NCBI RefSeq assembly: GCF_024362785.1
Contig: NZ_CP093301.1
Location: 2,170,001 to 2,234,000 of the forward strand
Length of the DNA: 64,000 nucleotides
Origin: Evansella sp. LMS18
GTDB lineage: Bacteria; Bacillota; Bacilli; Bacillales; Salisediminibacteriaceae
Direction of reading: 5' to 3'
How positions within the stretch are numbered: the first letter of the stretch is position 1; every line of letters begins with the position of its first letter. The notes beneath the pieces were generated by a model. The model was not told the origin of the DNA. It saw nothing but the letters and a program-made list of their open reading frames with translations, and did not search any database. Shown here piece after piece: positions 1 to 64,000 of the stretch. Made by a program: the position numbers and the translations under genes.

Positions 1-1615
1 ATTGAGGCAGGGTGCTGTTTACATTCTCATAAGCCTGTTTCGTTTCGTTCCTGTATTTCACAAGCGCTTCCGTCTTCTCCAAAGCTTCGGTAAGTGAGTT
101 GAGAACGGCAGTTTTATTGTTTTGGGCCCTCGCTGCATCGCCTTCTGCAAGAGTTGCTTCAAACTGAGAAAAATAATGCCGTGCTTCGTCGATAACAGCA
201 TAAGGATCTTCGTCTGCAAGCAGAAGTTTTTCTTCCGCTGCCAATCTTCGAATCTCAGCATCTCTTTCTGTAATCTGTTCCCGAAGATTCCCCTTCTCTT
301 CAGCCAGGATTTTAATCGCTTCAGAATCTTTAGTGACCTCTTTTATCCTGCTTTCCGCTCCGGGGATTCCTTCATAAGCTGCTGCAAAGTCAAATGACTC
401 ATCAAGCTTCACGACTTCTTCCAGAGCCGCAGCGGCTTCGCCAAGTTTTTCTTTTAAATGGCTGAAAGGCATAGATGTCTCTTCCTGAAGCATACTGACT
501 GACGCTGATGAACGGGCCAGTGTCTCTTTCATACTGCTGATTTTTTGCGTCGTTTCAAGCTCTTTACCGGATAATAGTTTAAGCTCACCAGTCAAGGCTG
601 CCAATTCCCCGCCTTGTTCCTTCGACCATTTTTCAAGTTCGCTTATTTCCTGTTTTACAGAGGACAGCGACATTGAAGTTGTTTCCTGTCCTTTTTTCTT
701 TCCTGCAGGCAAAAATGAAGCACTTAATGTCCGGAATTTTTGCTTTGTTAAAGACAGCTGAAGTTTATCAAGGGCAGTTTCTCTGTCTTTTACATGGTTT
801 AATAAGCTGAGGAACTTTTCTTTTAAAGCAATGAACTGCTGCTGTGTAAGCCCTCTGCTCAATTCACTGCGGTCTTTAGCCTCAGAATATGGACTAAGGA
901 CATTTGCAAGGAGGGAATTATGGGCATCCTTCACTGCCTGCAGTTCCCTGCTGGCCCTTTTCATGCTGGTTAATAAATAAACTGTACGCCCTCCAATAAC
1001 AACTAAGAATAAAGCGAGAACTGCATAAAGGAATCCTCCGCCAAAACCGCCGGATCCCTGTGGAGCGGCAACTGCTCCTTCATTTGCATTTTCTCCCGAA
1101 GCTTCGGCTTCAGGAGCAGAAGGGGCGGCTTCCGATCCGGAGTTTTCCAGGCGCATTCCTTCCAGCTCTTCCACTTTTAGCACAAGGTCTGCAATACCAT
1201 CAGCAAACCTTTCATCATAGGCTGCCGGCAGGAACGTTTCATCAATAAGTGCTCCAAACGGGTCAGTGGAGGAGAGCTGGCTGATTGCTTCATCAATGTC
1301 CGATCCTGGAGCCACATTCATATGGATTTCCCCTTCAGCGGCAGAAATCAGAATTACTGTGTCATAGCCTTCCTCACTCACAGAACGAAACAAACTGAGG
1401 GAAGCATCCCCTATCGGAGTCCCATCAAGGCTATCAATCGTACTCACATAATAATTAAATGCAGAATCTGAAAAACGCGTTTCAAGTTCCTGTATTTCTT
1501 CCTGGTTCAGAAAACCCCCTTCGTCATCAACAGTTATTTCAGCATGGGCGATTTCCGGACCGAATATGAATAATACAATAATAGCGCTGACAACCCATTT
1601 AATCATAAGCTTCAA
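1..1615 (-). CDS. TPM-domain membrane protein with long coiled-coil tail (3' end outside window)
   Basis: The frame is open to the left edge, so the C-terminus is missing; at least 538 codons are present. A TTG at 1615 is preferred because GGGAGGGG lies 7 bases upstream; an ATG follows at 1606. Residues 1 to about 25 form a Sec signal peptide ending in AHA. Residues about 28-160 look like a TPM domain (PF04536), a small extracytoplasmic domain also found in photosystem II repair and in YgcG-type proteins. A Pro/Ala/Glu linker and a Gly-rich hinge precede one membrane segment (about 195-215), then a long Glu/Lys/Leu-rich region likely to be coiled coil. The topology suggests an envelope protein with its domain outside and coiled coil inside. 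Its exact role is unknown. Confidence 0.75.
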   Translation of the reverse strand, partial: MKLMIKWVVSAIIVLFIFGPEIAHAEITVDDEGGFLNQEEIQELETRFSDSAFNYYVSTIDSLDGTPIGDASLSLFRSVSEEGYDTVILISAAEGEIHMNVAPGSDIDEAISQLSSTDPFGALIDETFLPAAYDERFADGIADLVLKVEELEGMRLENSGSEAAPSAPEAEASGENANEGAVAAPQGSGGFGGGFLYAVLALFLVVIGGRTVYLLTSMKRASRELQAVKDAHNSLLANVLSPYSEAKDRSELSRGLTQQQFIALKEKFLSLLNHVKDRETALDKLQLSLTKQKFRTLSASFLPAGKKKGQETTSMSLSSVKQEISELEKWSKEQGGELAALTGELKLLSGKELETTQKISSMKETLARSSASVSMLQEETSMPFSHLKEKLGEAAAALEEVVKLDESFDFAAAYEGIPGAESRIKEVTKDSEAIKILAEEKGNLREQITERDAEIRRLAAEEKLLLADEDPYAVIDEARHYFSQFEATLAEGDAARAQNNKTAVLNSLTEALEKTEALVKYRNETKQAYENVNSTLPQ

Positions 1616-1795
1616 AACAATCCCCTCCCGAGACCTGCAGCTGGAGCTGAGGTATGTAATCGATAATTAAATATACGTATAGTTAACGAAATGGTTGCAA
1701 AGTTGCCAAATGTTTACACATATAGTATATCAATTATCGGAAAGGGAGAGCGGATTAATTTTGGCGGGAGAGGGGCTAATATCTAAGATAGGAAT

Positions 1796-1900
1796 TTTAC
1801 CTGCGGAAACCGGTGGTTAACCTACGTAAAACGAGACTTTACCCATGCTCCCGGTTGATTTACGTACGTTCATAGATCAATTACTCCCGAAACAGAAATC
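1796..1900. repeat. Degenerate 21-bp phased array, 5 units
   Basis: Five consecutive 21-bp units can be laid end to end at 1796, 1817, 1838, 1859 and 1880. Each begins with a variant of TTTACC and most carry a CG about 7-9 bases in (for example TTAACCTACGTAAAACGAG). The spacing has no slippage, but unit identity is only moderate. It looks like an eroded relative of the sharper 21-bp arrays at 34.3, 38.3 and 55.7 kb. It lies upstream of the TPM gene and beside copy 1 of the 185-bp element. Confidence 0.5.
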
Positions 1901-1925
1901 GGGCATTGAGGAGCCATACCGAACA

Positions 1926-2110
1926 GCCGGAAGAATTCCGCTTAATTCGTAATTATTATCAAATAACGCTTAAATAGACGGAGAGATTCCGCCTATTAAC
2001 TGGAAAGGTCTGAAAATGAGAGATTTTCGTTTGCATAACCGGAAAATTTCCTCTTATATCAGCTGAAGCGAGCTCCGATTTGCATATAAACGGAAAATTT
2101 CCGTTTATTT
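1926..2110. repeat. 185-bp four-hairpin dispersed element, copy 1
   Basis: This stretch aligns over its length with 29952-30136 and 57493-57679. It contains four hairpins built on CGGA...TCCG: one near 1929-1941, the longest at about 1972-1998 (AATAGACGGA, 5-base loop, TCCGCCTATT), a weaker one around 2037-2056, and ATAAACGGAA...TTCCGTTTAT near 2085-2108. It lies between two minus-strand genes (the TPM gene and the membrane protein at 2174). No open reading frame is conserved among copies. Confidence 0.8.
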
Positions 2111-2173
2111 TACCTTTGCTGAATTAAGGCCAAGACATTTCTTTAAAAATTAGCAGATTCCCCCTTTACAAAC

Positions 2174-3028
2174 TTAAAACAAAGCAAATTTTTTATACTG
2201 ATGGTGTTCGAAAAAAAATTTATCCAGGAGCCAGATGAAAGCCATCGTAGCCGGATTGAGCAGTAAATACACCCATAAAGGCCACTCTAATAGCTGAATG
2301 AAACCAAAATAGTACTGAAGATAATCTGTCAGGCACAGGAAAATCAGGCTTAGCAGTAATGCAGGCCATTTCCTGTAGTATGTAAAAGTATAGGCGAGGA
2401 TCAGACTACAGAATATTGCTGAAGGGGTGGCATAAGCGATGGAGTCCCGGTATGGGTTATCAAACCATCCCGCCGTATATATAAATTTATTGAATACTCC
2501 TGAGGCGAAAAACTGCGCACTTGCTTTGAAAGTGTAAGCAGCAATAAACAGACTGAAGAATCTGGCTGTACGGCCAGGGGTGCCTCTTAATGTGCTGTGC
2601 CAGAAATCTGCAATCAGGAAGGCCCCCAGAACACCGAACCCTGTATAGACTGTCCGGTACCAGTTATGTTCATAAATGCCTAAACTAAGGAACAGTACTT
2701 CGATTGCCATAATATAGAAAGCAGTTAAAAACCTGTTTTTCCAGCTTACATAAAATGCTGCGATGGAAACGGAAACCATTGGGATAACGAAGCCATTCGA
2801 AACAATTGCTCCTATGATACTATCGTAAAATGGGTTTTGCAGGATTTGCGGATAATAAACATAACTGTCCAGGAGGGTGAAGATCACATACTCAAACATA
2901 AACGTATGGCCGGCCATAATAAAGTAAAGAAAGATTAGTTTAGAATCCTTCTGTTTAACAAGTGTATACAGAAATAATAATGTGGCCAGGAGTGCAAGTG
3001 TAATATAGATGTATGGATTATGAGTCAT
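2174..3028 (-). CDS. Polytopic membrane protein, family not recognised
   Basis: A 284-residue protein. The ATG at 3028 is chosen because GGGAGG sits 8 bases upstream; a longer frame to 3088 has no ribosome site. At least seven hydrophobic segments cover almost the whole chain, with short loops rich in Tyr, Trp and Phe, and a short basic C-terminus (HHQYKKFALF). No catalytic or transport motif is visible. It is transcribed away from yeeI, with which it shares a 254-bp divergent intergenic space. A 223-residue unknown membrane protein at 30384 has a similar aromatic-rich look but no clear identity to it. Confidence 0.6.
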   Translation of the reverse strand: MTHNPYIYITLALLATLLFLYTLVKQKDSKLIFLYFIMAGHTFMFEYVIFTLLDSYVYYPQILQNPFYDSIIGAIVSNGFVIPMVSVSIAAFYVSWKNRFLTAFYIMAIEVLFLSLGIYEHNWYRTVYTGFGVLGAFLIADFWHSTLRGTPGRTARFFSLFIAAYTFKASAQFFASGVFNKFIYTAGWFDNPYRDSIAYATPSAIFCSLILAYTFTYYRKWPALLLSLIFLCLTDYLQYYFGFIQLLEWPLWVYLLLNPATMAFIWLLDKFFFEHHQYKKFALF

Positions 3029-3282
3029 AAATGAGCCTCCCGGTGGAGCATACTGAAAATAATCTTTTATAATGATATCCTTCCTCAAAACGAAAAAATT
3101 ATAAGTTTCCCAATAATGAAGTTAGTTTTCAGGCTCAGCCCCAACCTCAACGTAAACTGATGTATAATAACAAATACAGATTAATCATTAGAGGCAGGGC
3201 ATAGCCCCTCCAGTTTTCCAGCCGGAACGTTTTCTTTTTTACCATTGGAATTGAAAGTTTCACAGAAAGAGAGTTGGTACTC

Positions 3283-3996
3283 ATGGGACGAAAGTGGAGT
3301 AATATTAAGGAAAAGAAGGCGGCACGGGATAAAAATGTCAGCCGCATATATGCCAAATTCGGCAGAAAGATATATTCTGTTGCAAAGCAGGGGGAACCAG
3401 ACCCTGAAGCGAACCAGCCTTTGAAATTTGTTCTTGAGCAGGCGAAAACTTACAATGTGCCCAAGCACATAATCGACCGGGCAATCGAAAAAGCAAAAGG
3501 CGGCGGAGAAGAAAGTTTTGATGAACTTCGTTATGAAGGCTTCGGGCCTAATGGATCCATGCTCATCGTTGATGCCCTGACTAACAATGTGAACCGGACG
3601 GCTGCGGAAGTCCGTTCTGCCTTCACGAAAAACGGAGGGAATATGGGTGTCAGCGGCTCTGTCTCCTATATGTTTGATGCAACGGCGGTAATAGGGACAG
3701 AAGGTAAGCCGGCTGATGAGGTGCTGGAAATTTTGATGGAAGCAGATGTGGATGCAAGGGATATTATTGAGGAAGAGGATAATGTCATTGTTTATGCGGA
3801 ACCTGATCAGTTTCATGCTGTGCAGGAAGCGTTGAGAAATGCAGGTATTGAAGAGTTCACGGTAGCTGAACTCACGATGCTTCCCCAGAACGAAGCAGCA
3901 CTGCCGGAAGAAGCAAAGGAACAGTTTGAAAAACTGGTTGATGCTCTTGAAGATTTAGAAGACGTACAGCAGGTCTATCATAATGTAGAAGATTAA
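3283..3996 (+). CDS. yeeI: YebC/PmpR-family protein, YeeI type
   Basis: The 237-residue product opens with [16 protein letters not shown] and contains the family's hallmark stretches [22 protein letters not shown] and [14 protein letters not shown]. It matches B. subtilis YeeI as remembered, almost full length. YebC-family proteins were first described as DNA-binding regulators; more recently several members have been shown to relieve ribosome stalling at proline-rich stretches, so a translation role is likely. The ATG at 3283 fits the family N-terminus; a TTG at 3274 would add three residues. The gene stands alone and ends in a strong terminator. Confidence 0.93.
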
Positions 3997-4010
3997 TGGA
4001 AGATGCTAAA

Positions 4011-4054
4011 AAGTGCCTGGCCCTTTGAAAGTATGGGGGCCAGGCACCTTTTTT
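4011..4054 (+). terminator. Rho-independent terminator after yeeI
   Basis: AGTGCCTGGCCC pairs with GGGCCAGGCAC across a loop of about 12 bases, and a run of six T follows. It begins 15 bases after the yeeI stop. Confidence 0.9.
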
Positions 4055-4173
4055 AGGTTGGCAAGGCGGGGACAATCCTCTAATTTTGCGATAAGCAGGC
4101 ATCCATACAAGAGCACCTGCCACATCTTTCATCTAATAATAATATGAATTGATGCCAGGAAAGGGAGAGGATG

Positions 4174-4593
4174 ATGGTGGAAACAGCGGTGAAAACTATA
4201 ATAGGAATTGGAGGCGCAGCCTTGTCCTTTCTATTTGGAGGTTGGACAGGGCTGCTTGCAATTCTTGTGGCTTTTGTGGTGCTTGATTATATAACAGGGT
4301 TACTCGCTGCGTATATAGAGGGGAAGAAGACTGGAACGACTAAGCTGAGCAGCAAAGCAGGGTTTACAGGAATAGCGAGGAAACTGCTCATTTTTGCTTT
4401 GGTTGCCGCAGGACACCTTATTGATAAAATTCTCGGAAACAGCCACCTCATAAGAGAAACGGTCATCTTTTTTTACATCGCAAACGAGGCTTTGAGCATT
4501 ATAGAAAATGCCGGCAGAGCAGGAGTCCCAGTACCGGACCTCCTGAAAAGGGCTGTTCATGTTTTCAAAAAAGAGAAGAAGAAAAAAGAGTAA
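4174..4593 (+). CDS. Phage-type holin, TcdE/Holin-4-1 family
   Basis: A 139-residue protein of the toxin-secretion/phage-lysis holin family (PF05105). It has hydrophobic segments around 5-45, including the signature LVAFVVLDYITGLLAAYIEG, then a Lys/Thr loop and a further hydrophobic pair ending in a very basic tail (KKEKKKKE). Holins form membrane lesions that let a cell-wall hydrolase out. The second of two adjacent ATGs (4174) has the better spacing to GGGAG. No endolysin, portal or tail gene lies near, so it is an orphan; such single holins occur in Bacillus chromosomes and may serve protein release or autolysis. Convergent with the lipoprotein gene downstream. Confidence 0.85.
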   Translation: MVETAVKTIIGIGGAALSFLFGGWTGLLAILVAFVVLDYITGLLAAYIEGKKTGTTKLSSKAGFTGIARKLLIFALVAAGHLIDKILGNSHLIRETVIFFYIANEALSIIENAGRAGVPVPDLLKRAVHVFKKEKKKKE

Positions 4594-4602
4594 GGTAAGA
4601 GC

Positions 4603-5319
4603 TCACTCCGTTTCCAGATCCAGCCCCTCCGTCAACGAAAGGACGATTTCCTGCATCCTTTTTGTACCAAAGCCACCTGGATTTATAACGTTTTCCTCCA
4701 CCCAGTACGTGAGCTGAAAAGAAGTACCGTCCGCCAGGTGAAAGCCAATGAATACACCAGGACCGGACTCTGTTTCTATTACAGGATATATTTCATCAAA
4801 CCCTTCATAATCGAGCGTAAGAAAGTCCTCGATGAACAGAACTGCCTCTTCTTCTGGAAAACTGCTTAGCGTCCGGCCGTCATAGCTGCTGTCTATACTA
4901 AGTTGTTCCAGCTTTCCGTGTATATCGAATAAATCAGCAAAGGTTCGGGCACCATCGTTGTGCTGAACCTGGTATACTTTATTGCCGGCGAGAACCCGGA
5001 AATCAGGGGAGAAACCGGTGTACTCATGAATTTTCGTTCCTTCCGGGAGATAGGCTGCATCTCCATTTTTCAGGTTATGGTCAGAACAAGCGTTATCTGC
5101 CATTTTAAAAGTCACTTCACCAAGTTCGCTTCCTCTTCCGGCAGGGTCAACCTGCTCAGAACCATCCACATAACCATGATATTCCACATCATTAAACTTT
5201 AGTATGTCCACCCACTCGATAGCTCCGTCAGGACAGTTTCTTAACGTGCTGCTTATCTCTGAACACCCTGCTGCCAAAAGCAGTAAAATAATAACAGGTA
5301 TACTGATTTTGCGGTACAT
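4603..5319 (-). CDS. Lipoprotein of unknown function
   Basis: A 238-residue protein. The first 18 residues form a lipoprotein signal with lipobox LAAGC, so Cys19 should be lipidated and the protein anchored outside the membrane. The mature part is acidic and contains repeated Gly/Asp turns (VDGSEQVDPAGRGSELGEV) but no motif that I recognise. AGAGGTG lies at good distance before the ATG. It ends only nine bases from the holin gene on the other strand and starts 60 bases beyond the end of the MFS gene, so it may be co-transcribed with the latter. Confidence 0.75.
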   Translation of the reverse strand: MYRKISIPVIILLLLAAGCSEISSTLRNCPDGAIEWVDILKFNDVEYHGYVDGSEQVDPAGRGSELGEVTFKMADNACSDHNLKNGDAAYLPEGTKIHEYTGFSPDFRVLAGNKVYQVQHNDGARTFADLFDIHGKLEQLSIDSSYDGRTLSSFPEEEAVLFIEDFLTLDYEGFDEIYPVIETESGPGVFIGFHLADGTSFQLTYWVEENVINPGGFGTKRMQEIVLSLTEGLDLETE

Positions 5320-5379
5320 TGGTTCACCTCTTTATTTACTTTGACGAGGTGGCGGCTAAATAGTTTCGTGAATGATAGA

Positions 5380-6618
5380 TTACCGGCCCGCACCTGCGCT
5401 GTTTTCCTGATGAAGACGGTTTTTTTTCCTGGTTTTCACTACGATGATTGTCACAAGCCCGAGGGAGGCCGTAGTGAGAAGACCTGTCATAGTGACAATC
5501 CCGCCCCAATCAAAATGCTTCCAGACAATTCCTCCGCTTGTCCCAACAATACTGGAGCCGAGGTAATAAGCGAGAAGATAGAGCGAAGCCGCCTGTGCCC
5601 GGTAATCAGAAGCAAGCTCCCCCACCCAGTTGCTGGCAATGGAGTGGCTTCCGAAAAAACCGAATGTAAGTACTGCAAGGCCGGAAATAATCAGAATAAG
5701 GCTGTCATTCAAGGTGAGGAGAACACCGCTAAGCATAAGCAAAATGCTGAGGGGCATAGTTTTCGGTTTTCCGAAAGTATCGCTCATTTTTCCCATGAAA
5801 GTGGAGCTGAAGGTACCCACCAGGTAAACGATGAACAAGGAACCGATGACTGCCTGGCTTAAAAAATATGGCGGGGCCATTAACCGGTAGCCTAAGTAAT
5901 TGTAAATAGTTACGAATCCGCCCATGAGAAAAAAAGAGATTCCGTACAGGCAAAGCAGACGGGGGTTCCTTAAATTATGGGCGAATGATTTAATCAAAGG
6001 TGTTTTGGCGCTGTTCTCATTCCTTTTCTGAGGTGCTGAGTTTTTAGGTGCAGGCAGGGCTCTCCAGAACCAGAGACTGAGCAGCAGGCTGATGAGCCCA
6101 ATAGACAGTAACGCCGTCTGCCAGGAGAAATAACTTGTTATGACTCCTGTTGCCATTCTTCCTGCCAGTCCCCCAACCGTTGTCCCGCTTACATAGATTC
6201 CCATGGCAATCCCTAAATGCTTTGGATGGAACTCTTCGCTCACATAGGTCATAGCAATAGCGGGAAACCCTGCCAGGACAATCCCCTGGAGAATTCGGAT
6301 GGCGAGCAAAGTGGAAAAGTTCGGGCTGAATGCAGCCAGGATGCAAAGAAGAGCTGAAATCGTTAAGGATATGCTCATTATTCTTTTTCTTCCGAAGGAG
6401 TCTGACATCAGGGAAGCAAACAGCATGGTAACCGCGAGAAATCCTGTTGTGACCGATAAACTCAGGCTTGATACAGCAGGCGTTACATCAAATTCTTCCG
6501 AAAAAAGGGGGAAGAGCGTCTGCACAGAATATAAAATCATAAATGTAATAAAGCTCCCTGAAAAAAGTGCCAGATTCGCTTTTTTAAAGGCAGGCTGGTC
6601 TTTTGTTATGTAAGTCAT
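5380..6618 (-). CDS. MFS transporter, drug-efflux type
   Basis: A 412-residue major facilitator with 12 predicted membrane segments. Between segments 2 and 3 is the motif SDSFGRKRIM, the family's motif A (D-x-x-G-R-R/K), and the second half has the matching GKMSDTFGKPK. The pattern resembles YnfM/YybF-like efflux proteins of the DHA1 group, which use the proton gradient to export small molecules or sugars. The substrate cannot be read from the sequence. The C-terminal tail is basic. AAGGTG stands upstream of the ATG. Confidence 0.85.
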   Translation of the reverse strand: MTYITKDQPAFKKANLALFSGSFITFMILYSVQTLFPLFSEEFDVTPAVSSLSLSVTTGFLAVTMLFASLMSDSFGRKRIMSISLTISALLCILAAFSPNFSTLLAIRILQGIVLAGFPAIAMTYVSEEFHPKHLGIAMGIYVSGTTVGGLAGRMATGVITSYFSWQTALLSIGLISLLLSLWFWRALPAPKNSAPQKRNENSAKTPLIKSFAHNLRNPRLLCLYGISFFLMGGFVTIYNYLGYRLMAPPYFLSQAVIGSLFIVYLVGTFSSTFMGKMSDTFGKPKTMPLSILLMLSGVLLTLNDSLILIISGLAVLTFGFFGSHSIASNWVGELASDYRAQAASLYLLAYYLGSSIVGTSGGIVWKHFDWGGIVTMTGLLTTASLGLVTIIVVKTRKKNRLHQENSAGAGR

Positions 6619-6767
6619 ATTTCTGATACACCTTCCCCTTTTCTGAAAGCTTACTTAGTAATAAAGATATCAGTATAAAATTTCCCTAAATTACCAATTT
6701 AATGGTATAATAATCAAACATACAATGTGAAAATATTTCACATGCAGTGCAGCCAAAGGAGGAGGTT

Positions 6768-7223
6768 ATGGGTAAAAAACTGCCTTATTTGCTTTGCTTG
6801 CTTATATTATTGAGTATTATGCCAGCTTGTTCAGCCTCGTTAACAACATCAGAAGGTGACGAAAAACTACGTCATTTTTCTGCGGAAACAGAGTGCTGGC
6901 ACGCTTCCATGACAGTTGTTACACCGGCTCCGCCGGAAGAGTACTTTGATATTACAATCGAGTATGTATATACCGCCGGCACAGCTGATGAAAACCAGAG
7001 AGTTACATACAGGCATATGCAGGACTGGGCGGAAGAAGAGCCTGCTATGGTAATTATCGGCGAATTTTTGCCGACCCCCGGTAACCCGTACGAAAAAACT
7101 TTCGAGGAAAGGGAATTTGCACGAGGTTACTCCATCGGGCAGAAATGGAAAACGGAAGTTCACTGGTCCGAGGATGGTGAGCATAAAATAGAGAAGCTCA
7201 TTTTTGAAGAGGAGGAAGTTTAA
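6768..7223 (+). CDS. Small lipoprotein of unknown function
   Basis: A 151-residue product starting at the ATG preceded by AAAGGAGG; an earlier ATG at 6747 lacks a ribosome site. The signal peptide is hydrophobic and ends in a lipobox-like IMPAC, giving a lipidated Cys at about 20. The mature chain is acidic, with predicted strands such as YFDITIEYVYTAG and HKIEKLIFEEEE, and no family that I recognise. Its stop overlaps by four bases the stop of the convergent acetyltransferase gene. Confidence 0.7.
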   Translation: MGKKLPYLLCLLILLSIMPACSASLTTSEGDEKLRHFSAETECWHASMTVVTPAPPEEYFDITIEYVYTAGTADENQRVTYRHMQDWAEEEPAMVIIGEFLPTPGNPYEKTFEEREFARGYSIGQKWKTEVHWSEDGEHKIEKLIFEEEEV

Positions 7224-7765
7224 TCTTCCTTCCACTCTTCAGCCAGCATACCGTAGGCTGCATGGTCGGTATAACGGTCATTAAGCCATTCAGCCTGCCG
7301 GATCACGCCTTCTTTAACAAAGCCGAGACGTTCAGGTATACTCCGGCTTTTTTTATTTTCGACCCCGGCCCATATTTCCACTTTATTCATTCTTAAATCT
7401 TTGATGGCATAACTGGTGAGTGCCTTCACTGTTTTTGTCATAATTCCTTTACCCTGATATCCTTCTCCAAGCCAATAGCCTATTTTTGCGGTCTTGTTTT
7501 GCCAGTCCAGCTTATTAAACCCGGCAATCCCTGCTGCTTTTCCCTCGTACAAAATGACAGCAGTTAAACTCTTATTTTCAGCGAAGCCTTTGAGGCTGGA
7601 TTTTATAAACTGCTCTGTATCTTCAGGCTTTGTGGTGAAGTCCACCCAGGGAAGCCATTCACGGAGATATTCCCGGCTGCTGTCAGTAAGCTGGAAAATG
7701 GCATCTCTGTCTCTCAAATCCACCATCTTCAGTGAAACTTCTTCATCAATCTTATAGGTAAACAT
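7220..7765 (-). CDS. GNAT N-acetyltransferase, RimL/YdaF-like
   Basis: A 181-residue acetyltransferase. The ATG at 7765 has GGGGGA 7 bases upstream; the ATG at 7771 is too close. The acetyl-CoA motif appears as GYWLGEGYQGKGIMTKTVKALTSYA (first part about residue 105), followed by the family element NKKSRSIPERLGFVKEG. These features match RimJ/RimL-type ribosomal-protein or amino-group acetyltransferases and in particular B. subtilis YdaF. The real substrate is unknown. The gene is monocistronic. Confidence 0.88.
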   Translation of the reverse strand: MFTYKIDEEVSLKMVDLRDRDAIFQLTDSSREYLREWLPWVDFTTKPEDTEQFIKSSLKGFAENKSLTAVILYEGKAAGIAGFNKLDWQNKTAKIGYWLGEGYQGKGIMTKTVKALTSYAIKDLRMNKVEIWAGVENKKSRSIPERLGFVKEGVIRQAEWLNDRYTDHAAYGMLAEEWKED

Positions 7766-8076
7766 AGACATTCCCCCATTTATCTGTCCGAATTATCTGT
7801 TAAACAAACGTTTAATTAAAATTGTATCTAAATTCTTCCGTAAATGAAACAAGTTCCGCAAGAACATCCAATTAGATTTTAACATTAATTTCCTTTTTCG
7901 TGGTGAAAAAGGTCCAGAGGAGCAGGAAGAACAACAAGGAAATATCCTATCTAATAAAATACGAGGAAGTCTTGCAAAAAAAACTCAAAAATTTTACATT
8001 ATTTTCGCAATTATATGGTATCTTTTACATAACAGAATTTTATTGCCAAAATTATTAAAAAGCAGGTATTAGTAAT
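7766..8076. other. Divergent intergenic region upstream of histidine kinase
   Basis: About 310 A/T-rich bases between two divergently transcribed genes. Near 7893-7910 an 8-bp perfect inverted repeat, CCTTTTTC-GTGGT-GAAAAAGG, stands alone without a T-run that would make it a terminator. No Spo0A box or sigma-H promoter could be identified with confidence. Confidence 0.4.
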
Positions 8077-10257
8077 ATGATGAAAACACTTCGGTCGAAA
8101 TTACTTCTGTTCTTTATGACTATTACCTTTTTTTCCTTATTTGTTATAGCGTTTGTTTCCTATAATTCGCAAAAGGAAGCCATGGAAACCCAGCTTGAAA
8201 GGTCATTTCAGCTGTATGCTCAGGGTCTGATCAGCAGTGTGCACGATATTATCGATGAAGTCAGCAGGGATGTAGGCTATCTGTCTGCAAATCCTGTCCT
8301 GAAAAATCCAGATGCTTCCCCGGAAGAAATCAAGGAGCAATTAGGAGAATTCGTCTCTTATTTTCCGATATTTGAACATGTGGTTTTATTAGATCCGGAT
8401 GGCACGGTGGTCGCTGACATGGCTGACGGGAGATATATCGGCCATAATGTAAGCGAACGGGAATGGTTTGTCAGGGCCCTGAACGGCGAAGCAAACTTCG
8501 CGGAGATTTATTATTCTCCTCTTTTAGAAAAACCGGTTTCGGTTATTGCAGTTCCTGTAACTGATAATGCAGGGAATTTAGTGGGTATCCTCAGCCCCTA
8601 TTATGATTTAGTCCATTTATGGGACTACGTTTACGCTTTTTCTGAACTGCAAAAAGAGATTGGGAATCACGCTTATGCTTTCCTTATAAATGAACAGGGG
8701 GATGTTATCGGCCATCCCGATGAGGAGCAGATATTAACACGAAATTATTTAAGGGATTTTAATCTCTCAGAAAGTGTTTTACCACAACTTGCTGCCATGG
8801 ACGGATTGTTTTTCAACGACCAAAATGGGGAAGTTGGCATGGTCAGGCAGATCCCGCATACTGGCATGTTTACCCATAACTGGTATTTAGGAGTGGCAGT
8901 GCCTGAAGCGGAACTATTGAGTCCGCTTAAAAATCTGCTGGCTCAGTACTTAATGATTTTTCTATTTATATTGGCAGCCATGTGGCTTGCAATTATCCAT
9001 TTTTCTAATTACCTGGTATCACCTGTGGAAAGGCTGCTTAAAGCTCAGGCTGAGTTTGCGGAAGGCTACAAGCCGGATCCTGTGCCGGTTGATTCATATC
9101 AGGAGATCAATCAGCTCTCCAGCGAATTTAACGTAACGATGGCAAAAGCGGTGGAGCGGGAAAATATCCATAAAAAATCAACAATGATTCTTGAAGCAAC
9201 AGATAACGCCGTGTTTGCTGTCAATACGGCTACACTTGAAATTACTACATTTAACAAAAAGTGTGAGTCGATGTTCGGTAAAAACAGGTCGGATGTAATT
9301 GGTGCTACTGTGAAGGATTTAAGCGAGTCATCAGAGGCTTTCAGATCCGTTGATGAACATTCCGGCCTAATAAAATATTTAGAAGCTGAACAGCGCCTGG
9401 ATGATTTTGAGTTTACCTGTCCGATCGACGGAGAAGAACGGTATTTATATATCCTGTTTAATCAGCTGCCAGCATCTGAAAATGAAGACAGAAAAGAAAT
9501 ACTTGTCATCATAACAGATGTTACTGAAAACAGGATGATGTTAAAGCAGCTTATCCAGTCTGAAAAGGTGAAAGCCGCTGGAGAGCTTGCAGCAAGTTTT
9601 GCCCACGAAATCAGGAATCCTCTTACCACAATCCGGGGCTTTATTCAGCTCATGGAAGCGAGGGGGATTGGGGAACAGGGAAATAGCAGGAATTACTACC
9701 AGATAATCCTTCAGGAAATTGACCGGATTAATGGTATTGTAGGAGATTTAATGAATCTAGTCCGCCCTAACGGGGATACCCAGCTGATGGAAGCTGATGT
9801 AAATGAGCTTCTTGAAGATATTACCCTTCTTTATGACGGACAGGTTTCCAGCTCAAAAGTTACCATTGAAAAAGATCTGGATGAAAATGTCCCGCTTTTC
9901 CTTACGTTTGGAAGCAAGCTTAAACAAGTTTTTATCAATATAATCAAGAACGCTTTTGAAGCTATGCCAGATGGAGGCAGCCTGACGATCAGAACTTCGT
10001 ACAATGTAAACCGGGAGACAGTGGATATTATTTTTACAGACACAGGCAGCGGTATGGACGCGTACACACTGGAAAACTTAAGGAAGCCATTCTTTACTAC
10101 AAAAGAGACGGGCACAGGCCTTGGGATGCCTACATGTTATATGATTATTGAAGAACTAGGCGGCGAGATCAAAGTTGAAAGTGAACCTGGGAAAGGAACT
10201 GTGTTTACTGTAAGGCTTCCTGTGGGACTGAAGGATTCAGGACTGAAAGGGGCGTAA
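8077..10257 (+). CDS. Membrane sensor histidine kinase (dCache-HAMP-PAS-HisKA), sporulation-kinase-like
   Basis: A 726-residue kinase. Membrane segments at about 9-31 and 288-312 bracket an extracellular double-Cache domain with the typical GHNVSEREWF stretch, so it probably binds a small ligand. A HAMP linker (about 311-365) and a PAS domain (about 370-480) follow. The HisKA block has SFAHEIRNPLTTIRGFIQLM with the phosphoacceptor near His510. The ATPase domain shows the N box (NIIKNAFEAM), DTGSGM and GTGLGM. The HEIRNPLTTIRGF form is typical of the KinA-E group feeding Spo0A through the phosphorelay. No response regulator is adjacent, which fits such orphan kinases. The ribosome site is weak (AGGT), suggesting low expression. 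Confidence 0.9.
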   Translation: MMKTLRSKLLLFFMTITFFSLFVIAFVSYNSQKEAMETQLERSFQLYAQGLISSVHDIIDEVSRDVGYLSANPVLKNPDASPEEIKEQLGEFVSYFPIFEHVVLLDPDGTVVADMADGRYIGHNVSEREWFVRALNGEANFAEIYYSPLLEKPVSVIAVPVTDNAGNLVGILSPYYDLVHLWDYVYAFSELQKEIGNHAYAFLINEQGDVIGHPDEEQILTRNYLRDFNLSESVLPQLAAMDGLFFNDQNGEVGMVRQIPHTGMFTHNWYLGVAVPEAELLSPLKNLLAQYLMIFLFILAAMWLAIIHFSNYLVSPVERLLKAQAEFAEGYKPDPVPVDSYQEINQLSSEFNVTMAKAVERENIHKKSTMILEATDNAVFAVNTATLEITTFNKKCESMFGKNRSDVIGATVKDLSESSEAFRSVDEHSGLIKYLEAEQRLDDFEFTCPIDGEERYLYILFNQLPASENEDRKEILVIITDVTENRMMLKQLIQSEKVKAAGELAASFAHEIRNPLTTIRGFIQLMEARGIGEQGNSRNYYQIILQEIDRINGIVGDLMNLVRPNGDTQLMEADVNELLEDITLLYDGQVSSSKVTIEKDLDENVPLFLTFGSKLKQVFINIIKNAFEAMPDGGSLTIRTSYNVNRETVDIIFTDTGSGMDAYTLENLRKPFFTTKETGTGLGMPTCYMIIEELGGEIKVESEPGKGTVFTVRLPVGLKDSGLKGA

Positions 10258-10262
10258 GCGGA

Positions 10263-10299
10263 AGGTCTGGTACTGATGGCAGTATCAGGCCTGTTTTTT
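10263..10299 (+). terminator. Terminator after histidine kinase
   Basis: AGGTCTGGTACTG pairs with CAGTATCAGGCCT (two G-T pairs) around a 4-base loop, followed by TGTTTTTT. Confidence 0.85.
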
Positions 10300-10307
10300 G
10301 GGGTGTG

Positions 10308-10364
10308 TTGACAGACGGTAAATGGGTATAATATAGTAATTATAAATTATCTCGAATTCGAACC
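10308..10364 (+). promoter_or_regulatory. Promoter and operator-like site of the MarR gene
   Basis: TTGACA (10308-10313), 18 bases, then TATAGT (10332-10337) is a plausible sigma-A promoter. Just downstream is TATCTCGAATTCGAAC (from 10348). Its first eleven bases, TATCTCGAATT, recur exactly at 11059 in front of wrbA. B. subtilis MhqR operators are of the form TATCTCGAAT...GATA, so this is probably an autoregulatory site. Confidence 0.6.
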
Positions 10365-10393
10365 AATTGACAGAAAAAAAGGATTTGATCAAT

Positions 10394-10849
10394 ATGGATA
10401 AGATAATTAAAGAAATTAATGAGGAAGAACTGTCGTTGAAATTGTTTGTCGTCTTAACACGTGCAATGCAGTCAGTAAAGAAACGTGTTGAGGAAGATAT
10501 CAGAAAACACGGTCTCAATCCTACTGAGTTTGCTGTTCTGGAGCTTCTTTATAATAAAGGAGACCAGCCGATTCAGAAAATCGGCGATAAGGTGCTTATT
10601 GCGAGCAGCAGTACCACCTATGTCGTTGATAAACTGGAAAAGAAGAGTTATCTGAGAAGAAGGCCCTGCCCGAAGGATCGGCGTATCACACACGCTACGC
10701 TAACAGAGGAAGGGACTGCTTTAATGGATGAAATATTCCCTAAGCACCAGGAAGCTATCGGGGAGATATTTAAAGGTGCGGATATAAAGGAAAAGGAACA
10801 GCTAATATTCCTCCTGAAAAAATTGGGGTACTACGCCCAGGAGCTTTAA
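10394..10849 (+). CDS. MarR-family regulator, MhqR-like
   Basis: A 151-residue winged-helix repressor. The ATG at 10394 follows AAAGGA; a TTG at 10367 lies inside the operator region and is unlikely. The helix-turn-helix and wing occupy about 55-105, with IGDKVLIASSSTTYVVDKLEKK as recognition part and RRRPCPKDRRITHATLTEEG as the wing; the single Cys in the wing lies where MhqR-type proteins have PCEKDRR. MhqR controls quinone- and electrophile-detoxifying oxidoreductases. The shared operator sequence and the adjacent quinone reductase gene support the same job here. Confidence 0.85.
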   Translation: MDKIIKEINEEELSLKLFVVLTRAMQSVKKRVEEDIRKHGLNPTEFAVLELLYNKGDQPIQKIGDKVLIASSSTTYVVDKLEKKSYLRRRPCPKDRRITHATLTEEGTALMDEIFPKHQEAIGEIFKGADIKEKEQLIFLLKKLGYYAQEL

Positions 10850-10975
10850 GTTAACGGCTCCTGGCCAAGTATTTACAACGCTTTAAATAAACCTTCGATG
10901 AATTTTTTATTATTAACTTACAAAAATAAAGTTGTTTATGTTGAATTAGTAATAAACGGTATGTTAATATTTTAA

Positions 10976-11092
10976 TTGACGGGAATTCAAAGACTTTCGT
11001 ATATTCTGAAAAAGCACTTGAGTACGAACAGTACTCTTTGTGTGTTACTTTGCTTTTATATCTCGAATTAAAGATAAATTAATTTGAGATAT
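10976..11092 (+). promoter_or_regulatory. wrbA upstream region with long inverted-repeat operator
   Basis: A possible promoter is TTGACG (10976) - 18 bases - TATATT (11000). Further down lies a striking inverted repeat: ATATCTCGAATTAA (11058-11071), a 7-base spacer, TTAATTTGAGATAT (11079-11092), with one mismatch in 14. It shares TATCTCGAATT with the site in front of the MarR gene. The remaining bases to the wrbA start show nothing else recognisable. The 5' leader would be over 150 bases long. Confidence 0.65.
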
Positions 11093-11254
11093 TCAGGCAA
11101 TGTATGAAGGCAGGAATTTTCCGGAAAAATAGGAATGTGGAAAGCGCAACAGAAGTGGATGGAGTCAATTGGCTGTGGAATTTTTAAAAAGGCTTTGTTG
11201 GCGTTAAAATCAACAGCAAACAAACAACATAGCAAAAAAAGGGAGATGACTAAA

Positions 11255-11866
11255 ATGGCAAAAGTTAATTTAGCAGTAATTTATTACAGTTCTACAGGTA
11301 CGAACTATCAGTTGGCAAAGTGGGCGGAAGAAGGCGCAAAAAACGCAGGAGCAGAAGTAAAACTCGTAAAGGTTCCTGAGCTTGCTCCAAAAGAAGCTAT
11401 CGCATCAAACCCTGCCTGGGAAAAGCATCTTGAAGAAACAAAAGATGTACCAACTGCAGCTCATGAAGATCTTGAGTGGGCAGACGCAATCATCTTCAGC
11501 GTACCGACTCGTTTCGGTAACATGCCTGCACAAATGAGACAGTTCATTGATACAACAGGCGGCCTCTGGGCAGAAGGCAAGCTGGTGAACAAAGTTGTGA
11601 GCGCAATGTCTTCAGCAAGCAATGCTCATGGCGGACAGGAAGCAACTATTCTTTCTCTTTATACATCCATGTTCCACTGGGGAGCAATCATCGCTGGCCC
11701 AGGATACAGTGACCCTGTACAGTTCGCTGCAGGAGGAAACCCTTACGGTGTCAGTGTTACAGTAGGACAGGACGGCCAAATGCAGGAAGACGTAGAAGAA
11801 GCTGCAAAATACCAGGCGAAGCGTACTGTGCAAGTTGCAGAGTGGGTTAAGCAGGGACAGCAGTAA
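11255..11866 (+). CDS. wrbA: NAD(P)H:quinone oxidoreductase, WrbA type
   Basis: A 203-residue flavodoxin-fold enzyme. The ATG follows GGGAG at 9 bases. The FMN phosphate loop YYSSTGTNYQLAKW is at about 9-22, and the FMN-contacting stretches PTRFGNMPAQMRQF and SSASNAHGGQEATIL follow in family order. WrbA enzymes reduce quinones by two electrons and so avoid semiquinone radicals; they act in the cytosol as tetramers. Codon use is biased toward a few codons, as in highly expressed genes. Control by the neighbouring MarR regulator is suggested by the shared operator. The C-terminus is duplicated at DNA level just past the stop. Confidence 0.92.
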   Translation: MAKVNLAVIYYSSTGTNYQLAKWAEEGAKNAGAEVKLVKVPELAPKEAIASNPAWEKHLEETKDVPTAAHEDLEWADAIIFSVPTRFGNMPAQMRQFIDTTGGLWAEGKLVNKVVSAMSSASNAHGGQEATILSLYTSMFHWGAIIAGPGYSDPVQFAAGGNPYGVSVTVGQDGQMQEDVEEAAKYQAKRTVQVAEWVKQGQQ

Positions 11867-11910
11867 TAAGATAGATTATGGGTTAAGCAAGACCAGCAGT
11901 AATAAGATAG
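11843..11910 (+). repeat. Tandem duplication of the wrbA 3' end
   Basis: A 32-base stretch at 11843-11874 (TGGGTTAAGC...AAGATAG), containing the last codons and stop of wrbA, is repeated at 11879-11910 with only two or three changes. The offset is 36 bases. The second copy is not translated with wrbA because the stop TAA of the first copy is intact. It looks like a recent local slippage event. Confidence 0.85.
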
Positions 11911-11923
11911 GAATATAGGGACC

Positions 11924-11957
11924 CAGCGGGCAGTTTTTAACTGCCTGCTGTTTTTTT
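11924..11957 (+). terminator. Terminator after wrbA
   Basis: CAGCGGGCAGTT pairs with AACTGCCTGCTG (one G-T pair), then seven T. It separates wrbA from the 52-bp array that follows. Confidence 0.9.
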
Positions 11958-12019
11958 GTGTCTCTCGAGTTAGTGGGGACCGGGAGAGATAGATGCTTGC
12001 GGTCCCTGGGGGCCGTCCA

Positions 12020-13411
12020 GCTAGTGAGGTGCCGCAAGAGTGTCATGGGGTTCCTGAGTGTAGCTTCAGAAGTACTAAGTACCACAAGAATTACTTACGG
12101 TACTTGAGAATGGGAAATGTTGCTGCTCAAGGGATGCAAGAGGCTCTTGCGGGAATTGAGAATGGTAGAGGTTGCTGTTCAAGGGATGCAAGAGGCTCTT
12201 GCGGGAATTGAGAAGGAGGGAGGTTGCTGTTCAAGAGATGCAAGAGGCTCTTGCGGGAATTGAGAATGGGAAAAGTTGCTGTTCAAGGGATGCAAGAGGC
12301 TCTTGCGGGAATTGAGAATGGGAAGGTTGCTGCTCAAGGGATGCAAGAGGCTCTTGCGGGAATTGAGAAAGGGAAAGGTTGCTGTTCAAGGGACGCAAGA
12401 GGCTCTTGCGGGAATTGAGAAAGGGAAAGGTTGCTGTTCAAGGGATGCAAGAGGCTCTTGCGGGAATTGAGAAGGAGGGAGGTTGCTGCTCAAGGGATGC
12501 AAGAGGCTCTTGCGGGAATTGAGAAGGAGGGAGGTTGCTGCTCAAGGGATGCAAGAGGCTCTTGCGGGAATTGAGAAGGGGAAAGGTTGCTGCTCAAGGG
12601 ATGCAAGAGGCTCTTGCGGGAATTGAGAAGGGGAAAGGTTGCTGTTCAAGGGATGCAAGAGGCTCTTGCGGGAATTGAGAAGGGGAAAGGTTGCTGTTCA
12701 AGGGATGCAAGAGGCTCTTGCGGGAATTGAGAAGGGGAGAGGTTGCTGTTCAAGGGATGCAAGAGGCTCTTGCGGGAATTGAGAAAGGGAAAGGTTGCTG
12801 CTCAAGGGATGCAAGAGGCTCTTGCGGGAATTGAGAAAGGGAAAGGTTGCTGTTCAAGGGATGCAAGAGGCTCTTGCGGGAATTGAGAAAGGGAAAGGTT
12901 GCTGTTCAAGGGATGCAAGAGGTTCTTGCGGGAATTGAGAAGGAGGGAGGTTGCTGCTCAAGGGATGCAAGAGGCTCTTGCGGGAATTGAGAAAGGGAAA
13001 GGTTGCTGTTCAAGGGATGCAAGAGGCTCTTGCGGGAATTGAGAAAGGGAAAGGTTGCTGCTCAAGGGATGCAAGAGGCTCTTGCGGGAATTGAGAAAGG
13101 GAGAGGTTGCTGCTCAAGGGATGCAAGAGGCTCTTGCGGGAATTGAGAAGAGGAAAGGTTGCTGTTCAAGGGATGCAAGAGGCTCTTGCGGGAATTGAGA
13201 AAGGGAAAGGTTGCTGTTCAAGGGATGCAAGAGGTTCTTGCGGGAATTGAGAAAGGGAAAGGTTGCTGTTCAAGGGATGCAAGAGGCTCTTGCGGGAATT
13301 GAGAATGGGGAAGGTTGCTGCTCAAGGGATGCAAGAGGCTCTTGCGGGAATTGAGAAGGAGGGAGGTTGCTGCTCAAGGGATGCAAGAGGCGCTTGCGGG
13401 AATTGAGGAAG
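12020..13411. repeat. 52-bp tandem hairpin array A (25 strong units plus 2 eroded)
   Basis: The core GCAAGAGGCTCTTGCGGGAA recurs at 12136, 12188, 12240, 12292, 12343 and then every 52 bases to 13383, 25 times. Two eroded cores in phase (12034, 12084) precede them. Each core is a perfect GCAAGAG-G-CTCTTGC hairpin. In units with CTCAAGGGAT before it, an outer CTCAA/TTGAG pair extends the stem. Between cores the sequence varies slightly (GAAAGGGAAAGGTTGCTG, GAAGGAGGGAGGTTGCTG), so variants are shuffled along the array. 52 is not a multiple of three and all frames break, so it is not a protein repeat. It lies between the wrbA terminator and the convergent dbpA gene. Confidence 0.95.
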
Positions 13412-13446
13412 GGAATCCCATCAACTCAAGTAACGAAAGAGTATGA

Positions 13447-13489
13447 TTCGTTCCCTCAGCGAGAGGAACCCGGCAATTGAGGGAACGAA
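13447..13489. repeat. 12-bp inverted repeat next to array A
   Basis: TTCGTTCCCTCA (13447-13458) and TGAGGGAACGAA (13478-13489) are perfect inverted copies 19 bases apart. No T-run follows, so it is not a typical terminator. A C-homopolymer (about 11 C) lies at 13509 in the same gap. The GGAACGAAAG end resembles the AACGAAA core of the 21-bp arrays. Confidence 0.6.
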
Positions 13490-13637
13490 AGGCGGACGGA
13501 ATTTTCCACCCCCCCCCTCTTATCCTCCAATGATAAGACTTAAGAAGACAAGTTACCCCAACAGCCCCCTCAGAAATGCCAGCAGAGACAGAGACTTAGA
13601 CTAATTTGCCCAGATTATTGCCGATATGCAGACCCCT

Positions 13638-15089
13638 TTATGTCCTCGCTTTAGCTTTATGAACCTTCAGCTGTTTACCTTTAATCGTTTTGCCCTTCAT
13701 TTCCTGGAGAACCAGGGAACCCTTGCCGTTCAGGATCTCAACATAAGTAGCGGATTCCTGAATAGTAATAATCCCGATGTCATCGCCTGTAATACCTGGA
13801 ATACTCGTTATGGTGCCAACGAAGTCGACTGCCCTGAGCTTCTTTTTCTTGCCGCCATTAAAATAGAGTTTCATTATATTTTTATTAACTGCCGCACTTT
13901 TGTCTTTTTTCTCCGGAGCTTTTGTACTGATTTTTTGATTAAATAAATCTTTATTTACAGAAACCTCTTCTTGATCAGGCACTTTCCTGACAGGAATCGA
14001 AAAGCCGATGTATTCCTGGATTTCCTCTACAAATCTATTGTCCCGGGGCGTCGCAAACGTAATTGCTTTTCCAGTGTTGCCGGCTCGGCCGGTTCTGCCG
14101 GTGCGATGTACATAACTTTCTTTTTCCATCGGGGTATCGTAATTGACCACGAGGGAAATGTTGTCCACGTCAATTCCCCGTGCAGCCACATCCGTAGCTG
14201 CTAAATAGCGGAATCTTCCTTGTTTAAAAGCATTCATGACAGAGAATCTGTCTTTTTGGACGAGGCCGCCGTGCAGCTTTTCGCACGGATAACCAGCCCT
14301 CTTCAGCTGGCTGAACAGTTTGTCCACTTTTTCCTGAGTGTTGCAGAAAATGATGCAGCTGTCGGGATTCTCCGCAACAGTTACATCTTTAAGCAGGGAA
14401 AACTTGTTTTCCTCCCTGACTTCAAGGAGTTCATGGCTGATTTTTTCCGTCGTCACTCCTGTACCGGCAATTTCCACGTCCACAGGATCGGTCATATATT
14501 TACCGCAGAGCCTCTGGACATCTTCAGGAATAGTTGCGGAAAAAACAGCGGTCATTCTGTCTGCGGGCAGCTCATTAATAATTGCTTCCACCTGGTCAAT
14601 GAAGCCCATATTCAGCATCTCATCGGCTTCATCAATAACCAGATATTCAATTTTATCCACTGCCAGCGTCCCTTTCTGAATATGGTCAAGGGTACGTCCA
14701 GGTGTTCCCACCACTACATGATTTTTCTGCTTAAGTTCAAGTTTTTGCCTGTCGAAAGGCTCTTTTCCGTAAATGGCAGCTGCTTTGACCCGCTTAAACC
14801 TGCCGATGTGGGTAATGTCCTCTTTGACCTGAGCGGCGAGTTCCCGTGTTGGTGTGAGCACCAGTGCCCGGGGCCTGTTCTCTTCCCATTCTGCCAGTTC
14901 ACAGAGAGGAATACCGAAGGAAGCGGTTTTCCCGGTACCTGTCTGCGATCTCACAATCAAATCTTTTTTCTGGAGAAAAACAGGAATCACTTTTTGCTGC
15001 ACCTCGGTTGGCTTTTTATAATGCAGCTGTTCCAGCGCTTCGAGGATTTCCCCGCTTAGTTTAAAATCTTTAAAATTACTTGTACTCAT
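13638..15089 (-). CDS. dbpA: DEAD-box RNA helicase DbpA/YxiN
   Basis: A 483-residue helicase. Motifs in order: Q motif near 28-33, Walker A as [10 protein letters not shown] (about 49-58), [16 protein letters not shown] ([13 protein letters not shown]), SAT, then [11 protein letters not shown] and [10 protein letters not shown] in the second RecA domain. The last 75 residues (from about [19 protein letters not shown]) form the DbpA RNA-binding domain (PF03880), which directs the enzyme to hairpin 92 of 23S rRNA. It therefore acts in late assembly of the large ribosomal subunit. Length matches B. subtilis YxiN. GAGGTTG stands before the ATG. Confidence 0.95.
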
Positions 15090-15184
15090 CTATTTACAAC
15101 CTCATTTTCCGGTAGTTTAACGAATTTAACGAACTTACACTATGTCTTCCCATTTTTTAAACGGATATGCAATTTCAAACTGAA

Positions 15185-15231
15185 GAAAAAAGCAACTGCC
15201 TGTAAAAATGGGCAGTTGCTAGCTTTTTTTC
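15185..15231 (-). terminator. Terminator after htpX
   Basis: AGCAACTGCC and GGCAGTTGCT form a 10-bp stem with T-runs on both sides (read on the minus strand it ends in TTTTTTC), placed just after the htpX stop and before dbpA. Confidence 0.88.
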
Positions 15232-15233
15232 TG

Positions 15234-16151
15234 TTAACGCTCTTCAAGGCGTGCGATTCGCTCATCGAGATCAGGGTGGGAGGAGAACAGCTTGGCCACT
15301 CCGCCTTTTCCGCTGATTTTCATTGTAGCGATTGCTGAGTCATCGGTGCGGTCATTGTTAACATTCGCACGGTCAACATGTCTTTTAAGGGAACGAAGCG
15401 CGTGTGCCATTTTATCACGGCCTGCCAGGTCGGCTCCGCCACGGTCCGCATGGAATTCACGGTAACGGGAGAATGCCATAACGACGATACTTCCAAGGAT
15501 CGAGAACAGGATCTGGAAAATGATAATTGCTGCGAAACGTACAACAGTCTGCATTTCGGAACGTACGAGTCTGGATACTAGGATTGCAGCTATTCTGGAG
15601 AAGAAAACAACAAACGTGTTAACTACCCCCTGAAGCAGTGTCATCGTAACCATATCGCCGTTGGCAACGTGGGCAACCTCGTGTGCGATAACACCTTCGA
15701 CGGCATCATCATCCATGGAATTAAGCAGTCCTGATGATACAGCCACGAGGGAACGCTTTTTCGAAGGTCCTGTTGCAAAGGCGTTTACTTCAGGTGACTG
15801 GTAGATCCCGACTTCCGGCATGTGAGGAAGCCCTGCAGCACGGGAAAGGCGGTGCACCTTTTCAACTACTGCACGCTCCTGTGAAGTTAAATTGTCGTTC
15901 GGATCGAGCACTTTTACTTTCATCATCTTCTTTGCCATCCATCTGGACATGGCAAGAGAGATAAAGGAACCAGTAAAACCAACTAAAAGACTGAATACGC
16001 CAAGAGCAACTAAATCTATTCCCAGGCCAGGGCCGCCAGTATCAAAAGTGCCGCCGATGTCTGTGAATGAAACGATAAGCCCCCAGACGATAACAATCGT
16101 TGTCATAACGAGAATGTTTGTCAAAATAAAAAATAAAACTCTTTTCCCCAT
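15234..16151 (-). CDS. htpX: Membrane zinc metalloprotease HtpX
   Basis: A 305-residue M48 protease. Two N-terminal membrane segments (about 5-27 and 46-68) precede the catalytic part. The zinc motif HEVAH is at 157-161, followed by two hydrophobic segments and the distal Glu in [15 protein letters not shown] (about 231-245). HtpX degrades misfolded membrane proteins in the inner membrane and cooperates with FtsH. The length and the order of segments fit the family. The gene is preceded by its own A/T-rich promoter region. Confidence 0.95.
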
Positions 16152-16459
16152 CGTAGTCCTCCATATCTATAGTATAGTAATATATTTTATCACGTTTTCG
16201 CAGGCTGGTCAGGTTATTGTCCCTGAATAAGAGGCAACTAACCAGATTTTTTTCTGCCAATAGTTTTATACGGAAAGCAAGGGAAAAGGTTTCAGATTTA
16301 ATTTGAAAATGTAAGGTTCCCTGTCCAGGTGTAGGATTGCTGGGCTGGAGTTGCGGGACAGTATAAGGGGGAGTGGAAGAGAAGGGAAATTATTTTCATA
16401 TTACATACATTTTTTCCAGTTAATTTGAAAACCTAACAATGGAAAGTGAGGTGCCAGGA
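16152..16459. other. Divergent intergenic region, htpX / DUF3231 gene
   Basis: About 310 bases carrying the promoters of two divergent genes. A 6-bp CTGTCC...GGACAG pair around 16319-16359 is too short to interpret. No riboswitch, small gene or repeat-family member was seen here. Confidence 0.4.
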
Positions 16460-17017
16460 ATGCCAAATCCTTTTGAGGCTGTATGGAATATGTTGAAAAT
16501 CGGAGTGGATTCTGCAGATGAACCAACCGCTCCGCTGAATATTATAGAGGCGGGTGACTGCTGGAAATACATGACAATGGTTGAGAATTTCCTCCGTTAT
16601 GAGGAAACGGGGATGAATACATCTACAGATGACGAAATAAGAGAAATGCTGAACGATGTGATTAAAGTGTGTGAATCACAGGCAGAAAGGCTTTCGAAGT
16701 TTATGAAACAGGAAGGGATACCTTTACCAGATGTTACTTCCGCAAAGCCGGTCTCCAACCCTAATGAAATTCCTCTTGGAGTTAAACTCACTGATGATGA
16801 AATCGCAAACGGAATTGCATTTAAAATGGTATTATGCGCGCAGCATTGTGCAAAAGGCCAGGCAGATGCCATTCGTTATGATATTGGAATGCTTTGGCTT
16901 GAGTTTTTCTCTGAATGGGTGACATTCGGAGCTACTTTGAAAGCGCTGATGAGGAAGCGGGGGTGGCTTAAAGTACCGCCGTACTATTACACTCCAGGCT
17001 CCCCGCAGGAAAAATAA
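16460..17017 (+). CDS. DUF3231 family protein, single-domain form
   Basis: A 185-residue protein that starts at the ATG preceded by AGTGAGGTG; the ATG at 16439 lacks a ribosome site. It carries the DUF3231 (PF11553) pattern of a long helical bundle with KPVSNPNEIPLGVKLTDDEIAN around residues 100-122. Most family members in Bacillus contain two such repeats in about 340 residues, so this is the half-size form. The fold is ferritin-like and the function is not established; several members are linked to spores or stress. It stands alone and has its own terminator. Confidence 0.8.
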   Translation: MPNPFEAVWNMLKIGVDSADEPTAPLNIIEAGDCWKYMTMVENFLRYEETGMNTSTDDEIREMLNDVIKVCESQAERLSKFMKQEGIPLPDVTSAKPVSNPNEIPLGVKLTDDEIANGIAFKMVLCAQHCAKGQADAIRYDIGMLWLEFFSEWVTFGATLKALMRKRGWLKVPPYYYTPGSPQEK

Positions 17018-17033
17018 TGAACTTTCACTTATC

Positions 17034-17060
17034 GCCGGTCTCATTGTGAGGCCGGCTTTT
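17034..17060 (+). terminator. Terminator after DUF3231 gene
   Basis: GCCGGTCTCA-TTG-TGAGGCCGGC forms a tight 10-bp stem with one G-T pair, then TTTT. Confidence 0.8.
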
Positions 17061-17317
17061 ACTATGTTCACAAAATCGTGCGGGGTCTGGCCCCTGAACG
17101 TTTTTTGGGTTGCAGGAAACTATTTTGGTTTGGATTTCGTCTAAGATAGAGTGGAGTATTTTATTTCTTGTAAATTTTCAAAAAATATATGCATTTTTTA
17201 AGGGAATAAATGTATATTAGATATATTAAATAGGAAGGAGCTGGACACGCAGTTTCATTTTCTAATAAGCTTCGGGAAAAACAGCCTTTCAGAAAAAAAG
17301 AGAAAGCAGGGGGAGTC

Positions 17318-19705
17318 ATGATCAGAAAACTATCAATAGCAGCTTTAATTCTTTTTCTTTTTAGTTTCACACTGCCTTTCTTTGCAGTGTCAGCTGATGA
17401 AGAAGAGCGTATTACAGTCTCAACGGAGATAGGCTTCAATAACTTAATCAAGGCCAACCGGGGATTCCCGATTGCTGTCACCCTGAAAAACAATGGCGAG
17501 GACATCTCAGGGGAACTGGCGATCGCGGTCATGCCAGGGTACAACTGGAATAATGGCATGGTTATCACACAGGCAGACCTGCCGGCAAACAGTGAAAAAA
17601 CCTTCATACTGAGCCTTCCTGGGTACAGTAATATGCACTATGGCGGTCCCGGGCCAGCGCCTGACGATATCCATTTTTACGAAGGCGGCTGGCAAGATGG
17701 GAAAAAAGTAAAGCTCGGGGGACAGACAAAATTAACCCCGGCCCATATAAATGAGGATGACCTTGTTGTCGGGCTGCTGACAGATAACCCCGATGCGTTT
17801 AACTACCTGAAAAATGCCCGGGCTGCCCACGGGAATTCCATGCGGATAGTTCCCGTCGATCCGAAGCAGATTCCGAACGATTCAACTGGGTTAACAATGT
17901 TTAATACTATCATCATCGATCAGTATTCCGTGGCGGAGGCGCTGAGCCCGGAACAGCAGGACGCGGTGGAAGCATGGGTGGAGTTTGGAGGCACACTCGT
18001 TATAGGAGCTGACCCGGGATTACAGCAGAAGCTTGACAGTCTTGCAGTACTCCTGCCTATGGGATCAGAGATGAATACGAAAAAAGAAGATGCTGAATTT
18101 TTTAATAAAGGTGACCGGAAATACCCTGCTAAAACAATAGATCTGACAGCCGGAGCTGTTTCAGATGGAGCTAATATCCTGCAGAGGGCTGAATCAGGCA
18201 CCCCGGTTGCAGCAAGGGCCTTCCATGGAGGCGGGCAGGTAGTGCAGCTGGCATTCTCCCCAGGAGCTAAAACGTTTGCGGAGTGGGATGGGGCAGAGTC
18301 TTACTGGACGGAAACCTTCCAGTCAGTGATAACCCCTAACTATATGGATTATGAGTCTGTTTATGACAGATTAAACTGGGGTCTGGCAGAAACGACAAGT
18401 TTATTCCCTTCATCCTTCCTGCCGTTTTCAGTGCTCGTTACGATATTCATAGTTTACGTACTTATAATTTTCCCAGTCATTTACTTCCTGTTGAAAAAAT
18501 TCGATAAGCGGGAGCACTCGTGGTGGATCCTTCCGGCTATATCTCTCGTAATATCTGCGGGGATATTCGGTTTTGGAGGCAAGGACAGAATCGCACAGCC
18601 GCAGATCAACGAATCTCTCGTGGTAACTGTCGATGAACAAGGCGAAGGCCGGGGCTACGGAAGTATTTCCGTGTTAAGCAATAATAGCGGGGACTATGAA
18701 CTCAATGTGGCAACAGCCGGTTTTGCAGCTTTTCCAATACGAAGAGATTATCCTATGGGCGGTACAATTGATGAGCCGGATGGAGGAATCAGGCAGCAAG
18801 GGGATCAGCTGGATATCTTATTTAAGGACGTTGAATACTGGTCTATACGAAATGCTTCCGGGCCGGTTTCAAAGATTGCTATAGGAGGGTTTGAAACGGA
18901 CCTGGGAATAAACGAAGAGCAGGAAATTACAGGCACCGTTACAAATCCAACAGAATTACAAATCGATGAACTTTTATTCCTGTCAGGGAGGCAGAAAGAA
19001 TCTTTAGGCTCGTTAGGCCCTGGGGAAACAATGGAGGTATCCTTTGAGCTCACTGGATCGCTGCTGCAGGCGCCAGTGCCTGATTACCATTACCACTATA
19101 CACCGGACATGGAGCTGGCAGAGCGGAAAAAAGAAGATTTAATGAGCACAATGCATGAATTTGGAATGTTTGAAAAAGGGAAGCCTGTCCTCGCCGCTTT
19201 TACAGGCGATCAATTACTGAACAGCAGCATTTCAGGCAGGGAGGCCCTGACAGAACGAACGGGCCTGATTGTCCAGCCTCTTGATTTTAAAGATCATTTA
19301 ACCGGTCCTTTTGAGCTTAAGCCGGAAGATCTGCCGCCATATTTTTATTCAATAGACGGGGATATAGGCTACCATGATGTAGATTTGCATGCCGGGGAAC
19401 GGTCGGTTTACGCCCCGGCAGGGAAGTATGAGTTCAGTTATACAGTGCCTGTTGAACAACTGGAGAATAATGCAAAATTCCTGGAACTTGGAATCAAGAT
19501 TCGTAACAGCGGGGGCTTTACGTATGAGCTGTTTAACTTTGAAACAGAATCCTTTGATCCTCTCGATGAGAACAATACGTTTAAGAACCCTGGTAAATAT
19601 ATTGAGGAATATGGCCAGATTCGCATTCAAGTATCAAAAGGCGAGATGCCTGATGAAGTTTTCATTCCTGAGTTGTCCCTGAAAGGAGAAATGAAACGTG
19701 ATTGA
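17318..19705 (+). CDS. Large exported membrane protein, first gene of ABC-MoxR-vWA operon
   Basis: A 795-residue protein with GGGGGAG before its ATG. Residues 1-26 are a Sec signal ending VSA. A beta-rich extracytoplasmic part follows, starting like an NEW3/CARDB-type adhesion fold (IAVTLKNNGEDISGELAIAV). Around 145-230 a Rossmann-like stretch (VEAWVEFGGTLVIGADPG) resembles the catalytically dead GATase-like domains in this type of operon. Two membrane segments lie near 368-390 and 398-416, and the long C-terminal half is again beta-rich. The next gene overlaps it by 8 bases. I do not know a named homologue; a receptor or substrate-presenting role for the ABC exporter is inference. Confidence 0.7.
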   Translation: MIRKLSIAALILFLFSFTLPFFAVSADEEERITVSTEIGFNNLIKANRGFPIAVTLKNNGEDISGELAIAVMPGYNWNNGMVITQADLPANSEKTFILSLPGYSNMHYGGPGPAPDDIHFYEGGWQDGKKVKLGGQTKLTPAHINEDDLVVGLLTDNPDAFNYLKNARAAHGNSMRIVPVDPKQIPNDSTGLTMFNTIIIDQYSVAEALSPEQQDAVEAWVEFGGTLVIGADPGLQQKLDSLAVLLPMGSEMNTKKEDAEFFNKGDRKYPAKTIDLTAGAVSDGANILQRAESGTPVAARAFHGGGQVVQLAFSPGAKTFAEWDGAESYWTETFQSVITPNYMDYESVYDRLNWGLAETTSLFPSSFLPFSVLVTIFIVYVLIIFPVIYFLLKKFDKREHSWWILPAISLVISAGIFGFGGKDRIAQPQINESLVVTVDEQGEGRGYGSISVLSNNSGDYELNVATAGFAAFPIRRDYPMGGTIDEPDGGIRQQGDQLDILFKDVEYWSIRNASGPVSKIAIGGFETDLGINEEQEITGTVTNPTELQIDELLFLSGRQKESLGSLGPGETMEVSFELTGSLLQAPVPDYHYHYTPDMELAERKKEDLMSTMHEFGMFEKGKPVLAAFTGDQLLNSSISGREALTERTGLIVQPLDFKDHLTGPFELKPEDLPPYFYSIDGDIGYHDVDLHAGERSVYAPAGKYEFSYTVPVEQLENNAKFLELGIKIRNSGGFTYELFNFETESFDPLDENNTFKNPGKYIEEYGQIRIQVSKGEMPDEVFIPELSLKGEMKRD

Positions 19706-20630
19706 GACAGTTAATTTAACAAAAAAGTATGGTGCATTTACTGCCCTCGATGACTTGAACCTCACTGTCTCTGAAGGGACGGTCTTCGGGTTTGTGGGAC
19801 AGAACGGAGCAGGGAAATCCACAACATTTCAGATATTGGCCACCTTGATGGCTCCCACTTACGGAACAGCTTTCATTAACGGACTGGAAGTGACGAAGGA
19901 GCCGGAAAAGGTAAGGCGGGTTATCGGCTATATGCCCGACTTCTTCGGTGTGTACGATCAGTTCAAAGCGAGCGAATACCTTGATTTTTACGGGAGCAGC
20001 TATGGCCTCTCACAGAGAGAACGTTCCGAGGTTATTCCACAGCTCCTGGAGCTGGTCAATCTGTCTCATAAACATGATTCCTACGTGGATCTCCTTTCAA
20101 GGGGGATGAAGCAGCGGCTTTGTCTGGCCAGGTCGCTCATTCATGACCCGAAAGTGCTTATTCTTGATGAACCTGCCTCAGGGCTCGATCCACGGGCGCG
20201 GATTGAGATGAGAGAAATCCTTAAAGAGTTAAAGACGATGGGCAAAACAATTATTATTTCTTCCCATATTCTCCCGGAGCTCGCTGAAATGTGTGATGAA
20301 ATCGGTGTTATCGACCATGGGAAGCTCATTGCTACTGGATCCGTTTCCGACATTCAGGAGCAACTGCAGCAGCAGAAAGAGATTGTTGTCACTGTTTCAA
20401 GGGAGCTTGAGAAAACGGTGAGATTTTTTGAAGACAATCCGGACGTAATTAACGTGCAGAAAGGACCGAACGGGACAATCCGGTTTGGGTATAAAGGGTC
20501 AGATGAAAAACAGCAGGCCCTCCTGAAAAAAGCCGTTCTGGAAGATATCCCGCTCCTGAGTTTCCGCCCGATAGAGAAAAACCTGGAGGATGTTTTTATG
20601 GAAATTACGAAAGAGGTGGAAAAAGCATGA
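19698..20630 (+). CDS. ABC transporter ATP-binding protein
   Basis: A 310-residue ABC ATPase that starts at a GTG inside the end of the preceding gene, with AAAGGAG 9 bases upstream. Walker A is GQNGAGKST (about 36-44), the signature is LLSRGMKQRLCLARSL (degenerate S-R-G-M), Walker B is LILDEPASGLDP, and the switch His is in ISSHIL. The C-terminal 80 residues follow the pattern of CcmA/NatA-type exporters. It should energise the permease encoded next. Confidence 0.93.
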   Translation: MIETVNLTKKYGAFTALDDLNLTVSEGTVFGFVGQNGAGKSTTFQILATLMAPTYGTAFINGLEVTKEPEKVRRVIGYMPDFFGVYDQFKASEYLDFYGSSYGLSQRERSEVIPQLLELVNLSHKHDSYVDLLSRGMKQRLCLARSLIHDPKVLILDEPASGLDPRARIEMREILKELKTMGKTIIISSHILPELAEMCDEIGVIDHGKLIATGSVSDIQEQLQQQKEIVVTVSRELEKTVRFFEDNPDVINVQKGPNGTIRFGYKGSDEKQQALLKKAVLEDIPLLSFRPIEKNLEDVFMEITKEVEKA

Positions 20631-21490
20631 AATCTGCACTCTTAAATCCTGTGCTTAATAAAGAGATCCGCCTGCGTTTCCGTTCGGCGAAAAGCTTTCT
20701 TGGAATTGCCGCCTACCTGGCGATTCTCGGGTTAATCTCCCTCGGTTTCATCGGTATGACACTGAGCTTTGATTATGCGGGGGTATTCCGCCCGGAAGAG
20801 AGCCGGAGTATGTTTTTGATGATCAGCATGCTTCAGCTTGCTCTCGTAATCTTTATCACTCCGGGCCTGACTGCAGGTGTAATCAGCAGTGAAAGGGAGA
20901 GGCAGACACTGCCGATTCTCCTTACAACTGCCCAGTCTTCCAGTTCCATCATATTGAGCAAGCTTGCATCATCCCTGTCTTATTTATTGCTCATTGTCTT
21001 TGCATCGGCTCCTTTATATATGATTGTTTTCCTTTTCGGGGGAATATCGCCTGTGAGCATTTTGGCCAGCTTTGCCCTTTACGTTTTTACCATGCTTGTC
21101 ATCGGCAGTATCGGCGTTCTGATGTCCACACTGATCCGCCGGACGATTCTCGCGATGGTGACAACATACAGCGTGGCATTTTTCCTTACTGGAGGAATTG
21201 CTGTTATTGCAATGATGCTGACTAATTTCAGCTATGCGTACTATTCTCAGGGGACGGATTATATCTGGCCGTACATTTTCGCTTCTGTCAATATACCAGT
21301 GATGTTCTTTTCCGTTTTTGAAGGGTCAGTGATGACAGAACTGCAGACGATGGCCGGAACAAGCTTTTCCCCATGGATTACTTTCTTTATCTTTTACAGT
21401 CTGATTATCGCCGGCTGTCTTCTGATTGCTGTCCGCAAGCTCCGTCCAAGGATGAAGACGAAAGCAAAGCCGGCTGAAAAAATGGCATAA
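20627..21490 (+). CDS. ABC-2 type transporter permease
   Basis: A 287-residue membrane protein with six hydrophobic segments and the N-terminal NPVLNKEIRLRFRSAKSF helix typical of ABC-2 permeases that meet the ATPase on the cytoplasmic side. Its ATG overlaps the ATPase stop (ATGA). The extracellular part between segments 1 and 2 holds DYAGVFRPEESR. Together with the preceding ATPase it makes a complete half-size exporter. Substrate unknown; the operon context suggests an envelope component or protein. Confidence 0.9.
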   Translation: MKSALLNPVLNKEIRLRFRSAKSFLGIAAYLAILGLISLGFIGMTLSFDYAGVFRPEESRSMFLMISMLQLALVIFITPGLTAGVISSERERQTLPILLTTAQSSSSIILSKLASSLSYLLLIVFASAPLYMIVFLFGGISPVSILASFALYVFTMLVIGSIGVLMSTLIRRTILAMVTTYSVAFFLTGGIAVIAMMLTNFSYAYYSQGTDYIWPYIFASVNIPVMFFSVFEGSVMTELQTMAGTSFSPWITFFIFYSLIIAGCLLIAVRKLRPRMKTKAKPAEKMA

Positions 21491-21561
21491 TGCTTTTCAG
21501 CATATGAATTTTGGTTTCCTGCATTATTAATCTGCCAAAGTCAGGAAAGGAGGGGGTCGGG

Positions 21562-23145
21562 ATGGATGGAAAAAATCAGTTCCTGATGCTGATCAGAGAA
21601 GTGAAAAGAAAGCTGGTGAAGCAGCATTTTTTCAGTGCTGCCCAGTACATGTTTCTCTTTACTGCTGCTGTAATCTTTCTCGTCAGTCTTGCGGCACGCT
21701 GGCTTGTATTGGTGAATGTCATCTGGTGGACCCTGGTCCCCGCATTTTTCACAGCAGCAGCGGTAATGTATCACTGGGTAAAAAACAGTCCAGGGGACAA
21801 GAAGGCCATTCATTTATACGATCAGGCAGTTAGAGAAAACCGGGTGGCGACAGCATATGATTTTCTTGGCGAGACAAATGGCCTTGCTTTGCTGCAGCGC
21901 CAGGAAGCAGTAACAGAAATGAAGAGGAAGAAACAGGTGGTTCTGGATAGCCGGAAGCTGAAGTTTCACTGGAAAGAGTGCGGGGCTGCACTGCTCCTCG
22001 TCTGCGGAACAACAGCTTCTGTGCTATTTCCAAGTGAGCAAATGCTTGTGGCAGCAGATCTGCAGGCAAATAAGCAGATGCTCAAAATGGTGGGAGAAGA
22101 TCTGGAGAACCTGGAAGAGCAGGAAGACGATCAGCTTGATGAAGTGGTTAACGAGTTAAAGGAGCAGCTGGAAGAAAAGGAAACGGCGGAGGCAGCCTTG
22201 GAGGAACTGCTTTTGGCGGAAGCGCTTCTGGAGGAAATGAAACTGGAACTTGAAATGTCAGAAGAACAACTGCAGCAGTATGCGGAGGCGCTGAAAAAGT
22301 CTGGGTTTAATGAACTGGCCAAGGCATTGAAGACCCTTCATGAATCTGCATTAAATGAAGCTGCTGCAGATATAAGAAATGAAATTGGAGAACTCACACA
22401 GGAAGAAAGGCAGGCACTGGCAGACTTATTTGAACAGCTCAGCGGCGAATCAGCAGGCTCTCCGGCAGAACTTACCGATGAGGAGCTTTTCGAGATGCTG
22501 GAGAAGCTGGAAGAGCAGCTTGCGCAGCTTATGGAGGAAGCATTAACTCTCGAAGCCCTTGCAAGCCTGCAGGAGCAGCTGCAGCAGGCAGCCACCGCAT
22601 TGAATACAAGTATGGCAAACGCAGGTCTGTCGGAAAATCGGCCCCTCACCTTCGCCAGTGCCTCTTCAGGGAGCCCTTCGGCAGGAGTGAACCCGCCTGC
22701 TGGCCAGGGAGGCAGTAATGATGAGTCAGGTACTGAAGGAAGCGGCTCCGGTGGGAATAGCGGTTCAGCAGGACAGGGAAGCGGTTCCGGTCCCGGACAG
22801 GGCCAAGGCCAGGGCGGCGGATCTGGCTCAGGGGGCAGCGGCTCCGGAGCTGGAGGCCGGGGTGCAGGTTCTGGCCAGGGGCCACGGGAACTGGTCACTG
22901 TACCAGAAAGAATATCCGGACAGGAAAATGTGGAAGGAGACCAGGGTGAAACAGGATCCGGGAGCGGAGAGCGATATGAGTCGGAAACTGCTCCGGTACT
23001 GAAAGGTACGGTGAGGCCTTATCGGGAAGTGATCGGAGAATATGAAGCCAATTACCGGGAAAGTGTGGACCGGATGCAGCTGCCGGGATATTTAGAAGGC
23101 GTCGTCCGTGATTATTTTAGTGAACTGAATATGGAAGAGGAGTGA
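21562..23145 (+). CDS. Membrane-anchored coiled-coil protein with Gly/Ser-rich region (DUF4175-like)
   Basis: A 527-residue protein; the ATG follows GGAAAGGAGG. Two membrane segments at about 25-70 and a third near 145-160 anchor it. Residues about 170-370 are very rich in Glu, Leu and Gln and should form a long coiled coil. Residues about 385-450 are a low-complexity Gly/Ser/Gln linker (units such as GSGGSGSGAG). A conserved-looking C-terminal segment (VRPYREVIGEYEANYRES) ends the chain, like the tail of DUF4175/BatC-neighbour proteins. It probably bridges the membrane complex of this operon. Its stop overlaps the upstream GTG of the MoxR gene. Confidence 0.7.
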   Translation: MDGKNQFLMLIREVKRKLVKQHFFSAAQYMFLFTAAVIFLVSLAARWLVLVNVIWWTLVPAFFTAAAVMYHWVKNSPGDKKAIHLYDQAVRENRVATAYDFLGETNGLALLQRQEAVTEMKRKKQVVLDSRKLKFHWKECGAALLLVCGTTASVLFPSEQMLVAADLQANKQMLKMVGEDLENLEEQEDDQLDEVVNELKEQLEEKETAEAALEELLLAEALLEEMKLELEMSEEQLQQYAEALKKSGFNELAKALKTLHESALNEAAADIRNEIGELTQEERQALADLFEQLSGESAGSPAELTDEELFEMLEKLEEQLAQLMEEALTLEALASLQEQLQQAATALNTSMANAGLSENRPLTFASASSGSPSAGVNPPAGQGGSNDESGTEGSGSGGNSGSAGQGSGSGPGQGQGQGGGSGSGGSGSGAGGRGAGSGQGPRELVTVPERISGQENVEGDQGETGSGSGERYESETAPVLKGTVRPYREVIGEYEANYRESVDRMQLPGYLEGVVRDYFSELNMEEE

Positions 23146-23150
23146 AAATA

Positions 23151-24140
23151 GTGGAGGAAACAGAATATGAACAGGCTCGTGAACAGCTGCAGGCAGTGAA
23201 ATCATCAGTACAGTCTTTCATCGTCGGCCAGGAGGAAGCAGTAAACGAGATTTTATGGGCGATGTTTGCCGGCGGGCACGCTCTTCTGGAAGGGCTCCCA
23301 GGAGTGGGGAAAACGATGATGATCAGAACGATCTCCGAAGCACTTGAGCTTCGTTTTTCGAGGATACAGTTTACTCCTGACCTCATGCCGGCCGATATTA
23401 CCGGTACGATGATGATTGAACCGGATGAGCATGGGAAGCAGCAGTTTATTTTTCACAAGGGTCCTGTTTTTGCAAATATCGTCCTTGCAGACGAGATTAA
23501 CCGGGCAACGCCGAAAACACAGAGTGCTTTGCTGGAGGCGATGGGGGAAAAAACAGTGACAGTGATCGGGGAAACGAAGGATCTTCCAGGACCGTTCTTC
23601 GTGCTGGCTACACAGAACCCCATCGATCTCGAAGGGACGTATCCCCTTCCTGAAGCACAGATGGACCGTTTTCTCTGTAAGATTAACATCTCCTATCCTG
23701 GCAGGGATGAGTTGAAGATGATAGTTGAGCGTACAGTGACAAAGGAGCGGGAGAAAGTCAGCCCTGTTATTACAGGCGAAGATATGTTGCAAATTCAGCG
23801 GCTTGCCAGCGGCATCCTTGTGGCAGATGAGATGCTGGACTTTGCAGTGAACCTGATTATGGCGACACACAGCGATAATGAACTGGCTCCCGAATCGGTC
23901 CTCCAGTACGTCAGGTTCGGTTCCGGGCCAAGGGGGCTGCAAAGTTTAGTGAAGATTGCCAAGGTGAGAGCTTTAATGGAGGGGCGTTATCATGTTTCCA
24001 TCGGAGATTTGAAACATGCGGCACTTCCGGTGCTCAGGCACAGGATCTTTCTGAACTTTGAAGGGGAAGCAGCAGGGGTTTCCACGGATGAACTGATTAA
24101 GGATGCAGTAGAGGCCGTGTCTGTGGCGGAGGCAGTTTAA
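23151..24140 (+). CDS. MoxR-family AAA+ ATPase
   Basis: A 329-residue ATPase. The GTG at 23151 is preferred because GAGGAG is 8 bases upstream; a GTG at 23142 would add three residues. Walker A is EGLPGVGKTMM, Walker B is LADEINRATPKTQSALLEAM, sensor 1 is ATQNPIDLEGTYPLPEAQMDRF, all typical of MoxR. Such ATPases work as chaperones that load cofactors or assemble complexes together with vWA proteins. The DUF58 and two vWA genes follow at once. Confidence 0.95.
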   Translation: MEETEYEQAREQLQAVKSSVQSFIVGQEEAVNEILWAMFAGGHALLEGLPGVGKTMMIRTISEALELRFSRIQFTPDLMPADITGTMMIEPDEHGKQQFIFHKGPVFANIVLADEINRATPKTQSALLEAMGEKTVTVIGETKDLPGPFFVLATQNPIDLEGTYPLPEAQMDRFLCKINISYPGRDELKMIVERTVTKEREKVSPVITGEDMLQIQRLASGILVADEMLDFAVNLIMATHSDNELAPESVLQYVRFGSGPRGLQSLVKIAKVRALMEGRYHVSIGDLKHAALPVLRHRIFLNFEGEAAGVSTDELIKDAVEAVSVAEAV

Positions 24141-24142
24141 CT

Positions 24143-25006
24143 ATGCTGCTGTCTTCCAGTTTACGGACAAGGCTCAGCCAGTATCACTGGCAGACTGCAC
24201 AACTTAAGCGAGGGATGCAAAAAGGAAAGAGACGCTCAGCAACATTCGGAAGCTCTCTGGACTTCTCTGACTTCAGGGCTTACCAGCCAGGTGATGATGT
24301 ACGGCAAATTGACTGGAATGTGTATGCGAGAACCAACCGCCATTATATAAAACGTTATTTAGATGAGCAGGAATTGTCTCTTGCAGTCTATCTGGACTGT
24401 TCCCTTTCTATGGGGCTGGAAGAAGAGAAGTGGCAGATGGCGAAAACATTAGCTGCAGCGATTGGTTACACAGGTTTATTAAACGACGACAGAGTTTCTG
24501 TAATTCCTGTTTCAGAGAAGGGACATGCTTTTTCACGGAAAAAAGGGGTTGTCTTCGCAAATCAGATGCTGAGGCAAATGGAAGGAATTGAGGCGGGAGA
24601 GACTGGCAGTTTCACAGAAAAACTCCCCCGGTATCGGCAGCAGAAGACTGCTTTGAGCTTCATTATCAGCGATTTTCTTGAACCTGTGGAGCAGGTGGTA
24701 GACCAGCTGAAGCTCATCCACACGAACCAGCAGCTCAGAGTCATTCATATGCTCAGCGAAAAAGAAATGAATCCGGAACTGTCTGGGGATGTAAAGCTTA
24801 TTAATGTGGAGCAGGAGACAGATACAGTGCAGGTAAGTGTTACAAGAGGAGTGATTTCCTCCTACAAGGAGCGGTTAAGGGAGCACTCCCGTCAGATAGA
24901 GAAGACATGCATTGACCGGGGAATCGGGTATGTGCAGGTAAGCACTGGCCAGTCCATAGACGAGATTCTTTTCAGCAGAATGAGGAAAAAAGGCTGGCTG
25001 GCATAG
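24143..25006 (+). CDS. DUF58 protein with vWA-like fold
   Basis: A 287-residue protein that begins two bases after the MoxR stop. The DUF58 block DFSDFRAYQPGDDVRQIDWNVYARTN lies at about 34-60, and the metal-ion site has the form YLDCSLSMG (DxSxS, about 86-94). The remaining MIDAS residues follow in later loops (ISDF). DUF58 proteins are regular partners of MoxR ATPases. No membrane segment is visible, so it should be cytoplasmic or attached through its partners. Confidence 0.92.
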   Translation: MLLSSSLRTRLSQYHWQTAQLKRGMQKGKRRSATFGSSLDFSDFRAYQPGDDVRQIDWNVYARTNRHYIKRYLDEQELSLAVYLDCSLSMGLEEEKWQMAKTLAAAIGYTGLLNDDRVSVIPVSEKGHAFSRKKGVVFANQMLRQMEGIEAGETGSFTEKLPRYRQQKTALSFIISDFLEPVEQVVDQLKLIHTNQQLRVIHMLSEKEMNPELSGDVKLINVEQETDTVQVSVTRGVISSYKERLREHSRQIEKTCIDRGIGYVQVSTGQSIDEILFSRMRKKGWLA

Positions 25007-25031
25007 AGATTAAGCGGCCGGAGGGGAGAAG

Positions 25032-26843
25032 GTGACAGCAATGGGGATACTCGCGCCTGCATTTTTCGGACTTTCTATATTTATTGGCGGATTGGTGATC
25101 TTTTACATGTTCCGGAAACAGTATGACGAGGAGATCGTTTCCTCGAATATATTATGGGAACAAGTGATGAATGAAAGACAGGCGTCTAAATGGTGGAGAA
25201 AGCTTCAGCGCCAGCTGCTTTTATTGCTGCAGATTCTTATTCTTCTCCTGCTCATGTTCGCTCTTGCCCGTCCGTTTTTATATGCAGAAGGTGTAGAAGG
25301 AGATCATGTTATTTTTATCGTGGACAGCTCTGCAACGATGGCAGCCTTTACAGACGAAGAAACAACGAGATTCGACCAGGCGAAAACAGATATGCTGGAG
25401 CTGGCAGACAAGCTAAGCCGGGAACAGGCAGTCAGTGTGATTTCTGCTGGCGCATCTCCTGAACTGGCTGTTGCACGGGAGTTTGATAAAGATCTGGTAA
25501 AAAATCAAATTGAAGCTTTAAATTTAACGTACGAGCACAGCAATTTCAGCCAGGCACTGTCCTTAGCCGGAGCGCTCAGCCAGCAGCAGTCGGCCAGTAT
25601 TCATATATTCAGCGACCATGTTACGGAAGATATGATAGAGGAAGCTTCGCAAGGCCAGCCTGTGCATGTAGTAAATTACGGCACGATGACAGAAGGGAAT
25701 ATTGCAGTTACGACGTTTGGGGTCAGTACTGGCAGGCATACGGCAGAGGCGGTGATTACTTTAAAAAATGAAGGCGGTGAAGCGGAGGCAGCTGAGTTAA
25801 CTGTTTTTGCCGACGGAGTGCCGAGCTACTCAGAGACTGTGGCAATGCCTGCCGGAGAAGAAATCGTTGTATCTGCAGAAGAGCTTCCCCATGGAATATA
25901 TTATAAAGCGGAAATAAATACGGAAGACAGTTACCCCCTTGATAACAAAGCCTTCGCTTTCTCGTCTTCTGAGCAGGCAGCTGTGCTGTATTTAATCGGG
26001 GATATTAATCCTTTTTTGCATAAAGTACTGCTTCAGTTGGGGCCTGAAATTATCCAGGCGGAGGAGCTGAATGATGTACATGAGCCGGCGGCCGGCAGTA
26101 TTTTGGTCACTTCAAATCCGGATGTAACAGAAGGTGAGCAACCGTTTCTCCTTCTCGCTGACCCGGAAGAGGAATTTACTTCTCTGGAAGGAGAGCTTAT
26201 AACAAGACGTGGAGAAGAGCTGTTTGAATATGCTGACTTGAGGGAGCTTTATGTAAGCCAGGCATATAAACCAGATGGATCATCTCCGGTGGCTTCTGCG
26301 TCAGGAGAAACGATTATGGAAAGTGGCGGAGTCCCTTTAATGGAAAAGGGACTGGTGAAAGGGCAGCCCTATGTGCAGATGTTCTTCCAGATCGAGGATT
26401 CCGACTGGCCGCTGCAGCCCAGTTTTCCAGTGTTTGTCTATAATGCACTGGAGTTTCTTCAAGGGGAAACAGGCCATCTTGGATATTTTTCCCCTGGTGA
26501 ATCCCGGCCGTTACAGCTGGAGACAGGAGGCACACACCGGATTATAGATGAGGCTGGCGTGGAAATTGGTATATTTGACCGTGATGAAGAGACTTTTCAA
26601 GCTCCTCGTGAGCCAGGTTTGTATTATTTAGCTGATAGCGAGGAGCAGTACACCTATTTTGCAGTGAACCTGGATGACAGGGAGAAGGAGGCAGTGGAGG
26701 CAGCTTCGTTTTCCATAGAAGGAAGCGGGAACGGGCTGCCGGCAGAATCAGCAAGAACGGAATGGTGGCCCTGGCTGTTATTTGGGGGATTTATAGTTTT
26801 GGTCATTGAGTGGGAGGTGTACCGGCGTGGGATTCGAACTTGA
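25032..26843 (+). CDS. BatA-type membrane protein with vWA domain
   Basis: A 603-residue protein. The GTG at 25032 has GGAGG 7 bases upstream. The N-terminal BatA domain has two membrane segments (about 5-25 and 58-82) with RKLQRQLLLLLQILILLLLMFALARPF between, as in the family. The vWA domain follows at about 90-250 with VDSSAT in place of the usual DxSxS, so the last site residue is Thr. A beta-rich middle part and a C-terminal membrane anchor (WPWLLFGGFIVLVIEW) complete it. The end overlaps the next start by 17 bases. Confidence 0.85.
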   Translation: MTAMGILAPAFFGLSIFIGGLVIFYMFRKQYDEEIVSSNILWEQVMNERQASKWWRKLQRQLLLLLQILILLLLMFALARPFLYAEGVEGDHVIFIVDSSATMAAFTDEETTRFDQAKTDMLELADKLSREQAVSVISAGASPELAVAREFDKDLVKNQIEALNLTYEHSNFSQALSLAGALSQQQSASIHIFSDHVTEDMIEEASQGQPVHVVNYGTMTEGNIAVTTFGVSTGRHTAEAVITLKNEGGEAEAAELTVFADGVPSYSETVAMPAGEEIVVSAEELPHGIYYKAEINTEDSYPLDNKAFAFSSSEQAAVLYLIGDINPFLHKVLLQLGPEIIQAEELNDVHEPAAGSILVTSNPDVTEGEQPFLLLADPEEEFTSLEGELITRRGEELFEYADLRELYVSQAYKPDGSSPVASASGETIMESGGVPLMEKGLVKGQPYVQMFFQIEDSDWPLQPSFPVFVYNALEFLQGETGHLGYFSPGESRPLQLETGGTHRIIDEAGVEIGIFDRDEETFQAPREPGLYYLADSEEQYTYFAVNLDDREKEAVEAASFSIEGSGNGLPAESARTEWWPWLLFGGFIVLVIEWEVYRRGIRT

Positions 26844-29691
26844 ACAGCCTCTCGCTTTACTGTTATTTATTCCGATATTGATAGCTGTAGCGGTGTTTAT
26901 ACGGTCTAAGCTTCATCTTTCGCCAAGGGAAAAACGTGTTATTGTTCCCTTGAGAATACTTATTTTCACCTTGCTGGCCGTTGCATTGGCGATGCCTAAC
27001 CTTGTTTTTACGGCAAAAGAAGTTCATACCGTGTTTGTGATGGATCGTTCCGATTCCAATACAAGAGCAAACAGTGAAATGACTTCTTATATCAGGGAGG
27101 CTGTTTCAGCGAAAGGGGAAGAGGATGCCTTTGCCATTGTTTCTGTGGGCCGGGATGCTGTCATTGAACGGATGATCAGTTCAGAGAACAGCTTCAGCAG
27201 TGACTGGAGCAGAATCAACGGAGATTATACAAACCTGGAATCGGCACTGCAGCTCAGTACGAGCCTTTTAGCTGAAAAAGGCGGCAGAATTGTCATTATG
27301 AGTGATGGGAATGAAACGGCAGGAGACGCATTGCAACAGGCGAGCATTGTAAGGGAACAGGGGATGACTGTAGACACCGTACCGTTCTATTCTCAGGGAA
27401 TGAAAGATGTTTCCATGAAGGATCTACAGGTGCCCCGGCAAATGTTTAAAGGGGAGAATGCAGCCATTTCCGTTACGGTGGAAAGTACGGAAGAAACAAT
27501 CGCTTTGCTCCAGGTAATGATTAATAACGAAGCAGTTCTGGAGGAGATGGTGGAGCTGAAGGAGGGGACGAATTCATTCAGCTTTACACATCCTGTTACA
27601 GAAAGCGGGACACACCACATTCGGGCAGAGGTTTATACCGAGGAAGACAGCATTCCGGAAAATAATCAGCTTTCTGCCATGACGATCGTTGGTGGTTCAG
27701 CAAAAGTGCTGCTTGTGGAAGGAGACAGTAATCAGGCGGGAAATGCCCTTTATGATGCACTTGTTTCCAGTGAGCTTGATGTGGAAAGGGTGACCGCTGA
27801 TTTTCTCCCTGGTGAGCTTAACAGCTATTTGCAATATGAATCGGTCATTTTCAGCAACGTATCTGCAATGAGTGTATCCCCTCAGCAAATGGAGATTATT
27901 GAAAAAGCTGTCCGTGATTTTGGAATAGGTTTTATTATGACAGGGGGAATGCACAGTTTTGCACTTGGCGGCTACAAGGACACCCCGATCGAAACAATTC
28001 TCCCTGTGGAAATGGAGATCAAGAGTGAAGAAGAGCTTCCGTCCCTGGGAATGGTGTTTGTTATCGACAGGTCAGGAAGTATGACGGGCCACCGGCTGGA
28101 GCTTGCGAAGGAAGCTGCGGCAAGATCAGTTGAACTCCTTCGGGAAGGGGACACAGTCGGGGTTGTGGCCTTTGATGACCAGATCTGGCCGGTTGTGGAG
28201 ACAGCTCCCATGGACGATATCGGAGAGGTGACCGAAAGGATTCTCGGGATTACGGCAGGAGGAGGAACAGATATTTACCCGGGTCTTGCGGAAGGGTACC
28301 GGCAGCTCGAGACCCATGAACTCCAGCGGCGGCACATCATTCTCCTCACAGATGGAGAGTCGCCGGAAACCGGGGACTACAAAGCATTAATCGAGGGGGG
28401 ATTAGAGGATAATATTACTCTTTCTGCCGTTGCTGTTGGGGCAGACGCAGACCACTATCTTCTTGAAGAATTAGCGGAATATGGGGCAGGAAGATTTTAC
28501 GCTGTTTTTGACGAATCTACTATGCCAAGTATTCTCTCAAGAGAGACGATGCTCGCTACGAGGACATATATTGAAGACAATCCATTTTATCCAAAAGTTG
28601 CTTCGGGCACCTCAAACTGGACACCTGCTTTTATGAACGGTGTGCCCCGGATGAATGCCTATATCGCGACAACGCCAAAGGGCCGGGCGACAAATGTGCT
28701 GACGAGCGAAAAAGAGGACCCCGTTCTTTCAAGGTGGCAGTACGGACTAGGGAAAACGGTCGCCTGGACTTCCGATGTGGAAGGGGCGTGGTCCGGCGAC
28801 TGGGCAGCCTGGGAAAACTGGGCTCCCCTCTGGAATGATATTGTCACCTGGACTTTCTCAGCTGGAACACAGGATCCATTCGAGCTGGCTCAGCGCCGTG
28901 ATGGGATGACTAGTATCCTCACATTTACAGCTGAAGAAACTACTTCGAAACCGCTGGATGCAGCAGTGGTTGATGAGCGGGGCGGCGAGGTGGAAACAAG
29001 TGTGAGAATGACGGCTCCTGGGGAGTACGAAGTGAGTTTTGAAGGGAATGAGGGAATGCATTTCGTGCAGCTTACAGAGCGGAATGAAGAACAAACTCCT
29101 CTGTTCCAGACTGGTATAACTGTTTCCTATCCCGAGGAGTACGAGCTGAGGCCATTGAACGAACGGTTTTTGGAGGAACTGGCAGACCGGGGAGATGGGG
29201 CGGTAATCGGTGAAGCGTCGGAAGCGTTCCGGCCGCTGGCTGAGCCGCCGTCTGCAAAACAAAGTATCGCTCACTGGCTGATTTTAGCCGCCTTCCTGTT
29301 GTTTTTTACGGAGGTGGGTCTCAGAAGATTTGGTGTTCCGAGGTTTTCCCGAGTTGGATTATGGGGGCGCTTTGTTGCCAGGGGAAGGGAAGGAGAAGGA
29401 GCATCTGGCAAGGCCGGAACAATTGGTGCCCTCGCCAGCCGTAAAGATGCATCGGCGAGAAGGAAGGCGGGGAAGGAGACAGATGGCTGGAGGAGAATTG
29501 GAGCTGAGAGTGTAATTTCACCGGAAAAGTCAGGGGCAGGTATGCAGAAAGGGCTCGGGAAGAGTGATGGAGCCGCGGGATTACAGGCTTCTTCTGAAAA
29601 GACAAAAGGTACAGATGCTGCCAGTACGGAAGAAAGTTCCCAGGATCGGATGAAACGGCTTCTTGAAGCGAAAAAGCGAAGGGGATTGTAA
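26827..29691 (+). CDS. Membrane protein with two vWA domains and a GATase-like domain
   Basis: A 954-residue protein beginning at a GTG preceded by GGGAGGTG inside the end of the previous gene. Two N-terminal membrane segments come first. A first vWA-like domain has VFVMDRSDSNTR (about 72-83). A Rossmann-like GATase domain (AKVLLVEGDSNQAGN ... FIMTGGMHSFALGGY) follows, and a second, complete vWA domain begins at VFVIDRSGSMTGHR (about 411). After another beta-rich part there is a membrane anchor (HWLILAAFLLFFTEVGLRRF) and a basic, low-complexity tail of about 115 residues. It is the last gene of the operon; a terminator follows. Confidence 0.85.
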   Translation: MGFELEQPLALLLFIPILIAVAVFIRSKLHLSPREKRVIVPLRILIFTLLAVALAMPNLVFTAKEVHTVFVMDRSDSNTRANSEMTSYIREAVSAKGEEDAFAIVSVGRDAVIERMISSENSFSSDWSRINGDYTNLESALQLSTSLLAEKGGRIVIMSDGNETAGDALQQASIVREQGMTVDTVPFYSQGMKDVSMKDLQVPRQMFKGENAAISVTVESTEETIALLQVMINNEAVLEEMVELKEGTNSFSFTHPVTESGTHHIRAEVYTEEDSIPENNQLSAMTIVGGSAKVLLVEGDSNQAGNALYDALVSSELDVERVTADFLPGELNSYLQYESVIFSNVSAMSVSPQQMEIIEKAVRDFGIGFIMTGGMHSFALGGYKDTPIETILPVEMEIKSEEELPSLGMVFVIDRSGSMTGHRLELAKEAAARSVELLREGDTVGVVAFDDQIWPVVETAPMDDIGEVTERILGITAGGGTDIYPGLAEGYRQLETHELQRRHIILLTDGESPETGDYKALIEGGLEDNITLSAVAVGADADHYLLEELAEYGAGRFYAVFDESTMPSILSRETMLATRTYIEDNPFYPKVASGTSNWTPAFMNGVPRMNAYIATTPKGRATNVLTSEKEDPVLSRWQYGLGKTVAWTSDVEGAWSGDWAAWENWAPLWNDIVTWTFSAGTQDPFELAQRRDGMTSILTFTAEETTSKPLDAAVVDERGGEVETSVRMTAPGEYEVSFEGNEGMHFVQLTERNEEQTPLFQTGITVSYPEEYELRPLNERFLEELADRGDGAVIGEASEAFRPLAEPPSAKQSIAHWLILAAFLLFFTEVGLRRFGVPRFSRVGLWGRFVARGREGEGASGKAGTIGALASRKDASARRKAGKETDGWRRIGAESVISPEKSGAGMQKGLGKSDGAAGLQASSEKTKGTDAASTEESSQDRMKRLLEAKKRRGL

Positions 29692-29714
29692 TTTAGGGGA
29701 GTTTTCCAAAACAG

Positions 29715-29783
29715 CTGATATCGGATAATTTCTTACTAGCAGGGACAAAAAAGACGTATGAATTTGCATACGTCTTTTTTTTA
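29715..29783 (+). terminator. Terminator of the vWA operon, with a conserved leader module
   Basis: GACGTATG-AATTTG-CATACGTC forms a stem with A-run before and T-run after (29747-29783). The stretch before it (CTGATATCGGATAATTTCT from 29715) and the hairpin itself recur at 57377-57431. Both copies stand a short way upstream of a 185-bp element. Confidence 0.88.
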
Positions 29784-29840
29784 TTAAACTTTCAGGATTT
29801 AGAGAGAGTATGTGGGCTCAGGTTAAGCAACAAATTTCAT

Positions 29841-29922
29841 TTCCTGAATGAGGTTGATTCATCCCTTGAGGGGAGTGGTTTCTACCACTGGATTCCTGAA
29901 TGAGTGTGATTTATCCCTTGAG
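29841..29922. repeat. Two-unit 52-bp repeat
   Basis: TTCCTGAATGAGGTTGATTC and its next ten bases (29841-29870) recur at 29893-29922 with four changes. The offset is exactly 52 bases, the same unit length as arrays A and C. The unit contains a small AGTGGT-TTCT-ACCACT hairpin, and its CATCCCTTGA equals the reverse complement of TCAAGGGATG in array A. It appears to be a short or eroded member of that family. Confidence 0.7.
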
Positions 29923-29951
29923 CGCACAGAATCCTTCTCTGGGTTCATCTA

Positions 29952-30136
29952 GACGGAAGAATTCCGGTTAATTAGTAATTATTATTAAAAAATGCTTAAA
30001 TAGGCGGAGAGATTCCGCCTATTTACTCGAAAAATTTAAAAATAGGAGATTTTGTTTTGCTTAACCGGAAATCCTCCCCTTATATCACCCCTAAACGAGC
30101 TCCAAACTTCATATAAACGGAAAATCTCCGTTTATC
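29952..30136. repeat. 185-bp four-hairpin dispersed element, copy 2
   Basis: Homologous over its length to 1926-2110 and 57493-57679. The second hairpin is perfect here: AAATAGGCGGA (29998-30008), loop GAGAT, TCCGCCTATTT (30014-30024). The fourth is ATAAACGGA-AAATC-TCCGTTTAT near 30112-30134. It lies between the vWA operon terminator and the membrane-protein gene at 30384. Confidence 0.85.
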
Positions 30137-30226
30137 CCGATGTAACTGTCCGTCAAATTCCTGAGTGGAAGCGAAGATGTTTAGGCGGGGGATAACGGAT
30201 GCTAACATCCCGATTGGTTCAACTAA

Positions 30227-30262
30227 CAATCAGTGGGGGAGGAATAAAACCCCCACTGATTG
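30227..30262. repeat. Perfect 13-bp inverted repeat
   Basis: CAATCAGTGGGGG (30227-30239) and CCCCCACTGATTG (30250-30262) enclose 10 bases. No T-run follows on either strand, so it is not a usual terminator. It could be a transcript-stabilising hairpin in the leader of the 30384 gene or a mobile-element relic. Confidence 0.7.
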
Positions 30263-30383
30263 AAGGTTCACTGTATTTTGCTTCTGTTAATATATCGTTT
30301 GATGCCTGCCAGAATTCCATCTCACATGAATCCGCACCCAAAGGGCATCCTATTAACATTCTTGATGAAGCGAGTGATTTCGG

Positions 30384-31055
30384 ATGGATACGTTCATTTA
30401 TTTTTCCCTGGCGGTTATGTATGCCCTGTTATTAACAGCTGGAATATACTTTGCAATAAAGGAGCGCTGGCATTTATTTTCTGCTTTCCTGTTAATTGTG
30501 ATCGCAGCTTTACTTTATGATAACAGCATCCTTGCTACCGGGCGTTATATTAGAGAAGGCACGCTATTAGAATCGTTAAATTTCCTGAGATACTGGATGC
30601 ATGTTTTTTTTACCCCGTTACTCATCCTTTTTGCCTGGCAAATTTTAAGGGCAGCAGGCGTAAGCTGGTCGATGAATCGATTGGCAGTTTACGGAGTGGT
30701 GTTTGTGACAGGATTTATTATTATTACCGAGTCCATCCCTCTCTTAGATCTGTCCCTTGAGCCGGTATGGCAGCAAGGTGTATTAAGCTATAAACGAGTG
30801 AGTTCCTCCGGAGGCCCCTTCATGATGATGGCGGTCTCACTATCCATACTTATTGCGTCCATTATCCTCTGGAGAAGGCAAAAGTGGATATGGCTTTTTG
30901 CAGGATTGATTGGCATGGGGGTTGTTGGCGTTCTTTCTATTCCCTTTGAGAGTAAGGCTGCAGGAAATATTTCCGAGTTGGTGCTGATTCTGTCCCTGTT
31001 TGCCACTCAGCTGTTTCAGAGCGGAAGGATTATTGTGAATAAAAACAAATCTTAA
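30384..31055 (+). CDS. Polytopic membrane protein, family not recognised
   Basis: A 223-residue protein with about seven hydrophobic segments and few polar residues. A central loop contains LEPVWQQGVLSYKRVSSSGGPF. The ribosome site is poor (GAAGCGAG about 10 bases before the ATG), so the start is uncertain, but the frame has the composition of a real membrane protein. No motif tells its function. It lies downstream of the repeat-rich gap 29.7-30.3 kb. Confidence 0.6.
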   Translation: MDTFIYFSLAVMYALLLTAGIYFAIKERWHLFSAFLLIVIAALLYDNSILATGRYIREGTLLESLNFLRYWMHVFFTPLLILFAWQILRAAGVSWSMNRLAVYGVVFVTGFIIITESIPLLDLSLEPVWQQGVLSYKRVSSSGGPFMMMAVSLSILIASIILWRRQKWIWLFAGLIGMGVVGVLSIPFESKAAGNISELVLILSLFATQLFQSGRIIVNKNKS

Positions 31056-31175
31056 CAGTGCGTATTCCATCTAAAAACAGTAATACATCTTCTTTTTTAA
31101 AAATAGTATTAAGAAAGGGTGCTGCAGAGATTAAAGGTATGGGAGATGGAAATAAATATGGGATGGTGATCTGAA

Positions 31176-31292
31176 ATGGGAAGGATAGCTGTCAGGTTAC
31201 TGGTGTGGGCTTTACTCATTCTCGTTGCAGCTGTCCTGGTTTATTGCGGCTATCAGATTATAAATTATCTTATTCCATACTTTACAAATTAA
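31176..31292 (+). CDS. Small 38-residue membrane protein
   Basis: Too short for usual gene finders, but it starts with ATG after GGTGATCT, which fits the 3' end of 16S rRNA. The product starts MGRIAVRLLVWALLILVAAV, continues as a single hydrophobic helix, and ends in a Tyr-rich tail (YLIPYFTN). A terminator follows ten bases after its stop. These features together make a real small protein likely. Function unknown. Confidence 0.6.
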   Translation: MGRIAVRLLVWALLILVAAVLVYCGYQIINYLIPYFTN

Positions 31293-31301
31293 ATGCAGCA
31301 C

Positions 31302-31340
31302 AAAACAGCGGAGGCTCAATAGAGTCCCCGCTGTTTTTTT
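31302..31340. terminator. Bidirectional terminator
   Basis: AAAACAGCGG pairs with CCGCTGTTTT across about 16 bases, with seven T following on the plus strand and A-run on the other side. It serves the 38-residue gene and probably the convergent gene at 31353. Confidence 0.85.
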
Positions 31341-31352
31341 CGTATGGAAAAT

Positions 31353-31535
31353 TTAGTTTTCACCTTCCGGCAAATCCGCCAGCTCTTCTTCAAAGTAAAA
31401 AGTGTTTGGGTACTGGTTCACCGTGTAGGAATACCTTTTCATATTTTTTACATATTGAGCTTTCATGATAGTCACTGTTTCACCAGTTGCTCGGATTTGT
31501 ACTTCGTCCCCTGTTGTATACAGATTTTTTTTCAT
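31353..31535 (-). CDS. Small conserved-type hypothetical protein
   Basis: A 60-residue product starting MKKNLYTTGDEVQIRATGET, with AAAGGGTG 6 bases before the ATG at 31535. The pattern of short strands (GDEVQIRATGETVTI, RYSYTVNQYPNTFYFEEEL) suggests a small SH3-like barrel. I do not recognise a named family. The more upstream ATG at 31568 has no ribosome site. Confidence 0.6.
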   Translation of the reverse strand: MKKNLYTTGDEVQIRATGETVTIMKAQYVKNMKRYSYTVNQYPNTFYFEEELADLPEGEN

Positions 31536-31658
31536 TTTTTCACCCTTTCTGCAAACTGTACATTTCATCTGCTAAATATTCTATTCATTCTTGTACCCTC
31601 CATATACAGATTTAAAAAGGGTGTGTTGTTTAAAAATAGTCTGCACTTCTATTGTACC

Positions 31659-31970
31659 TTAAAACTCAGGAAGTTCACCCAGATTATTTTCGGAGATGCC
31701 GTCTGGCTCACTGCGGATAATATCTCTGCCGTACTTATGGAAAACATCTATATGAGCCAGCTTCCCCGCCTTTGCTTCATCAAGAGCCGTCACATAATCA
31801 AGCTCTCTTCCTGTATTTGTTTTAAAGGCGATTAAATCCCCGTCTTCATTTTTCCTCACAGCTGCAATTGCTTCTTTACCTTGCTCCATATTTTCAAAAG
31901 CAGAGTTTGCGACGTCCACGCTCTGGGCTTTGTATTCATTGTAGATGCCTTCAAAATCTTTTTCACTCAT
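31659..31970 (-). CDS. DUF3892 family protein
   Basis: A 103-residue protein whose ATG at 31970 follows AAAGGAGG. The C-terminal 60 residues carry the DUF3892 (PF13031) pattern: AAVRKNEDGDLIAFKTNTG, then LDEAKAGKLAHIDVF and a closing RSEPDGISENNLGELPEF. The N-terminal 40 residues are a helical extension. The family is common in Bacillus and of unknown function. The gene stands alone. Confidence 0.8.
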   Translation of the reverse strand: MSEKDFEGIYNEYKAQSVDVANSAFENMEQGKEAIAAVRKNEDGDLIAFKTNTGRELDYVTALDEAKAGKLAHIDVFHKYGRDIIRSEPDGISENNLGELPEF

Positions 31971-32108
31971 ACACTTGGCCTCCTTTTTCATTAGTTTTAG
32001 CAGTTTCACCTGAAATATGAATCTTCATTTAAACGAAAAAAGTATATAAACGGTGTTTTGGCAGTGGTAAGATTAAGTTAGAGAGGCAGACAAAGGAGGT
32101 CCTGATTT

Positions 32109-32498
32109 ATGCCGCAAAAACGGGAATTTATTGAGAAGTTCAACGAGGCCTTTGCAGGTAATGATTCAGAATTTATAACAGATCATATGAAGGAAGACGT
32201 AATCTGGACATTGATGGGCAAGGAAACATTCCGCGGGAAAAAAGAAGTAATGGAAGAATTCAAAAAGATGAAGGAAGAAAATATTATTGAATTAACAATC
32301 TCACATATTATCACCCATGAGCTCACTGCTTCCTGTAACGGGATTATGAAAATCATTTGCCCGGCAGGAAATGTGGAAGCAACTGCTTTTTGTGATGTTT
32401 ACAAGTTTGATAAATTCGAGCCGGGGAAAATTATAGAGATAACAAGTTACTTTATCCCTGTTAACCTGGACGCCAGTGAAAAAAATCAGGCTGAATGA
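32109..32498 (+). CDS. SnoaL/NTF2-like protein
   Basis: A 129-residue protein after a strong AAAGGAGGTCC site. It has the start of the NTF2-like cone fold: FIEKFNEAFAGNDSEFITDHM, then DVIWTLMGKETFRGKKEVMEEF. Such ketosteroid-isomerase-like proteins (SnoaL-2, PF12680) bind small hydrophobic ligands or act as isomerases. No catalytic Asp pair can be assigned with confidence. It has its own terminator. Confidence 0.85.
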   Translation: MPQKREFIEKFNEAFAGNDSEFITDHMKEDVIWTLMGKETFRGKKEVMEEFKKMKEENIIELTISHIITHELTASCNGIMKIICPAGNVEATAFCDVYKFDKFEPGKIIEITSYFIPVNLDASEKNQAE

Positions 32499-32508
32499 TA
32501 CTCAGCGG

Positions 32509-32548
32509 CAAACCGCATGGTTCTCTCACGGGAGTCTGCGGTTTTATT
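32509..32548 (+). terminator. Terminator after SnoaL-like gene
   Basis: AAACCGCA and TGCGGTTT form the stem around a 19-base loop, followed by TATTCTTT. Confidence 0.75.
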
Positions 32549-32681
32549 CTTTGCGGGAGTACCTTTATGCTGCAGGCTCTTAGTTGTTTCTCGCTGCTGA
32601 TAATAAGATAATAGGCAGAAGATGAAGAAAATCAAGGCCTTTCTCCCTGTAGAAAAGCCGGTAAATATATAGGAGTTTCTA

Positions 32682-34205
32682 ATGAAAAAAGCAATTATCG
32701 TATTAATGGTATTAACTTTTTTTTCAAAAATAGTAGGTTTCTTAAGGGATGTGACCCTGGCATACTTCTATGGTGCTTCGGGGATCAGTGATGCATACTT
32801 AATCGCTCTGACGATTCCTGTTGTGATTTTTGGTGTAGTTGCCAGAGGGATAGCGACCGGATACATACCGATGTACAGCAGAATAGAAGAAAATAATGGA
32901 CCTGGGCACGCATTGAGGTTCACAAATAATTTAATCAATGTGCTGCTCGTTTTCAGTACATTGATAGTCGGTTTAGGAATGGTCTTTGCTGAACAGTTAG
33001 TGATGCTGTTCGCCAGCGGCTTTGAGGGGGAGATCTTTGAGACTGCTGTATATTTTACGAGAGTAACGCTTGCAGGAATTTATTTCACCATTTTTATCCG
33101 GGTACTGAGTGCTTATTTAAATTATCAAAAGCTTTTTGCTGTACCGAATCTCCTCGGCATTCCTATGAGCCTGATTGTTATTGCTTCCATTGTGGTGAGT
33201 TCGGAAATGGGAGAACCTGCGATACTTCCATACGGTTTTGTCGCAGCGCTTTTTGTGCAGTGGATAATCCTTATGTTTTTCTCTTACCGGAAGAGCTTTA
33301 AGTATAAAAAGGTTTTTGATGTAAAAGATGAACATCTCCGGAGAATGTTAATCCTGGCGGTTCCGGTAATATTAGGGTCTGCCGTACATCAGGTTAACAA
33401 GCTTGTGGACCGGACACTTGCTTCCCAGGTGGCAATCGGCGGTATATCGGCGTTAAATTACGCTCATACACTCACTAACTTTGTTCATGGTGTGTTTGTC
33501 ATGTCCATCTCTACAGTGATGTTCCCGTCTTTATCGAGGATGGCTTCGAAGGGCAATACAGACAGCATGAAATATGCCCTCCATCAGTCGGTAGTTGGAG
33601 TGGCGCTTTTGACTGTACCTGCAACAGCAGGGGCAATGGTCTTTGCTGAGCCGGTTGTCCGGCTTCTTTTCGGCAGAGGAGCTTTTGACAGTACTGCTGT
33701 AGTGATGACGACTGGCGCATTTTTCTTTTATGCGATCGGTATGCTCGGGGCAGGCCTCCGGGTTGTTCTGTCTCAGGCGTTTTACTCCCTTCAGGACACG
33801 AGAACACCGATGATTAATGCGGCGGTTGCCATGGGTTTGAACATTGTACTGAACTTTCTCCTCGCCCCGGTGATGGGCATCAACGGCCTGGCGCTGGCAA
33901 CGAGTATATCGGGAATCTTCTGCGCGGTTCTTCTCTTCTTTAATTTGCGGAAAAGAATCGGGTCACTGCAGTTCCGGAAAATGGGGCTGGCCTTTGGTAA
34001 AATTGCGGCAGCTTCTGCGGTGATGGCCCTGGCAGCATACTATTTATACAGTTTTCTGCTTGGTGTGCTGGCTTTCGCAGCTGCTCTTCTGCTGACAATT
34101 TTCCTCGCGGCTGTTATCTATTTTGTTCTGTTGTATTTTATGAAGGTGGAGGCACTTGATAATGGGATGGCTGCGATTAAAAGAAGACTGGTAAAGCGGA
34201 GTTAA
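32682..34205 (+). CDS. murJ: Lipid II flippase MurJ (MviN) family
   Basis: A 507-residue membrane protein with about 14 hydrophobic segments. The N-terminal signature FFSKIVGFLRDVTLAYFYGASGISDAYLIA (first part about 14-33) with conserved Arg, and later RLLFGRGAFDSTA and LSQAFYSLQDTRTPM, are typical of MurJ. The protein moves lipid-linked peptidoglycan precursor to the outer face of the membrane. Bacillus often carries other flippases (Amj, YtgP-like), so this one could be one of several. It is a single gene with its own terminator. Confidence 0.9.
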   Translation: MKKAIIVLMVLTFFSKIVGFLRDVTLAYFYGASGISDAYLIALTIPVVIFGVVARGIATGYIPMYSRIEENNGPGHALRFTNNLINVLLVFSTLIVGLGMVFAEQLVMLFASGFEGEIFETAVYFTRVTLAGIYFTIFIRVLSAYLNYQKLFAVPNLLGIPMSLIVIASIVVSSEMGEPAILPYGFVAALFVQWIILMFFSYRKSFKYKKVFDVKDEHLRRMLILAVPVILGSAVHQVNKLVDRTLASQVAIGGISALNYAHTLTNFVHGVFVMSISTVMFPSLSRMASKGNTDSMKYALHQSVVGVALLTVPATAGAMVFAEPVVRLLFGRGAFDSTAVVMTTGAFFFYAIGMLGAGLRVVLSQAFYSLQDTRTPMINAAVAMGLNIVLNFLLAPVMGINGLALATSISGIFCAVLLFFNLRKRIGSLQFRKMGLAFGKIAAASAVMALAAYYLYSFLLGVLAFAAALLLTIFLAAVIYFVLLYFMKVEALDNGMAAIKRRLVKRS

Positions 34206-34217
34206 TTTAGAGTATAG

Positions 34218-34264
34218 GAGGGCATCCGGGGGCAGGTTTTGGCTTTTGGATGCTCTTTTTTTGT
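34218..34264 (+). terminator. Terminator after murJ
   Basis: GAGGGCATCC pairs with GGATGCTCTT (two G-T pairs), followed by TTTTTTT. Confidence 0.8.
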
Positions 34265-34336
34265 GTGTGGTTGGGGAGGGGGGGGGGTGAGGTAAGGTGA
34301 GAGGGTGTTGCGTTCCCGAACTGGAGAAATCAGGGA

Positions 34337-34754
34337 TTTTAATCAACGAAATCGGACAATCAATCAACGAAACGAGTATTCAATCAACGAAAAAAGATGT
34401 TCAATCGTCGAACAGGGGTTTAATCAACGAAACCGAGCAATCAATCAACGAAAAAGGATGTTTAATCGTTCGAACAGGGGTTTAATCAACGAAATCGGAC
34501 AATCAATCAACGAAAACGAGTATTCAATCAACGAAAAAAGATGTTCAATCGTCGAACAGGATTTTAATCAACGAAATCGGGCAATCAATCAACGAAACGA
34601 GGCATTTAATCAACGAAAAAAGATGTTCAATCGTCGAACAGGGTTTTAATCAACGAAATCGGGCAATCAATCAACGAAATGAGGCATTCAATCAACGAAA
34701 AAGGATGTTCAATCGTCGAACAGGATTTCAACCAACGTAAATAAACATTTAACC
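34337..34754. repeat. 21-bp phased array, AATCAACGAA type (about 20 cores)
   Basis: The core AATCAACGAA (or AATCGTCGAA) repeats about 20 times, mostly 21 bases apart, with a 19-base step after cores followed by CAGG. Four core types follow one another in a fixed order (CGAAATCGG, CGAAACGAG, CGAAAAAAGATG, CGTCGAACAGG), giving a higher-order repeat of about 82 bases. The array fills the space between the murJ terminator and the terminator of the convergent ATP-grasp gene. The 19- and 20-base steps break every reading frame. Confidence 0.9.
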
Positions 34755-34756
34755 AC

Positions 34757-34787
34757 AAAAAAAGCCGGGTGCACCAGCACCCGGCCC
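34757..34787 (-). terminator. Terminator of the ATP-grasp gene
   Basis: CCGGGTGC-ACCA-GCACCCGG is a perfect 8-bp stem; read on the minus strand it is followed by TTTTTTT. Confidence 0.88.
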
Positions 34788-34796
34788 TAATCAATT

Positions 34797-35816
34797 TCAC
34801 GTATTTTCTTTAATAAAAAACTGGTCCCTGAACCGGATCATTCTTGTGCCCCATTCAGGTTCCACAGCCGGGTATTCATTAAGCAGCTGATACTGGATGA
34901 GCAGGTAAGGGAAGTTCACACCTGCGCCAACGCTCATAATCTGGCTGCCGCAGAATCTGGGATTAACATCTGTCAGTTTGTAGGCATCACCTTTTGTGAT
35001 GAACTGCAGGTTAATAAATCCTGTGCGGATAATCTCCCGGGCAACAGCAGAAGAAATATCAATCAGCTCTTTGTTGTAAACTACTTTGCCGTCAAGGACT
35101 ATCCCGCTTGCCACACCTGATCTTTCACGGGGGACAGTTGCTATTACATCCCCCTCGTAAACATAAATATCGACACTGAATTCCTGGCCGTCCAGGTATT
35201 CCATGACCATTTCCCCGCCGGAATGCTGTAACTGGAGATAATCCTCCACTGGCACGAGGTGTTTGTTACCCTCTTCCAGGCCTTTCAGATATGTCTCTCT
35301 GTCAGTCAAAAGAGCATATCCTAGAGCGCCGTGGGCGGAAGTTTGTTTCGCTACAATGTACTTTTCATCGGTGAAATGTTCCTCGATGATTTCCTTCAGT
35401 TCTCCACTGCTCTCAAACCCGAAATATTTTGGCACATATTCCTTTAAAGATGTTTCCTCAAGAAAACGGTACGTCTCGATTTTATTGGTAAGTGCAGGTA
35501 AAATCTCGCTTTCCGGAGAAGCCACCACTGCGGAAAGTTCTTTTCGGAACTGATGGTAAATACTGATTTCCTCGTGCAATGATGGAAAAATAACATCGAC
35601 ATTTTCTTTTTCAACAATATCTTTAATAGCGTTTTTGTATGCGGATTCCTCATCCCTGGCACTTGGAACCTTATGGAAAGTATCACAAAGAGGGATGCCG
35701 CTGTTGATTTCCCGCCGGTCTACGCCAATGATATGTATATTTTCTTTGTCGGCTAAACCGCGCATAATCCCCTGGGCTGTAGGTCCGCCAATTCCTGTTA
35801 CTAAAACATTTATCAT
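34797..35816 (-). CDS. ATP-grasp ligase, CarB/PylC-like
   Basis: A 339-residue protein; the ATG at 35816 follows AGAAGGAAG and begins MINVLVTGIGGPTAQGIMRG, a Rossmann-like pre-ATP-grasp domain. The ATP-grasp part follows from about 115 (EKYIVAKQTSAHGALG, then VMEYLDGQEFSVDIYV). The metal-binding end has LTDVNPRFCGSQI in place of the more usual E-x-N-x-R, i.e. D-V-N-P-R. Such single-gene ligases join a carboxylate and an amine or thiol; the substrate cannot be told. It is monocistronic. Confidence 0.85.
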   Translation of the reverse strand: MINVLVTGIGGPTAQGIMRGLADKENIHIIGVDRREINSGIPLCDTFHKVPSARDEESAYKNAIKDIVEKENVDVIFPSLHEEISIYHQFRKELSAVVASPESEILPALTNKIETYRFLEETSLKEYVPKYFGFESSGELKEIIEEHFTDEKYIVAKQTSAHGALGYALLTDRETYLKGLEEGNKHLVPVEDYLQLQHSGGEMVMEYLDGQEFSVDIYVYEGDVIATVPRERSGVASGIVLDGKVVYNKELIDISSAVAREIIRTGFINLQFITKGDAYKLTDVNPRFCGSQIMSVGAGVNFPYLLIQYQLLNEYPAVEPEWGTRMIRFRDQFFIKENT

Positions 35817-36096
35817 CACGCATCTTCCTTCTTTTTTGTTGAAATCTGGCTTGTATGTATTAATAATAGTGTAAGGATAATTGAAAGTTAATTCAAAATT
35901 ATTAAACACAATCAAATGAATTTAAGCATTTGGATAGTCTTATTTTTCTGTTCGTCTAGTTCTTATACCTTATAGACCACAGAGTTAAACTATTATTTTC
36001 CGTAAAAACAGTTAAAACCCAGCATAAGTTTAGTAGTTTTCTAAATAGTTTTACAATAGAATAGGAATAGAAGACATAAAAGGAGGAATTTACATT

Positions 36097-37278
36097 ATGC
36101 GGGAAGTTGTTATTGCAAGCGCTGTCAGAACCCCGGTTGGCAGCTTTGGAGGGGCTTTAAGTTCTTTGTCGGCGGTGGAGCTTGGTACTGTGGCGGCAAA
36201 GGAGGCTATTAAACGTGCCGGGATTGAAGCAGAAACAGTCCAGGAAGTTTTAGTGGGAAATATTCTATCAGCAGGGCTTGGCCAGAACCTGGCAAGGCAG
36301 ATTGCGATTCACGCTGGTATACCAAATACGACGCCATCCATGACGATCAATAAGCTGTGCGGTTCCGGGCTGAGAACTGTGAGCATGGGAGCTCAGTTTA
36401 TTATGCTCGGCGATGCAGACGTTGTTTTGGCAGGGGGTTCGGAGAGTATGAGCAATGCTCCGTATGTTATGCCGAAAGCACGCTGGGGCCAGCGGATGGG
36501 CGACGGTAAAATTATTGATACGATGATTAATGATGCGCTGACCGATGCATTTGACGGTACACATATGGGGATCACAGCGGAAAATATTGCAGAACAGTGG
36601 AACCTTTCAAGGGAAGAGCAGGACGAGTTCGCCGCGAACAGCCAGCAGAAGGCGGAAAAGGCTCAGCAGGAGGGGCGTTTTGCGGATGAGATTGTTTCTG
36701 TGGAAATCCCGCAGCGAAAAGGCGATCCGGTTGTAGTTGACTCAGATGAGTATCCGAAACACGGGACAACTGCGGAGAAGCTTGGAAAACTAAGACCGGC
36801 GTTTAAGAAGGACGGTACAGTAACTGCAGGTAACGCATCCGGTATCAATGATGGTGCAGCTATGGTCGTACTCATGTCCAGGGAGAAAGCGGAAGAGCTG
36901 GGGGTAAAACCATTAGCGGTAATTAAATCGTACGGCTCCGCAGCACTTGATCCGAAAATCATGGGTTACGGTCCTGTGCCTGCAACGAAAAAAGCACTTG
37001 AGAATGCTGGTTTATCAGTGGAGGACATTGATTTAGTGGAAGCGAATGAAGCTTTCGCAGCCCAGTCATTAGCTGTTGTGAAGGATTTAGGATTCGACCC
37101 TGAGAAGGTGAACGTAAACGGAGGGGCGATAGCACTCGGCCACCCGGTAGGAGCTTCAGGTACGAGGATTCTTGTAACTCTCCTTCATGAAATGATCAAG
37201 CGTGAAGCGAAAACAGGCCTTGCGACACTTTGCATCGGCGGAGGCCAGGGTACCTCGCTGATTGTAGAAAGGGAATAG
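36097..37278 (+). CDS. Acetyl-CoA C-acetyltransferase (thiolase)
   Basis: A 393-residue thiolase with AAAGGAGG before the ATG. The active-site Cys is Cys88 in NKLCGSGL; the histidine in [12 protein letters not shown] (about 350) and the second Cys in [10 protein letters not shown] (about 378) complete the triad. The length and sequence match biosynthetic-type enzymes (ThlA, MmgA) that condense two acetyl-CoA into acetoacetyl-CoA or reverse it. No other fatty-acid or polyhydroxybutyrate gene is adjacent, so direction is not settled. Confidence 0.93.
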
Positions 37279-37331
37279 ATTATTCCTGGGCGGGGGTGCG
37301 GACTTCCAGGACAGCCTTGGCAGATAAAATA

Positions 37332-37386
37332 AGGAGGAGTACAGGTGGCCCGTCCAGGTGAGGGCCGGTGTACTCCTCTTTTTATT
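37332..37386 (+). terminator. Terminator between thiolase and DUF421 gene
   Basis: GGAGGAGTACA and TGTACTCCTC form a long stem around a GC-rich loop (which itself pairs GGCCC/GGGCC), followed by TTTTTATTTTG. It reaches into the last codons of the convergent gene. Confidence 0.85.
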
Positions 37387-38089
37387 TTGTAAAAAACGCC
37401 CCTTCACTTTCTTTTTCATCGTATGTCTGGAAATAGAAACCGTTCAGCTTGTTCCATTCTGCAAAATAAAGATTATCCAGCATATGGCCTTCTTTTTCAA
37501 TCTCACTAAGCAGCCAGTCTTTCGTTTTTCCAATATGGTCAAGATTCCGGTAGTTAATATCTCTTTCTTCCACCAGTAAATAAGTTGGCTCGTTGTCCGG
37601 ATAGTTAACGAGAATGTCTTCTTTTATGACCGGCTCTTTACCGGCATACCTCATTACACTCAGCATTCCGCTCGTTTCAAGGACGGCATGTTTTACTTCT
37701 TTGACCGAAAAAACACCCTGCTCCCGAAGCAAGGTCCGGAGCTGGCCCATTTCCAGTTTGCTTTTTTCAAGAGCTTTAACATTTACTTTTCCGTCATGGA
37801 CGAGGACGGAATTGGCACCTTTTATAATCGTCCTGAACCGGTCGAATCTCTGGGCGGACGTTTCCACAATCCAGATGAAGCCTCCCCATACAAAGAAAGC
37901 AAACAGCATATGATGGAAGCGGATGTGAGGCTCATAGATTGCCTGCTGGACAATCCCGCCGAGCACGAGAATATAGACAAAATCAAGCGTCGTCACCTGG
38001 GACAACTGTTTTTTGCCAAGGAAACGGGTGATGACCACAACCCCAAGCAACCCGACGAACATACCTTTCAGGATAGATAAATATAACAT
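37382..38089 (-). CDS. DUF421 membrane protein, YetF/YkjA type
   Basis: A 235-residue protein with GGAAAGGAG before the ATG. Three membrane segments (about 5-22, 38-55, 62-78) are followed by the DUF421 (PF04239) cytoplasmic part, with VLVHDGKVNVKALEKSKLEMGQLRTLLREQGVFSV (opening near 97). YetF-type proteins are present in several copies in Bacillus and have been linked to spore and membrane functions, without a defined reaction. Divergent to a MarR gene with a repeat array between. Confidence 0.88.
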   Translation of the reverse strand: MLYLSILKGMFVGLLGVVVITRFLGKKQLSQVTTLDFVYILVLGGIVQQAIYEPHIRFHHMLFAFFVWGGFIWIVETSAQRFDRFRTIIKGANSVLVHDGKVNVKALEKSKLEMGQLRTLLREQGVFSVKEVKHAVLETSGMLSVMRYAGKEPVIKEDILVNYPDNEPTYLLVEERDINYRNLDHIGKTKDWLLSEIEKEGHMLDNLYFAEWNKLNGFYFQTYDEKESEGAFFTK

Positions 38090-38323
38090 GATATATCTCC
38101 TTTCCTGGCTGCTTGCCTAATATATTCCCCGCTTTAGTTTTTAAAAACAAAGATGGCTGGCCGGGCATTTTGGCGGTAAAAGAGGTTTACAAAAGGGAAG
38201 TTAGCCACGATTGTCCCGATCCAGTTTCCCAGTATATAGTGCCCCTTTGGGTAGCCGATGTTTGGTAAATATGGTGTCTGGTAAAAATAAGGAGAGGAAT
38301 TATTGAGGTGAACGGCGGTTTTA

Positions 38324-38540
38324 TTATTGAAAACAGCGATTCTATCCTCGAAGTGAAGCCTAATTCTCGAAATCCGTGTTCTGATTCTCGAAAACGATGG
38401 TCTATTTCTCGAAATCAGGTATCCAATTCTCGAAGTGAAGTTCAAATCTCGAAATCAGTGCTCCTATTCTCGAAACCAGGGGTCTAATTCTCGAAATAAG
38501 TCATTCAATTCTCGAAGTGATCCCAAATTATCAAACAGAG
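38324..38540. repeat. 21-bp phased array, ATTCTCGAA type (9 clear cores)
   Basis: CTCGAA recurs nine times from 38347 on, usually as ATTCTCGAA. Steps are 21 bases, but 19 whenever the core is followed by GTGA. Two eroded cores (ATTGAA, ATCAAA) continue the same phase on both sides. The array lies in the divergent space between the DUF421 and MarR genes, so it could also touch their promoters. Confidence 0.88.
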
Positions 38541-38644
38541 CTTAGAACCTCTGGCCAAGGTCCAGATTTTCCATGCAAATAAGGCTTGGTTATATGGTAT
38601 ATTTAACATGGAAAATAAACTTTTACCTAGAACAGGAGAAAACG

Positions 38645-39094
38645 ATGGATTACCGGAAATATGTGCTTGCAGAGTCAGTAGGCTACCGGATTACTGCAAC
38701 TGCCAGGCTGGTGATAAACCGGCTGAATAATAATTTTAAGGCGAGGAACTACCCAGTTACTCATGAACAGTGGGCGATTATGATCCGCTTATGGGAAGAA
38801 GACGGCCTTACCCAGAACAAGCTGTCGGAACTGACAGGGAAAGATCAGCCAAGTGTTTCGCGCCTCCTTAACAATATGGAAAAAAACGACCTGGTTACAC
38901 GAATGCCACATCCGGTTGATAAACGGACAAAACTAATTTTTTTAACGGCAACGGGAAAGAAAATGCAGGTAGGGCTAATTGAACAGGCCCAGAAAACAAT
39001 TGAAGATATCTCGGAAAATATTCCAGAGGATGATATGAAAACTTTCCTTTCTGTTTTAGACCAGATTGATGAAAACTTAAGCAAAGAAAAATAA
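38645..39094 (+). CDS. MarR-family transcriptional regulator
   Basis: A 149-residue regulator whose ATG follows ACAGGAG; an upstream ATG at 38573 lacks a ribosome site. The winged helix lies at about 45-100, with LTQNKLSELTGKDQPSVSRLLNNMEKN as helix-turn-helix and RMPHPVDKRTKLIFLTATGK as the wing. No Cys is in the usual redox position, so a ligand is more likely than oxidation. Its target is unknown; the next plus-strand operon is the Fur-controlled transporter, which is separated by a terminator. Confidence 0.88.
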   Translation: MDYRKYVLAESVGYRITATARLVINRLNNNFKARNYPVTHEQWAIMIRLWEEDGLTQNKLSELTGKDQPSVSRLLNNMEKNDLVTRMPHPVDKRTKLIFLTATGKKMQVGLIEQAQKTIEDISENIPEDDMKTFLSVLDQIDENLSKEK

Positions 39095-39105
39095 AGATAC
39101 ATGAC

Positions 39106-39142
39106 AGTGCTCAGCTTACAGAGAAGCAGAGTGCTTTTTTTT
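39106..39142 (+). terminator. Probable terminator after MarR gene
   Basis: AGTGCTCAGCTT and AAGCAGAGTGCT pair with two G-T pairs and one mismatch, loop ACAGAG, then eight T. Confidence 0.7.
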
Positions 39143-39279
39143 GCATTCATTAAGGTTGTCCAGACAATGATAATACTTTTCAATTAAAATAAAATTCCAG
39201 AACCCTTTTAACAAAAGGCTAAATTGTAAAACTTTTTAAATAAAATAGTTGTTTAAACAAATAAATTTAAAAAACTCCA

Positions 39280-39357
39280 TTGACAATGATTCTCAATGAC
39301 GGCTATAATACGAATTAGTTAGTAACGAGAATCGTTCTCAATTAGAATCATTCTAAT
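39280..39357 (+). promoter_or_regulatory. Fur-controlled promoter of the siderophore operon
   Basis: TTGACA (39280-39285), 18 bases, TATAAT (39304-39309) form a strong sigma-A promoter. A Fur-box-like 7-1-7 repeat TGACAATGATTCTCA (39281-39295) overlaps the -35 element and spacer. A second cluster, GAGAATCGTTCTCAATTAG and AGAATCATTCT (39327-39357), follows the start point. Iron-loaded Fur bound here would block transcription. Confidence 0.85.
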
Positions 39358-39412
39358 CTGGTAAGTTACTAATCTGTCTTACACAACTTGGTTTTCAAAG
39401 GACGTTATTGAC

Positions 39413-40363
39413 ATGAGATTATGGTATTTAGTCGCCGCACTAATAATAATGTCGTTCATTTCTCTGTTTCTCGGTGTACATAATATTTCGCCGCTGGACA
39501 TTTTTCAGTTAACAGAGGAACAGAGGGAGATTCTGCTTGTAAGCAGGGTGCCCAGGCTGATCAGCATTATCATAGCCGGGATGGGGATGAGTATTTGCGG
39601 ACTCATCATGCAGCAGCTTACGAGAAATAAATTTGTATCTCCAACGACAGCGGGGACAATGGATTCTGCAAGGCTGGGTGTGTTAGTTTCCTTAATGCTT
39701 TTCGCATCGGCAAGCCCCTTTGTGAAAGCGCTGGTCGCTTTTGCCTTTGCTCTCGCAGGGACGCTCATCTTTATGAAAATACTTGATAAAGTAAGGTACA
39801 AGGATGCGATATTCATTCCCCTTGTTGGACTCATGTTCGGGAATATCATCGGGTCAATCACAACGTTTTTCGCACTCCGCGAGGACCTTGTACAAAATAT
39901 GTCATCGTGGCTGCAAGGCAATTTCTCCCTGATTATCAGCGGGAGATATGAGCTTTTATATATAAGCATTCCAGTTTTAGTCATCGTTTATATGTATGCC
40001 AACAAGTTTACGGTTGCCGGAATGGGCGAGGAATTCGCCACGAACCTCGGGCTCAACCATAAGCGGATTGTCCATCTTGGGCTTATCCTTGTGGCGCTTG
40101 TAACATCGGTGGTTATCCTCACCGTCGGGATCATCCCGTTTCTCGGTCTGATTATCCCGAACATCGTCTCCATCTACAGGGGAGACAACTTAAGAAACAG
40201 CATTCCTCACACAGCATTGCTTGGAGCAGTATTCGTTCTGTTCTGCGACATTCTCGGCCGGGTGATAATTTACCCGTACGAGATACCGATTGGAATGACT
40301 GTCGGAGTGCTTGGAAGCGGTATCTTCCTCTACTTGCTGCTGAGGAGGAAAGCTTATGAGTAA
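39413..40363 (+). CDS. yclN: Iron-siderophore ABC permease, YclN/FatD type
   Basis: A 316-residue FecCD-type permease with nine or ten membrane segments. The stretches RLISIIIAGMGMSICGLIMQ, NKFVSPTTAGTMDSARLG and FCDILGR are the same as in B. subtilis YclN. AAAGGA precedes the ATG. With YclO, YclP and YclQ it forms the importer which in B. subtilis takes up petrobactin and its precursors. The end overlaps the next gene by eight bases. Confidence 0.94.
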   Translation: MRLWYLVAALIIMSFISLFLGVHNISPLDIFQLTEEQREILLVSRVPRLISIIIAGMGMSICGLIMQQLTRNKFVSPTTAGTMDSARLGVLVSLMLFASASPFVKALVAFAFALAGTLIFMKILDKVRYKDAIFIPLVGLMFGNIIGSITTFFALREDLVQNMSSWLQGNFSLIISGRYELLYISIPVLVIVYMYANKFTVAGMGEEFATNLGLNHKRIVHLGLILVALVTSVVILTVGIIPFLGLIIPNIVSIYRGDNLRNSIPHTALLGAVFVLFCDILGRVIIYPYEIPIGMTVGVLGSGIFLYLLLRRKAYE

Positions 40364-41303
40364 CCGGATAAAAATCAGTCTGCTAGCTGTAGTTGCTGTC
40401 GCGTTAATAGCAATTTTCATGTTCACTAACCTCGGGACGAACTTAAGCTATATTTTACCGAGGCGGGGGATGATCATCCTTGCAATTGTGCTGACTGGCG
40501 CAACGATTGCATTTTCAACAATTATCTTCCAGACGATTACGAACAACCGGATTTTAACACCGAGCATTCTCGGGCTGGATTCGCTTTACCTGCTGATCCA
40601 GACAGTAATTATTTTCAGTTTTGGATCCACGAGCTTAACGGCCGCGGATAAAAATATAAACTTTTTCCTTTCCGTAGGGATCATGGTGCTATTTGCAGGT
40701 GTGTTCTTTAAGCTCCTGTTCCGGGGGCAGGGGGCACGGAATATATATTTCCTTCTCCTTGTAGGGATTATTCTCGGAACGTTTTTCGGTAGCTTGTCCA
40801 CCTTTATGCAGGTACTCATCGACCCGAATGAATTTATGATCATTCAGGACAGGATGTTTGCAAGCTTCAATAATGTGAACACAGACATCCTGATGGTAGC
40901 CATCGTCATGATCGTCCTGGTAATCATCTATTTTTTAAGATTTGTAAAGTATCTCGATGTATTGTCACTCGGGAAGGAACAAGCGGTTAACCTTGGGGTG
41001 GATTACGATAATGTAGTCAAAAGGCTCCTTGTCATCATCGCGATTCTTGTTTCCATCTCAACAGCTTTGGTAGGCCCGATTACATTCCTGGGGCTTCTCG
41101 TAGCGAACGTCACATACGAATTTTTAAAAACATATAAGCACAGCCAGTTAATCTGGGGTTCAATATTAATCAGCATTATCGCGCTTGTGGGCGGACAGCT
41201 CATCGTGGACAGAGTGTTTACTTTCTCCACGACGCTCAGTGTCATCATCAACTTTGTCGGCGGCGTGTACTTCATCTATCTGTTATTAAGGGGGAAAAGA
41301 TAA
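40356..41303 (+). CDS. yclO: Iron-siderophore ABC permease, YclO/FatC type
   Basis: A 315-residue permease, the second half of the channel. It has nine or ten membrane segments and the FecCD elements ITNNRILTPSILGLDSLYLL and GPITFLGLLVANVTYEFL. The start lies inside yclN and the stop overlaps the yclP ATG (TAATG), so the three genes are translationally coupled. Confidence 0.94.
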   Translation: MSNRIKISLLAVVAVALIAIFMFTNLGTNLSYILPRRGMIILAIVLTGATIAFSTIIFQTITNNRILTPSILGLDSLYLLIQTVIIFSFGSTSLTAADKNINFFLSVGIMVLFAGVFFKLLFRGQGARNIYFLLLVGIILGTFFGSLSTFMQVLIDPNEFMIIQDRMFASFNNVNTDILMVAIVMIVLVIIYFLRFVKYLDVLSLGKEQAVNLGVDYDNVVKRLLVIIAILVSISTALVGPITFLGLLVANVTYEFLKTYKHSQLIWGSILISIIALVGGQLIVDRVFTFSTTLSVIINFVGGVYFIYLLLRGKR

Positions 41304-42058
41304 TGGTCGAAGTAACTGGATTATCAAAAGTGTATGGATCTAAAGCAGTGGTGGAAGACGTTTCACTGAACATTGAAAAAGGAAAGATTACTTCTTTCAT
41401 CGGACCTAACGGGGCTGGTAAAAGTACGCTCCTGTCCATGATCAGCAGACTGATTGCACAGGACACTGGTGAAATCCTTATCGACGGACAGGATATTACC
41501 AAATCAAAGAACAATGAGCTTGCAAAGAAAATCTCTATCCTGAAGCAGGCAAATGATATCAGCGTACGTTTGACAGTGAAAGAGCTTGTTTCTTTCGGCC
41601 GTTTCCCATATTCACAAGGAAGGCTTAACAAGGAAGATAAGCGCCACATCGAGGAAGCGATCAACTATATGGAACTGAAGGAAATGGAAAACAAGTATCT
41701 GGACCAGCTCAGTGGCGGACAGAAGCAGCGCGCGTTTATCGCCATGGTTCTCGCTCAGGATACGGAATACATTCTCCTTGATGAGCCTTTGAACAACCTG
41801 GACATGAAACATTCCGTGCAGATTATGAAAGTGCTTCGCCGTCTTGTTGATGAGCTTGGAAAAACAATTGTCATTGTTATTCACGATATCAACTTTGCAT
41901 CATGTTATTCCGACAATATCGTAGCTTTGAAGGAGGGCAGGGTAGTGAAAAAAGGGCCGGCATGCGAGATCATCCACAGCCCTGTTCTGAAAGAAATATA
42001 CGATATGGATATTGATATTAAGTGCATCAATGATAAAAATATATGTATTTATTTTTAA
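41303..42058 (+). CDS. yclP: Iron-siderophore ABC ATPase, YclP type
   Basis: A 251-residue ATPase. Walker A is GPNGAGKST (about 33-41), signature is QLSGGQKQRAFIAM, Walker B is YILLDEPLNNLD and the switch His is in VIHDINFA. It is of the FepC/FhuC size and powers the YclNO permease. A stable hairpin follows before the binding-protein gene. Confidence 0.95.
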   Translation: MVEVTGLSKVYGSKAVVEDVSLNIEKGKITSFIGPNGAGKSTLLSMISRLIAQDTGEILIDGQDITKSKNNELAKKISILKQANDISVRLTVKELVSFGRFPYSQGRLNKEDKRHIEEAINYMELKEMENKYLDQLSGGQKQRAFIAMVLAQDTEYILLDEPLNNLDMKHSVQIMKVLRRLVDELGKTIVIVIHDINFASCYSDNIVALKEGRVVKKGPACEIIHSPVLKEIYDMDIDIKCINDKNICIYF

Positions 42059-42071
42059 CGGAAGTGGTCAC

Positions 42072-42100
42072 CTTGCCTGAGGCGAGACTCCTCAGGCAAG
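42072..42100 (+). promoter_or_regulatory. Intercistronic hairpin between yclP and yclQ
   Basis: CTTGCCTGAGG-CGAGACT-CCTCAGGCAAG is a perfect 11-bp stem. It is not followed by a T-run, so it may stop 3' exonucleases or weaken read-through rather than terminate. The 180-bp gap may also hold a separate promoter for yclQ, giving more binding protein than permease. Confidence 0.65.
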
Positions 42101-42237
42101 TATTATACAAACTGGCAAGGTGAAGAAGGGCAGGAGTTTTCATAGTTTGCGATATTTACCCGGGAGCGCAAATCTGAATCCTTGTGCCTGATGAGCTGGA
42201 GCCGGCACAATTCTAAAAAACAGGAGTGAATTTTACC

Positions 42238-43269
42238 ATGAAGAAATTTATTCTGATCATAGCGGCATTAGTTTTAATGGCTGCATTAGCAGCATGCGGC
42301 GCAGCAGACAGCGCTTCAGAAAACAACGGTGCTGACGGAGCTGCAAACGCAGCAGAAGAAAATAACAATGAAGCAAATGAGGCAAATGAAGAAAACGAAG
42401 CTAACAACAATGCGGAAGTTGTGGAAGAAGAAGCAGGCGAGCTTGTTATCGAGCATGAGTTAGGCGAAACAACTGTAGCGAAAAACCCTGAATCAGTAGT
42501 AGTATTTGATTTTGGTATCCTTGATTCTTTAGACAAAATGGGCGTTGAAGTAGCAGGTGTTCCACAGGCGAACCTTCCATCTTACCTGGAAGCATACGGC
42601 GATTCTGCTTACGAGAACACTGGAAGCCTGAAAGAGCCGGACTTTGAAAAAATTAGCGAACTTCACCCTGACTTAATCATCATTTCCGGCAGACAGATGG
42701 AACTATATGACGAGTTTTCAAAAATCGGACCAACAGTATTTGTACAAATCGATAACTCTAACTATATGGAATCATTCTCAGACAACATGAGGCTCCTTGG
42801 CGATATTTTCGGACAGGAAGAGTTCATTGAAACTGAGCTTGCACAGCTTGAAGAACAAGTTACAGCACTTGAGGAAAAAACAGGAGACGTTGAAAACGCA
42901 CTGATTATCCTTGCTAACGACGGCAACATCAGCGCATACGGACCAGGTTCCCGTTTCGGCATTATCCATGATGAATTCGCAATCACACCTGTTGACGAAG
43001 GTATTGAAGTATCTACCCACGGACAAAACGTATCTTTTGAATATATAGCTGATATGGATCCTGAGTACTTGTTTGTTATTGACCGAGGCGCAGCAGTAGG
43101 CGGCGAATCATCCGCACAACAGGTCATCGAAAACGACCTGACAGCAGGCACAAGAGCATTCCAGAACGACAATGTTGTTTACCTGCACTCTGATTACTGG
43201 TATCTTTCCGGCGGAGGCCTGATCTCTGTATCTGAAATGGTGAAATCAATCGAAGAAGCAATCCAGTAA
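42238..43269 (+). CDS. yclQ: Siderophore-binding lipoprotein, YclQ type
   Basis: A 343-residue class III substrate-binding protein. The ATG at 42238 follows AGGAGTG; a GTG at 42226 lies in the ribosome site itself. Signal peptide with lipobox ALAACG gives a lipidated Cys near 20. A very Glu/Asn-rich linker of about 40 residues precedes the first lobe (VIEHELGETTVAKNPESVVV). It contains the motif ISELHPDLIIISGRQ and the connecting helix. Arg/Lys residues for binding carboxylate-type siderophores cannot be assigned here. The codon use is strongly biased, which fits high expression. Confidence 0.92.
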   Translation: MKKFILIIAALVLMAALAACGAADSASENNGADGAANAAEENNNEANEANEENEANNNAEVVEEEAGELVIEHELGETTVAKNPESVVVFDFGILDSLDKMGVEVAGVPQANLPSYLEAYGDSAYENTGSLKEPDFEKISELHPDLIIISGRQMELYDEFSKIGPTVFVQIDNSNYMESFSDNMRLLGDIFGQEEFIETELAQLEEQVTALEEKTGDVENALIILANDGNISAYGPGSRFGIIHDEFAITPVDEGIEVSTHGQNVSFEYIADMDPEYLFVIDRGAAVGGESSAQQVIENDLTAGTRAFQNDNVVYLHSDYWYLSGGGLISVSEMVKSIEEAIQ

Positions 43270-43354
43270 CTTTTAAAAAAAATTTTGAGTGAGAATAGTA
43301 ATCATTATCACCATATTTGAGGCTTAGTTTTTTCAGACGCTAAGTATATACAGG

Positions 43355-43387
43355 AAGACAGCCGTACCCCCTGCGGCTGTCTTTTTT
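43355..43387 (+). terminator. Terminator of the siderophore operon
   Basis: AAGACAGCCG and CGGCTGTCTT form a perfect 10-bp stem around a 9-base loop, followed by TTTT. Confidence 0.9.
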
Positions 43388-43434
43388 CAAAGGATGTAGC
43401 TGTTTTTCTAGCGGTGGAGGATTGCGCGGAACTT

Positions 43435-44100
43435 AGCAGTCAGGAATTGAGAATCAAAAATAATCGGAAACTCAGGTCATGCAAGAAGCTCTTGCGTTAC
43501 TTGAGAATCGAAAATCGGAAACTCAGGTCATGCAAGAAGCCCTTGCGTTACTTGAGAATCGAAAATGGGAAACTCAGGTCATGCAAGAAGCGCTTGCGTT
43601 ACTTGAAAATTGAAAATCACAAACTCAGGTCACGCAAGAAGCGCTTGCGTTACTTGAAAACCGAAAATCGGAAACTCAGGTCATGCAAGAAGCCCTTGCG
43701 TTACTTGAAAATTGGAAATTGGAAACTCAGGTCATGCAAGAAGCCCTTGCGTTACTTGAGAATCAAAAATCGGAAACTCAAGTGATGCAAGAAGCGCTTG
43801 CGTTACTTGAAAACCGAAAATCGGAAACTCAAGTGATGCAAGAAGCTCTTGCGTTACTTGAGAATCGAAAATTACAAACTCAGGTCATGCAAGAAGCGCT
43901 TGCGTTACTTGAGAATCAAAAATCGGAAACTCAAGTGATGCAAGAAGCGCTTGCGTTACTTGAGAATCGAAAATCAGAAACTCAGGTCATGCAAGAAGCT
44001 CTTGCGTTACTTGAGAATCAAATATCGGAAACTCAGGTGATGCAAGAAGCCCTTGCGTTACTTGAAAACCGAAAATCGGAAACTCAGGGCATGCAAGTTA
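43435..44100. repeat. 51-bp tandem hairpin array B (12 units plus partial)
   Basis: The core GCAAGAAGCnCTTGCGTTAC starts at 43481 and then every 51 bases without a single slip to 44042, with a partial unit at 44093. Each unit forms a hairpin with GCAAG/CTTGC inside. Outer arms are CTCAAGT or CTCAGGT against ACTTGAG, so the one change keeps pairing as G-T. The core shares ATGCAAGA-GCTCTTGCG and TTGAGAA with array A. Frames are open because 51 is a multiple of three (repeat MQEALALLENRKSETQV), but there is no ribosome site and a second frame is just as open. Between the yclQ terminator and hmoA. Confidence 0.93.
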
Positions 44101-44249
44101 TTATGCCGAAATGCGTTATGGAGCAAACCCCCATAGTTATCACGCCGAGTTGGAGCACAATCACGCGAAACAAAGTAGTTATCGCGCGTAACCTAATTAA
44201 CCTACCACGCAAAAACCTGATTACATAACAAAAAGGGAGCTGATGAGAG

Positions 44250-44573
44250 ATGTTTGTTACACTCAGAAAAATGGTCGTTACGGAAGGTAACGGAGATAAA
44301 GTCACCGAAAGGTTCGGAAGTCCTGGAGTTATTGAGGAACAAGAGGTATTTGTTGATTTGACTGTCATGAAACAAAAAGCAAAGCGTGGGGAAGAAGAAG
44401 TGATTGTATTGATGCGCTGGGAATCAGAACAGCACTGGAAGCAGTGGGAAAAAAGCGAAGTTCATATAGCTATGCATAAAGCAAATTTAGGGAAACCAAA
44501 GCCAGAATACATCATCAGTGCTGAAGGCGGCAGGTATGAAGTGCAGGCAGTGAAAACAGCTGCTGAAAAGTGA
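44250..44573 (+). CDS. hmoA: Heme-degrading monooxygenase, HmoA/IsdG family
   Basis: A 107-residue ABM-fold protein close to B. subtilis HmoA (YetG): it starts MFVTLRKMVVTEGNGDKV and has RWESEQHWKQWEKSEVH and HKANLGKPKPEYIIS. Family members open the heme ring in the cytosol and release iron. GGGAG lies ten bases before the ATG. Its place behind the Fur-controlled siderophore operon suggests a common role in iron supply, though the terminator and array separate them; no clear Fur box was seen directly before it. Confidence 0.9.
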   Translation: MFVTLRKMVVTEGNGDKVTERFGSPGVIEEQEVFVDLTVMKQKAKRGEEEVIVLMRWESEQHWKQWEKSEVHIAMHKANLGKPKPEYIISAEGGRYEVQAVKTAAEK

Positions 44574-44794
44574 GAGTGACCAAAATGAGCTCCTTCAGAG
44601 TGACTAATTAACAGGTAAAAAACTGTTAATAAATTTACTGCTTGTGCAGTTAAGGAATCACTTCAAAAATAATTCCAACCTTATGCTAAGCCAGCATGGG
44701 GTTTTCTTTATGTAAATAGCTTTAAAGAAAGGATATTTGAAATCAAAAGTTTAATTAAGTAAGGGTAAATACTCGGGAGAGAAATGAGTGGGGA

Positions 44795-46417
44795 ATGTTG
44801 AAAACAAAGAGTAAAGTCAGGCGGATGTGGAAAATACTGTCGCTCGCTTTTATCATTTTTATTCAAATCTACTGGTTCAAGATCAGCAAAAAAACCGAGG
44901 CTGAGTGGGAAAAACTGTGGGAGAGCATCGGTATCAGGTTCAGGCGGACACTATTTGAACTGGAAGGCTTGCTCATTAAAATCGGCCAGTTTTTAAGTAT
45001 TCGTGCTGATTTGCTCCCTCACGAATTTATCCGCCAGATTCAGGATCTGACAGATAAAGTGCCTCCTTCTGAATGGGAAGAGGTGGAGAGAATCCTCGAA
45101 GCTGAATGGGGCGCCCCCATAGAAGATCACTTTGAGTTTCTCGATAAAAAAGCAGTCGCATCAGCGTCAATTGGAGAAGTCTATAAAGGGGCATTGAAAG
45201 ACGGCACGGAAACTGCTGTTAAAGTTCAGCGGCCGTATATACAGTCAATTATTCAAACTGATTTCAGGACACTTAAAATTATTATCTGGTTTGTGGATCA
45301 TTTACTTCCCGTGCCTAAAGGGTTTATTAACTTTAAAGTTCTGTTTCAGGAATTGAAACAAGTGATTGAGAGAGAGCTTGATTTTTCCAAAGAAATGAAT
45401 TCCCTGCTTTACTTCAAGAATCGTTTTAAAAATACAGAGGAAGTAAAAATACCGGATGTTTATCCGGAGCTTAGTACGAAGAAAGTTCTTGTGATGGAAT
45501 GGGTGGAGGGAATCAGGCTGACAGATGACGAACGGCTTGGGGAGCTTGGGGTAAGCCGCAAGGAGCTGGCAAAGAGGTTAATCAGCATATTTCTGCCCCA
45601 ATGGCTTGAACCTGGCGCATTTCATGCTGATCCCCATTCTGGAAATATTCATGTAACGAAGGAAGGAAAGATCATCCTTCTTGACTTCGGGATGGTTGGT
45701 GAAATTTCTAAGCGGGACGCAGTCCATTTCCAGGCACTTATTGAAGGCTTCCTGTCGAAAAATTATCCAAAGGCAGTGGAGAGCTTAACACATTTAGGAT
45801 TCCTGCTTCCTGAAGCCGATCCCCGGACGATGGAAAGGCTGCTTGCGGAATTGATGTCTTTCCAGCCGTCCCAGCTGAAGGAAATGGATCTCGTGGCTTT
45901 AAAGCTGGAAATGAACGATATGGTGAGAGCATTGCCAATACAGGTGCCCACAAGATTTGTTTTTCTTGGGAGATCGTTTATAACGATTGAAGGAATTGTG
46001 CGCAGCCTCGCTTCCGATAAAGAGCTGACGGACATGGTAAAACCGGTGTTTATGGACTGGCTTAATAAGCAGGGAAATAACAAGTGGTCATTTATCTGGT
46101 ACTGGCTGCAGTCCCAGCCGTTATTTAAACTGATCCACTCCTTTACAGAGTTTTCGAAGCTCCCGCAAAAGCTTGAACATCTGAAGGAAAACGAGCAGCG
46201 GAGGGAGTTTCAGTTTACGATTTATGAAAACAGTAAGAAGCGCTTTTTCCAGGTAATGCTGCTTGGATTTGTTGGGGCCATAGCAGGTTTTTATACTGCT
46301 GAAACAATGATCCTCTACATCTCTGCAGGGTTGGCTGCAGCTGGCGGTGCAGGCTTTTTCATCTACGGCCATAAGCTGAAAAAATGGATGAGGTTTATGC
46401 ATGAAATAAGGCGATGA
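44795..46417 (+). CDS. AarF/ABC1/UbiB-family atypical kinase
   Basis: A 540-residue protein. The family motifs are present: LIKIGQFLSIRADLLP (KxGQ, about 60-75), the Ala-rich loop ASASIGEVYKG in place of the glycine loop, LDFSKEMNS, HADPHSGNI and LLDFGMVG. The first 30 residues contain a membrane segment and two more lie at the C-terminus (about 488-525). UbiB-type proteins support quinone synthesis or lipid transport, with ATPase rather than protein-kinase activity. A mini-frame MSGEC with a good ribosome site (44784-44801) overlaps the start and may couple translation. Confidence 0.9.
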   Translation: MLKTKSKVRRMWKILSLAFIIFIQIYWFKISKKTEAEWEKLWESIGIRFRRTLFELEGLLIKIGQFLSIRADLLPHEFIRQIQDLTDKVPPSEWEEVERILEAEWGAPIEDHFEFLDKKAVASASIGEVYKGALKDGTETAVKVQRPYIQSIIQTDFRTLKIIIWFVDHLLPVPKGFINFKVLFQELKQVIERELDFSKEMNSLLYFKNRFKNTEEVKIPDVYPELSTKKVLVMEWVEGIRLTDDERLGELGVSRKELAKRLISIFLPQWLEPGAFHADPHSGNIHVTKEGKIILLDFGMVGEISKRDAVHFQALIEGFLSKNYPKAVESLTHLGFLLPEADPRTMERLLAELMSFQPSQLKEMDLVALKLEMNDMVRALPIQVPTRFVFLGRSFITIEGIVRSLASDKELTDMVKPVFMDWLNKQGNNKWSFIWYWLQSQPLFKLIHSFTEFSKLPQKLEHLKENEQRREFQFTIYENSKKRFFQVMLLGFVGAIAGFYTAETMILYISAGLAAAGGAGFFIYGHKLKKWMRFMHEIRR

Positions 46418-46433
46418 TAAGGCCAGGAAAAAC

Positions 46434-46466
46434 AAAAAAGGCTTAGAGTTCCCTAAGCCTTTTTTG
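46434..46466. terminator. Bidirectional terminator
   Basis: AAAAAAGGCTTAG and CTAAGCCTTTTTT pair perfectly around a 6-base loop. It serves the AarF gene and the convergent lipoprotein gene. Confidence 0.92.
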
Positions 46467-46470
46467 TGGA

Positions 46471-46959
46471 CTACAGATTTGCTGTCAGCTTCTCGCCGGT
46501 CGTAAAATCAACCTCAAGCTCCAGCTTCCGTATGTCTTCTTCAGCAATATCGAGTGCGGCAAGAACCTGGGCCACAGCTTCCTCAGATGACATACCAGGA
46601 TGGAGTGCAGCCTGGTCAAGGAGGTCCCTGATTTCTGTTAGTGCCTGTTCACCACTGATTTCTTCCTTTCCTTCAGCAGTCTCCCTTTCAATTTCAGCTG
46701 AGGAGGAGCCGCCTCTGTCTTCATACTCCATGTCCAGCTCGTCATTGTTTTCGAAGTCTATTTCAAGTTCGAAGTCTTCAATCTCAGGTGTTTCGCCGGT
46801 GCCTTCACCCATATCGCCGGTGTCTCCCATTTCCTCAGTATTATTTTGCATATTCGGATCATCTCCTGGAGTGTCTGCGGCACCGTTGTCCGTTCCGCAG
46901 CCTGTTAAAAAGAAAGCCGCAGTCAAAGTAAGAATAATATTTTTCCTGAATTTTTTCAT
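46471..46959 (-). CDS. YusW-like lipoprotein
   Basis: A 162-residue lipoprotein; lipobox FLTGC places the lipidated Cys at 21. An acidic Gly/Met/Asp/Thr linker (to about 57) is followed by the YusW-like domain (PF14039): EDFELEIDFENNDELDMEYE at the start, a helical middle with SGEQALTEIRDLLDQA, and a closing LELEVDFTTGEKL. The family is widespread in Bacillus with unknown role. It is not linked in an operon to the M42 peptidase gene, 47 bases upstream in the same direction, with certainty, but co-transcription is possible. Confidence 0.85.
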   Translation of the reverse strand: MKKFRKNIILTLTAAFFLTGCGTDNGAADTPGDDPNMQNNTEEMGDTGDMGEGTGETPEIEDFELEIDFENNDELDMEYEDRGGSSSAEIERETAEGKEEISGEQALTEIRDLLDQAALHPGMSSEEAVAQVLAALDIAEEDIRKLELEVDFTTGEKLTANL

Positions 46960-47006
46960 GTTGATTTCACCTCTTATTTTCCTGGTGTCTCTGTTCCCTG
47001 ACTCCG

Positions 47007-48083
47007 TTATTCCAGCCCGGTAATTTTCTGCACCATGTTATCATCAAGCTTTTTGATTACCTCGCAAAGCAGCTTTACTGCGTTATCCAGATCATCATGA
47101 TGCACGACAGAGACGTGGCTGTGGATGTATCTCGCAGGAACGCTCACTGCAAGTGTCGGCACCCCATCGTGGGCTACATGGAACTTACCTGCGTCGGTCC
47201 CGCCGCCGCTCATAATATCCACCTGGTAAGGGATGTCATTCTGTTTCGCTGTTTCCATCACAAAATCCCGCAGTTTCCGGTGGGGAATCATGGACCGGTC
47301 CATCAGATAGATAATTGGTCCGTCCCCAAGCTTCAGCCCTGATTCCTCCTGGTTCATCCCAGGTATATCTCCGGCGACACCTACATCTGTGGCAAAAGCA
47401 ATCTGGGGAGCGATTTTATTGGCTAATGTCTCTGCACCTCTGAGGCCAACCTCCTCCTGAACAGTAGCACCGGAATAGAGTGTGTTTGGCAAGGACTCAC
47501 CTTTTAATTTTTCCAGAACCTTCAAAGCTATGTAACAGCCTGCCCGGTTGTCCCATGTCCGGCTCAGGAGCAGCTTTTCATTTGCCAGCGGCTCGAACGG
47601 GCATACTGTCGCCACAGGGTCGCCAACAGAAACACCGAATGATTCAGCTTCCTCCCGGGAACTGGCCCCGATATCAACAAACATTTTATCGATTGGGAGC
47701 ACCTTTTTCCGTTCCTCCGGCGGCAAAACATGAGGAGCCTTTGAACCGACAATACCGGTCAAGTCCCGGGACTTTGTCAGCACTTTTACTCTTTGGGAGA
47801 GGAGAACATGCCCCCACCAGCCTCCAAGGGGTTTAATACGTAAAAAACCTTGTTTCGTTATGGCACTGACAATAAACCCAACCTCATCTAAATGGCCTGC
47901 CAGAAGCACTTTATTTTTACCGCTGCCGACCTTCCCCACGATACTTCCTAAATTATCTGTTTCCAACTCATTTGTATGGCTGGAGATTTCTCTTTTCATC
48001 ACGTTATACACCCGGTCTTCGAAACCAGGCAGTCCTTCTGTTTCCGTTAGCTCTCTCATTAGCTGATGATCAGTTGTTGACAC
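47007..48083 (-). CDS. M42-family aminopeptidase
   Basis: A 358-residue zinc peptidase of the YsdC/FrvX/TET group. Metal and catalytic residues appear in LLAGHLDEVGF (His, Asp), RTWDNRAGCY (Asp), TVQEEVGLRGA (catalytic Glu-Glu), ATDVG (Asp) and IHSHVSVVH (His). Such enzymes form dodecameric cages and trim peptides in the cytosol. The protein begins at an ATG preceded by GGGGGG (weak). The length is that of the family. Confidence 0.93.
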   Translation of the reverse strand: MSTTDHQLMRELTETEGLPGFEDRVYNVMKREISSHTNELETDNLGSIVGKVGSGKNKVLLAGHLDEVGFIVSAITKQGFLRIKPLGGWWGHVLLSQRVKVLTKSRDLTGIVGSKAPHVLPPEERKKVLPIDKMFVDIGASSREEAESFGVSVGDPVATVCPFEPLANEKLLLSRTWDNRAGCYIALKVLEKLKGESLPNTLYSGATVQEEVGLRGAETLANKIAPQIAFATDVGVAGDIPGMNQEESGLKLGDGPIIYLMDRSMIPHRKLRDFVMETAKQNDIPYQVDIMSGGGTDAGKFHVAHDGVPTLAVSVPARYIHSHVSVVHHDDLDNAVKLLCEVIKKLDDNMVQKITGLE

Positions 48084-48219
48084 GGCGGAGCCCCCCTGTT
48101 TTTTTACTAATAGAATCAGTTAAGAAAGGATTTTTTATACAGAAGTGTTGTAAATTACCTTGACGATAGTCGTTTCCCATGTCTTAAGTGGAAGTAGAAG
48201 AGGCAGGGGAGGGGAACAA

Positions 48220-49311
48220 ATGGGTAAAACATTGGAAGCATTAGTAAAGAAGGAACTGGGCAGTGCGAGGGAGGCCAGTCTTGCAATCGGGGTTGTGTCG
48301 AGGGATGGAAAATCAGTCACGGGATACTTTAATGAGATTTTTGAGTGTGTGCATCCAAGGAACTATGTTTTTGAAATGGGGTCGACGACAAAGACGTTCA
48401 CAAGCTTGCTCCTCGCCATACTCGTAAAGGAAGGGAAAGTATCACTGGACGACCCAGTGAAAAACTATAAGCCGGAATATGAGAAGGCATTGTCTTTTAA
48501 CGGGAAGGACATAACTTTCAGGCATCTTGCGGTTCACCGCTCAGGGCTTCCACGGGAAGATATGAAAAAACTAAGGCAGCGGATCAAGGAAAACAAAGAG
48601 GAAAAGGATAACCCTTTTAAATACTTTACTGAAGAGGACCTGCACGAGTTTTACACGAACCATCAACTGAAGAGAGAAGTGGAGAAAAAATGGCAGTACT
48701 CCAATATAGGCATCGGACTTCTTGGTAACACACTTGCGGAAATAGAAGGAATGTCCTATGAAGATGCTGTGAGGGTTCGGATTCTGGAACCCCTCGGGAT
48801 GAATGACACGTTTATCACCGGCACTCCTGAGCAGAACAGCCGGTATTTGAAGGCTTATAATAAGAAGGGTGAGCGGGTTCCGCCTATTGAGCTTGCTGCG
48901 ATCAATGGAGCAGGGGCACTGAAAAGCACGCTGAACGATATGTTAATTTACTTAGAACATCAGACAGGGTTAACAGACAGCCCCTTAAAGGAAGCCATCG
49001 AGTTAACCCATCAAATCCATGGAAAAACAAGCGCGAAGAAAATTAAAATGGGATTAGGCTGGATGATTGAAGAGAAAAAATGGAGCCAGTATCCTGTTAT
49101 TCATCACGGAGGAACGACCATTGGTTTTCATACTTACTGTGCTTTTATAAAAGAGATACAGGCAGGTGTGGTCATCTTCTCCACCATTCAACTGAAGCCA
49201 TGGAGAATTATTAAGATGCTTACAAATATAGAAGGGCTTGTAAATGAAAGCATCGCAGAAGAGCTTTTCAAGGAGGAGTTAATGAAGGCGGAAACAAGAC
49301 AGACAGATTGA
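48220..49311 (+). CDS. Serine hydrolase, class C beta-lactamase fold
   Basis: A 363-residue protein; the ATG follows GGGGAGGGGAAC. The SxxK motif is STTK in FEMGSTTKTFTSLLLAI (about residue 56), the YxN motif is YSN in KWQYSNIGIGLLG, and HHGGT is the KTG-like element. No signal peptide is present, so it should be cytoplasmic, unlike secreted beta-lactamases. Relatives are esterases or D-aminopeptidases. The following hydrolase gene is 21 bases away and probably in the same operon. Confidence 0.88.
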   Translation: MGKTLEALVKKELGSAREASLAIGVVSRDGKSVTGYFNEIFECVHPRNYVFEMGSTTKTFTSLLLAILVKEGKVSLDDPVKNYKPEYEKALSFNGKDITFRHLAVHRSGLPREDMKKLRQRIKENKEEKDNPFKYFTEEDLHEFYTNHQLKREVEKKWQYSNIGIGLLGNTLAEIEGMSYEDAVRVRILEPLGMNDTFITGTPEQNSRYLKAYNKKGERVPPIELAAINGAGALKSTLNDMLIYLEHQTGLTDSPLKEAIELTHQIHGKTSAKKIKMGLGWMIEEKKWSQYPVIHHGGTTIGFHTYCAFIKEIQAGVVIFSTIQLKPWRIIKMLTNIEGLVNESIAEELFKEELMKAETRQTD

Positions 49312-49332
49312 CAGAAACGGAGAGGGATTTTT

Positions 49333-50283
49333 GTGCGGAAGTTTATAAAAATAGCTGGAAGTTTACTAGTTTTGTTAGTAATTATTGCTGCCTTTGCCGC
49401 AGATTATTTTTATGGGGAGGCAGTCAGGCGGGGAACCGAGGTGGAGCTACACCGGGAAGAAGAGGCCGTCCCTGTTTTTCTTGATGAAAGAAATGAAGAG
49501 ATTGTGGAGGAAGCGGAGCAGTGGTACGAGGAGCAGGAGTTTGAAACAGTGGCGATTACCTCCCATGACGGTCTGAAGCTGGAGGCAGATTTTCTTGAAC
49601 ATGAGGAGTCGGATGGGAAAGCTGTCATTCTGGCCCACGGCTTTCGCAGTGAAAGAGTGGATATGGGTGATTTCGTCCAGTTTTATTATGAGAAAGGCTT
49701 CGATGTATTAATGCCTGATTCAAGAGGACATGGCGGAAGCGAAGGAAATTATGTCGGCTACGGCTGGCACGACCGGCTTGACCTGGTCCAGTGGGCGGAG
49801 CTTCTTGCTGGTGAAAAGGAAAGCGGGGATATTTTTCTTCACGGAAGTTCTATGGGAGCTGCAGCAGTGCTGATGGCGAGCGGAGAGGAACTTCCGGCGG
49901 AGGTGAAAGGAATCGTCGCGGACAGCGGCTATACATCAGCGGAAGACATTTTGACCTACCAGCTCGAGCATTTATACGGAATTCCATCTTTTCCGGTGCT
50001 TGATATCACCAGCTTCGTGACTAATATCAGGGTTGGTTTTTATTTCGGTGAGGCTTCCGCGGTCGATCAGGTGGCGAACAACACTCGCCCCCTGTTTATT
50101 GTGCACGGGGAAGGGGACGAGCTTGTCCCTGCCTGGATGTCCGAGGTGCTTTATGAGGCGGCCGGCGGGGAAAAAACATTATGGACAGTTCCGTTCGCCG
50201 GGCACGTGGAATCTTACACAGTAGCAACCACAGAGTACCAGGAACGACTGGCGGAGTTTCTGGAAAGTAGTATGGAAGATTAG
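49333..50283 (+). CDS. Membrane-anchored alpha/beta hydrolase, YqkD-like
   Basis: A 316-residue protein starting at GTG behind GGAGAGGG. The first 28 residues are an uncleaved signal anchor, followed by an acidic linker. The hydrolase domain contains the oxyanion part HGFRSER, the nucleophile elbow HGSSMGAAA (about 171-179), DSRGHGGS, a likely Asp in HGEGDELVP and the His in FAGHVESY. It resembles the S9-like hydrolase YqkD. It acts at the outer membrane face. The substrate is not known. A large repeat array begins 90 bases downstream. Confidence 0.88.
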   Translation: MRKFIKIAGSLLVLLVIIAAFAADYFYGEAVRRGTEVELHREEEAVPVFLDERNEEIVEEAEQWYEEQEFETVAITSHDGLKLEADFLEHEESDGKAVILAHGFRSERVDMGDFVQFYYEKGFDVLMPDSRGHGGSEGNYVGYGWHDRLDLVQWAELLAGEKESGDIFLHGSSMGAAAVLMASGEELPAEVKGIVADSGYTSAEDILTYQLEHLYGIPSFPVLDITSFVTNIRVGFYFGEASAVDQVANNTRPLFIVHGEGDELVPAWMSEVLYEAAGGEKTLWTVPFAGHVESYTVATTEYQERLAEFLESSMED

Positions 50284-50370
50284 GTGATTAGGATAGGTAG
50301 GTTTAGTGGGGCGTTTTGGGGTGGGGGCCAGCGTATGAAATGGAGACTTTGGGGAATATTGGAATTTCCG

Positions 50371-51275
50371 GGACGCTGGAGCGTCCATTGTGCCCGAACT
50401 TCGGGAAATGAGAGAAGAGCGGTAACGTTGGAGCGTCCATCGTGACCGGACTTTGGGAAATAAGAGAAGAAAGGTAACGCTGGAGCGTCCATCATGCCCG
50501 AACTTCGGGAAATGAGAGAAGAAAGGTAACGCTGGAGCGTCCATCATGCCCGAACTTTGGGAAATGCGGGAAGAAAGGTAACGCTGGAGCGTCCATCATG
50601 CCCGAACTTTGGGGAATGAGAGAAGAAAGGTAACGCTGGAGCGTCCATCATGCCCGAACTTCGGAAAGTAGGAGAAGAAAAGTAACGCTGGAGCGTCCAT
50701 CGTGCCCGAACTTTGGGAAATGAGAAAAGAGCGGTAACGCAAGAGAGTCTCGCGTACCCGCTTGGCTAAAAAAATGAAGCGAGCGGTAACGCAAGAGAGT
50801 CTCGCATACCCGCTCGGTTAAAAAAAATGGAGCGAGCGGTAACGCAAGAGAGTCTCACATACCCGCTCGTCCAAAAAAGTGAAGCGAGCGGTACCGCAAG
50901 AGAGTCTCGCATACCCGCTCGGTTAAAAAAAATGGAGCGAGCGGTAACGCAAGAGAGTCTCACGTACCCGCTCGTCCAAAAAAGTGAAGCGAGCGGTAAC
51001 GCAAGAGAGTCTCACATGCCCGCTCAGCCAAAAAAATGAAGCGAGCGGTACCGCAAGAGAGTCTCGCGTACCCGCTCGGCCAAAAAAATGAAGCAAGCGG
51101 TAACGCAAGAGGATCTCGCGTACCCGCTTGGCCCAAGAAATGAAGCGAGCGGTACCGCAAGAGAGTCTCGCGTACCCGCACGGCCAAAAAAAAGTAGCGA
51201 GCGGTACCGCAAGAGAGTCTTGCATACCCGCACGGCCAAAAAAGTGGAGCAAGCGGTAACGCAATAGGGGCTAGC
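50371..51275. repeat. 52-bp tandem array C/D with in-phase switch of unit type (18 units)
   Basis: Seven C units (core GCTGGAGCGTCCAT) begin at 50375 and repeat every 52 bases to 50687. At 50739, exactly 52 further, the core changes to GCAAGAGAGTCTCGC and eleven D units follow with 52 or 53-base steps to 51261. Both types keep GGTAACGC (or GGTACCGC) before the core. D units form a long stem with GAGCGG outside, TAC/GTA inside and GCAAGA/TCTCGC at the tip. One pair is A-C on the plus strand but G-U on the minus strand. The array lies between the hydrolase gene and the terminator of a convergent permease gene. Confidence 0.94.
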
Positions 51276-51306
51276 ATCGCCACCGAAAAAACAGCTTAAA
51301 ATGAAC

Positions 51307-51334
51307 AAAGAGCAGCCACCCCCGGCTGCTCTTT
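51307..51334 (-). terminator. Terminator of the APC permease gene
   Basis: AAAGAGCAGCC-ACCCCC-GGCTGCTCTTT is a perfect 11-bp stem; it can end transcription on either strand. Confidence 0.9.
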
Positions 51335-51342
51335 CTTTCAAG

Positions 51343-52749
51343 TTATCCTGCCTGATCATCGTGATGCTGATGCTCTTTTCCGTATTTAGCTGTGGAATAG
51401 ATGTACAGGATCGCTCCAACGAGGCTCCATAAACCGACCATTACCCATTCTGCTGTGCCTAATGATGCAGGCATGCCAGGCATATAAAGAAGTACTACTC
51501 CTCCAGCGAGAATAGCGGCAAACCAGCCAATTATTGTGCCTCCCGGAAGCTTGAAAGGCCGTTCCATCTCCGGGGCTTTCTTTCTTAATATAATGAAAGA
51601 TATGGCCACCATCAGCCAGGCGACAACCATTCCGAGACCGCCGCCCTCTACGAACCAGACAAGAGCCGGACGCCCGAGTAACGGAGCGAGAGTGGATGGT
51701 ATAGCGATCATTAAAATTGCTTTATGTGGTGTTTTGTACTTCGGATGAAGCTCTCCAAGCCCTTTTGGCAGCATGCCTGCTCGCGCAAGAGCATATATAG
51801 CCCGGCTTCCTCCTACATAAAAACCAAGCCAGCTTGTTAAAATACCCCCAATTCCCGCGAGAACGAGAAAGTTACCCATTAGCTGGCTTCCGCCGAAAGC
51901 AGCTGCCATCGCATCTGCGGTTACTAATTCTGACTGGTTAATTGCTTCAGGATTCATAACGCGGGAAACCCCAAAGATAATTGCGATATACCATACAACA
52001 GCAAGAACTACCGAAAAGATCAGGAGCTTTCCGATTGTTTTTTGCGGCAGGTCGATTTCCTCAGCCGCCTGAGGTATAACGTCAAATCCTACGAACATAA
52101 AAGGTGTCATGATTACCACTGCGAAGATCCCTGCCAGGCCGAACTGGAAATACGGCTGCATATTTTCAGCATTCCCTGCCACTGATCCGCCGGTAATAAG
52201 TAAAATACCTGCAACCAAAATTAATAAAGTTAAGACAAAAGTTATAAAAGAAGTGAATTTTATACCCCGATAATTAATCCATGCAATCAATATTGAACCG
52301 AGCATACCTACACCGGCCCATGTGATTGTGACATCCCAGCCGGTAATAGTATATAAATGACCCTGACTGAAATTAGGAATTATGTATTCGAATACGGTAG
52401 GCAGTGCTACAGCCTCAAACGCAATAACGGAAAAATACCCAAAGGTGATAGCCCAAGTAGCTATAAACGAAGGCAGCCTGCCCATTGCTTTATAGGTATA
52501 TACATGCTCTCCACCTGCATACGGCAGGGCAGAGGCAAGTTCTGCATAGGTAAGTCCAACCAGCAATACTAGAATTCCGCCAATTATAAAAGCTAATACT
52601 GCGCCTAAAGAGCCAGCACCTGTAATCCACATGCCTGCTGTTACTACCCAGCCCCAGCCGATCATTGCTCCAAAGGCGAGCGCAAGCACGTCCTTATTAT
52701 TCAGTACCTTTAACAACTTCTGGTTATCATTCAATATTATTACCCCCAT
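51343..52749 (-). CDS. APC-family amino acid permease
   Basis: About 468 residues from the ATG at 52749, or 463 from a TTG at 52734 that has GGGGGT 7 bases upstream and is a good alternative. Twelve membrane segments are predicted. Segment 1 has the APC signature ALAFGAMIGWGWVVTAGMWI with the substrate-binding Gly-x-Gly, and a second signature ALPYAGGEHVYTYKAMGRL lies in segment 2-3. The family imports amino acids or polyamines by cation symport or exchange. Histidine and acid residues fill the last 15 residues. The leader region contains a nested inverted repeat. Confidence 0.9.
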   Translation of the reverse strand: MGVIILNDNQKLLKVLNNKDVLALAFGAMIGWGWVVTAGMWITGAGSLGAVLAFIIGGILVLLVGLTYAELASALPYAGGEHVYTYKAMGRLPSFIATWAITFGYFSVIAFEAVALPTVFEYIIPNFSQGHLYTITGWDVTITWAGVGMLGSILIAWINYRGIKFTSFITFVLTLLILVAGILLITGGSVAGNAENMQPYFQFGLAGIFAVVIMTPFMFVGFDVIPQAAEEIDLPQKTIGKLLIFSVVLAVVWYIAIIFGVSRVMNPEAINQSELVTADAMAAAFGGSQLMGNFLVLAGIGGILTSWLGFYVGGSRAIYALARAGMLPKGLGELHPKYKTPHKAILMIAIPSTLAPLLGRPALVWFVEGGGLGMVVAWLMVAISFIILRKKAPEMERPFKLPGGTIIGWFAAILAGGVVLLYMPGMPASLGTAEWVMVGLWSLVGAILYIYSTAKYGKEHQHHDDQAG

Positions 52750-52827
52750 TTTACTTGTGTAGTGTGCTGAAATTTTGCTGAATTGTTTTACGAATGTAAA
52801 CCGGGATAATAACTTTCTCCGGTGAAC

Positions 52828-53036
52828 CATCTAACTCATGAGTTGCACCAGTTTCCTGACTGTTGAAGTTTAATCGAATTTTTAATCGTCAATACAGCGT
52901 ATCTCTGGAACACTAGCTGCGGAATTCCCCTTTCCTCTTTTTTAAAATTTACGGTTTTCTGGAGAGGCAGAAGCCGTATATTTCAGCTACTCAGGAAACT
53001 GGTACTGAATATTTTGACTCGCGGAAAAGTTAGATG
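52828..53036. repeat. Nested inverted repeat, 209 bp
   Basis: Outer arms CATCTAACT (52828-52836) and AGTTAGATG (53028-53036), and inner arms ACCAGTTTCCTGA (52847-52859) and TCAGGAAACTGGT (52991-53003), are both perfect. No gene lies between them and no target-site duplication was found. It could be a miniature mobile element or part of a leader of the permease gene. The rest of this 500-base gap, up to 53244, shows no other feature. Confidence 0.65.
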
Positions 53037-53244
53037 ATTTATAATTTAGAGAAAATTCATGCTTGTGTCAATGGGAGAATAGTCCTCCAACTAATGGACA
53101 GATTAATCAGTTCCTGTGTTTTCGCCTATTTTTTATAGGACATGTGATTATTACAGGCTAGATTCTCAATTCTGCATATATATGCTCTATAGGTGCTGTT
53201 TTAGTGATGGAGTCGATAAATGAAAGCACAGAAGGGAGGAGAAA

Positions 53245-53583
53245 ATGGAGCAGAATGCAGCAGAGGAGCAGGACTTCCGGCTACTTACCGGTAAGCAAGT
53301 AACGATCAAGCTTATTCGCGGCGGAACGGTAAATGGAAAAGTTCTTTCCGTATCAGAAGATTATCTGACCATTAAAACAAACGAGAAAAAGATTTTGAAA
53401 ATCCACAATCTAAAAGTGGAATCTGCTTCTGAGTTAAATAGCGAAGAAGAGAATGATGGAATAATAAATGATAGTAAAAAAGTAGAAATAGATGAAGACA
53501 AAGAGGAGCAGAGCGACAAAAAGAAGAAAGATAAAGAGAAGAAGAAAAAGAAGGATAAAAAGAAAAAGAAGAAAAAGAAGTAA
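53245..53583 (+). CDS. Sm-like (DUF2642-type) protein with long poly-Lys tail
   Basis: A 112-residue protein after GGGAGGAG. Residues about 12-60 (LLTGKQVTIKLIRGGTVNG, then KVLSVSEDYLTIKT) look like the small Sm-like barrel found in DUF2642/YuzF-type proteins linked to spores. A Glu/Asp-rich stretch follows, then a tail of about 24 residues with 21 or so Lys and a few Asp/Glu. Such a tail suggests binding of nucleic acid or of acidic polymers. The tail is encoded by A-rich AAG/AAA codons, where slippage could change its length. Transcribed alone. Confidence 0.7.
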   Translation: MEQNAAEEQDFRLLTGKQVTIKLIRGGTVNGKVLSVSEDYLTIKTNEKKILKIHNLKVESASELNSEEENDGIINDSKKVEIDEDKEEQSDKKKKDKEKKKKKDKKKKKKKK

Positions 53584-53773
53584 AAAGAATGGGAGGGCAG
53601 GATAGCCGTCAGGTAACCATGCTGCCCCTTTTCTTATTTTAATGGTTAATTACATAAAACGGGGTTTGTAAGGTGCCGCATGAAACAACCTACAACAGGG
53701 AAATAGTAGTAAGTGGTTAATTCCCTGTAATCAAAGCTTGGGATTTTGTTCTTAATAAAAGGTGGTTTATTAT

Positions 53774-55621
53774 ATGAATTTTGAATTGTTTCTTGTTTTC
53801 ATCATTTTAATAATCACTACTATTATGTTTATCTGGGGAAAAATCAGGTCTGACCTCGTGGCAGTAATGTCTATGCTTGCCTTAGTTTTAACCGGGCTGA
53901 TCACCGTGGAAGATGCCCTGGCTGGTTTTTCGAATAATATTGTCATCATGATCGCCGGGCTGTTTGTGGTCGGAGCAGGTATTTTCAGAACAGGCCTAGC
54001 AGAAATGGCGGGGAGAATGGTCGTTAAGTGGGCGAAGGGAAGCGAGACAAAACTCCTCGTTATGCTGATGCTTCTCGTCGCGGTGTTAAGTGCGTTTATG
54101 AGTAATACAGGAACTGTGGCCGTTTTGATCCCCGTAATTATGAGTGTTGCAGCGAGCATGAAGCTGAGCCCCTCAAAGTTTCTCATGCCTGTAGCCTTTG
54201 CGAGCAGCTTTGGCGGTGTGCTTACCTTGATTGGGACGCCTCCGAACCTGATTGCCAGCCAGACACTGGCGGATTACGGTTATGACAGGCTGGCGTTCTT
54301 CGACTTCACTCCCCTTGGTATCATTACGATTGTAGTAGGTGTACTGTTTCTTCTGTTTTTCGGAAAATATCTTGTTAAAGGAAACGCAGGAGCGGGGGCA
54401 GGAGAAGGCGCGGCAGCCAGTCCAGAGGAACTTATGTCCCACTATAAATTATCCGGGAAGCTTCATCAGGTGAAAATAGGCTCTGGAAGTAATCTGATTG
54501 GGGAAGAGCTCCAGGATCTTCGGCTTCCTGATAAATATAACGTCTATGCGCTCCATATTGACAGGAAATACAGAGATAAATCTTTACGTACGCGTACAAG
54601 GCAGATATCCGCAAAAGCAGATACCGAGATAAAACAAGATGACACGATTTTTATGTCAGGAAGCAAGGAAGACGTAGACCGGTTTGCAGAAGATAGTGGT
54701 GCTCTGGTGGAAAAACAAGAAGAAGGAGAAGAAGAAACGCTGGTGGGATGCCGGATTGGCGTGGCAGAAATTCTCTTCACTCCCCATTCCAAGTTTTTAA
54801 ACAGACAGATCAAAGACGTCAATTTAAGAGAAACATTCGGGCTGAATATTATAGGAATGAATCGCCGGGGAAAATACTTCTTTGAAGACTGGGGCGGTAA
54901 GCAAATTGAATTTGGAGATGCTCTCCTCGTTCACGGGCAATGGAATGATATCGAAGAGTTTGCAAAGGAAGAGCAGGATGTGGTCGTGGTCGGCGAAACG
55001 GGCGAACAGGCCTCCCAGGCAAAAGCAAGCGGAAAAGCCCCTGTTGCGGCGGTCATTATGCTTGCGATGCTTACTCTGATGACATTTGAAATATTTGCTC
55101 CAGTGACTTCGGTTTTAATTGCAGCTGTTGCTATGGTGCTGACCGGCTGCCTGAGAAATATGAATGACGCTTATTCAAGGATTAACTGGGAAAGCGTCAT
55201 CCTGATCGGGGCGATGCTGCCAATGGCGACGGCACTGGAACAGACTGGCGGAGTCCTCTTCCTGTCGGATTTGTTTATTGACACTTTGGGAGCGCTCGGT
55301 CCGCTGGCGCTGATGGCTGGATTTTATATTAGTACCATGCTTTTCAGCCAGTTCATCAGTAATACGGCGACTGCAGTTTTATTTGCTCCTATTGCAATCA
55401 CCACTGCTGTGCAGGTTGGCGTAAGCCCATATCCATTTGTTATCGCAGTGGCAGTTGCGGCGAGCATGGCATTTGCCACACCTGTCGCATCTCCGCCGAA
55501 CGCTCTCGTAATGACCGCTGGAGGATACAGCTTCATGGATTTCTTCCGTGCAGGCCTGCCGCTGCAGCTCGTACTGTTTATAGCGATGATGATCGGTATT
55601 CCGATTTTCTTTCCGATGTAA
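53774..55621 (+). CDS. SLC13/DASS-type transporter with two TrkA-C domains
   Basis: A 615-residue transporter. The ATG at 53774 follows AAAGGTGG; a GTG at 53762 is inside it. Membrane segments fill residues 1-195 and about 425-615. The repeated helical hairpins contain SNTGTVAVLIP and ISNTATAVLFAP (S-N-T motifs of sodium/dicarboxylate carriers), and LIGTPPNLIAS and ASPPNALVMTAGG. Between the halves lie two regulatory TrkA-C (RCK-C) domains (about 220-310 and 325-400). Relatives carry dicarboxylates, sulfate or arsenite. The double TrkA-C group includes proposed sulfate transporters; the substrate is open. Confidence 0.9.
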   Translation: MNFELFLVFIILIITTIMFIWGKIRSDLVAVMSMLALVLTGLITVEDALAGFSNNIVIMIAGLFVVGAGIFRTGLAEMAGRMVVKWAKGSETKLLVMLMLLVAVLSAFMSNTGTVAVLIPVIMSVAASMKLSPSKFLMPVAFASSFGGVLTLIGTPPNLIASQTLADYGYDRLAFFDFTPLGIITIVVGVLFLLFFGKYLVKGNAGAGAGEGAAASPEELMSHYKLSGKLHQVKIGSGSNLIGEELQDLRLPDKYNVYALHIDRKYRDKSLRTRTRQISAKADTEIKQDDTIFMSGSKEDVDRFAEDSGALVEKQEEGEEETLVGCRIGVAEILFTPHSKFLNRQIKDVNLRETFGLNIIGMNRRGKYFFEDWGGKQIEFGDALLVHGQWNDIEEFAKEEQDVVVVGETGEQASQAKASGKAPVAAVIMLAMLTLMTFEIFAPVTSVLIAAVAMVLTGCLRNMNDAYSRINWESVILIGAMLPMATALEQTGGVLFLSDLFIDTLGALGPLALMAGFYISTMLFSQFISNTATAVLFAPIAITTAVQVGVSPYPFVIAVAVAASMAFATPVASPPNALVMTAGGYSFMDFFRAGLPLQLVLFIAMMIGIPIFFPM

Positions 55622-55643
55622 AAAGGAAGCCAAGACAGCAGAG

Positions 55644-55679
55644 AATACCTGGCCAGAAGAAAATGGGCCAGGTATTTTT
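55644..55679 (+). terminator. Terminator after SLC13-type transporter
   Basis: AATACCTGGCC and GGCCAGGTATT pair perfectly over 11 bp, then TTTTC. Confidence 0.9.
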
Positions 55680-55708
55680 CATGCAAAAGGGTGTTGAATT
55701 ATTTGAAG

Positions 55709-56018
55709 TTAGATTTTATTCTCGAAATTGGGTGTCTAATTCTCGAAAAAGCAGGTTTCATTCTCGATATCAGGAGTCTAATTCTCGAAGTGAGCTCCAA
55801 TTCTCGAAAACGGGCGTCTAATTCTCGAAAAGGCAGCTTTCATTCTCGAAATCAGGTGTCTAATTCTCGAAATTCCCCCCAATGATCGAAACCAGCGACT
55901 CAATGAACGGAAAGGGGGTTTCAATGATCGAAATCGAGTGTCCAATGTTCGAAATTCCCCCCAATGAACGAAACCAGCGACGCAATGAACGAAGTGTCCT
56001 CCAATAATTAAAACTAGA
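55709..56018. repeat. 21-bp phased array, mixed ATTCTCGAA and AATGAACGAA cores (15)
   Basis: Eight ATTCTCGAA-type cores (55718 on) are followed by six or seven AATGAACGAA/AATGATCGAA-type cores without loss of phase. Steps are 21 bases, but 19 after cores followed by GTGA, ATTCCCC or GTGT. It thus joins the core types of the arrays at 38.3 kb and 34.3 kb. It lies between a transporter terminator and the next gene, both on the plus strand. Confidence 0.9.
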
Positions 56019-56109
56019 ATCCTTTTTGAGAACAAAAATTTAGAGTATTAAAATAACTTATTTCCAGTTATTATTAGAACTAAGATTATTTACAGATGGG
56101 GAATGTGAG

Positions 56110-57063
56110 ATGAACAAACCTTCAAGGAAGACAGGATTTCTGCTTGTTATCATAGGGGCCACGTTCTGGGGCATCGGCGGGACAGTTGCCCAGAAGCTTT
56201 TTCAGGACTTTGCCATTAACGTCAACTGGCTTGTGACAACACGCCTACTTATAGCAGGCGTCCTTTTATTAGCTGTTCAGTATTTTTTAAAGGACCGCAC
56301 GCAAATAACAGGTATCTGGAAAAATAGAAGTACCGCTCTGCCCCTGGTAATCTTTGGGCTGCTCGGAATGCTTGCAGTACAGTACACGTACATGGCTTCG
56401 ATTAACCATGGAAACGCTGCAGTGGCAACACTTCTGCAGTACACTGCCCCGGCGATGATCATTCTGTATTTGCTGCTCCGGAGGCAGACCATTTTAACAG
56501 GACGGGATATAATTACCGTCACCCTTGCTCTGACAGGGTGTTTCTTTCTTTTAACAAACGGCTCCCTGTCCACACTTTCCGTACCGGCACCGGCAATTAT
56601 CTGGGGACTTCTATCTGGTGTGTCACTAGCGTTTTACACGTTGTATGCGATTCCCCTGCTAAAGAAATTTGACTCTCTCGTTGTCGTAGGCTGGGCGATG
56701 CTGATTGGAGGAACAGCGTTAGCCTTCATACACCCTCCATGGCAGATTAATCTCGCCGGATTAAACATGGAAGCTTATTTCTATTTAATATTTGTGATAG
56801 TTTTCGGTACAATGATTGCCTTCTGGTTTTACATTGAAAGTCTTCAAAGCCTTCTTCCGAAAGAAACGAGCCTCCTTGGAAGCCTGGAACCATTGTCTGC
56901 CGTGTTAGCAACGGTGTTCTGGCTGCAGACCCCGTTCGGCTCGTTCCAGTGGCTCGGAACCGCCTGTATTATCGGGATGATATTTTTGCTGGCTCTGGTG
57001 AAAAAACCGGAGACGAAACCAAATAAAAATGTGAAAAGACAAAAGCCCCTCCGGATCAGCTGA
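56110..57063 (+). CDS. EamA/DMT-family transporter
   Basis: A 317-residue protein with ten membrane segments in two EamA halves (about 8-145 and 155-295). Typical elements are [17 protein letters not shown] at the start and [34 protein letters not shown] (opening about 77), repeated in weaker form as [22 protein letters not shown]. Members export amino acids, amines or other metabolites. The last codons form the left arm of the terminator. The C-tail is basic. Confidence 0.9.
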
Positions 57064-57089
57064 TGATTGAGGGGCTTTGCTCTGTTTTT
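57042..57089 (+). terminator. Terminator overlapping the end of the EamA gene
   Basis: AAAGCCCCTC (57042-57051) lies inside the last codons and GAGGGGCTTT (57069-57078) behind the stop; TCTGTTTTT follows. The stop codon sits in the loop. Confidence 0.82.
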
Positions 57090-57153
57090 GAGCAAGGAAT
57101 CTACCATATTTCCCGGCTGCTATTCATATAAATAGAGCAAGGGGAGGGATTCT

Positions 57154-57363
57154 ATGAAAAAGTGGGAGTATAATGTACACATTTGGGAGGAGTTTATTGA
57201 GGAGCATGACGGAATCAGTTTAGCAGAGCTTCTCGATGAATACGGAGAAGAAGGCTGGGAGCTTGTTAACATCGTTCCTCAGACAGGGAGCAGCAATTAT
57301 GATGGGCAGGTGGAGGAAATCAGCACTTCCACAAACCTTCTTATATTTAAACGGCCTCTGTAA
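57154..57363 (+). CDS. DUF4177-like small protein
   Basis: A 69-residue protein with GGGGAGGG before the ATG. MKKWEYNVHIWEEFIEE and LLDEYGEEGWELVNIVPQ give the DUF4177 (PF13783) pattern: a strand, a helix with the conserved N-x-x-G-x-x-G-W-E-L-V, and a final strand (NLLIFKRPL). Function unknown; such proteins are found as single genes in many bacteria. Confidence 0.82.
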   Translation: MKKWEYNVHIWEEFIEEHDGISLAELLDEYGEEGWELVNIVPQTGSSNYDGQVEEISTSTNLLIFKRPL

Positions 57364-57376
57364 AACCTGAAGGGTG

Positions 57377-57431
57377 CTGTTATCGGGTGATTTCTCTTAC
57401 TAAAGATGTATGAATTGGCATACGTCTTTTT
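57377..57431 (+). terminator. Terminator module, second copy
   Basis: AGATGTATG-AATTGG-CATACGTCT, with TTTTTC after it. The preceding CTGTTATCGGGTGATTTCTC and the hairpin correspond to 29715-29783. Here too the 185-bp element follows within 60 bases. Confidence 0.82.
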
Positions 57432-57492
57432 CTTTATCTATCATGTTTTTCAGAGTGCGCTTTTCCGTAGGTGGTTCAGTTAAGGAGCCGGT

Positions 57493-57679
57493 AGGCGGAA
57501 AAATTCCGTTTAATTCATAATTATTATAAAAAAACACTTAAATAAACGGATATATTCCGTCTATTGACTCGTAAAGTTAGAAAATACGAGCTTTTCCTTT
57601 GTGTAACCGGAAAACCTCCCCTTATATCACCCCGAAACGAGATCCAATATACAATTAAACGGAAATAATCCGGCTATTT
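57493..57679. repeat. 185-bp four-hairpin dispersed element, copy 3
   Basis: Third copy, homologous to 1926-2110 and 29952-30136. The second hairpin is AATAAACGGA (57541-57550), TATAT, TCCGTCTATT (57556-57565). The fourth hairpin is the most eroded. The rest of this gap, 57680-57794, shows nothing more. Confidence 0.82.
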
Positions 57680-57794
57680 TTCTTTCGCGATTTACTACCT
57701 TATAACCAATAATGTACTACTGCCATCTCCACACCTTTTTAAGAAGTCGAGCACCTCAATACAGAGCCCGTTTGTAAAGAAGAAACAAGTTTTT

Positions 57795-58235
57795 TTACCC
57801 AAAATTGCTGCCTGGCTGTCCAAACATTGATTTCCCGGTTTCCATGTATGATTTAATATCACTAATAACGATTGGCCAGAATTCAGTATTCCTTCCCAGC
57901 AGGTTTTCATGAGTCACAGTAAGCTTTACCACATTTTCACTGTCGGTTTTTTCTATTTTATAAGTAATGACAGAGGGTTCCAGCTCATCGCCAAGATGAA
58001 TATCATTCCAGTTGTAGACTAACAGTTCAGGAGGTTCAATTTTTAATATTTTTCCTCTGCCGTCAATGTTTCCGTTTTCCATCCAGGATTCAATGGTTGC
58101 TCCCGTTTTCCATTCCGACCGGTATTCCCTTGCACCAACCACCTTTTTCGTATACTCGCCGTCCGTCATAGCCCTCCACAATTCTTCCGGTGCAGCATTA
58201 ATATAAACCTCATACACAAAAGGCTGATCACTCAT
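57795..58235 (-). CDS. SRPBCC/AHSA1-family protein
   Basis: A 146-residue protein; the ATG at 58235 follows AAAGGAG at 8-9 bases, better than the ATG at 58241. The typical start VYEVYINAAPEELWRAMTDGEYTKK and the strand pattern of the helix-grip fold (TIESWMENGNIDGRGKI, PPELLVYNW) place it in the AHSA1 (PF08327) group. Members bind hydrophobic ligands or activate Hsp90-like proteins; a small-molecule role is more usual in Bacillus. Confidence 0.88.
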   Translation of the reverse strand: MSDQPFVYEVYINAAPEELWRAMTDGEYTKKVVGAREYRSEWKTGATIESWMENGNIDGRGKILKIEPPELLVYNWNDIHLGDELEPSVITYKIEKTDSENVVKLTVTHENLLGRNTEFWPIVISDIKSYMETGKSMFGQPGSNFG

Positions 58236-58307
58236 ATTCATTTCTCCTTTATTGTTTAGTCAGGAAACGAAACAACAGGGTCACCTAGAAAATACAGCAT
58301 GGAAAAA

Positions 58308-58673
58308 TTATAAATTGAGAATGGCCTCAATATTAAAAACAAAAATCAGGCCGACAGCCAAAACCGTTAAGGTTGCAATATATTCCTTTGAGCCTTTTAG
58401 ATATTTCCACTCCATAAAGGCCTGAAAGCCATATAGCAGTAAAAAGTAAACTGCAAAAAACCATTTGATGGGTTCTGTGCCTTCCAAAGAGAAAACAAAG
58501 ATAAGCATTATAATGCATGAGACTGAAATAATCACTCTGCCCCAGAAGTCCATTTTCCTGCCTGGAGTATCGGAGATTTTCACTTCCTCATCTCCACGCA
58601 GACGTTTTTTCCAAAAATGTTCGATAAGTACAATAACTGCAAAAAGGAAAATAAATACAAATACTGTCGTCAA
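58308..58673 (-). CDS. DUF4181 membrane protein
   Basis: A 121-residue protein starting at TTG with GGAGGG seven bases upstream. Four hydrophobic segments are present and the DUF4181 (PF13789) pattern is clear: SDTPGRKMDFWGRVIISVS and then FQAFMEWKYLKGSKEYIATL. These proteins are common in Bacillus and unstudied. The gene lies between the SRPBCC gene (same strand) and a divergent small membrane gene. Confidence 0.85.
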   Translation of the reverse strand: MTTVFVFIFLFAVIVLIEHFWKKRLRGDEEVKISDTPGRKMDFWGRVIISVSCIIMLIFVFSLEGTEPIKWFFAVYFLLLYGFQAFMEWKYLKGSKEYIATLTVLAVGLIFVFNIEAILNL

Positions 58674-58804
58674 ACTTTCCCTCCTCTCAAAATATAGAAA
58701 ATGTGGTCACTGCAAAGCATCTTTCTTTGATATGATATTAACATATATATCCAGATATCAGCTGTATTTTTTCACAGCCAAAGAATTTTAAAGGAGGAGG
58801 AACG

Positions 58805-59074
58805 GTGAGCAAACCTGACAAACGCTTCTATACTTACAGCATACTTGGCTATGCCGGACTTGTGTTATTAGCGATAGTAATGTTCCGTTTAACTACCTTT
58901 CATCAGGACACTCTGGGATTCTCGTTAACGTTGATAGGTCTTCTGCTGGTTATTAATTGTTTCCGTTTCCTGGAGGAAAAGACGGGAATAACCGGGAAAG
59001 GGCCGATAATCATTAAAATAGCTTTTGGGGTGGCGGTAATTATCATAGCGGCGGTTTTTAGCAGATATATTTAG
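58805..59074 (+). CDS. Small membrane protein, three hydrophobic segments
   Basis: An 89-residue protein from a GTG with a strong AAAGGAGGAGG site. Segments are at about 13-28, 36-52 and 65-86, with EEKTGITGKGP between the second and third. I do not recognise a family with certainty; the layout recalls short DUF3953-like proteins. Confidence 0.7.
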   Translation: MSKPDKRFYTYSILGYAGLVLLAIVMFRLTTFHQDTLGFSLTLIGLLLVINCFRFLEEKTGITGKGPIIIKIAFGVAVIIIAAVFSRYI

Positions 59075-59114
59075 GCTCTGCTCGTGATCCGTCTGGCCGC
59101 CTGCATCGCCCCGG

Positions 59115-59417
59115 TCAGACAACAGGCTGTTTTGTATCGGTAAATTCCAGAACTGCAGGCTGCACAGCCAGGTTTATAAAAAGCAAAATAATTAATGCCG
59201 GGAGGAAAACGCTCAGTGGAGTATTGAAGATAAATATTATCGGAAATGAAGGGACCCCGATGACTATCGAACTGAGTACCCCGGTCCTCCATCTGCTTTG
59301 TGTAGTTAAAAATTGCTTTTCACGGCATGCAGGACACTTGATTTTTCCATCGAAGAAAAATAACACTTCGGCCCATTTAAATTCATAGCCGCATGACCAG
59401 CATTTCGGCAGATTCAT
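59115..59417 (-). CDS. CXXC-20-CXXC family protein (TIGR04104)
   Basis: About 100 residues; the ATG at 59417 has GGTGGAG at proper distance (a GTG at 59429 is an alternative). CWSCGYEFKW and IKCPACREKQF provide two CxxC pairs 20 or so residues apart, which should bind one zinc or form a rubredoxin-like knuckle, followed by TTQSRWR and two membrane segments. Family members are common in Bacillus with unknown role. An imperfect stem at 59090-59119 beyond its stop may terminate transcription. Confidence 0.85.
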   Translation of the reverse strand: MNLPKCWSCGYEFKWAEVLFFFDGKIKCPACREKQFLTTQSRWRTGVLSSIVIGVPSFPIIFIFNTPLSVFLPALIILLFINLAVQPAVLEFTDTKQPVV

Positions 59418-59441
59418 CGGCATCTCCACCTTTCACCTCAA

Positions 59442-59996
59442 TTAATTCAATGTCATAGTATCGATCACTTCACCGGTGCCTGAATCTATGAGCCTGATTT
59501 CCTCCCCGTCAAAGTTTCCCCCTTCCAGGTACCAGAGATAAAGACCTTCTAATTCGTATTCTTCAACGGTCTCGGGAGACAGGGAAGCGAGATTCAATAA
59601 TACTGCATTTCTATCCCCAATCATTACCTGCCGGTCAAGGCCGTTTTCGATAAGTCCGTAAACCAGTTCTCCTTCGTGAATTTGGTATCCATTCAAATCT
59701 GCGAAGCTGTCCCCTGTATATAAAGAGCCCCAGGTCAGCGGTCCAGCCTGCCAGCCGAAGAGTCCTTCATGAGCGGAGACAGCCCCAAACCTGTTTTCAC
59801 TGTTGATGAAAAAGAAGAGAGCTTCCTTGTTTAATTTGTAGGCGGGGATTAAGACTAACTCCTCTTCAGCAGCAAAAACAGCTTCGTTCGGTTCTGGATA
59901 AGAACTGGATTTCTCCCCGAAAAGCCAGACGCCTCCAATAAGAATAATAAAAGCGGTAATACTTGCGACGGTCCTTTTATAAAATATATTTTTCAT
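59442..59996 (-). CDS. Membrane-anchored protein of unknown function
   Basis: A 184-residue protein with one N-terminal membrane segment (about 10-28) and an acidic, beta-rich outer part (EGLFGWQAGPLTWGSLY, GEEIRLIDSGTGEVIDTMTL). No motif is recognised. The ribosome site is poor. It lies 25 bases upstream of the CXXC gene on the same strand, so co-transcription is likely. Confidence 0.65.
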   Translation of the reverse strand: MKNIFYKRTVASITAFIILIGGVWLFGEKSSSYPEPNEAVFAAEEELVLIPAYKLNKEALFFFINSENRFGAVSAHEGLFGWQAGPLTWGSLYTGDSFADLNGYQIHEGELVYGLIENGLDRQVMIGDRNAVLLNLASLSPETVEEYELEGLYLWYLEGGNFDGEEIRLIDSGTGEVIDTMTLN

Positions 59997-60127
59997 CTGA
60001 TTCCCAGGCTTTCCTTTGGATGTTAAATCAATACTGATGCGGACCTGTTATGATCTCTGCTATAATTTTAGCATATATATCCAGTTTCTAAGAGGTTGGT
60101 TTCACATTGAAAAAGGGAGGGCTTTCG

Positions 60128-61246
60128 ATGAAATACGTTGTTATTGGCGGAGGGATTGTCGGGGCATGTGCTGCCTATTATTTATCGAAGAAAGAGGATG
60201 ACGTGCTTTTGATAGATAAAGAGTTTGAGGGGAAAGCGACACTCGCCGGAGCTGGGATCATCTGCCCCTGGATTTCCAGAGTGGACGACCCCGACTGGTT
60301 CGCGATTGCGAGCCGGGGAGCGCTCTATTATCCCGAACTCATTGATTCACTGAAGGAAGACGGGGAAACAGAAACAGGGTATGCCCATACTGGAGCCCTC
60401 GCTGTTGGGACGGACCTGGATCAGCTGAAGGAAGTTAAAGAAAAGGCGGAACGGGGAAAAAGAGAGTACCCGGAAGTCGGGGAGGTTAAACTCCTGGAAG
60501 CCCCGGCACCACGGGAGTACTTTCCTCCACTGAATGAGGAGCTTCATGGGGTGTACATATCAGGATCGGCCCGCCTTGATGGGAAGCTGCTTGGCAAAGC
60601 GTTAAGGAATGCGTTTCAAAAAAATGGGGGCAGGCTTCTCGAAGAAAAGGTGGAATTTAAAAAGCTGGAGAATGGAAAAGCAGCAGTCATAACTTCTGAC
60701 GGAGTGATTGAAGCAGATGAAATAATCGTTGCAGGAGGGGCCTGGACCAATTTTCTCCTGGAACCTCTGGGACTGAAAGTGAGCCAGGAAGCACAGCGGG
60801 GGCAGATTGCCCATTTATCGCTGGAGGAGGACACGTCGTCCTGGCCGGTAATTCTTCCTCAGGACAGCAGCCATTACCTTGTTGCCTTTGAAGATCAGCG
60901 GGTAGCCCTTGGTGCGACCCGGGAAACGGGCAGCGGCTTTGATTATCGGTTGACTGCCGGAGGTGTCGCCGAGGTACTGAACGAAGGAATTCGTGTTGCC
61001 CCTGGCCTTGAAGACGCGACATTGAAAGAAGTGAGGATCGGCTTCCGTCCTCTCGGTTCCGATATCAGGCCGATTTTAGGCAGGGTGCCACAGTATGAGA
61101 ATGTCACAATCGTTACAGGGCTCGGAGCATCAGGACTGACAATGGGGCCTTATGCAGGTTCGATGGCGGCAAAGCTGGCGATGGGGGAGGAAGTGGAGCT
61201 TGATTTATCTCCTTACGACCCGCTGCGGGTGAATGATTCAGAGTAA
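60128..61246 (+). CDS. FAD-dependent oxidoreductase, DAO family
   Basis: A 372-residue flavoprotein. The ATG follows GGGAGGGC; a TTG at 60107 is less likely. The dinucleotide fold is at the start (YVVIGGGIVGACAAYYLSKK) and the C-terminal FAD element is VTGLGASGLTMGPYAGSMAA. The fold is that of D-amino-acid dehydrogenase, glycine oxidase and sarcosine oxidase (PF01266). No Cys for covalent flavin is apparent. The substrate is likely an amino acid or N-methyl amine. Next to it is the CidA/LrgB pair, possibly the same transcript. Confidence 0.88.
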   Translation: MKYVVIGGGIVGACAAYYLSKKEDDVLLIDKEFEGKATLAGAGIICPWISRVDDPDWFAIASRGALYYPELIDSLKEDGETETGYAHTGALAVGTDLDQLKEVKEKAERGKREYPEVGEVKLLEAPAPREYFPPLNEELHGVYISGSARLDGKLLGKALRNAFQKNGGRLLEEKVEFKKLENGKAAVITSDGVIEADEIIVAGGAWTNFLLEPLGLKVSQEAQRGQIAHLSLEEDTSSWPVILPQDSSHYLVAFEDQRVALGATRETGSGFDYRLTAGGVAEVLNEGIRVAPGLEDATLKEVRIGFRPLGSDIRPILGRVPQYENVTIVTGLGASGLTMGPYAGSMAAKLAMGEEVELDLSPYDPLRVNDSE

Positions 61247-61311
61247 AGTGTTTTGGCTGGAGGGTCACTGTTCTGTATAAGGGCAGTGGGCCCCTTTGAG
61301 AGGTGGTACAT

Positions 61312-61692
61312 ATGAAGGATGCAGTAAAGCTGGCTGGCGGGCTGCTCGCAATCATTGTTTTTTATATGATCGGCAGGTTGGTTAATTCCCTTCTCCTGCC
61401 ATGGGTACCGGGCAGCATTATCGGAATGCTTCTCCTGTTTACGGTTCTGATGATTTTCGGCGAAAAATTAAGTCTGTGGCTGCAGGATGGCGCAAAGCTT
61501 TTAATAAAATATCTCCCGCTCTTTTTCGTCCCGGTCACCGTGGGGATCATTCAATATGATAATTTAGTCAGTCTGTTCGGGCTTTTCTTTTTCAGCCTCA
61601 TGATGGCCAGTTCTTTCATCGTGCTTGTCCTTGTGAGCAGCCTACTTGAGCGGACTGCAGGAAAAAAGGAGAAGTCAGTCTCATGGGATTAA
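61312..61692 (+). CDS. CidA/LrgA-family holin-like protein
   Basis: A 126-residue protein with four hydrophobic segments; the ATG at 61312 follows AGAGGTGG. The family element LLPWVPGSIIGMLLLF lies at about 26-41 and FFVPVTVGIIQYDNL at about 66-80. CidA/LrgA proteins act with LrgB-type partners; in B. subtilis and streptococci related pairs transport pyruvate, and in staphylococci they affect autolysis. Its end overlaps the next gene by ten bases. Confidence 0.92.
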   Translation: MKDAVKLAGGLLAIIVFYMIGRLVNSLLLPWVPGSIIGMLLLFTVLMIFGEKLSLWLQDGAKLLIKYLPLFFVPVTVGIIQYDNLVSLFGLFFFSLMMASSFIVLVLVSSLLERTAGKKEKSVSWD

Positions 61693-62348
61693 TCATCACG
61701 TTAATCGTTTTTGGAGCTGCCCAAATTGTCTACATGAAGCTGAAACATAGTTTTTTACTGCCAGTATTTACAGCCACCGTGGTTATTATCGGGCTGATTT
61801 TTATCAGCGGGACAACTTATGAAGCGTACTATGCTTCGGCGAGGTGGATCGACTGGCTCCTCGGCCCTGCGGTGGTTGCGCTGAGTCTTCCGTTATATAA
61901 GTACAGAAAGATGCTTTTTTTAAACAGAAAGACGATCGTGTCGTGGGTTTTCTTTGGTGCTGTTATTGGAGTCGTGAGCGGTGCATTAGTATTATGGGTG
62001 TTCAGCATTCATGAAAGCTTTGTGATTTCCGCTTTGCTCAAAAATACGACTACACCTGTGGCCATTGATATTGCAGCTATTTACGGAGGAATCCCTCCAT
62101 TGACCGCAGTCATCTGCACCATGTCGGGAATGCTTGGAGCGATAGTGGGGCCGGCGGTTTACCGGAAGTTCCAGGTGAAAAATGACATTGCCAAGGGTGT
62201 GGCGATGGGTGCAGCCGGGCACGCAATCGGCACAGCGAGGCTTATGGAAGATAATGATTATGCCGGTGCTGTCAGCACGATATCCTTTCTGCTCATGACA
62301 GTGCTTATGACGGTATTGACGCCGGTTGTGGTGTTTTTGCTGTATTAA
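61683..62348 (+). CDS. LrgB/CidB-family membrane protein
   Basis: A 221-residue protein with six to seven membrane segments. Family stretches are ALLKNTTTPVAIDIAAIYGGIPPL (opening about 119) and the near-terminal GAAGHAIGTARLMEDNDYAGA. It is the obligate partner of the CidA-like protein just upstream, with translational coupling through the overlap. Confidence 0.93.
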   Translation: MGLIITLIVFGAAQIVYMKLKHSFLLPVFTATVVIIGLIFISGTTYEAYYASARWIDWLLGPAVVALSLPLYKYRKMLFLNRKTIVSWVFFGAVIGVVSGALVLWVFSIHESFVISALLKNTTTPVAIDIAAIYGGIPPLTAVICTMSGMLGAIVGPAVYRKFQVKNDIAKGVAMGAAGHAIGTARLMEDNDYAGAVSTISFLLMTVLMTVLTPVVVFLLY

Positions 62349-62368
62349 AGTTGCAGATATAATGGGGT

Positions 62369-62405
62369 GGTTGATAGATTGTGTCAGGTCTATCAGCCAT
62401 TTTTA
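62369..62405 (+). terminator. Terminator after cidA-lrgB pair
   Basis: GGTTGATAGA and TCTATCAGCC pair with one G-T pair across ten bases, followed by ATTTTTAG. Confidence 0.78.
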
Positions 62406-62736
62406 GTTTATCTGGTGAGCTTGTTGCGGCAGTGGGGCCTATCAGAATGTTTTGGTTAATTGCTGTGAGAAAGTTGAGATAGAAGTGTTTATTTTAAAAA
62501 AATGAATTTCTCCTCAGTTTTCTGGAAGTAATATACATATTTTGGATTTCGGGAGCCTGGCTGATTGTTATTCTCCCCTGCAACATGGAGGCCAGGCTGT
62601 CCAATGCCTCCATAAAATAAAAAATACCTAGTAAAATAGACTGCTTTTCTGTTTGGTTTCTCTATAATTAATTGTTTGTAAATTCAGACATCGGGTATTA
62701 TAATGGCAATTCAGCTGAGGTAACGGGGGTGTTGAA
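62406..62736. other. Intergenic region upstream of XRE-TPR gene
   Basis: About 330 bases. A GGAGGC...GCCTCC pair around 62588-62612 is the only local symmetry noticed. No repeat-family member, small gene or riboswitch is evident. Confidence 0.35.
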
Positions 62737-64000
62737 ATGCTTGGAAACAGGATAAAACAACTGAGAATGAAAAAAGGCTATACTCAGGAACAGCTTGCCA
62801 GTGGAATTATCTCCACTTCTTATTTATCTGAGATAGAGAACAATCATAGGAGCATACCTGATTATATAGCACCTTCTCTGGCTGAAAAGCTTGATGTAAC
62901 AGAAGATTATATACTGGGCAAAGATGTGGAAGAAAGAATCGAACTCCTGAGAAAAGAAATTCGCGGTATTTTTGAACGGCTTAGTGAAGATCTTGATTAT
63001 GACTTTATGTCCGGCTGTCTTCTTATAAAGAAAAAGTATGGGGACCTGAAGGGGAACGAGATCGCCGAGCAGTACTTTTTCGCCATGGAGATGTTCGGGG
63101 AATTTAAATACAGCAAACATAAGGCTGCAGAAACGGAGAACAAAATAAAATCCTATTTAACGGGAACTTCCAGCATTGACTCTTATCCTCTTCTGGTCCT
63201 TAACAGAATCAGAGGTGTAATTGAGTACAGGAAGCGAAATATACAGAGGAGCATTACATATTTCGAGAGGGCGATTGATAACGCGTTGAACAACCAGTAT
63301 AAAGAGCATTTAAGCATCCTTTTTCAGAATATAGGGACATGCTATTTTACAGCGGACAGGTACCAGCGGGCTGTGCATTATTTCAGCAATGCGCTGGAAA
63401 TGTACCAGAAGAATGCCAACCTGAAAGGGCAGCTGAAAGTGTGTATCCACCTTGCGAACAGTATGTCCGCCCTTGGCGATGAGCAGGAGGCGATTTCCAA
63501 ATACAATCAGGCGATCAACCTGCTGAAGTATATTAATGACCCTTTACTGGAGTCCTCAGCTAAATATAACCTTGCCCACTCTTATTTAAAAACAAAAAAT
63601 TACAGAGACAGCATCAAAATGGCTATCAACGCACTCCGGCTCAAGGAAAAACTGAAGGATAAGGAAGGGGTGCTGAGATGTTATTTACTAATAGCCGAGA
63701 TTTACTTGCTGGAAGAAAAGCATGATAAATTTTCGGAGATAGTCCCGATAGCTTCCCTTAACACAATAGGCACGAAAACCCCTGGTGTCCTGGGGAAATA
63801 TCACTATCTGCTCGGCAAGTACTTTTCATTAAACAACAACCTGGAACAATTCAAAGCAAACCTTGAAAAGGCAATTTCCTATTTTTCCAAAGCTGGAAAT
63901 TTTAAAATGGCTGGGAAAATATCATTTGAGCTTGCCGAGAAAGAGAAGAATGAAACACACTACCGGAGATCAGCGGAGTTTTTCGACAAAGCATTCAAGG
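62737..64000 (+). CDS. XRE-family regulator with TPR repeats (3' end outside window)
   Basis: At least 421 residues; the frame is open at the window edge. Residues 1-60 are an XRE helix-turn-helix (LGNRIKQLRMKKGYTQEQLA, then STSYLSEIENNHRSIP). From about 75 on, tetratricopeptide repeats follow one another, for example ILFQNIGTCYFTADRYQRAV and SAKYNLAHSYLKTKNYRDSI. The design matches RRNPP-type regulators (PlcR, NprR) and similar TPR-XRE proteins that sense small peptides. The peptide gene, if there is one, would lie beyond the window. GGGGGTG precedes the ATG. Confidence 0.88.
   Translation, partial: MLGNRIKQLRMKKGYTQEQLASGIISTSYLSEIENNHRSIPDYIAPSLAEKLDVTEDYILGKDVEERIELLRKEIRGIFERLSEDLDYDFMSGCLLIKKKYGDLKGNEIAEQYFFAMEMFGEFKYSKHKAAETENKIKSYLTGTSSIDSYPLLVLNRIRGVIEYRKRNIQRSITYFERAIDNALNNQYKEHLSILFQNIGTCYFTADRYQRAVHYFSNALEMYQKNANLKGQLKVCIHLANSMSALGDEQEAISKYNQAINLLKYINDPLLESSAKYNLAHSYLKTKNYRDSIKMAINALRLKEKLKDKEGVLRCYLLIAEIYLLEEKHDKFSEIVPIASLNTIGTKTPGVLGKYHYLLGKYFSLNNNLEQFKANLEKAISYFSKAGNFKMAGKISFELAEKEKNETHYRRSAEFFDKAFK

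Follow-up and report, generated by a model that had tools for sequence, protein, structure and literature searches.

Tandem arrays between genes of Evansella sp. LMS18

The window analysed here, a stretch of 64,000 nucleotides from Evansella sp. LMS18 (contig NZ_CP093301.1, positions 2,170,001 to 2,234,000), carries several repeat arrays placed between predicted genes, whose units are all 51-53 bp long, as an earlier note on this DNA had claimed. Array A (12104-13415, core on the minus strand) comprises 25.2 copies of a 52-bp unit with 94% match according to Tandem Repeats Finder (TRF); its core is CTCAATTCCCGCAAGAGCCTCTTGCATCCCTTGAA on the minus strand, with a linker of 17 bp, and its spacings are 52 bp throughout except for a single 51. 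On the left of array A, a degenerate core match on the plus strand (12029..12053, 9 mismatches in 25 positions) is possibly either a decayed unit or a chance match, and a degenerate unit of another half-site type lies at the right edge (13425..13459, plus strand, model R1, E 6e-4). Read from the sequence, the two units of the copy at 29841..29944 (plus strand) begin at 29841 and 29893, a distance of exactly 52 bp. Array B (43462-44097, core on the minus strand) consists of 12.5 copies of 51 bp in the TRF output. Array C (50373-50740, plus strand; 7.1 copies of 52 bp by TRF) has the core GGTAACGC...CATGCCC and is continued by array D (50729-51264, plus strand), for which TRF reports 10.3 copies of 52 bp; its units are of 52-53 bp and have the core GAGCGGTAACGCAAGAG...GCATACCCGCTC.

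The claim that the arrays share GCAAGAG-like palindromes held in part. The window has 22 occurrences of the pattern GCAAGAG-N0-6-CTCTTGC, all of them in array A, compared with 0.00 in 100 shuffles; arrays B and D contain variants of this palindrome (GCAAGAAGCnCTTGC, GCAAGAGAGTCTCGC), but array C lacks it (ACGCTGGAGCGT), although its units align without gaps to the 25-nt core with 6-9 mismatches, in register with those of array D. The proposed location just after a terminator likewise applies to some arrays only: array A is preceded by a called terminator-like site (11924..11950, plus strand) and terminators before the 29.84-kb copy and before array B are visible by eye only, the latter not being called by the scan, but on the left side of C/D the terminator scan called none, and the terminator-like site called on the right (51307..51334, minus strand) belongs to the gene on that side. 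Because 52 is not divisible by 3, the arrays are considered non-coding. Open reading frame covers part of two arrays with 51-bp units, B and L019, which we read as chance; a coding role of array B, considered because 51 is divisible by 3, was rejected since the frame is interrupted.

A family known as 52-nt satellites

Searched by BLAST against its own genome, a 312-bp piece of array A gave 68 matches, in about 23 places outside array A (by row count), and arrays were found both elsewhere in this genome and in E. clarkii, as expected of one dispersed intergenic family of constant unit length with many members per chromosome. In the window together with 20 stretches of the same genome chosen by their similarity to array A, 32 of the 33 tandem arrays with a period of 50-54 and at least 4 copies share the 25-nt core, and the sole exception carries a variant of it; by chance, shuffled sequence totalling 461 kb gives 4 matches. 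After removal of groups with fewer than 3 core hits and of units exceeding 8 mismatches, 32 array groups were obtained that correspond to 29 arrays, three of which (L020, L032 and L033) are each split in two by an insertion. The groups differ in their consensus units, so that several families of equal length coexist in one genome, with further types in L114 and L035.

The suggestion that no family with such a unit had been described turned out to be wrong, because satellites of 51-53 nt are already on record in Bacillus, with 1886 cases from 176 genomes (PMC8161180, Subirana and Messeguer). Arrays A, B, C and D all have a repeat of 51-53 bp in at least 4 copies, and they resemble the published class not only in unit length and non-coding nature but also in the presence of several same-length families per genome, in copy number that varies between strains and in a second class of arrays with 20-21-nt units. 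On this description, the arrays belong to the 52-nt Bacillus satellites. In addition, the arrays of genome G007 (L082) match by eye the cellulosilyticus consensus given there. Table 4 of the same report shows no 51-53-nt arrays for the cereus-group genomes that it includes (PMC8161180). Listings from literature searches on this satellite class yielded nothing further beyond the published satellite papers.

Three other kinds of repeats invite comparison. CRISPR arrays also consist of regular palindromic repeats with spacers, but the linkers here are alike within an array (diversity 0.21) rather than unique, and the arrays are many. The bcr repeats of the B. cereus group are dispersed repeats in Bacillaceae and resemble the present arrays in this respect, by description only. 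The REP/BIME-2 elements of enterobacteria are intergenic palindromic units that form short arrays and are scarce between divergent genes; compared by description, the arrays of Evansella differ in their fixed 52-bp pitch and in having no RAYT gene close by. In favour of REP/BIME-like repeats moved by a RAYT transposase are four NF047646 matches in this genome, none of which is above the curated cut-off, and the avoidance of divergent gene pairs, which hold 2 of the 29 arrays but make up 49 of the 187 gaps taken as background (p 0.02; genes called with a home-made finder). However, RAYT-like genes (NF047646) match in 29 of 40 genomes, among them all nine of the genus with the present one counted, and show no visible relation to the array core, a model of which matched 5 of 100 genomes (own included; two of the five with only one or two weak matches). 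The 52-bp array found by TRF nearest to any of the four RAYT-like genes is 3.6 kb away, and repeats flanking or accompanying the gene were not encountered at these four loci; the gene at about 628.7 kb has, about 200 bp away, an array with a 101-bp period and a different sequence. The link to RAYT genes suggested in the earlier note is thus not supported, and we regard it as very improbable. The orientation of the arrays relative to neighbouring genes follows no visible rule.

Fixed length, volatile copy number

Among the 261 spacings counted in the arrays, 197 are of 52 bp, 63 of 51 bp and one of 54 bp. With the 85% identity cut-off and at least 3 spacings per array, the ratio of length changes to linker substitutions is 16:638 in the arrays compared with 29:133 in the intergenic DNA that flanks them (p 1.8e-11, Fisher test), so that in the arrays changes of sequence greatly outnumber those of length. 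Sequence diversity between units is itself unevenly distributed: after removal of arrays with fewer than 5 units or less than 85% identity to the consensus, which left 24 of the 32 groups, the mean is 0.046 for the inner arms, 0.099 for the outer arms and 0.208 for the linker.

The number of units, by contrast with their length, changes freely. At least one unit is kept in E. clarkii in all 15 compared array pairs and at three window loci tested by their flanks, and the core is common to both genomes; however, 15 of these 18 loci were chosen for their array in E. clarkii by means of an exact match to the core, a choice biased towards shared arrays and a conserved core. Two E. clarkii loci (L039 and L046) were left out as they had no sampled counterpart, and the pair L040/L035 was retained although the Evansella sp. 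LMS18 side has only 2 units. The locus of array B has 12 units here and a single unit at its E. clarkii ortholog, so the length of an array is not itself conserved between species, and the copy at 29841..29944 has two units here and one there, a difference of exactly 52 bp.

These changes at fixed places are what would be expected of neutral or selfish satellites that spread rarely and expand by slippage, their constant length stemming from the copying mechanism without any function. The same reading accommodates the likeness of units within an array together with their concerted difference between species, as well as the tolerance of insertions seen in three arrays, each broken by one and the same transposase gene (391 aa). 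Slippage alone, however, gives no reason for a single length, span and axis in 26 genera (see below), nor for the 4.5-fold sparing of the inner arms over the linker, and all of the 18 loci compared have units in both species, with the caveat that 15 of them had been picked for the E. clarkii array. Neutral or selfish satellites therefore appear unlikely to us, though not strongly so.

A base-centred 27-bp site at a 52-bp pitch

Reflection symmetry of the whole unit is significant (p <= 0.05) in 7 of 25 published families and 11 of 32 groups of this genome, but this is a weak test because the linker is not symmetric, and a local inverted-repeat score performed better (14 of 25 and 21 of 32, respectively). 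The axis of the inverted repeat falls on a base in 21 of the 22 even-length units with a significant inverted repeat, those from the published families accounting for 12 of 12 (three of the 25 families having been omitted as close to others listed), whereas shuffles gave 344 odd versus 371 even. From these features of the sequence, the unit is best read as a 27-bp site with two halves, a base-centred inverted repeat, recurring at a pitch of 52 bp.

This geometry extends well beyond the genus. The pattern TGTC-N19-GACA at a 52-bp pitch is present in 51 of 299 genomes of the order, representing 26 of 117 genera, compared with one genome of 299 for a span 1 bp shorter and none of 299 for a span 1 bp longer (spans of 26, 27 and 28 were run at pitch 52); since the published Table 1 was the source of the pattern, species listed there may be among the 299 genomes. 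The core type of arrays C and D, GGTNA-N17-TNCCC, run in a single geometry, was found in 33 of 199 genomes (18 of 98 genera), with the reversed control in one genome. By our count, 3 of the 51 and 4 of the 33 positive genomes rest on one match, and arrays that belong to the same lineage do not count as independent. In the TGTC loci that were fetched, the span is 27 in 95 cases, with other spans in 3 cases or fewer each, and the pitch is 52 in 217 and 51 in 13 cases, counts which are not evidence because the loci were fetched with that very pattern. Two classes of half-sites with one 27-bp span and a 52-bp pitch are found in many genera.

The 25-nt core also occurs in G061, a genome of another family; weak R1 matches in G013 and G091 lie outside any array found by TRF. 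The 52-nt Bacillus satellites were reported to keep their size and not their sequence between species (PMC8161180). The core shared with E. clarkii and G061 and the GGT pattern of the 33 genomes contradict this statement about the class, and give no ground to exclude the arrays from it.

Hairpins or double-stranded sites

The description of the units as hairpins, made in the earlier note, is true of many of them. If read-through transcripts formed strings of hairpins, the arrays might act as sponges, RNase barriers or precursors of small RNAs, and in B. coagulans transcripts of 52-nt satellites are known (PMC8625621). Of the four units of this genome that were folded, three beat their shuffles, the best being a B unit at -21.9 kcal/mol (z -7.4), but the single C unit did not. 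The strand opposite the core forms the stronger RNA hairpin in 26 of the 32 array groups; where the neighbours are co-directional, however, this strand agrees with the genes in 11 groups and disagrees in 8, and single changes in the stems within arrays comprise 32 G-T and 27 A-C events, so that neither strand is clearly favoured. Outer arms have been exchanged between subfamilies of this genome in a pair-preserving way, so that pairing survives the change in sequence, as a hairpin would require. Elsewhere the signal is divided: arms pair better than shuffled arms in G244 (0.81 vs 0.54; 15 of 208 places), in G205 (0.78 vs 0.65; 15 of 16 places) and, weakly, in G103, but in G113 (both pattern classes; 15 of 24 places), and likewise in G194, the two arms pair worse than when arms are shuffled among units, the distinct units having been picked by hand from printed rows for G113 (24), G194 (15), G201 (16) and G103 (14). 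Furthermore, half-sites are modular, as a 12-unit array of this genome couples GTAACGCAAGAG to ATTCGTTCCC and persists despite weak hairpins. No Rfam 15 family matched the window at gathering scores, and a run over B and C/D at E up to 1 gave four matches in B, far below the gathering score, and none in C/D. Pairing is probably not the main selected feature, and a function as RNA is, in our estimate, distinctly unlikely; the mixing of half-sites is more in keeping with double-stranded protein sites than with obligatory hairpins, some of the above results pointing the opposite way.

A proposed role as rows of protein sites

We propose, with a probability of about 0.4, that the arrays are rows of evenly spaced, two-sided sites for a putative dimeric protein. 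Each unit would be a double-stranded site of about 27 bp with two inverted half-sites and its axis on a base pair and, because 52 bp is close to five turns of B-DNA, all sites would face the same side of the helix; against this model, 27 bp is no whole number of helix turns. The putative protein would fill the array and then polymerise or bridge along it, producing a nucleoprotein structure of local extent in the DNA between genes, chiefly at the 3' ends of genes and seldom between divergent ones, with a possible role in the organisation of the nucleoid or of transcription units. The number of units would shift in 52-bp steps through slippage or unequal exchange, and the same process could keep the units of one array alike.

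More tentatively, the satellites of the whole Bacillus order might constitute one system, in which tandem operators of a conserved putative dimeric protein, with 27-bp sites at a five-turn pitch, would seat a phased filament between transcription units, the half-site specificity drifting while the geometry stays fixed. We consider this possible rather than probable.

In the view published so far (PMC8161180), the length of these satellites is kept, their sequence is not, and there is no functional lead. A base-centred 27-bp site at a 52-bp pitch that occurs in dozens of genomes and is nearly absent when its span is altered by 1 bp in either direction makes the question testable, in the form of which protein may read the half-site and what a phased array may do, and it provides an exact search pattern for finding arrays. 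Evansella sp. LMS18 and E. clarkii form a clean pair in this respect, with the number of units differing at shared loci.

Arrays of 51-53-bp units and their extent

The arrays reported earlier, A (12104-13415), B (43462-44097), C/D (50373-51264) and a two-unit copy (29841-29944), lie where they were placed, with units of 51-53 bp, and one 25-nt inverted-repeat core is matched by all four of A, B, C and D. The GCAAGAG-like palindromes thought to be common to them are present as variants in B and D, but the exact GCAAGAG...CTCTTGC form occurs only in A and none was found in C. The expectation of many copies per chromosome was confirmed: in the genome of LMS18 (4.90 Mb, a single contig, of which the window is bases 2,170,001-2,234,000), a 312-bp query from A yielded 68 BLAST matches at about 23 places outside A. 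In the window and 20 stretches chosen around such matches, a sample thus selected by similarity to A, TRF identified 33 arrays with a period of 50-54 and at least four copies, of which 32 overlap a cluster of three or more core matches (GTAACGCAAGAGCGTCTTGCATCCC); 461 kb of shuffled sequence produced 4 core matches by chance. The sole exception (5898-6402 of stretch L035) carries a variant of the core. The 32 core groups, which include three pairs of insertion-split halves and hence represent 29 arrays, comprise 362 units, and each group has one majority orientation. Twenty further stretches of the genome (16 spread over it and 4 around RAYT genes) contained 4 arrays of period 50-54, three with core matches and one (L114 5528-5796) of the variant type.

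Each unit consists of an inverted repeat of 35 nt, made of two pairs of arms (positions 1-6 with 30-35 and 11-16 with 20-25), and of a linker that in most arrays measures 16-17 bp. C-type and D-type units are often joined or interleaved within one array (L022, L029, L031, L035, L114 and window 50373-51264), which gives the impression that two site variants are used jointly; only D-type units seem to make up L026 14260-14516.

The earlier note knew of no described family with this unit. However, tandem repeats of 51-53 nt are catalogued for Bacillus in the work of Subirana and Messeguer (PMC8161180), which counts 1886 of them, along with 781 repeats of 20-21 nt, in 176 genomes and describes them as constant in size and without sequence conservation, with short sequences common within a species and the reverse often present in the same repeat. 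Transcription of Bacillus satellites in B. coagulans is reported in PMC8625621. Both published unit sizes are present in the window, and the arrays are therefore assigned to the known 51-53-nt satellite kind. The second class is represented by arrays of 20-21-bp units at 34334-34742, 38347-38528 and 55714-56005 (types AATCAACGAAA, ATTCTCGAAA and CAATGAACGAAA; periods 21, 42 and 82). These units carry an ACGAAA motif similar to GGGAACGAAAG, a half-site found in some of the 52-bp arrays (L114, L035).

Variable copy number and constrained units

A search for the exact core pattern over named genomes, which may leave out the window's own genome, placed 16 of 17 stretches in Evansella clarkii; the remaining one, from a Pseudomonas, looks like a chance match. 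Long flank alignments of the shared loci are mostly 87-97% identical between LMS18 and E. clarkii. Fifteen LMS18 arrays have an orthologous E. clarkii array, a set biased toward array presence because it was picked via the core pattern, and copy number differs in all 15 (for array A, 25 against 14; in other pairs, for example, 7 against 28 or 10 against 2). Three window loci were sought by flank instead: B has 12 units against one in E. clarkii, the copy at 29.84 kb two against one, a difference of exactly 52 bp, and C/D about 17 against 8.3 plus 2.3. That a locus may hold just one unit means that it need not carry a long array.

Differences fixed between the species in the 15 pairs amount to 0/180 in the inner arms, 6/180 in the outer arms, 2/120 in the internal loop, 0/45 in the apex and 14/255 in the linker; some recur in the majority of an array's units, the pattern that concerted evolution would produce. 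Diversity between units in 24 groups is lowest in the inner arms (0.046) and highest in the linker (0.208). Unit length scarcely changes despite this linker divergence: for 638 substitutions in the linker, 16 spacings depart from the mode, whereas alignment of intergenic flanks with E. clarkii gives 29 gap openings for 133 mismatches. The array ratio is approximate, given that within-array copies are counted repeatedly and badly damaged units may have escaped the count.

A common site geometry across the order

Of the 25 published families, 14 have a local inverted-repeat score that is significant against shuffles, as do 21 of the 32 LMS18 groups. The axis falls on a base in 21 of 22 significant even-length units (12 of 12 among the published families; the one that deviates comes from an array with three copies in another genome, G004), and pairing in the same unit set is optimal 11 to 13 bases from the axis. 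Together these suggested a 27-bp site, which was then tested by pattern search. Of 299 genomes searched within the order, 51 contain TGTC-N19-GACA twice at 52-bp pitch. They represent 26 of 117 genera, and a single genome has as many as 584 matches. When the span was altered to 26 or 28 bp, 1 and 0 of the 299 genomes were positive, and reversed-pattern controls gave one match in one genome and, in another run, four in three genomes. The LMS18 genome is devoid of the TGTC site. Its own C/D core type, GGTNA-N17-TNCCC, run at one geometry only (the changed-span comparison covers the TGTC pattern), was found at 52-bp pitch in 33 of 199 genomes, which represent 18 of 98 genera, against one genome with 5 matches for the reversed control. 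Some genomes, for example G113 and G117, contain both types. Two half-site classes and one geometry thus recur across the order, and the sequence is not free.

Double-stranded DNA site or hairpin

Pairing of the arms in hairpins is probably not the main selected feature, but the evidence on this point is divided. Between subfamilies the outer arms vary in matched pairs, although most of this amounts to a single switch seen in many rows; three of four folded units are better than shuffles, and in 26 of the 32 groups folding is stronger for one strand. However, the strong strand has no clear link to gene direction (11 groups agree and 8 do not), single stem changes (32 G-T vs 27 A-C) indicate no clear strand preference, one C unit folds no better than shuffles, and a 12-unit array of LMS18 joins two half-site types with weak hairpins. 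Arms of the same unit pair better than shuffled arms in two other genomes (G244 and G205), weakly so in G103, where 7.8% of shuffles reach the real value, and not clearly so in G201, whereas they pair less than shuffled arms in G194 and in both classes of G113. Both arms of the GGT class, left and right, conform to a single half-site, GGKMAC and then mostly KATG, in which letters one to three and the fifth are preset by the search pattern. Our reading is that the arms are putative half-sites, independent of one another, to which a dimer would bind on double-stranded DNA.

The best-supported picture is that of a phased row of dimer sites that would be filled by a hypothetical protein. B-DNA has 10.4-10.5 bp per turn; 52 bp is close to five turns, so that at this pitch all sites would share one helix face. 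Few arrays lie between divergent genes (2 of 29 vs 49 of 187 background gaps, p 0.02, with home-made gene calls and a background that includes the array gaps), as would suit a function behind transcription units or between them and not in promoters.

RAYT genes, insertions and other repeats

RAYT-like genes, named earlier as possibly co-occurring with the repeats, were matched in 29 of 40 genomes, including four matches in LMS18, none of them over the curated cut-off. The stretches around these four genes gave no sign of RAYT moving the 52-bp unit: one locus has a 101-bp-period array of different sequence about 200 bp away, and another a 52-bp array 3.6 kb distant. Arrays of 101-bp units with GGTTCCAGGAACC-like palindromes, among them the one near the RAYT-like gene, occur at L104 10290-10917, L120 14844-15937 and L122 2444-2999.

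Three arrays are interrupted by insertions of about 1.37 kb (L020 13.6-14.95 kb, L032 9.57-10.95 kb and L033 10.4-11.8 kb), all encoding an identical 391-aa Mutator-type transposase, presumably IS256 (PF00872 was found for the L032 copy); the break falls in the linker in both junction cases read. A further dispersed repeat with modules of about 186 and 150 bp (29893-30283, also 1925-2108 and 57492-57665) had no Rfam match at the gathering score, and almost all of the 46 further matches of the stretch 29893-30283 in E. clarkii fall on these modules. Finally, short spaced ATCACGC-type repeats follow array B (44102-44230) and are more numerous at the same place in E. clarkii.
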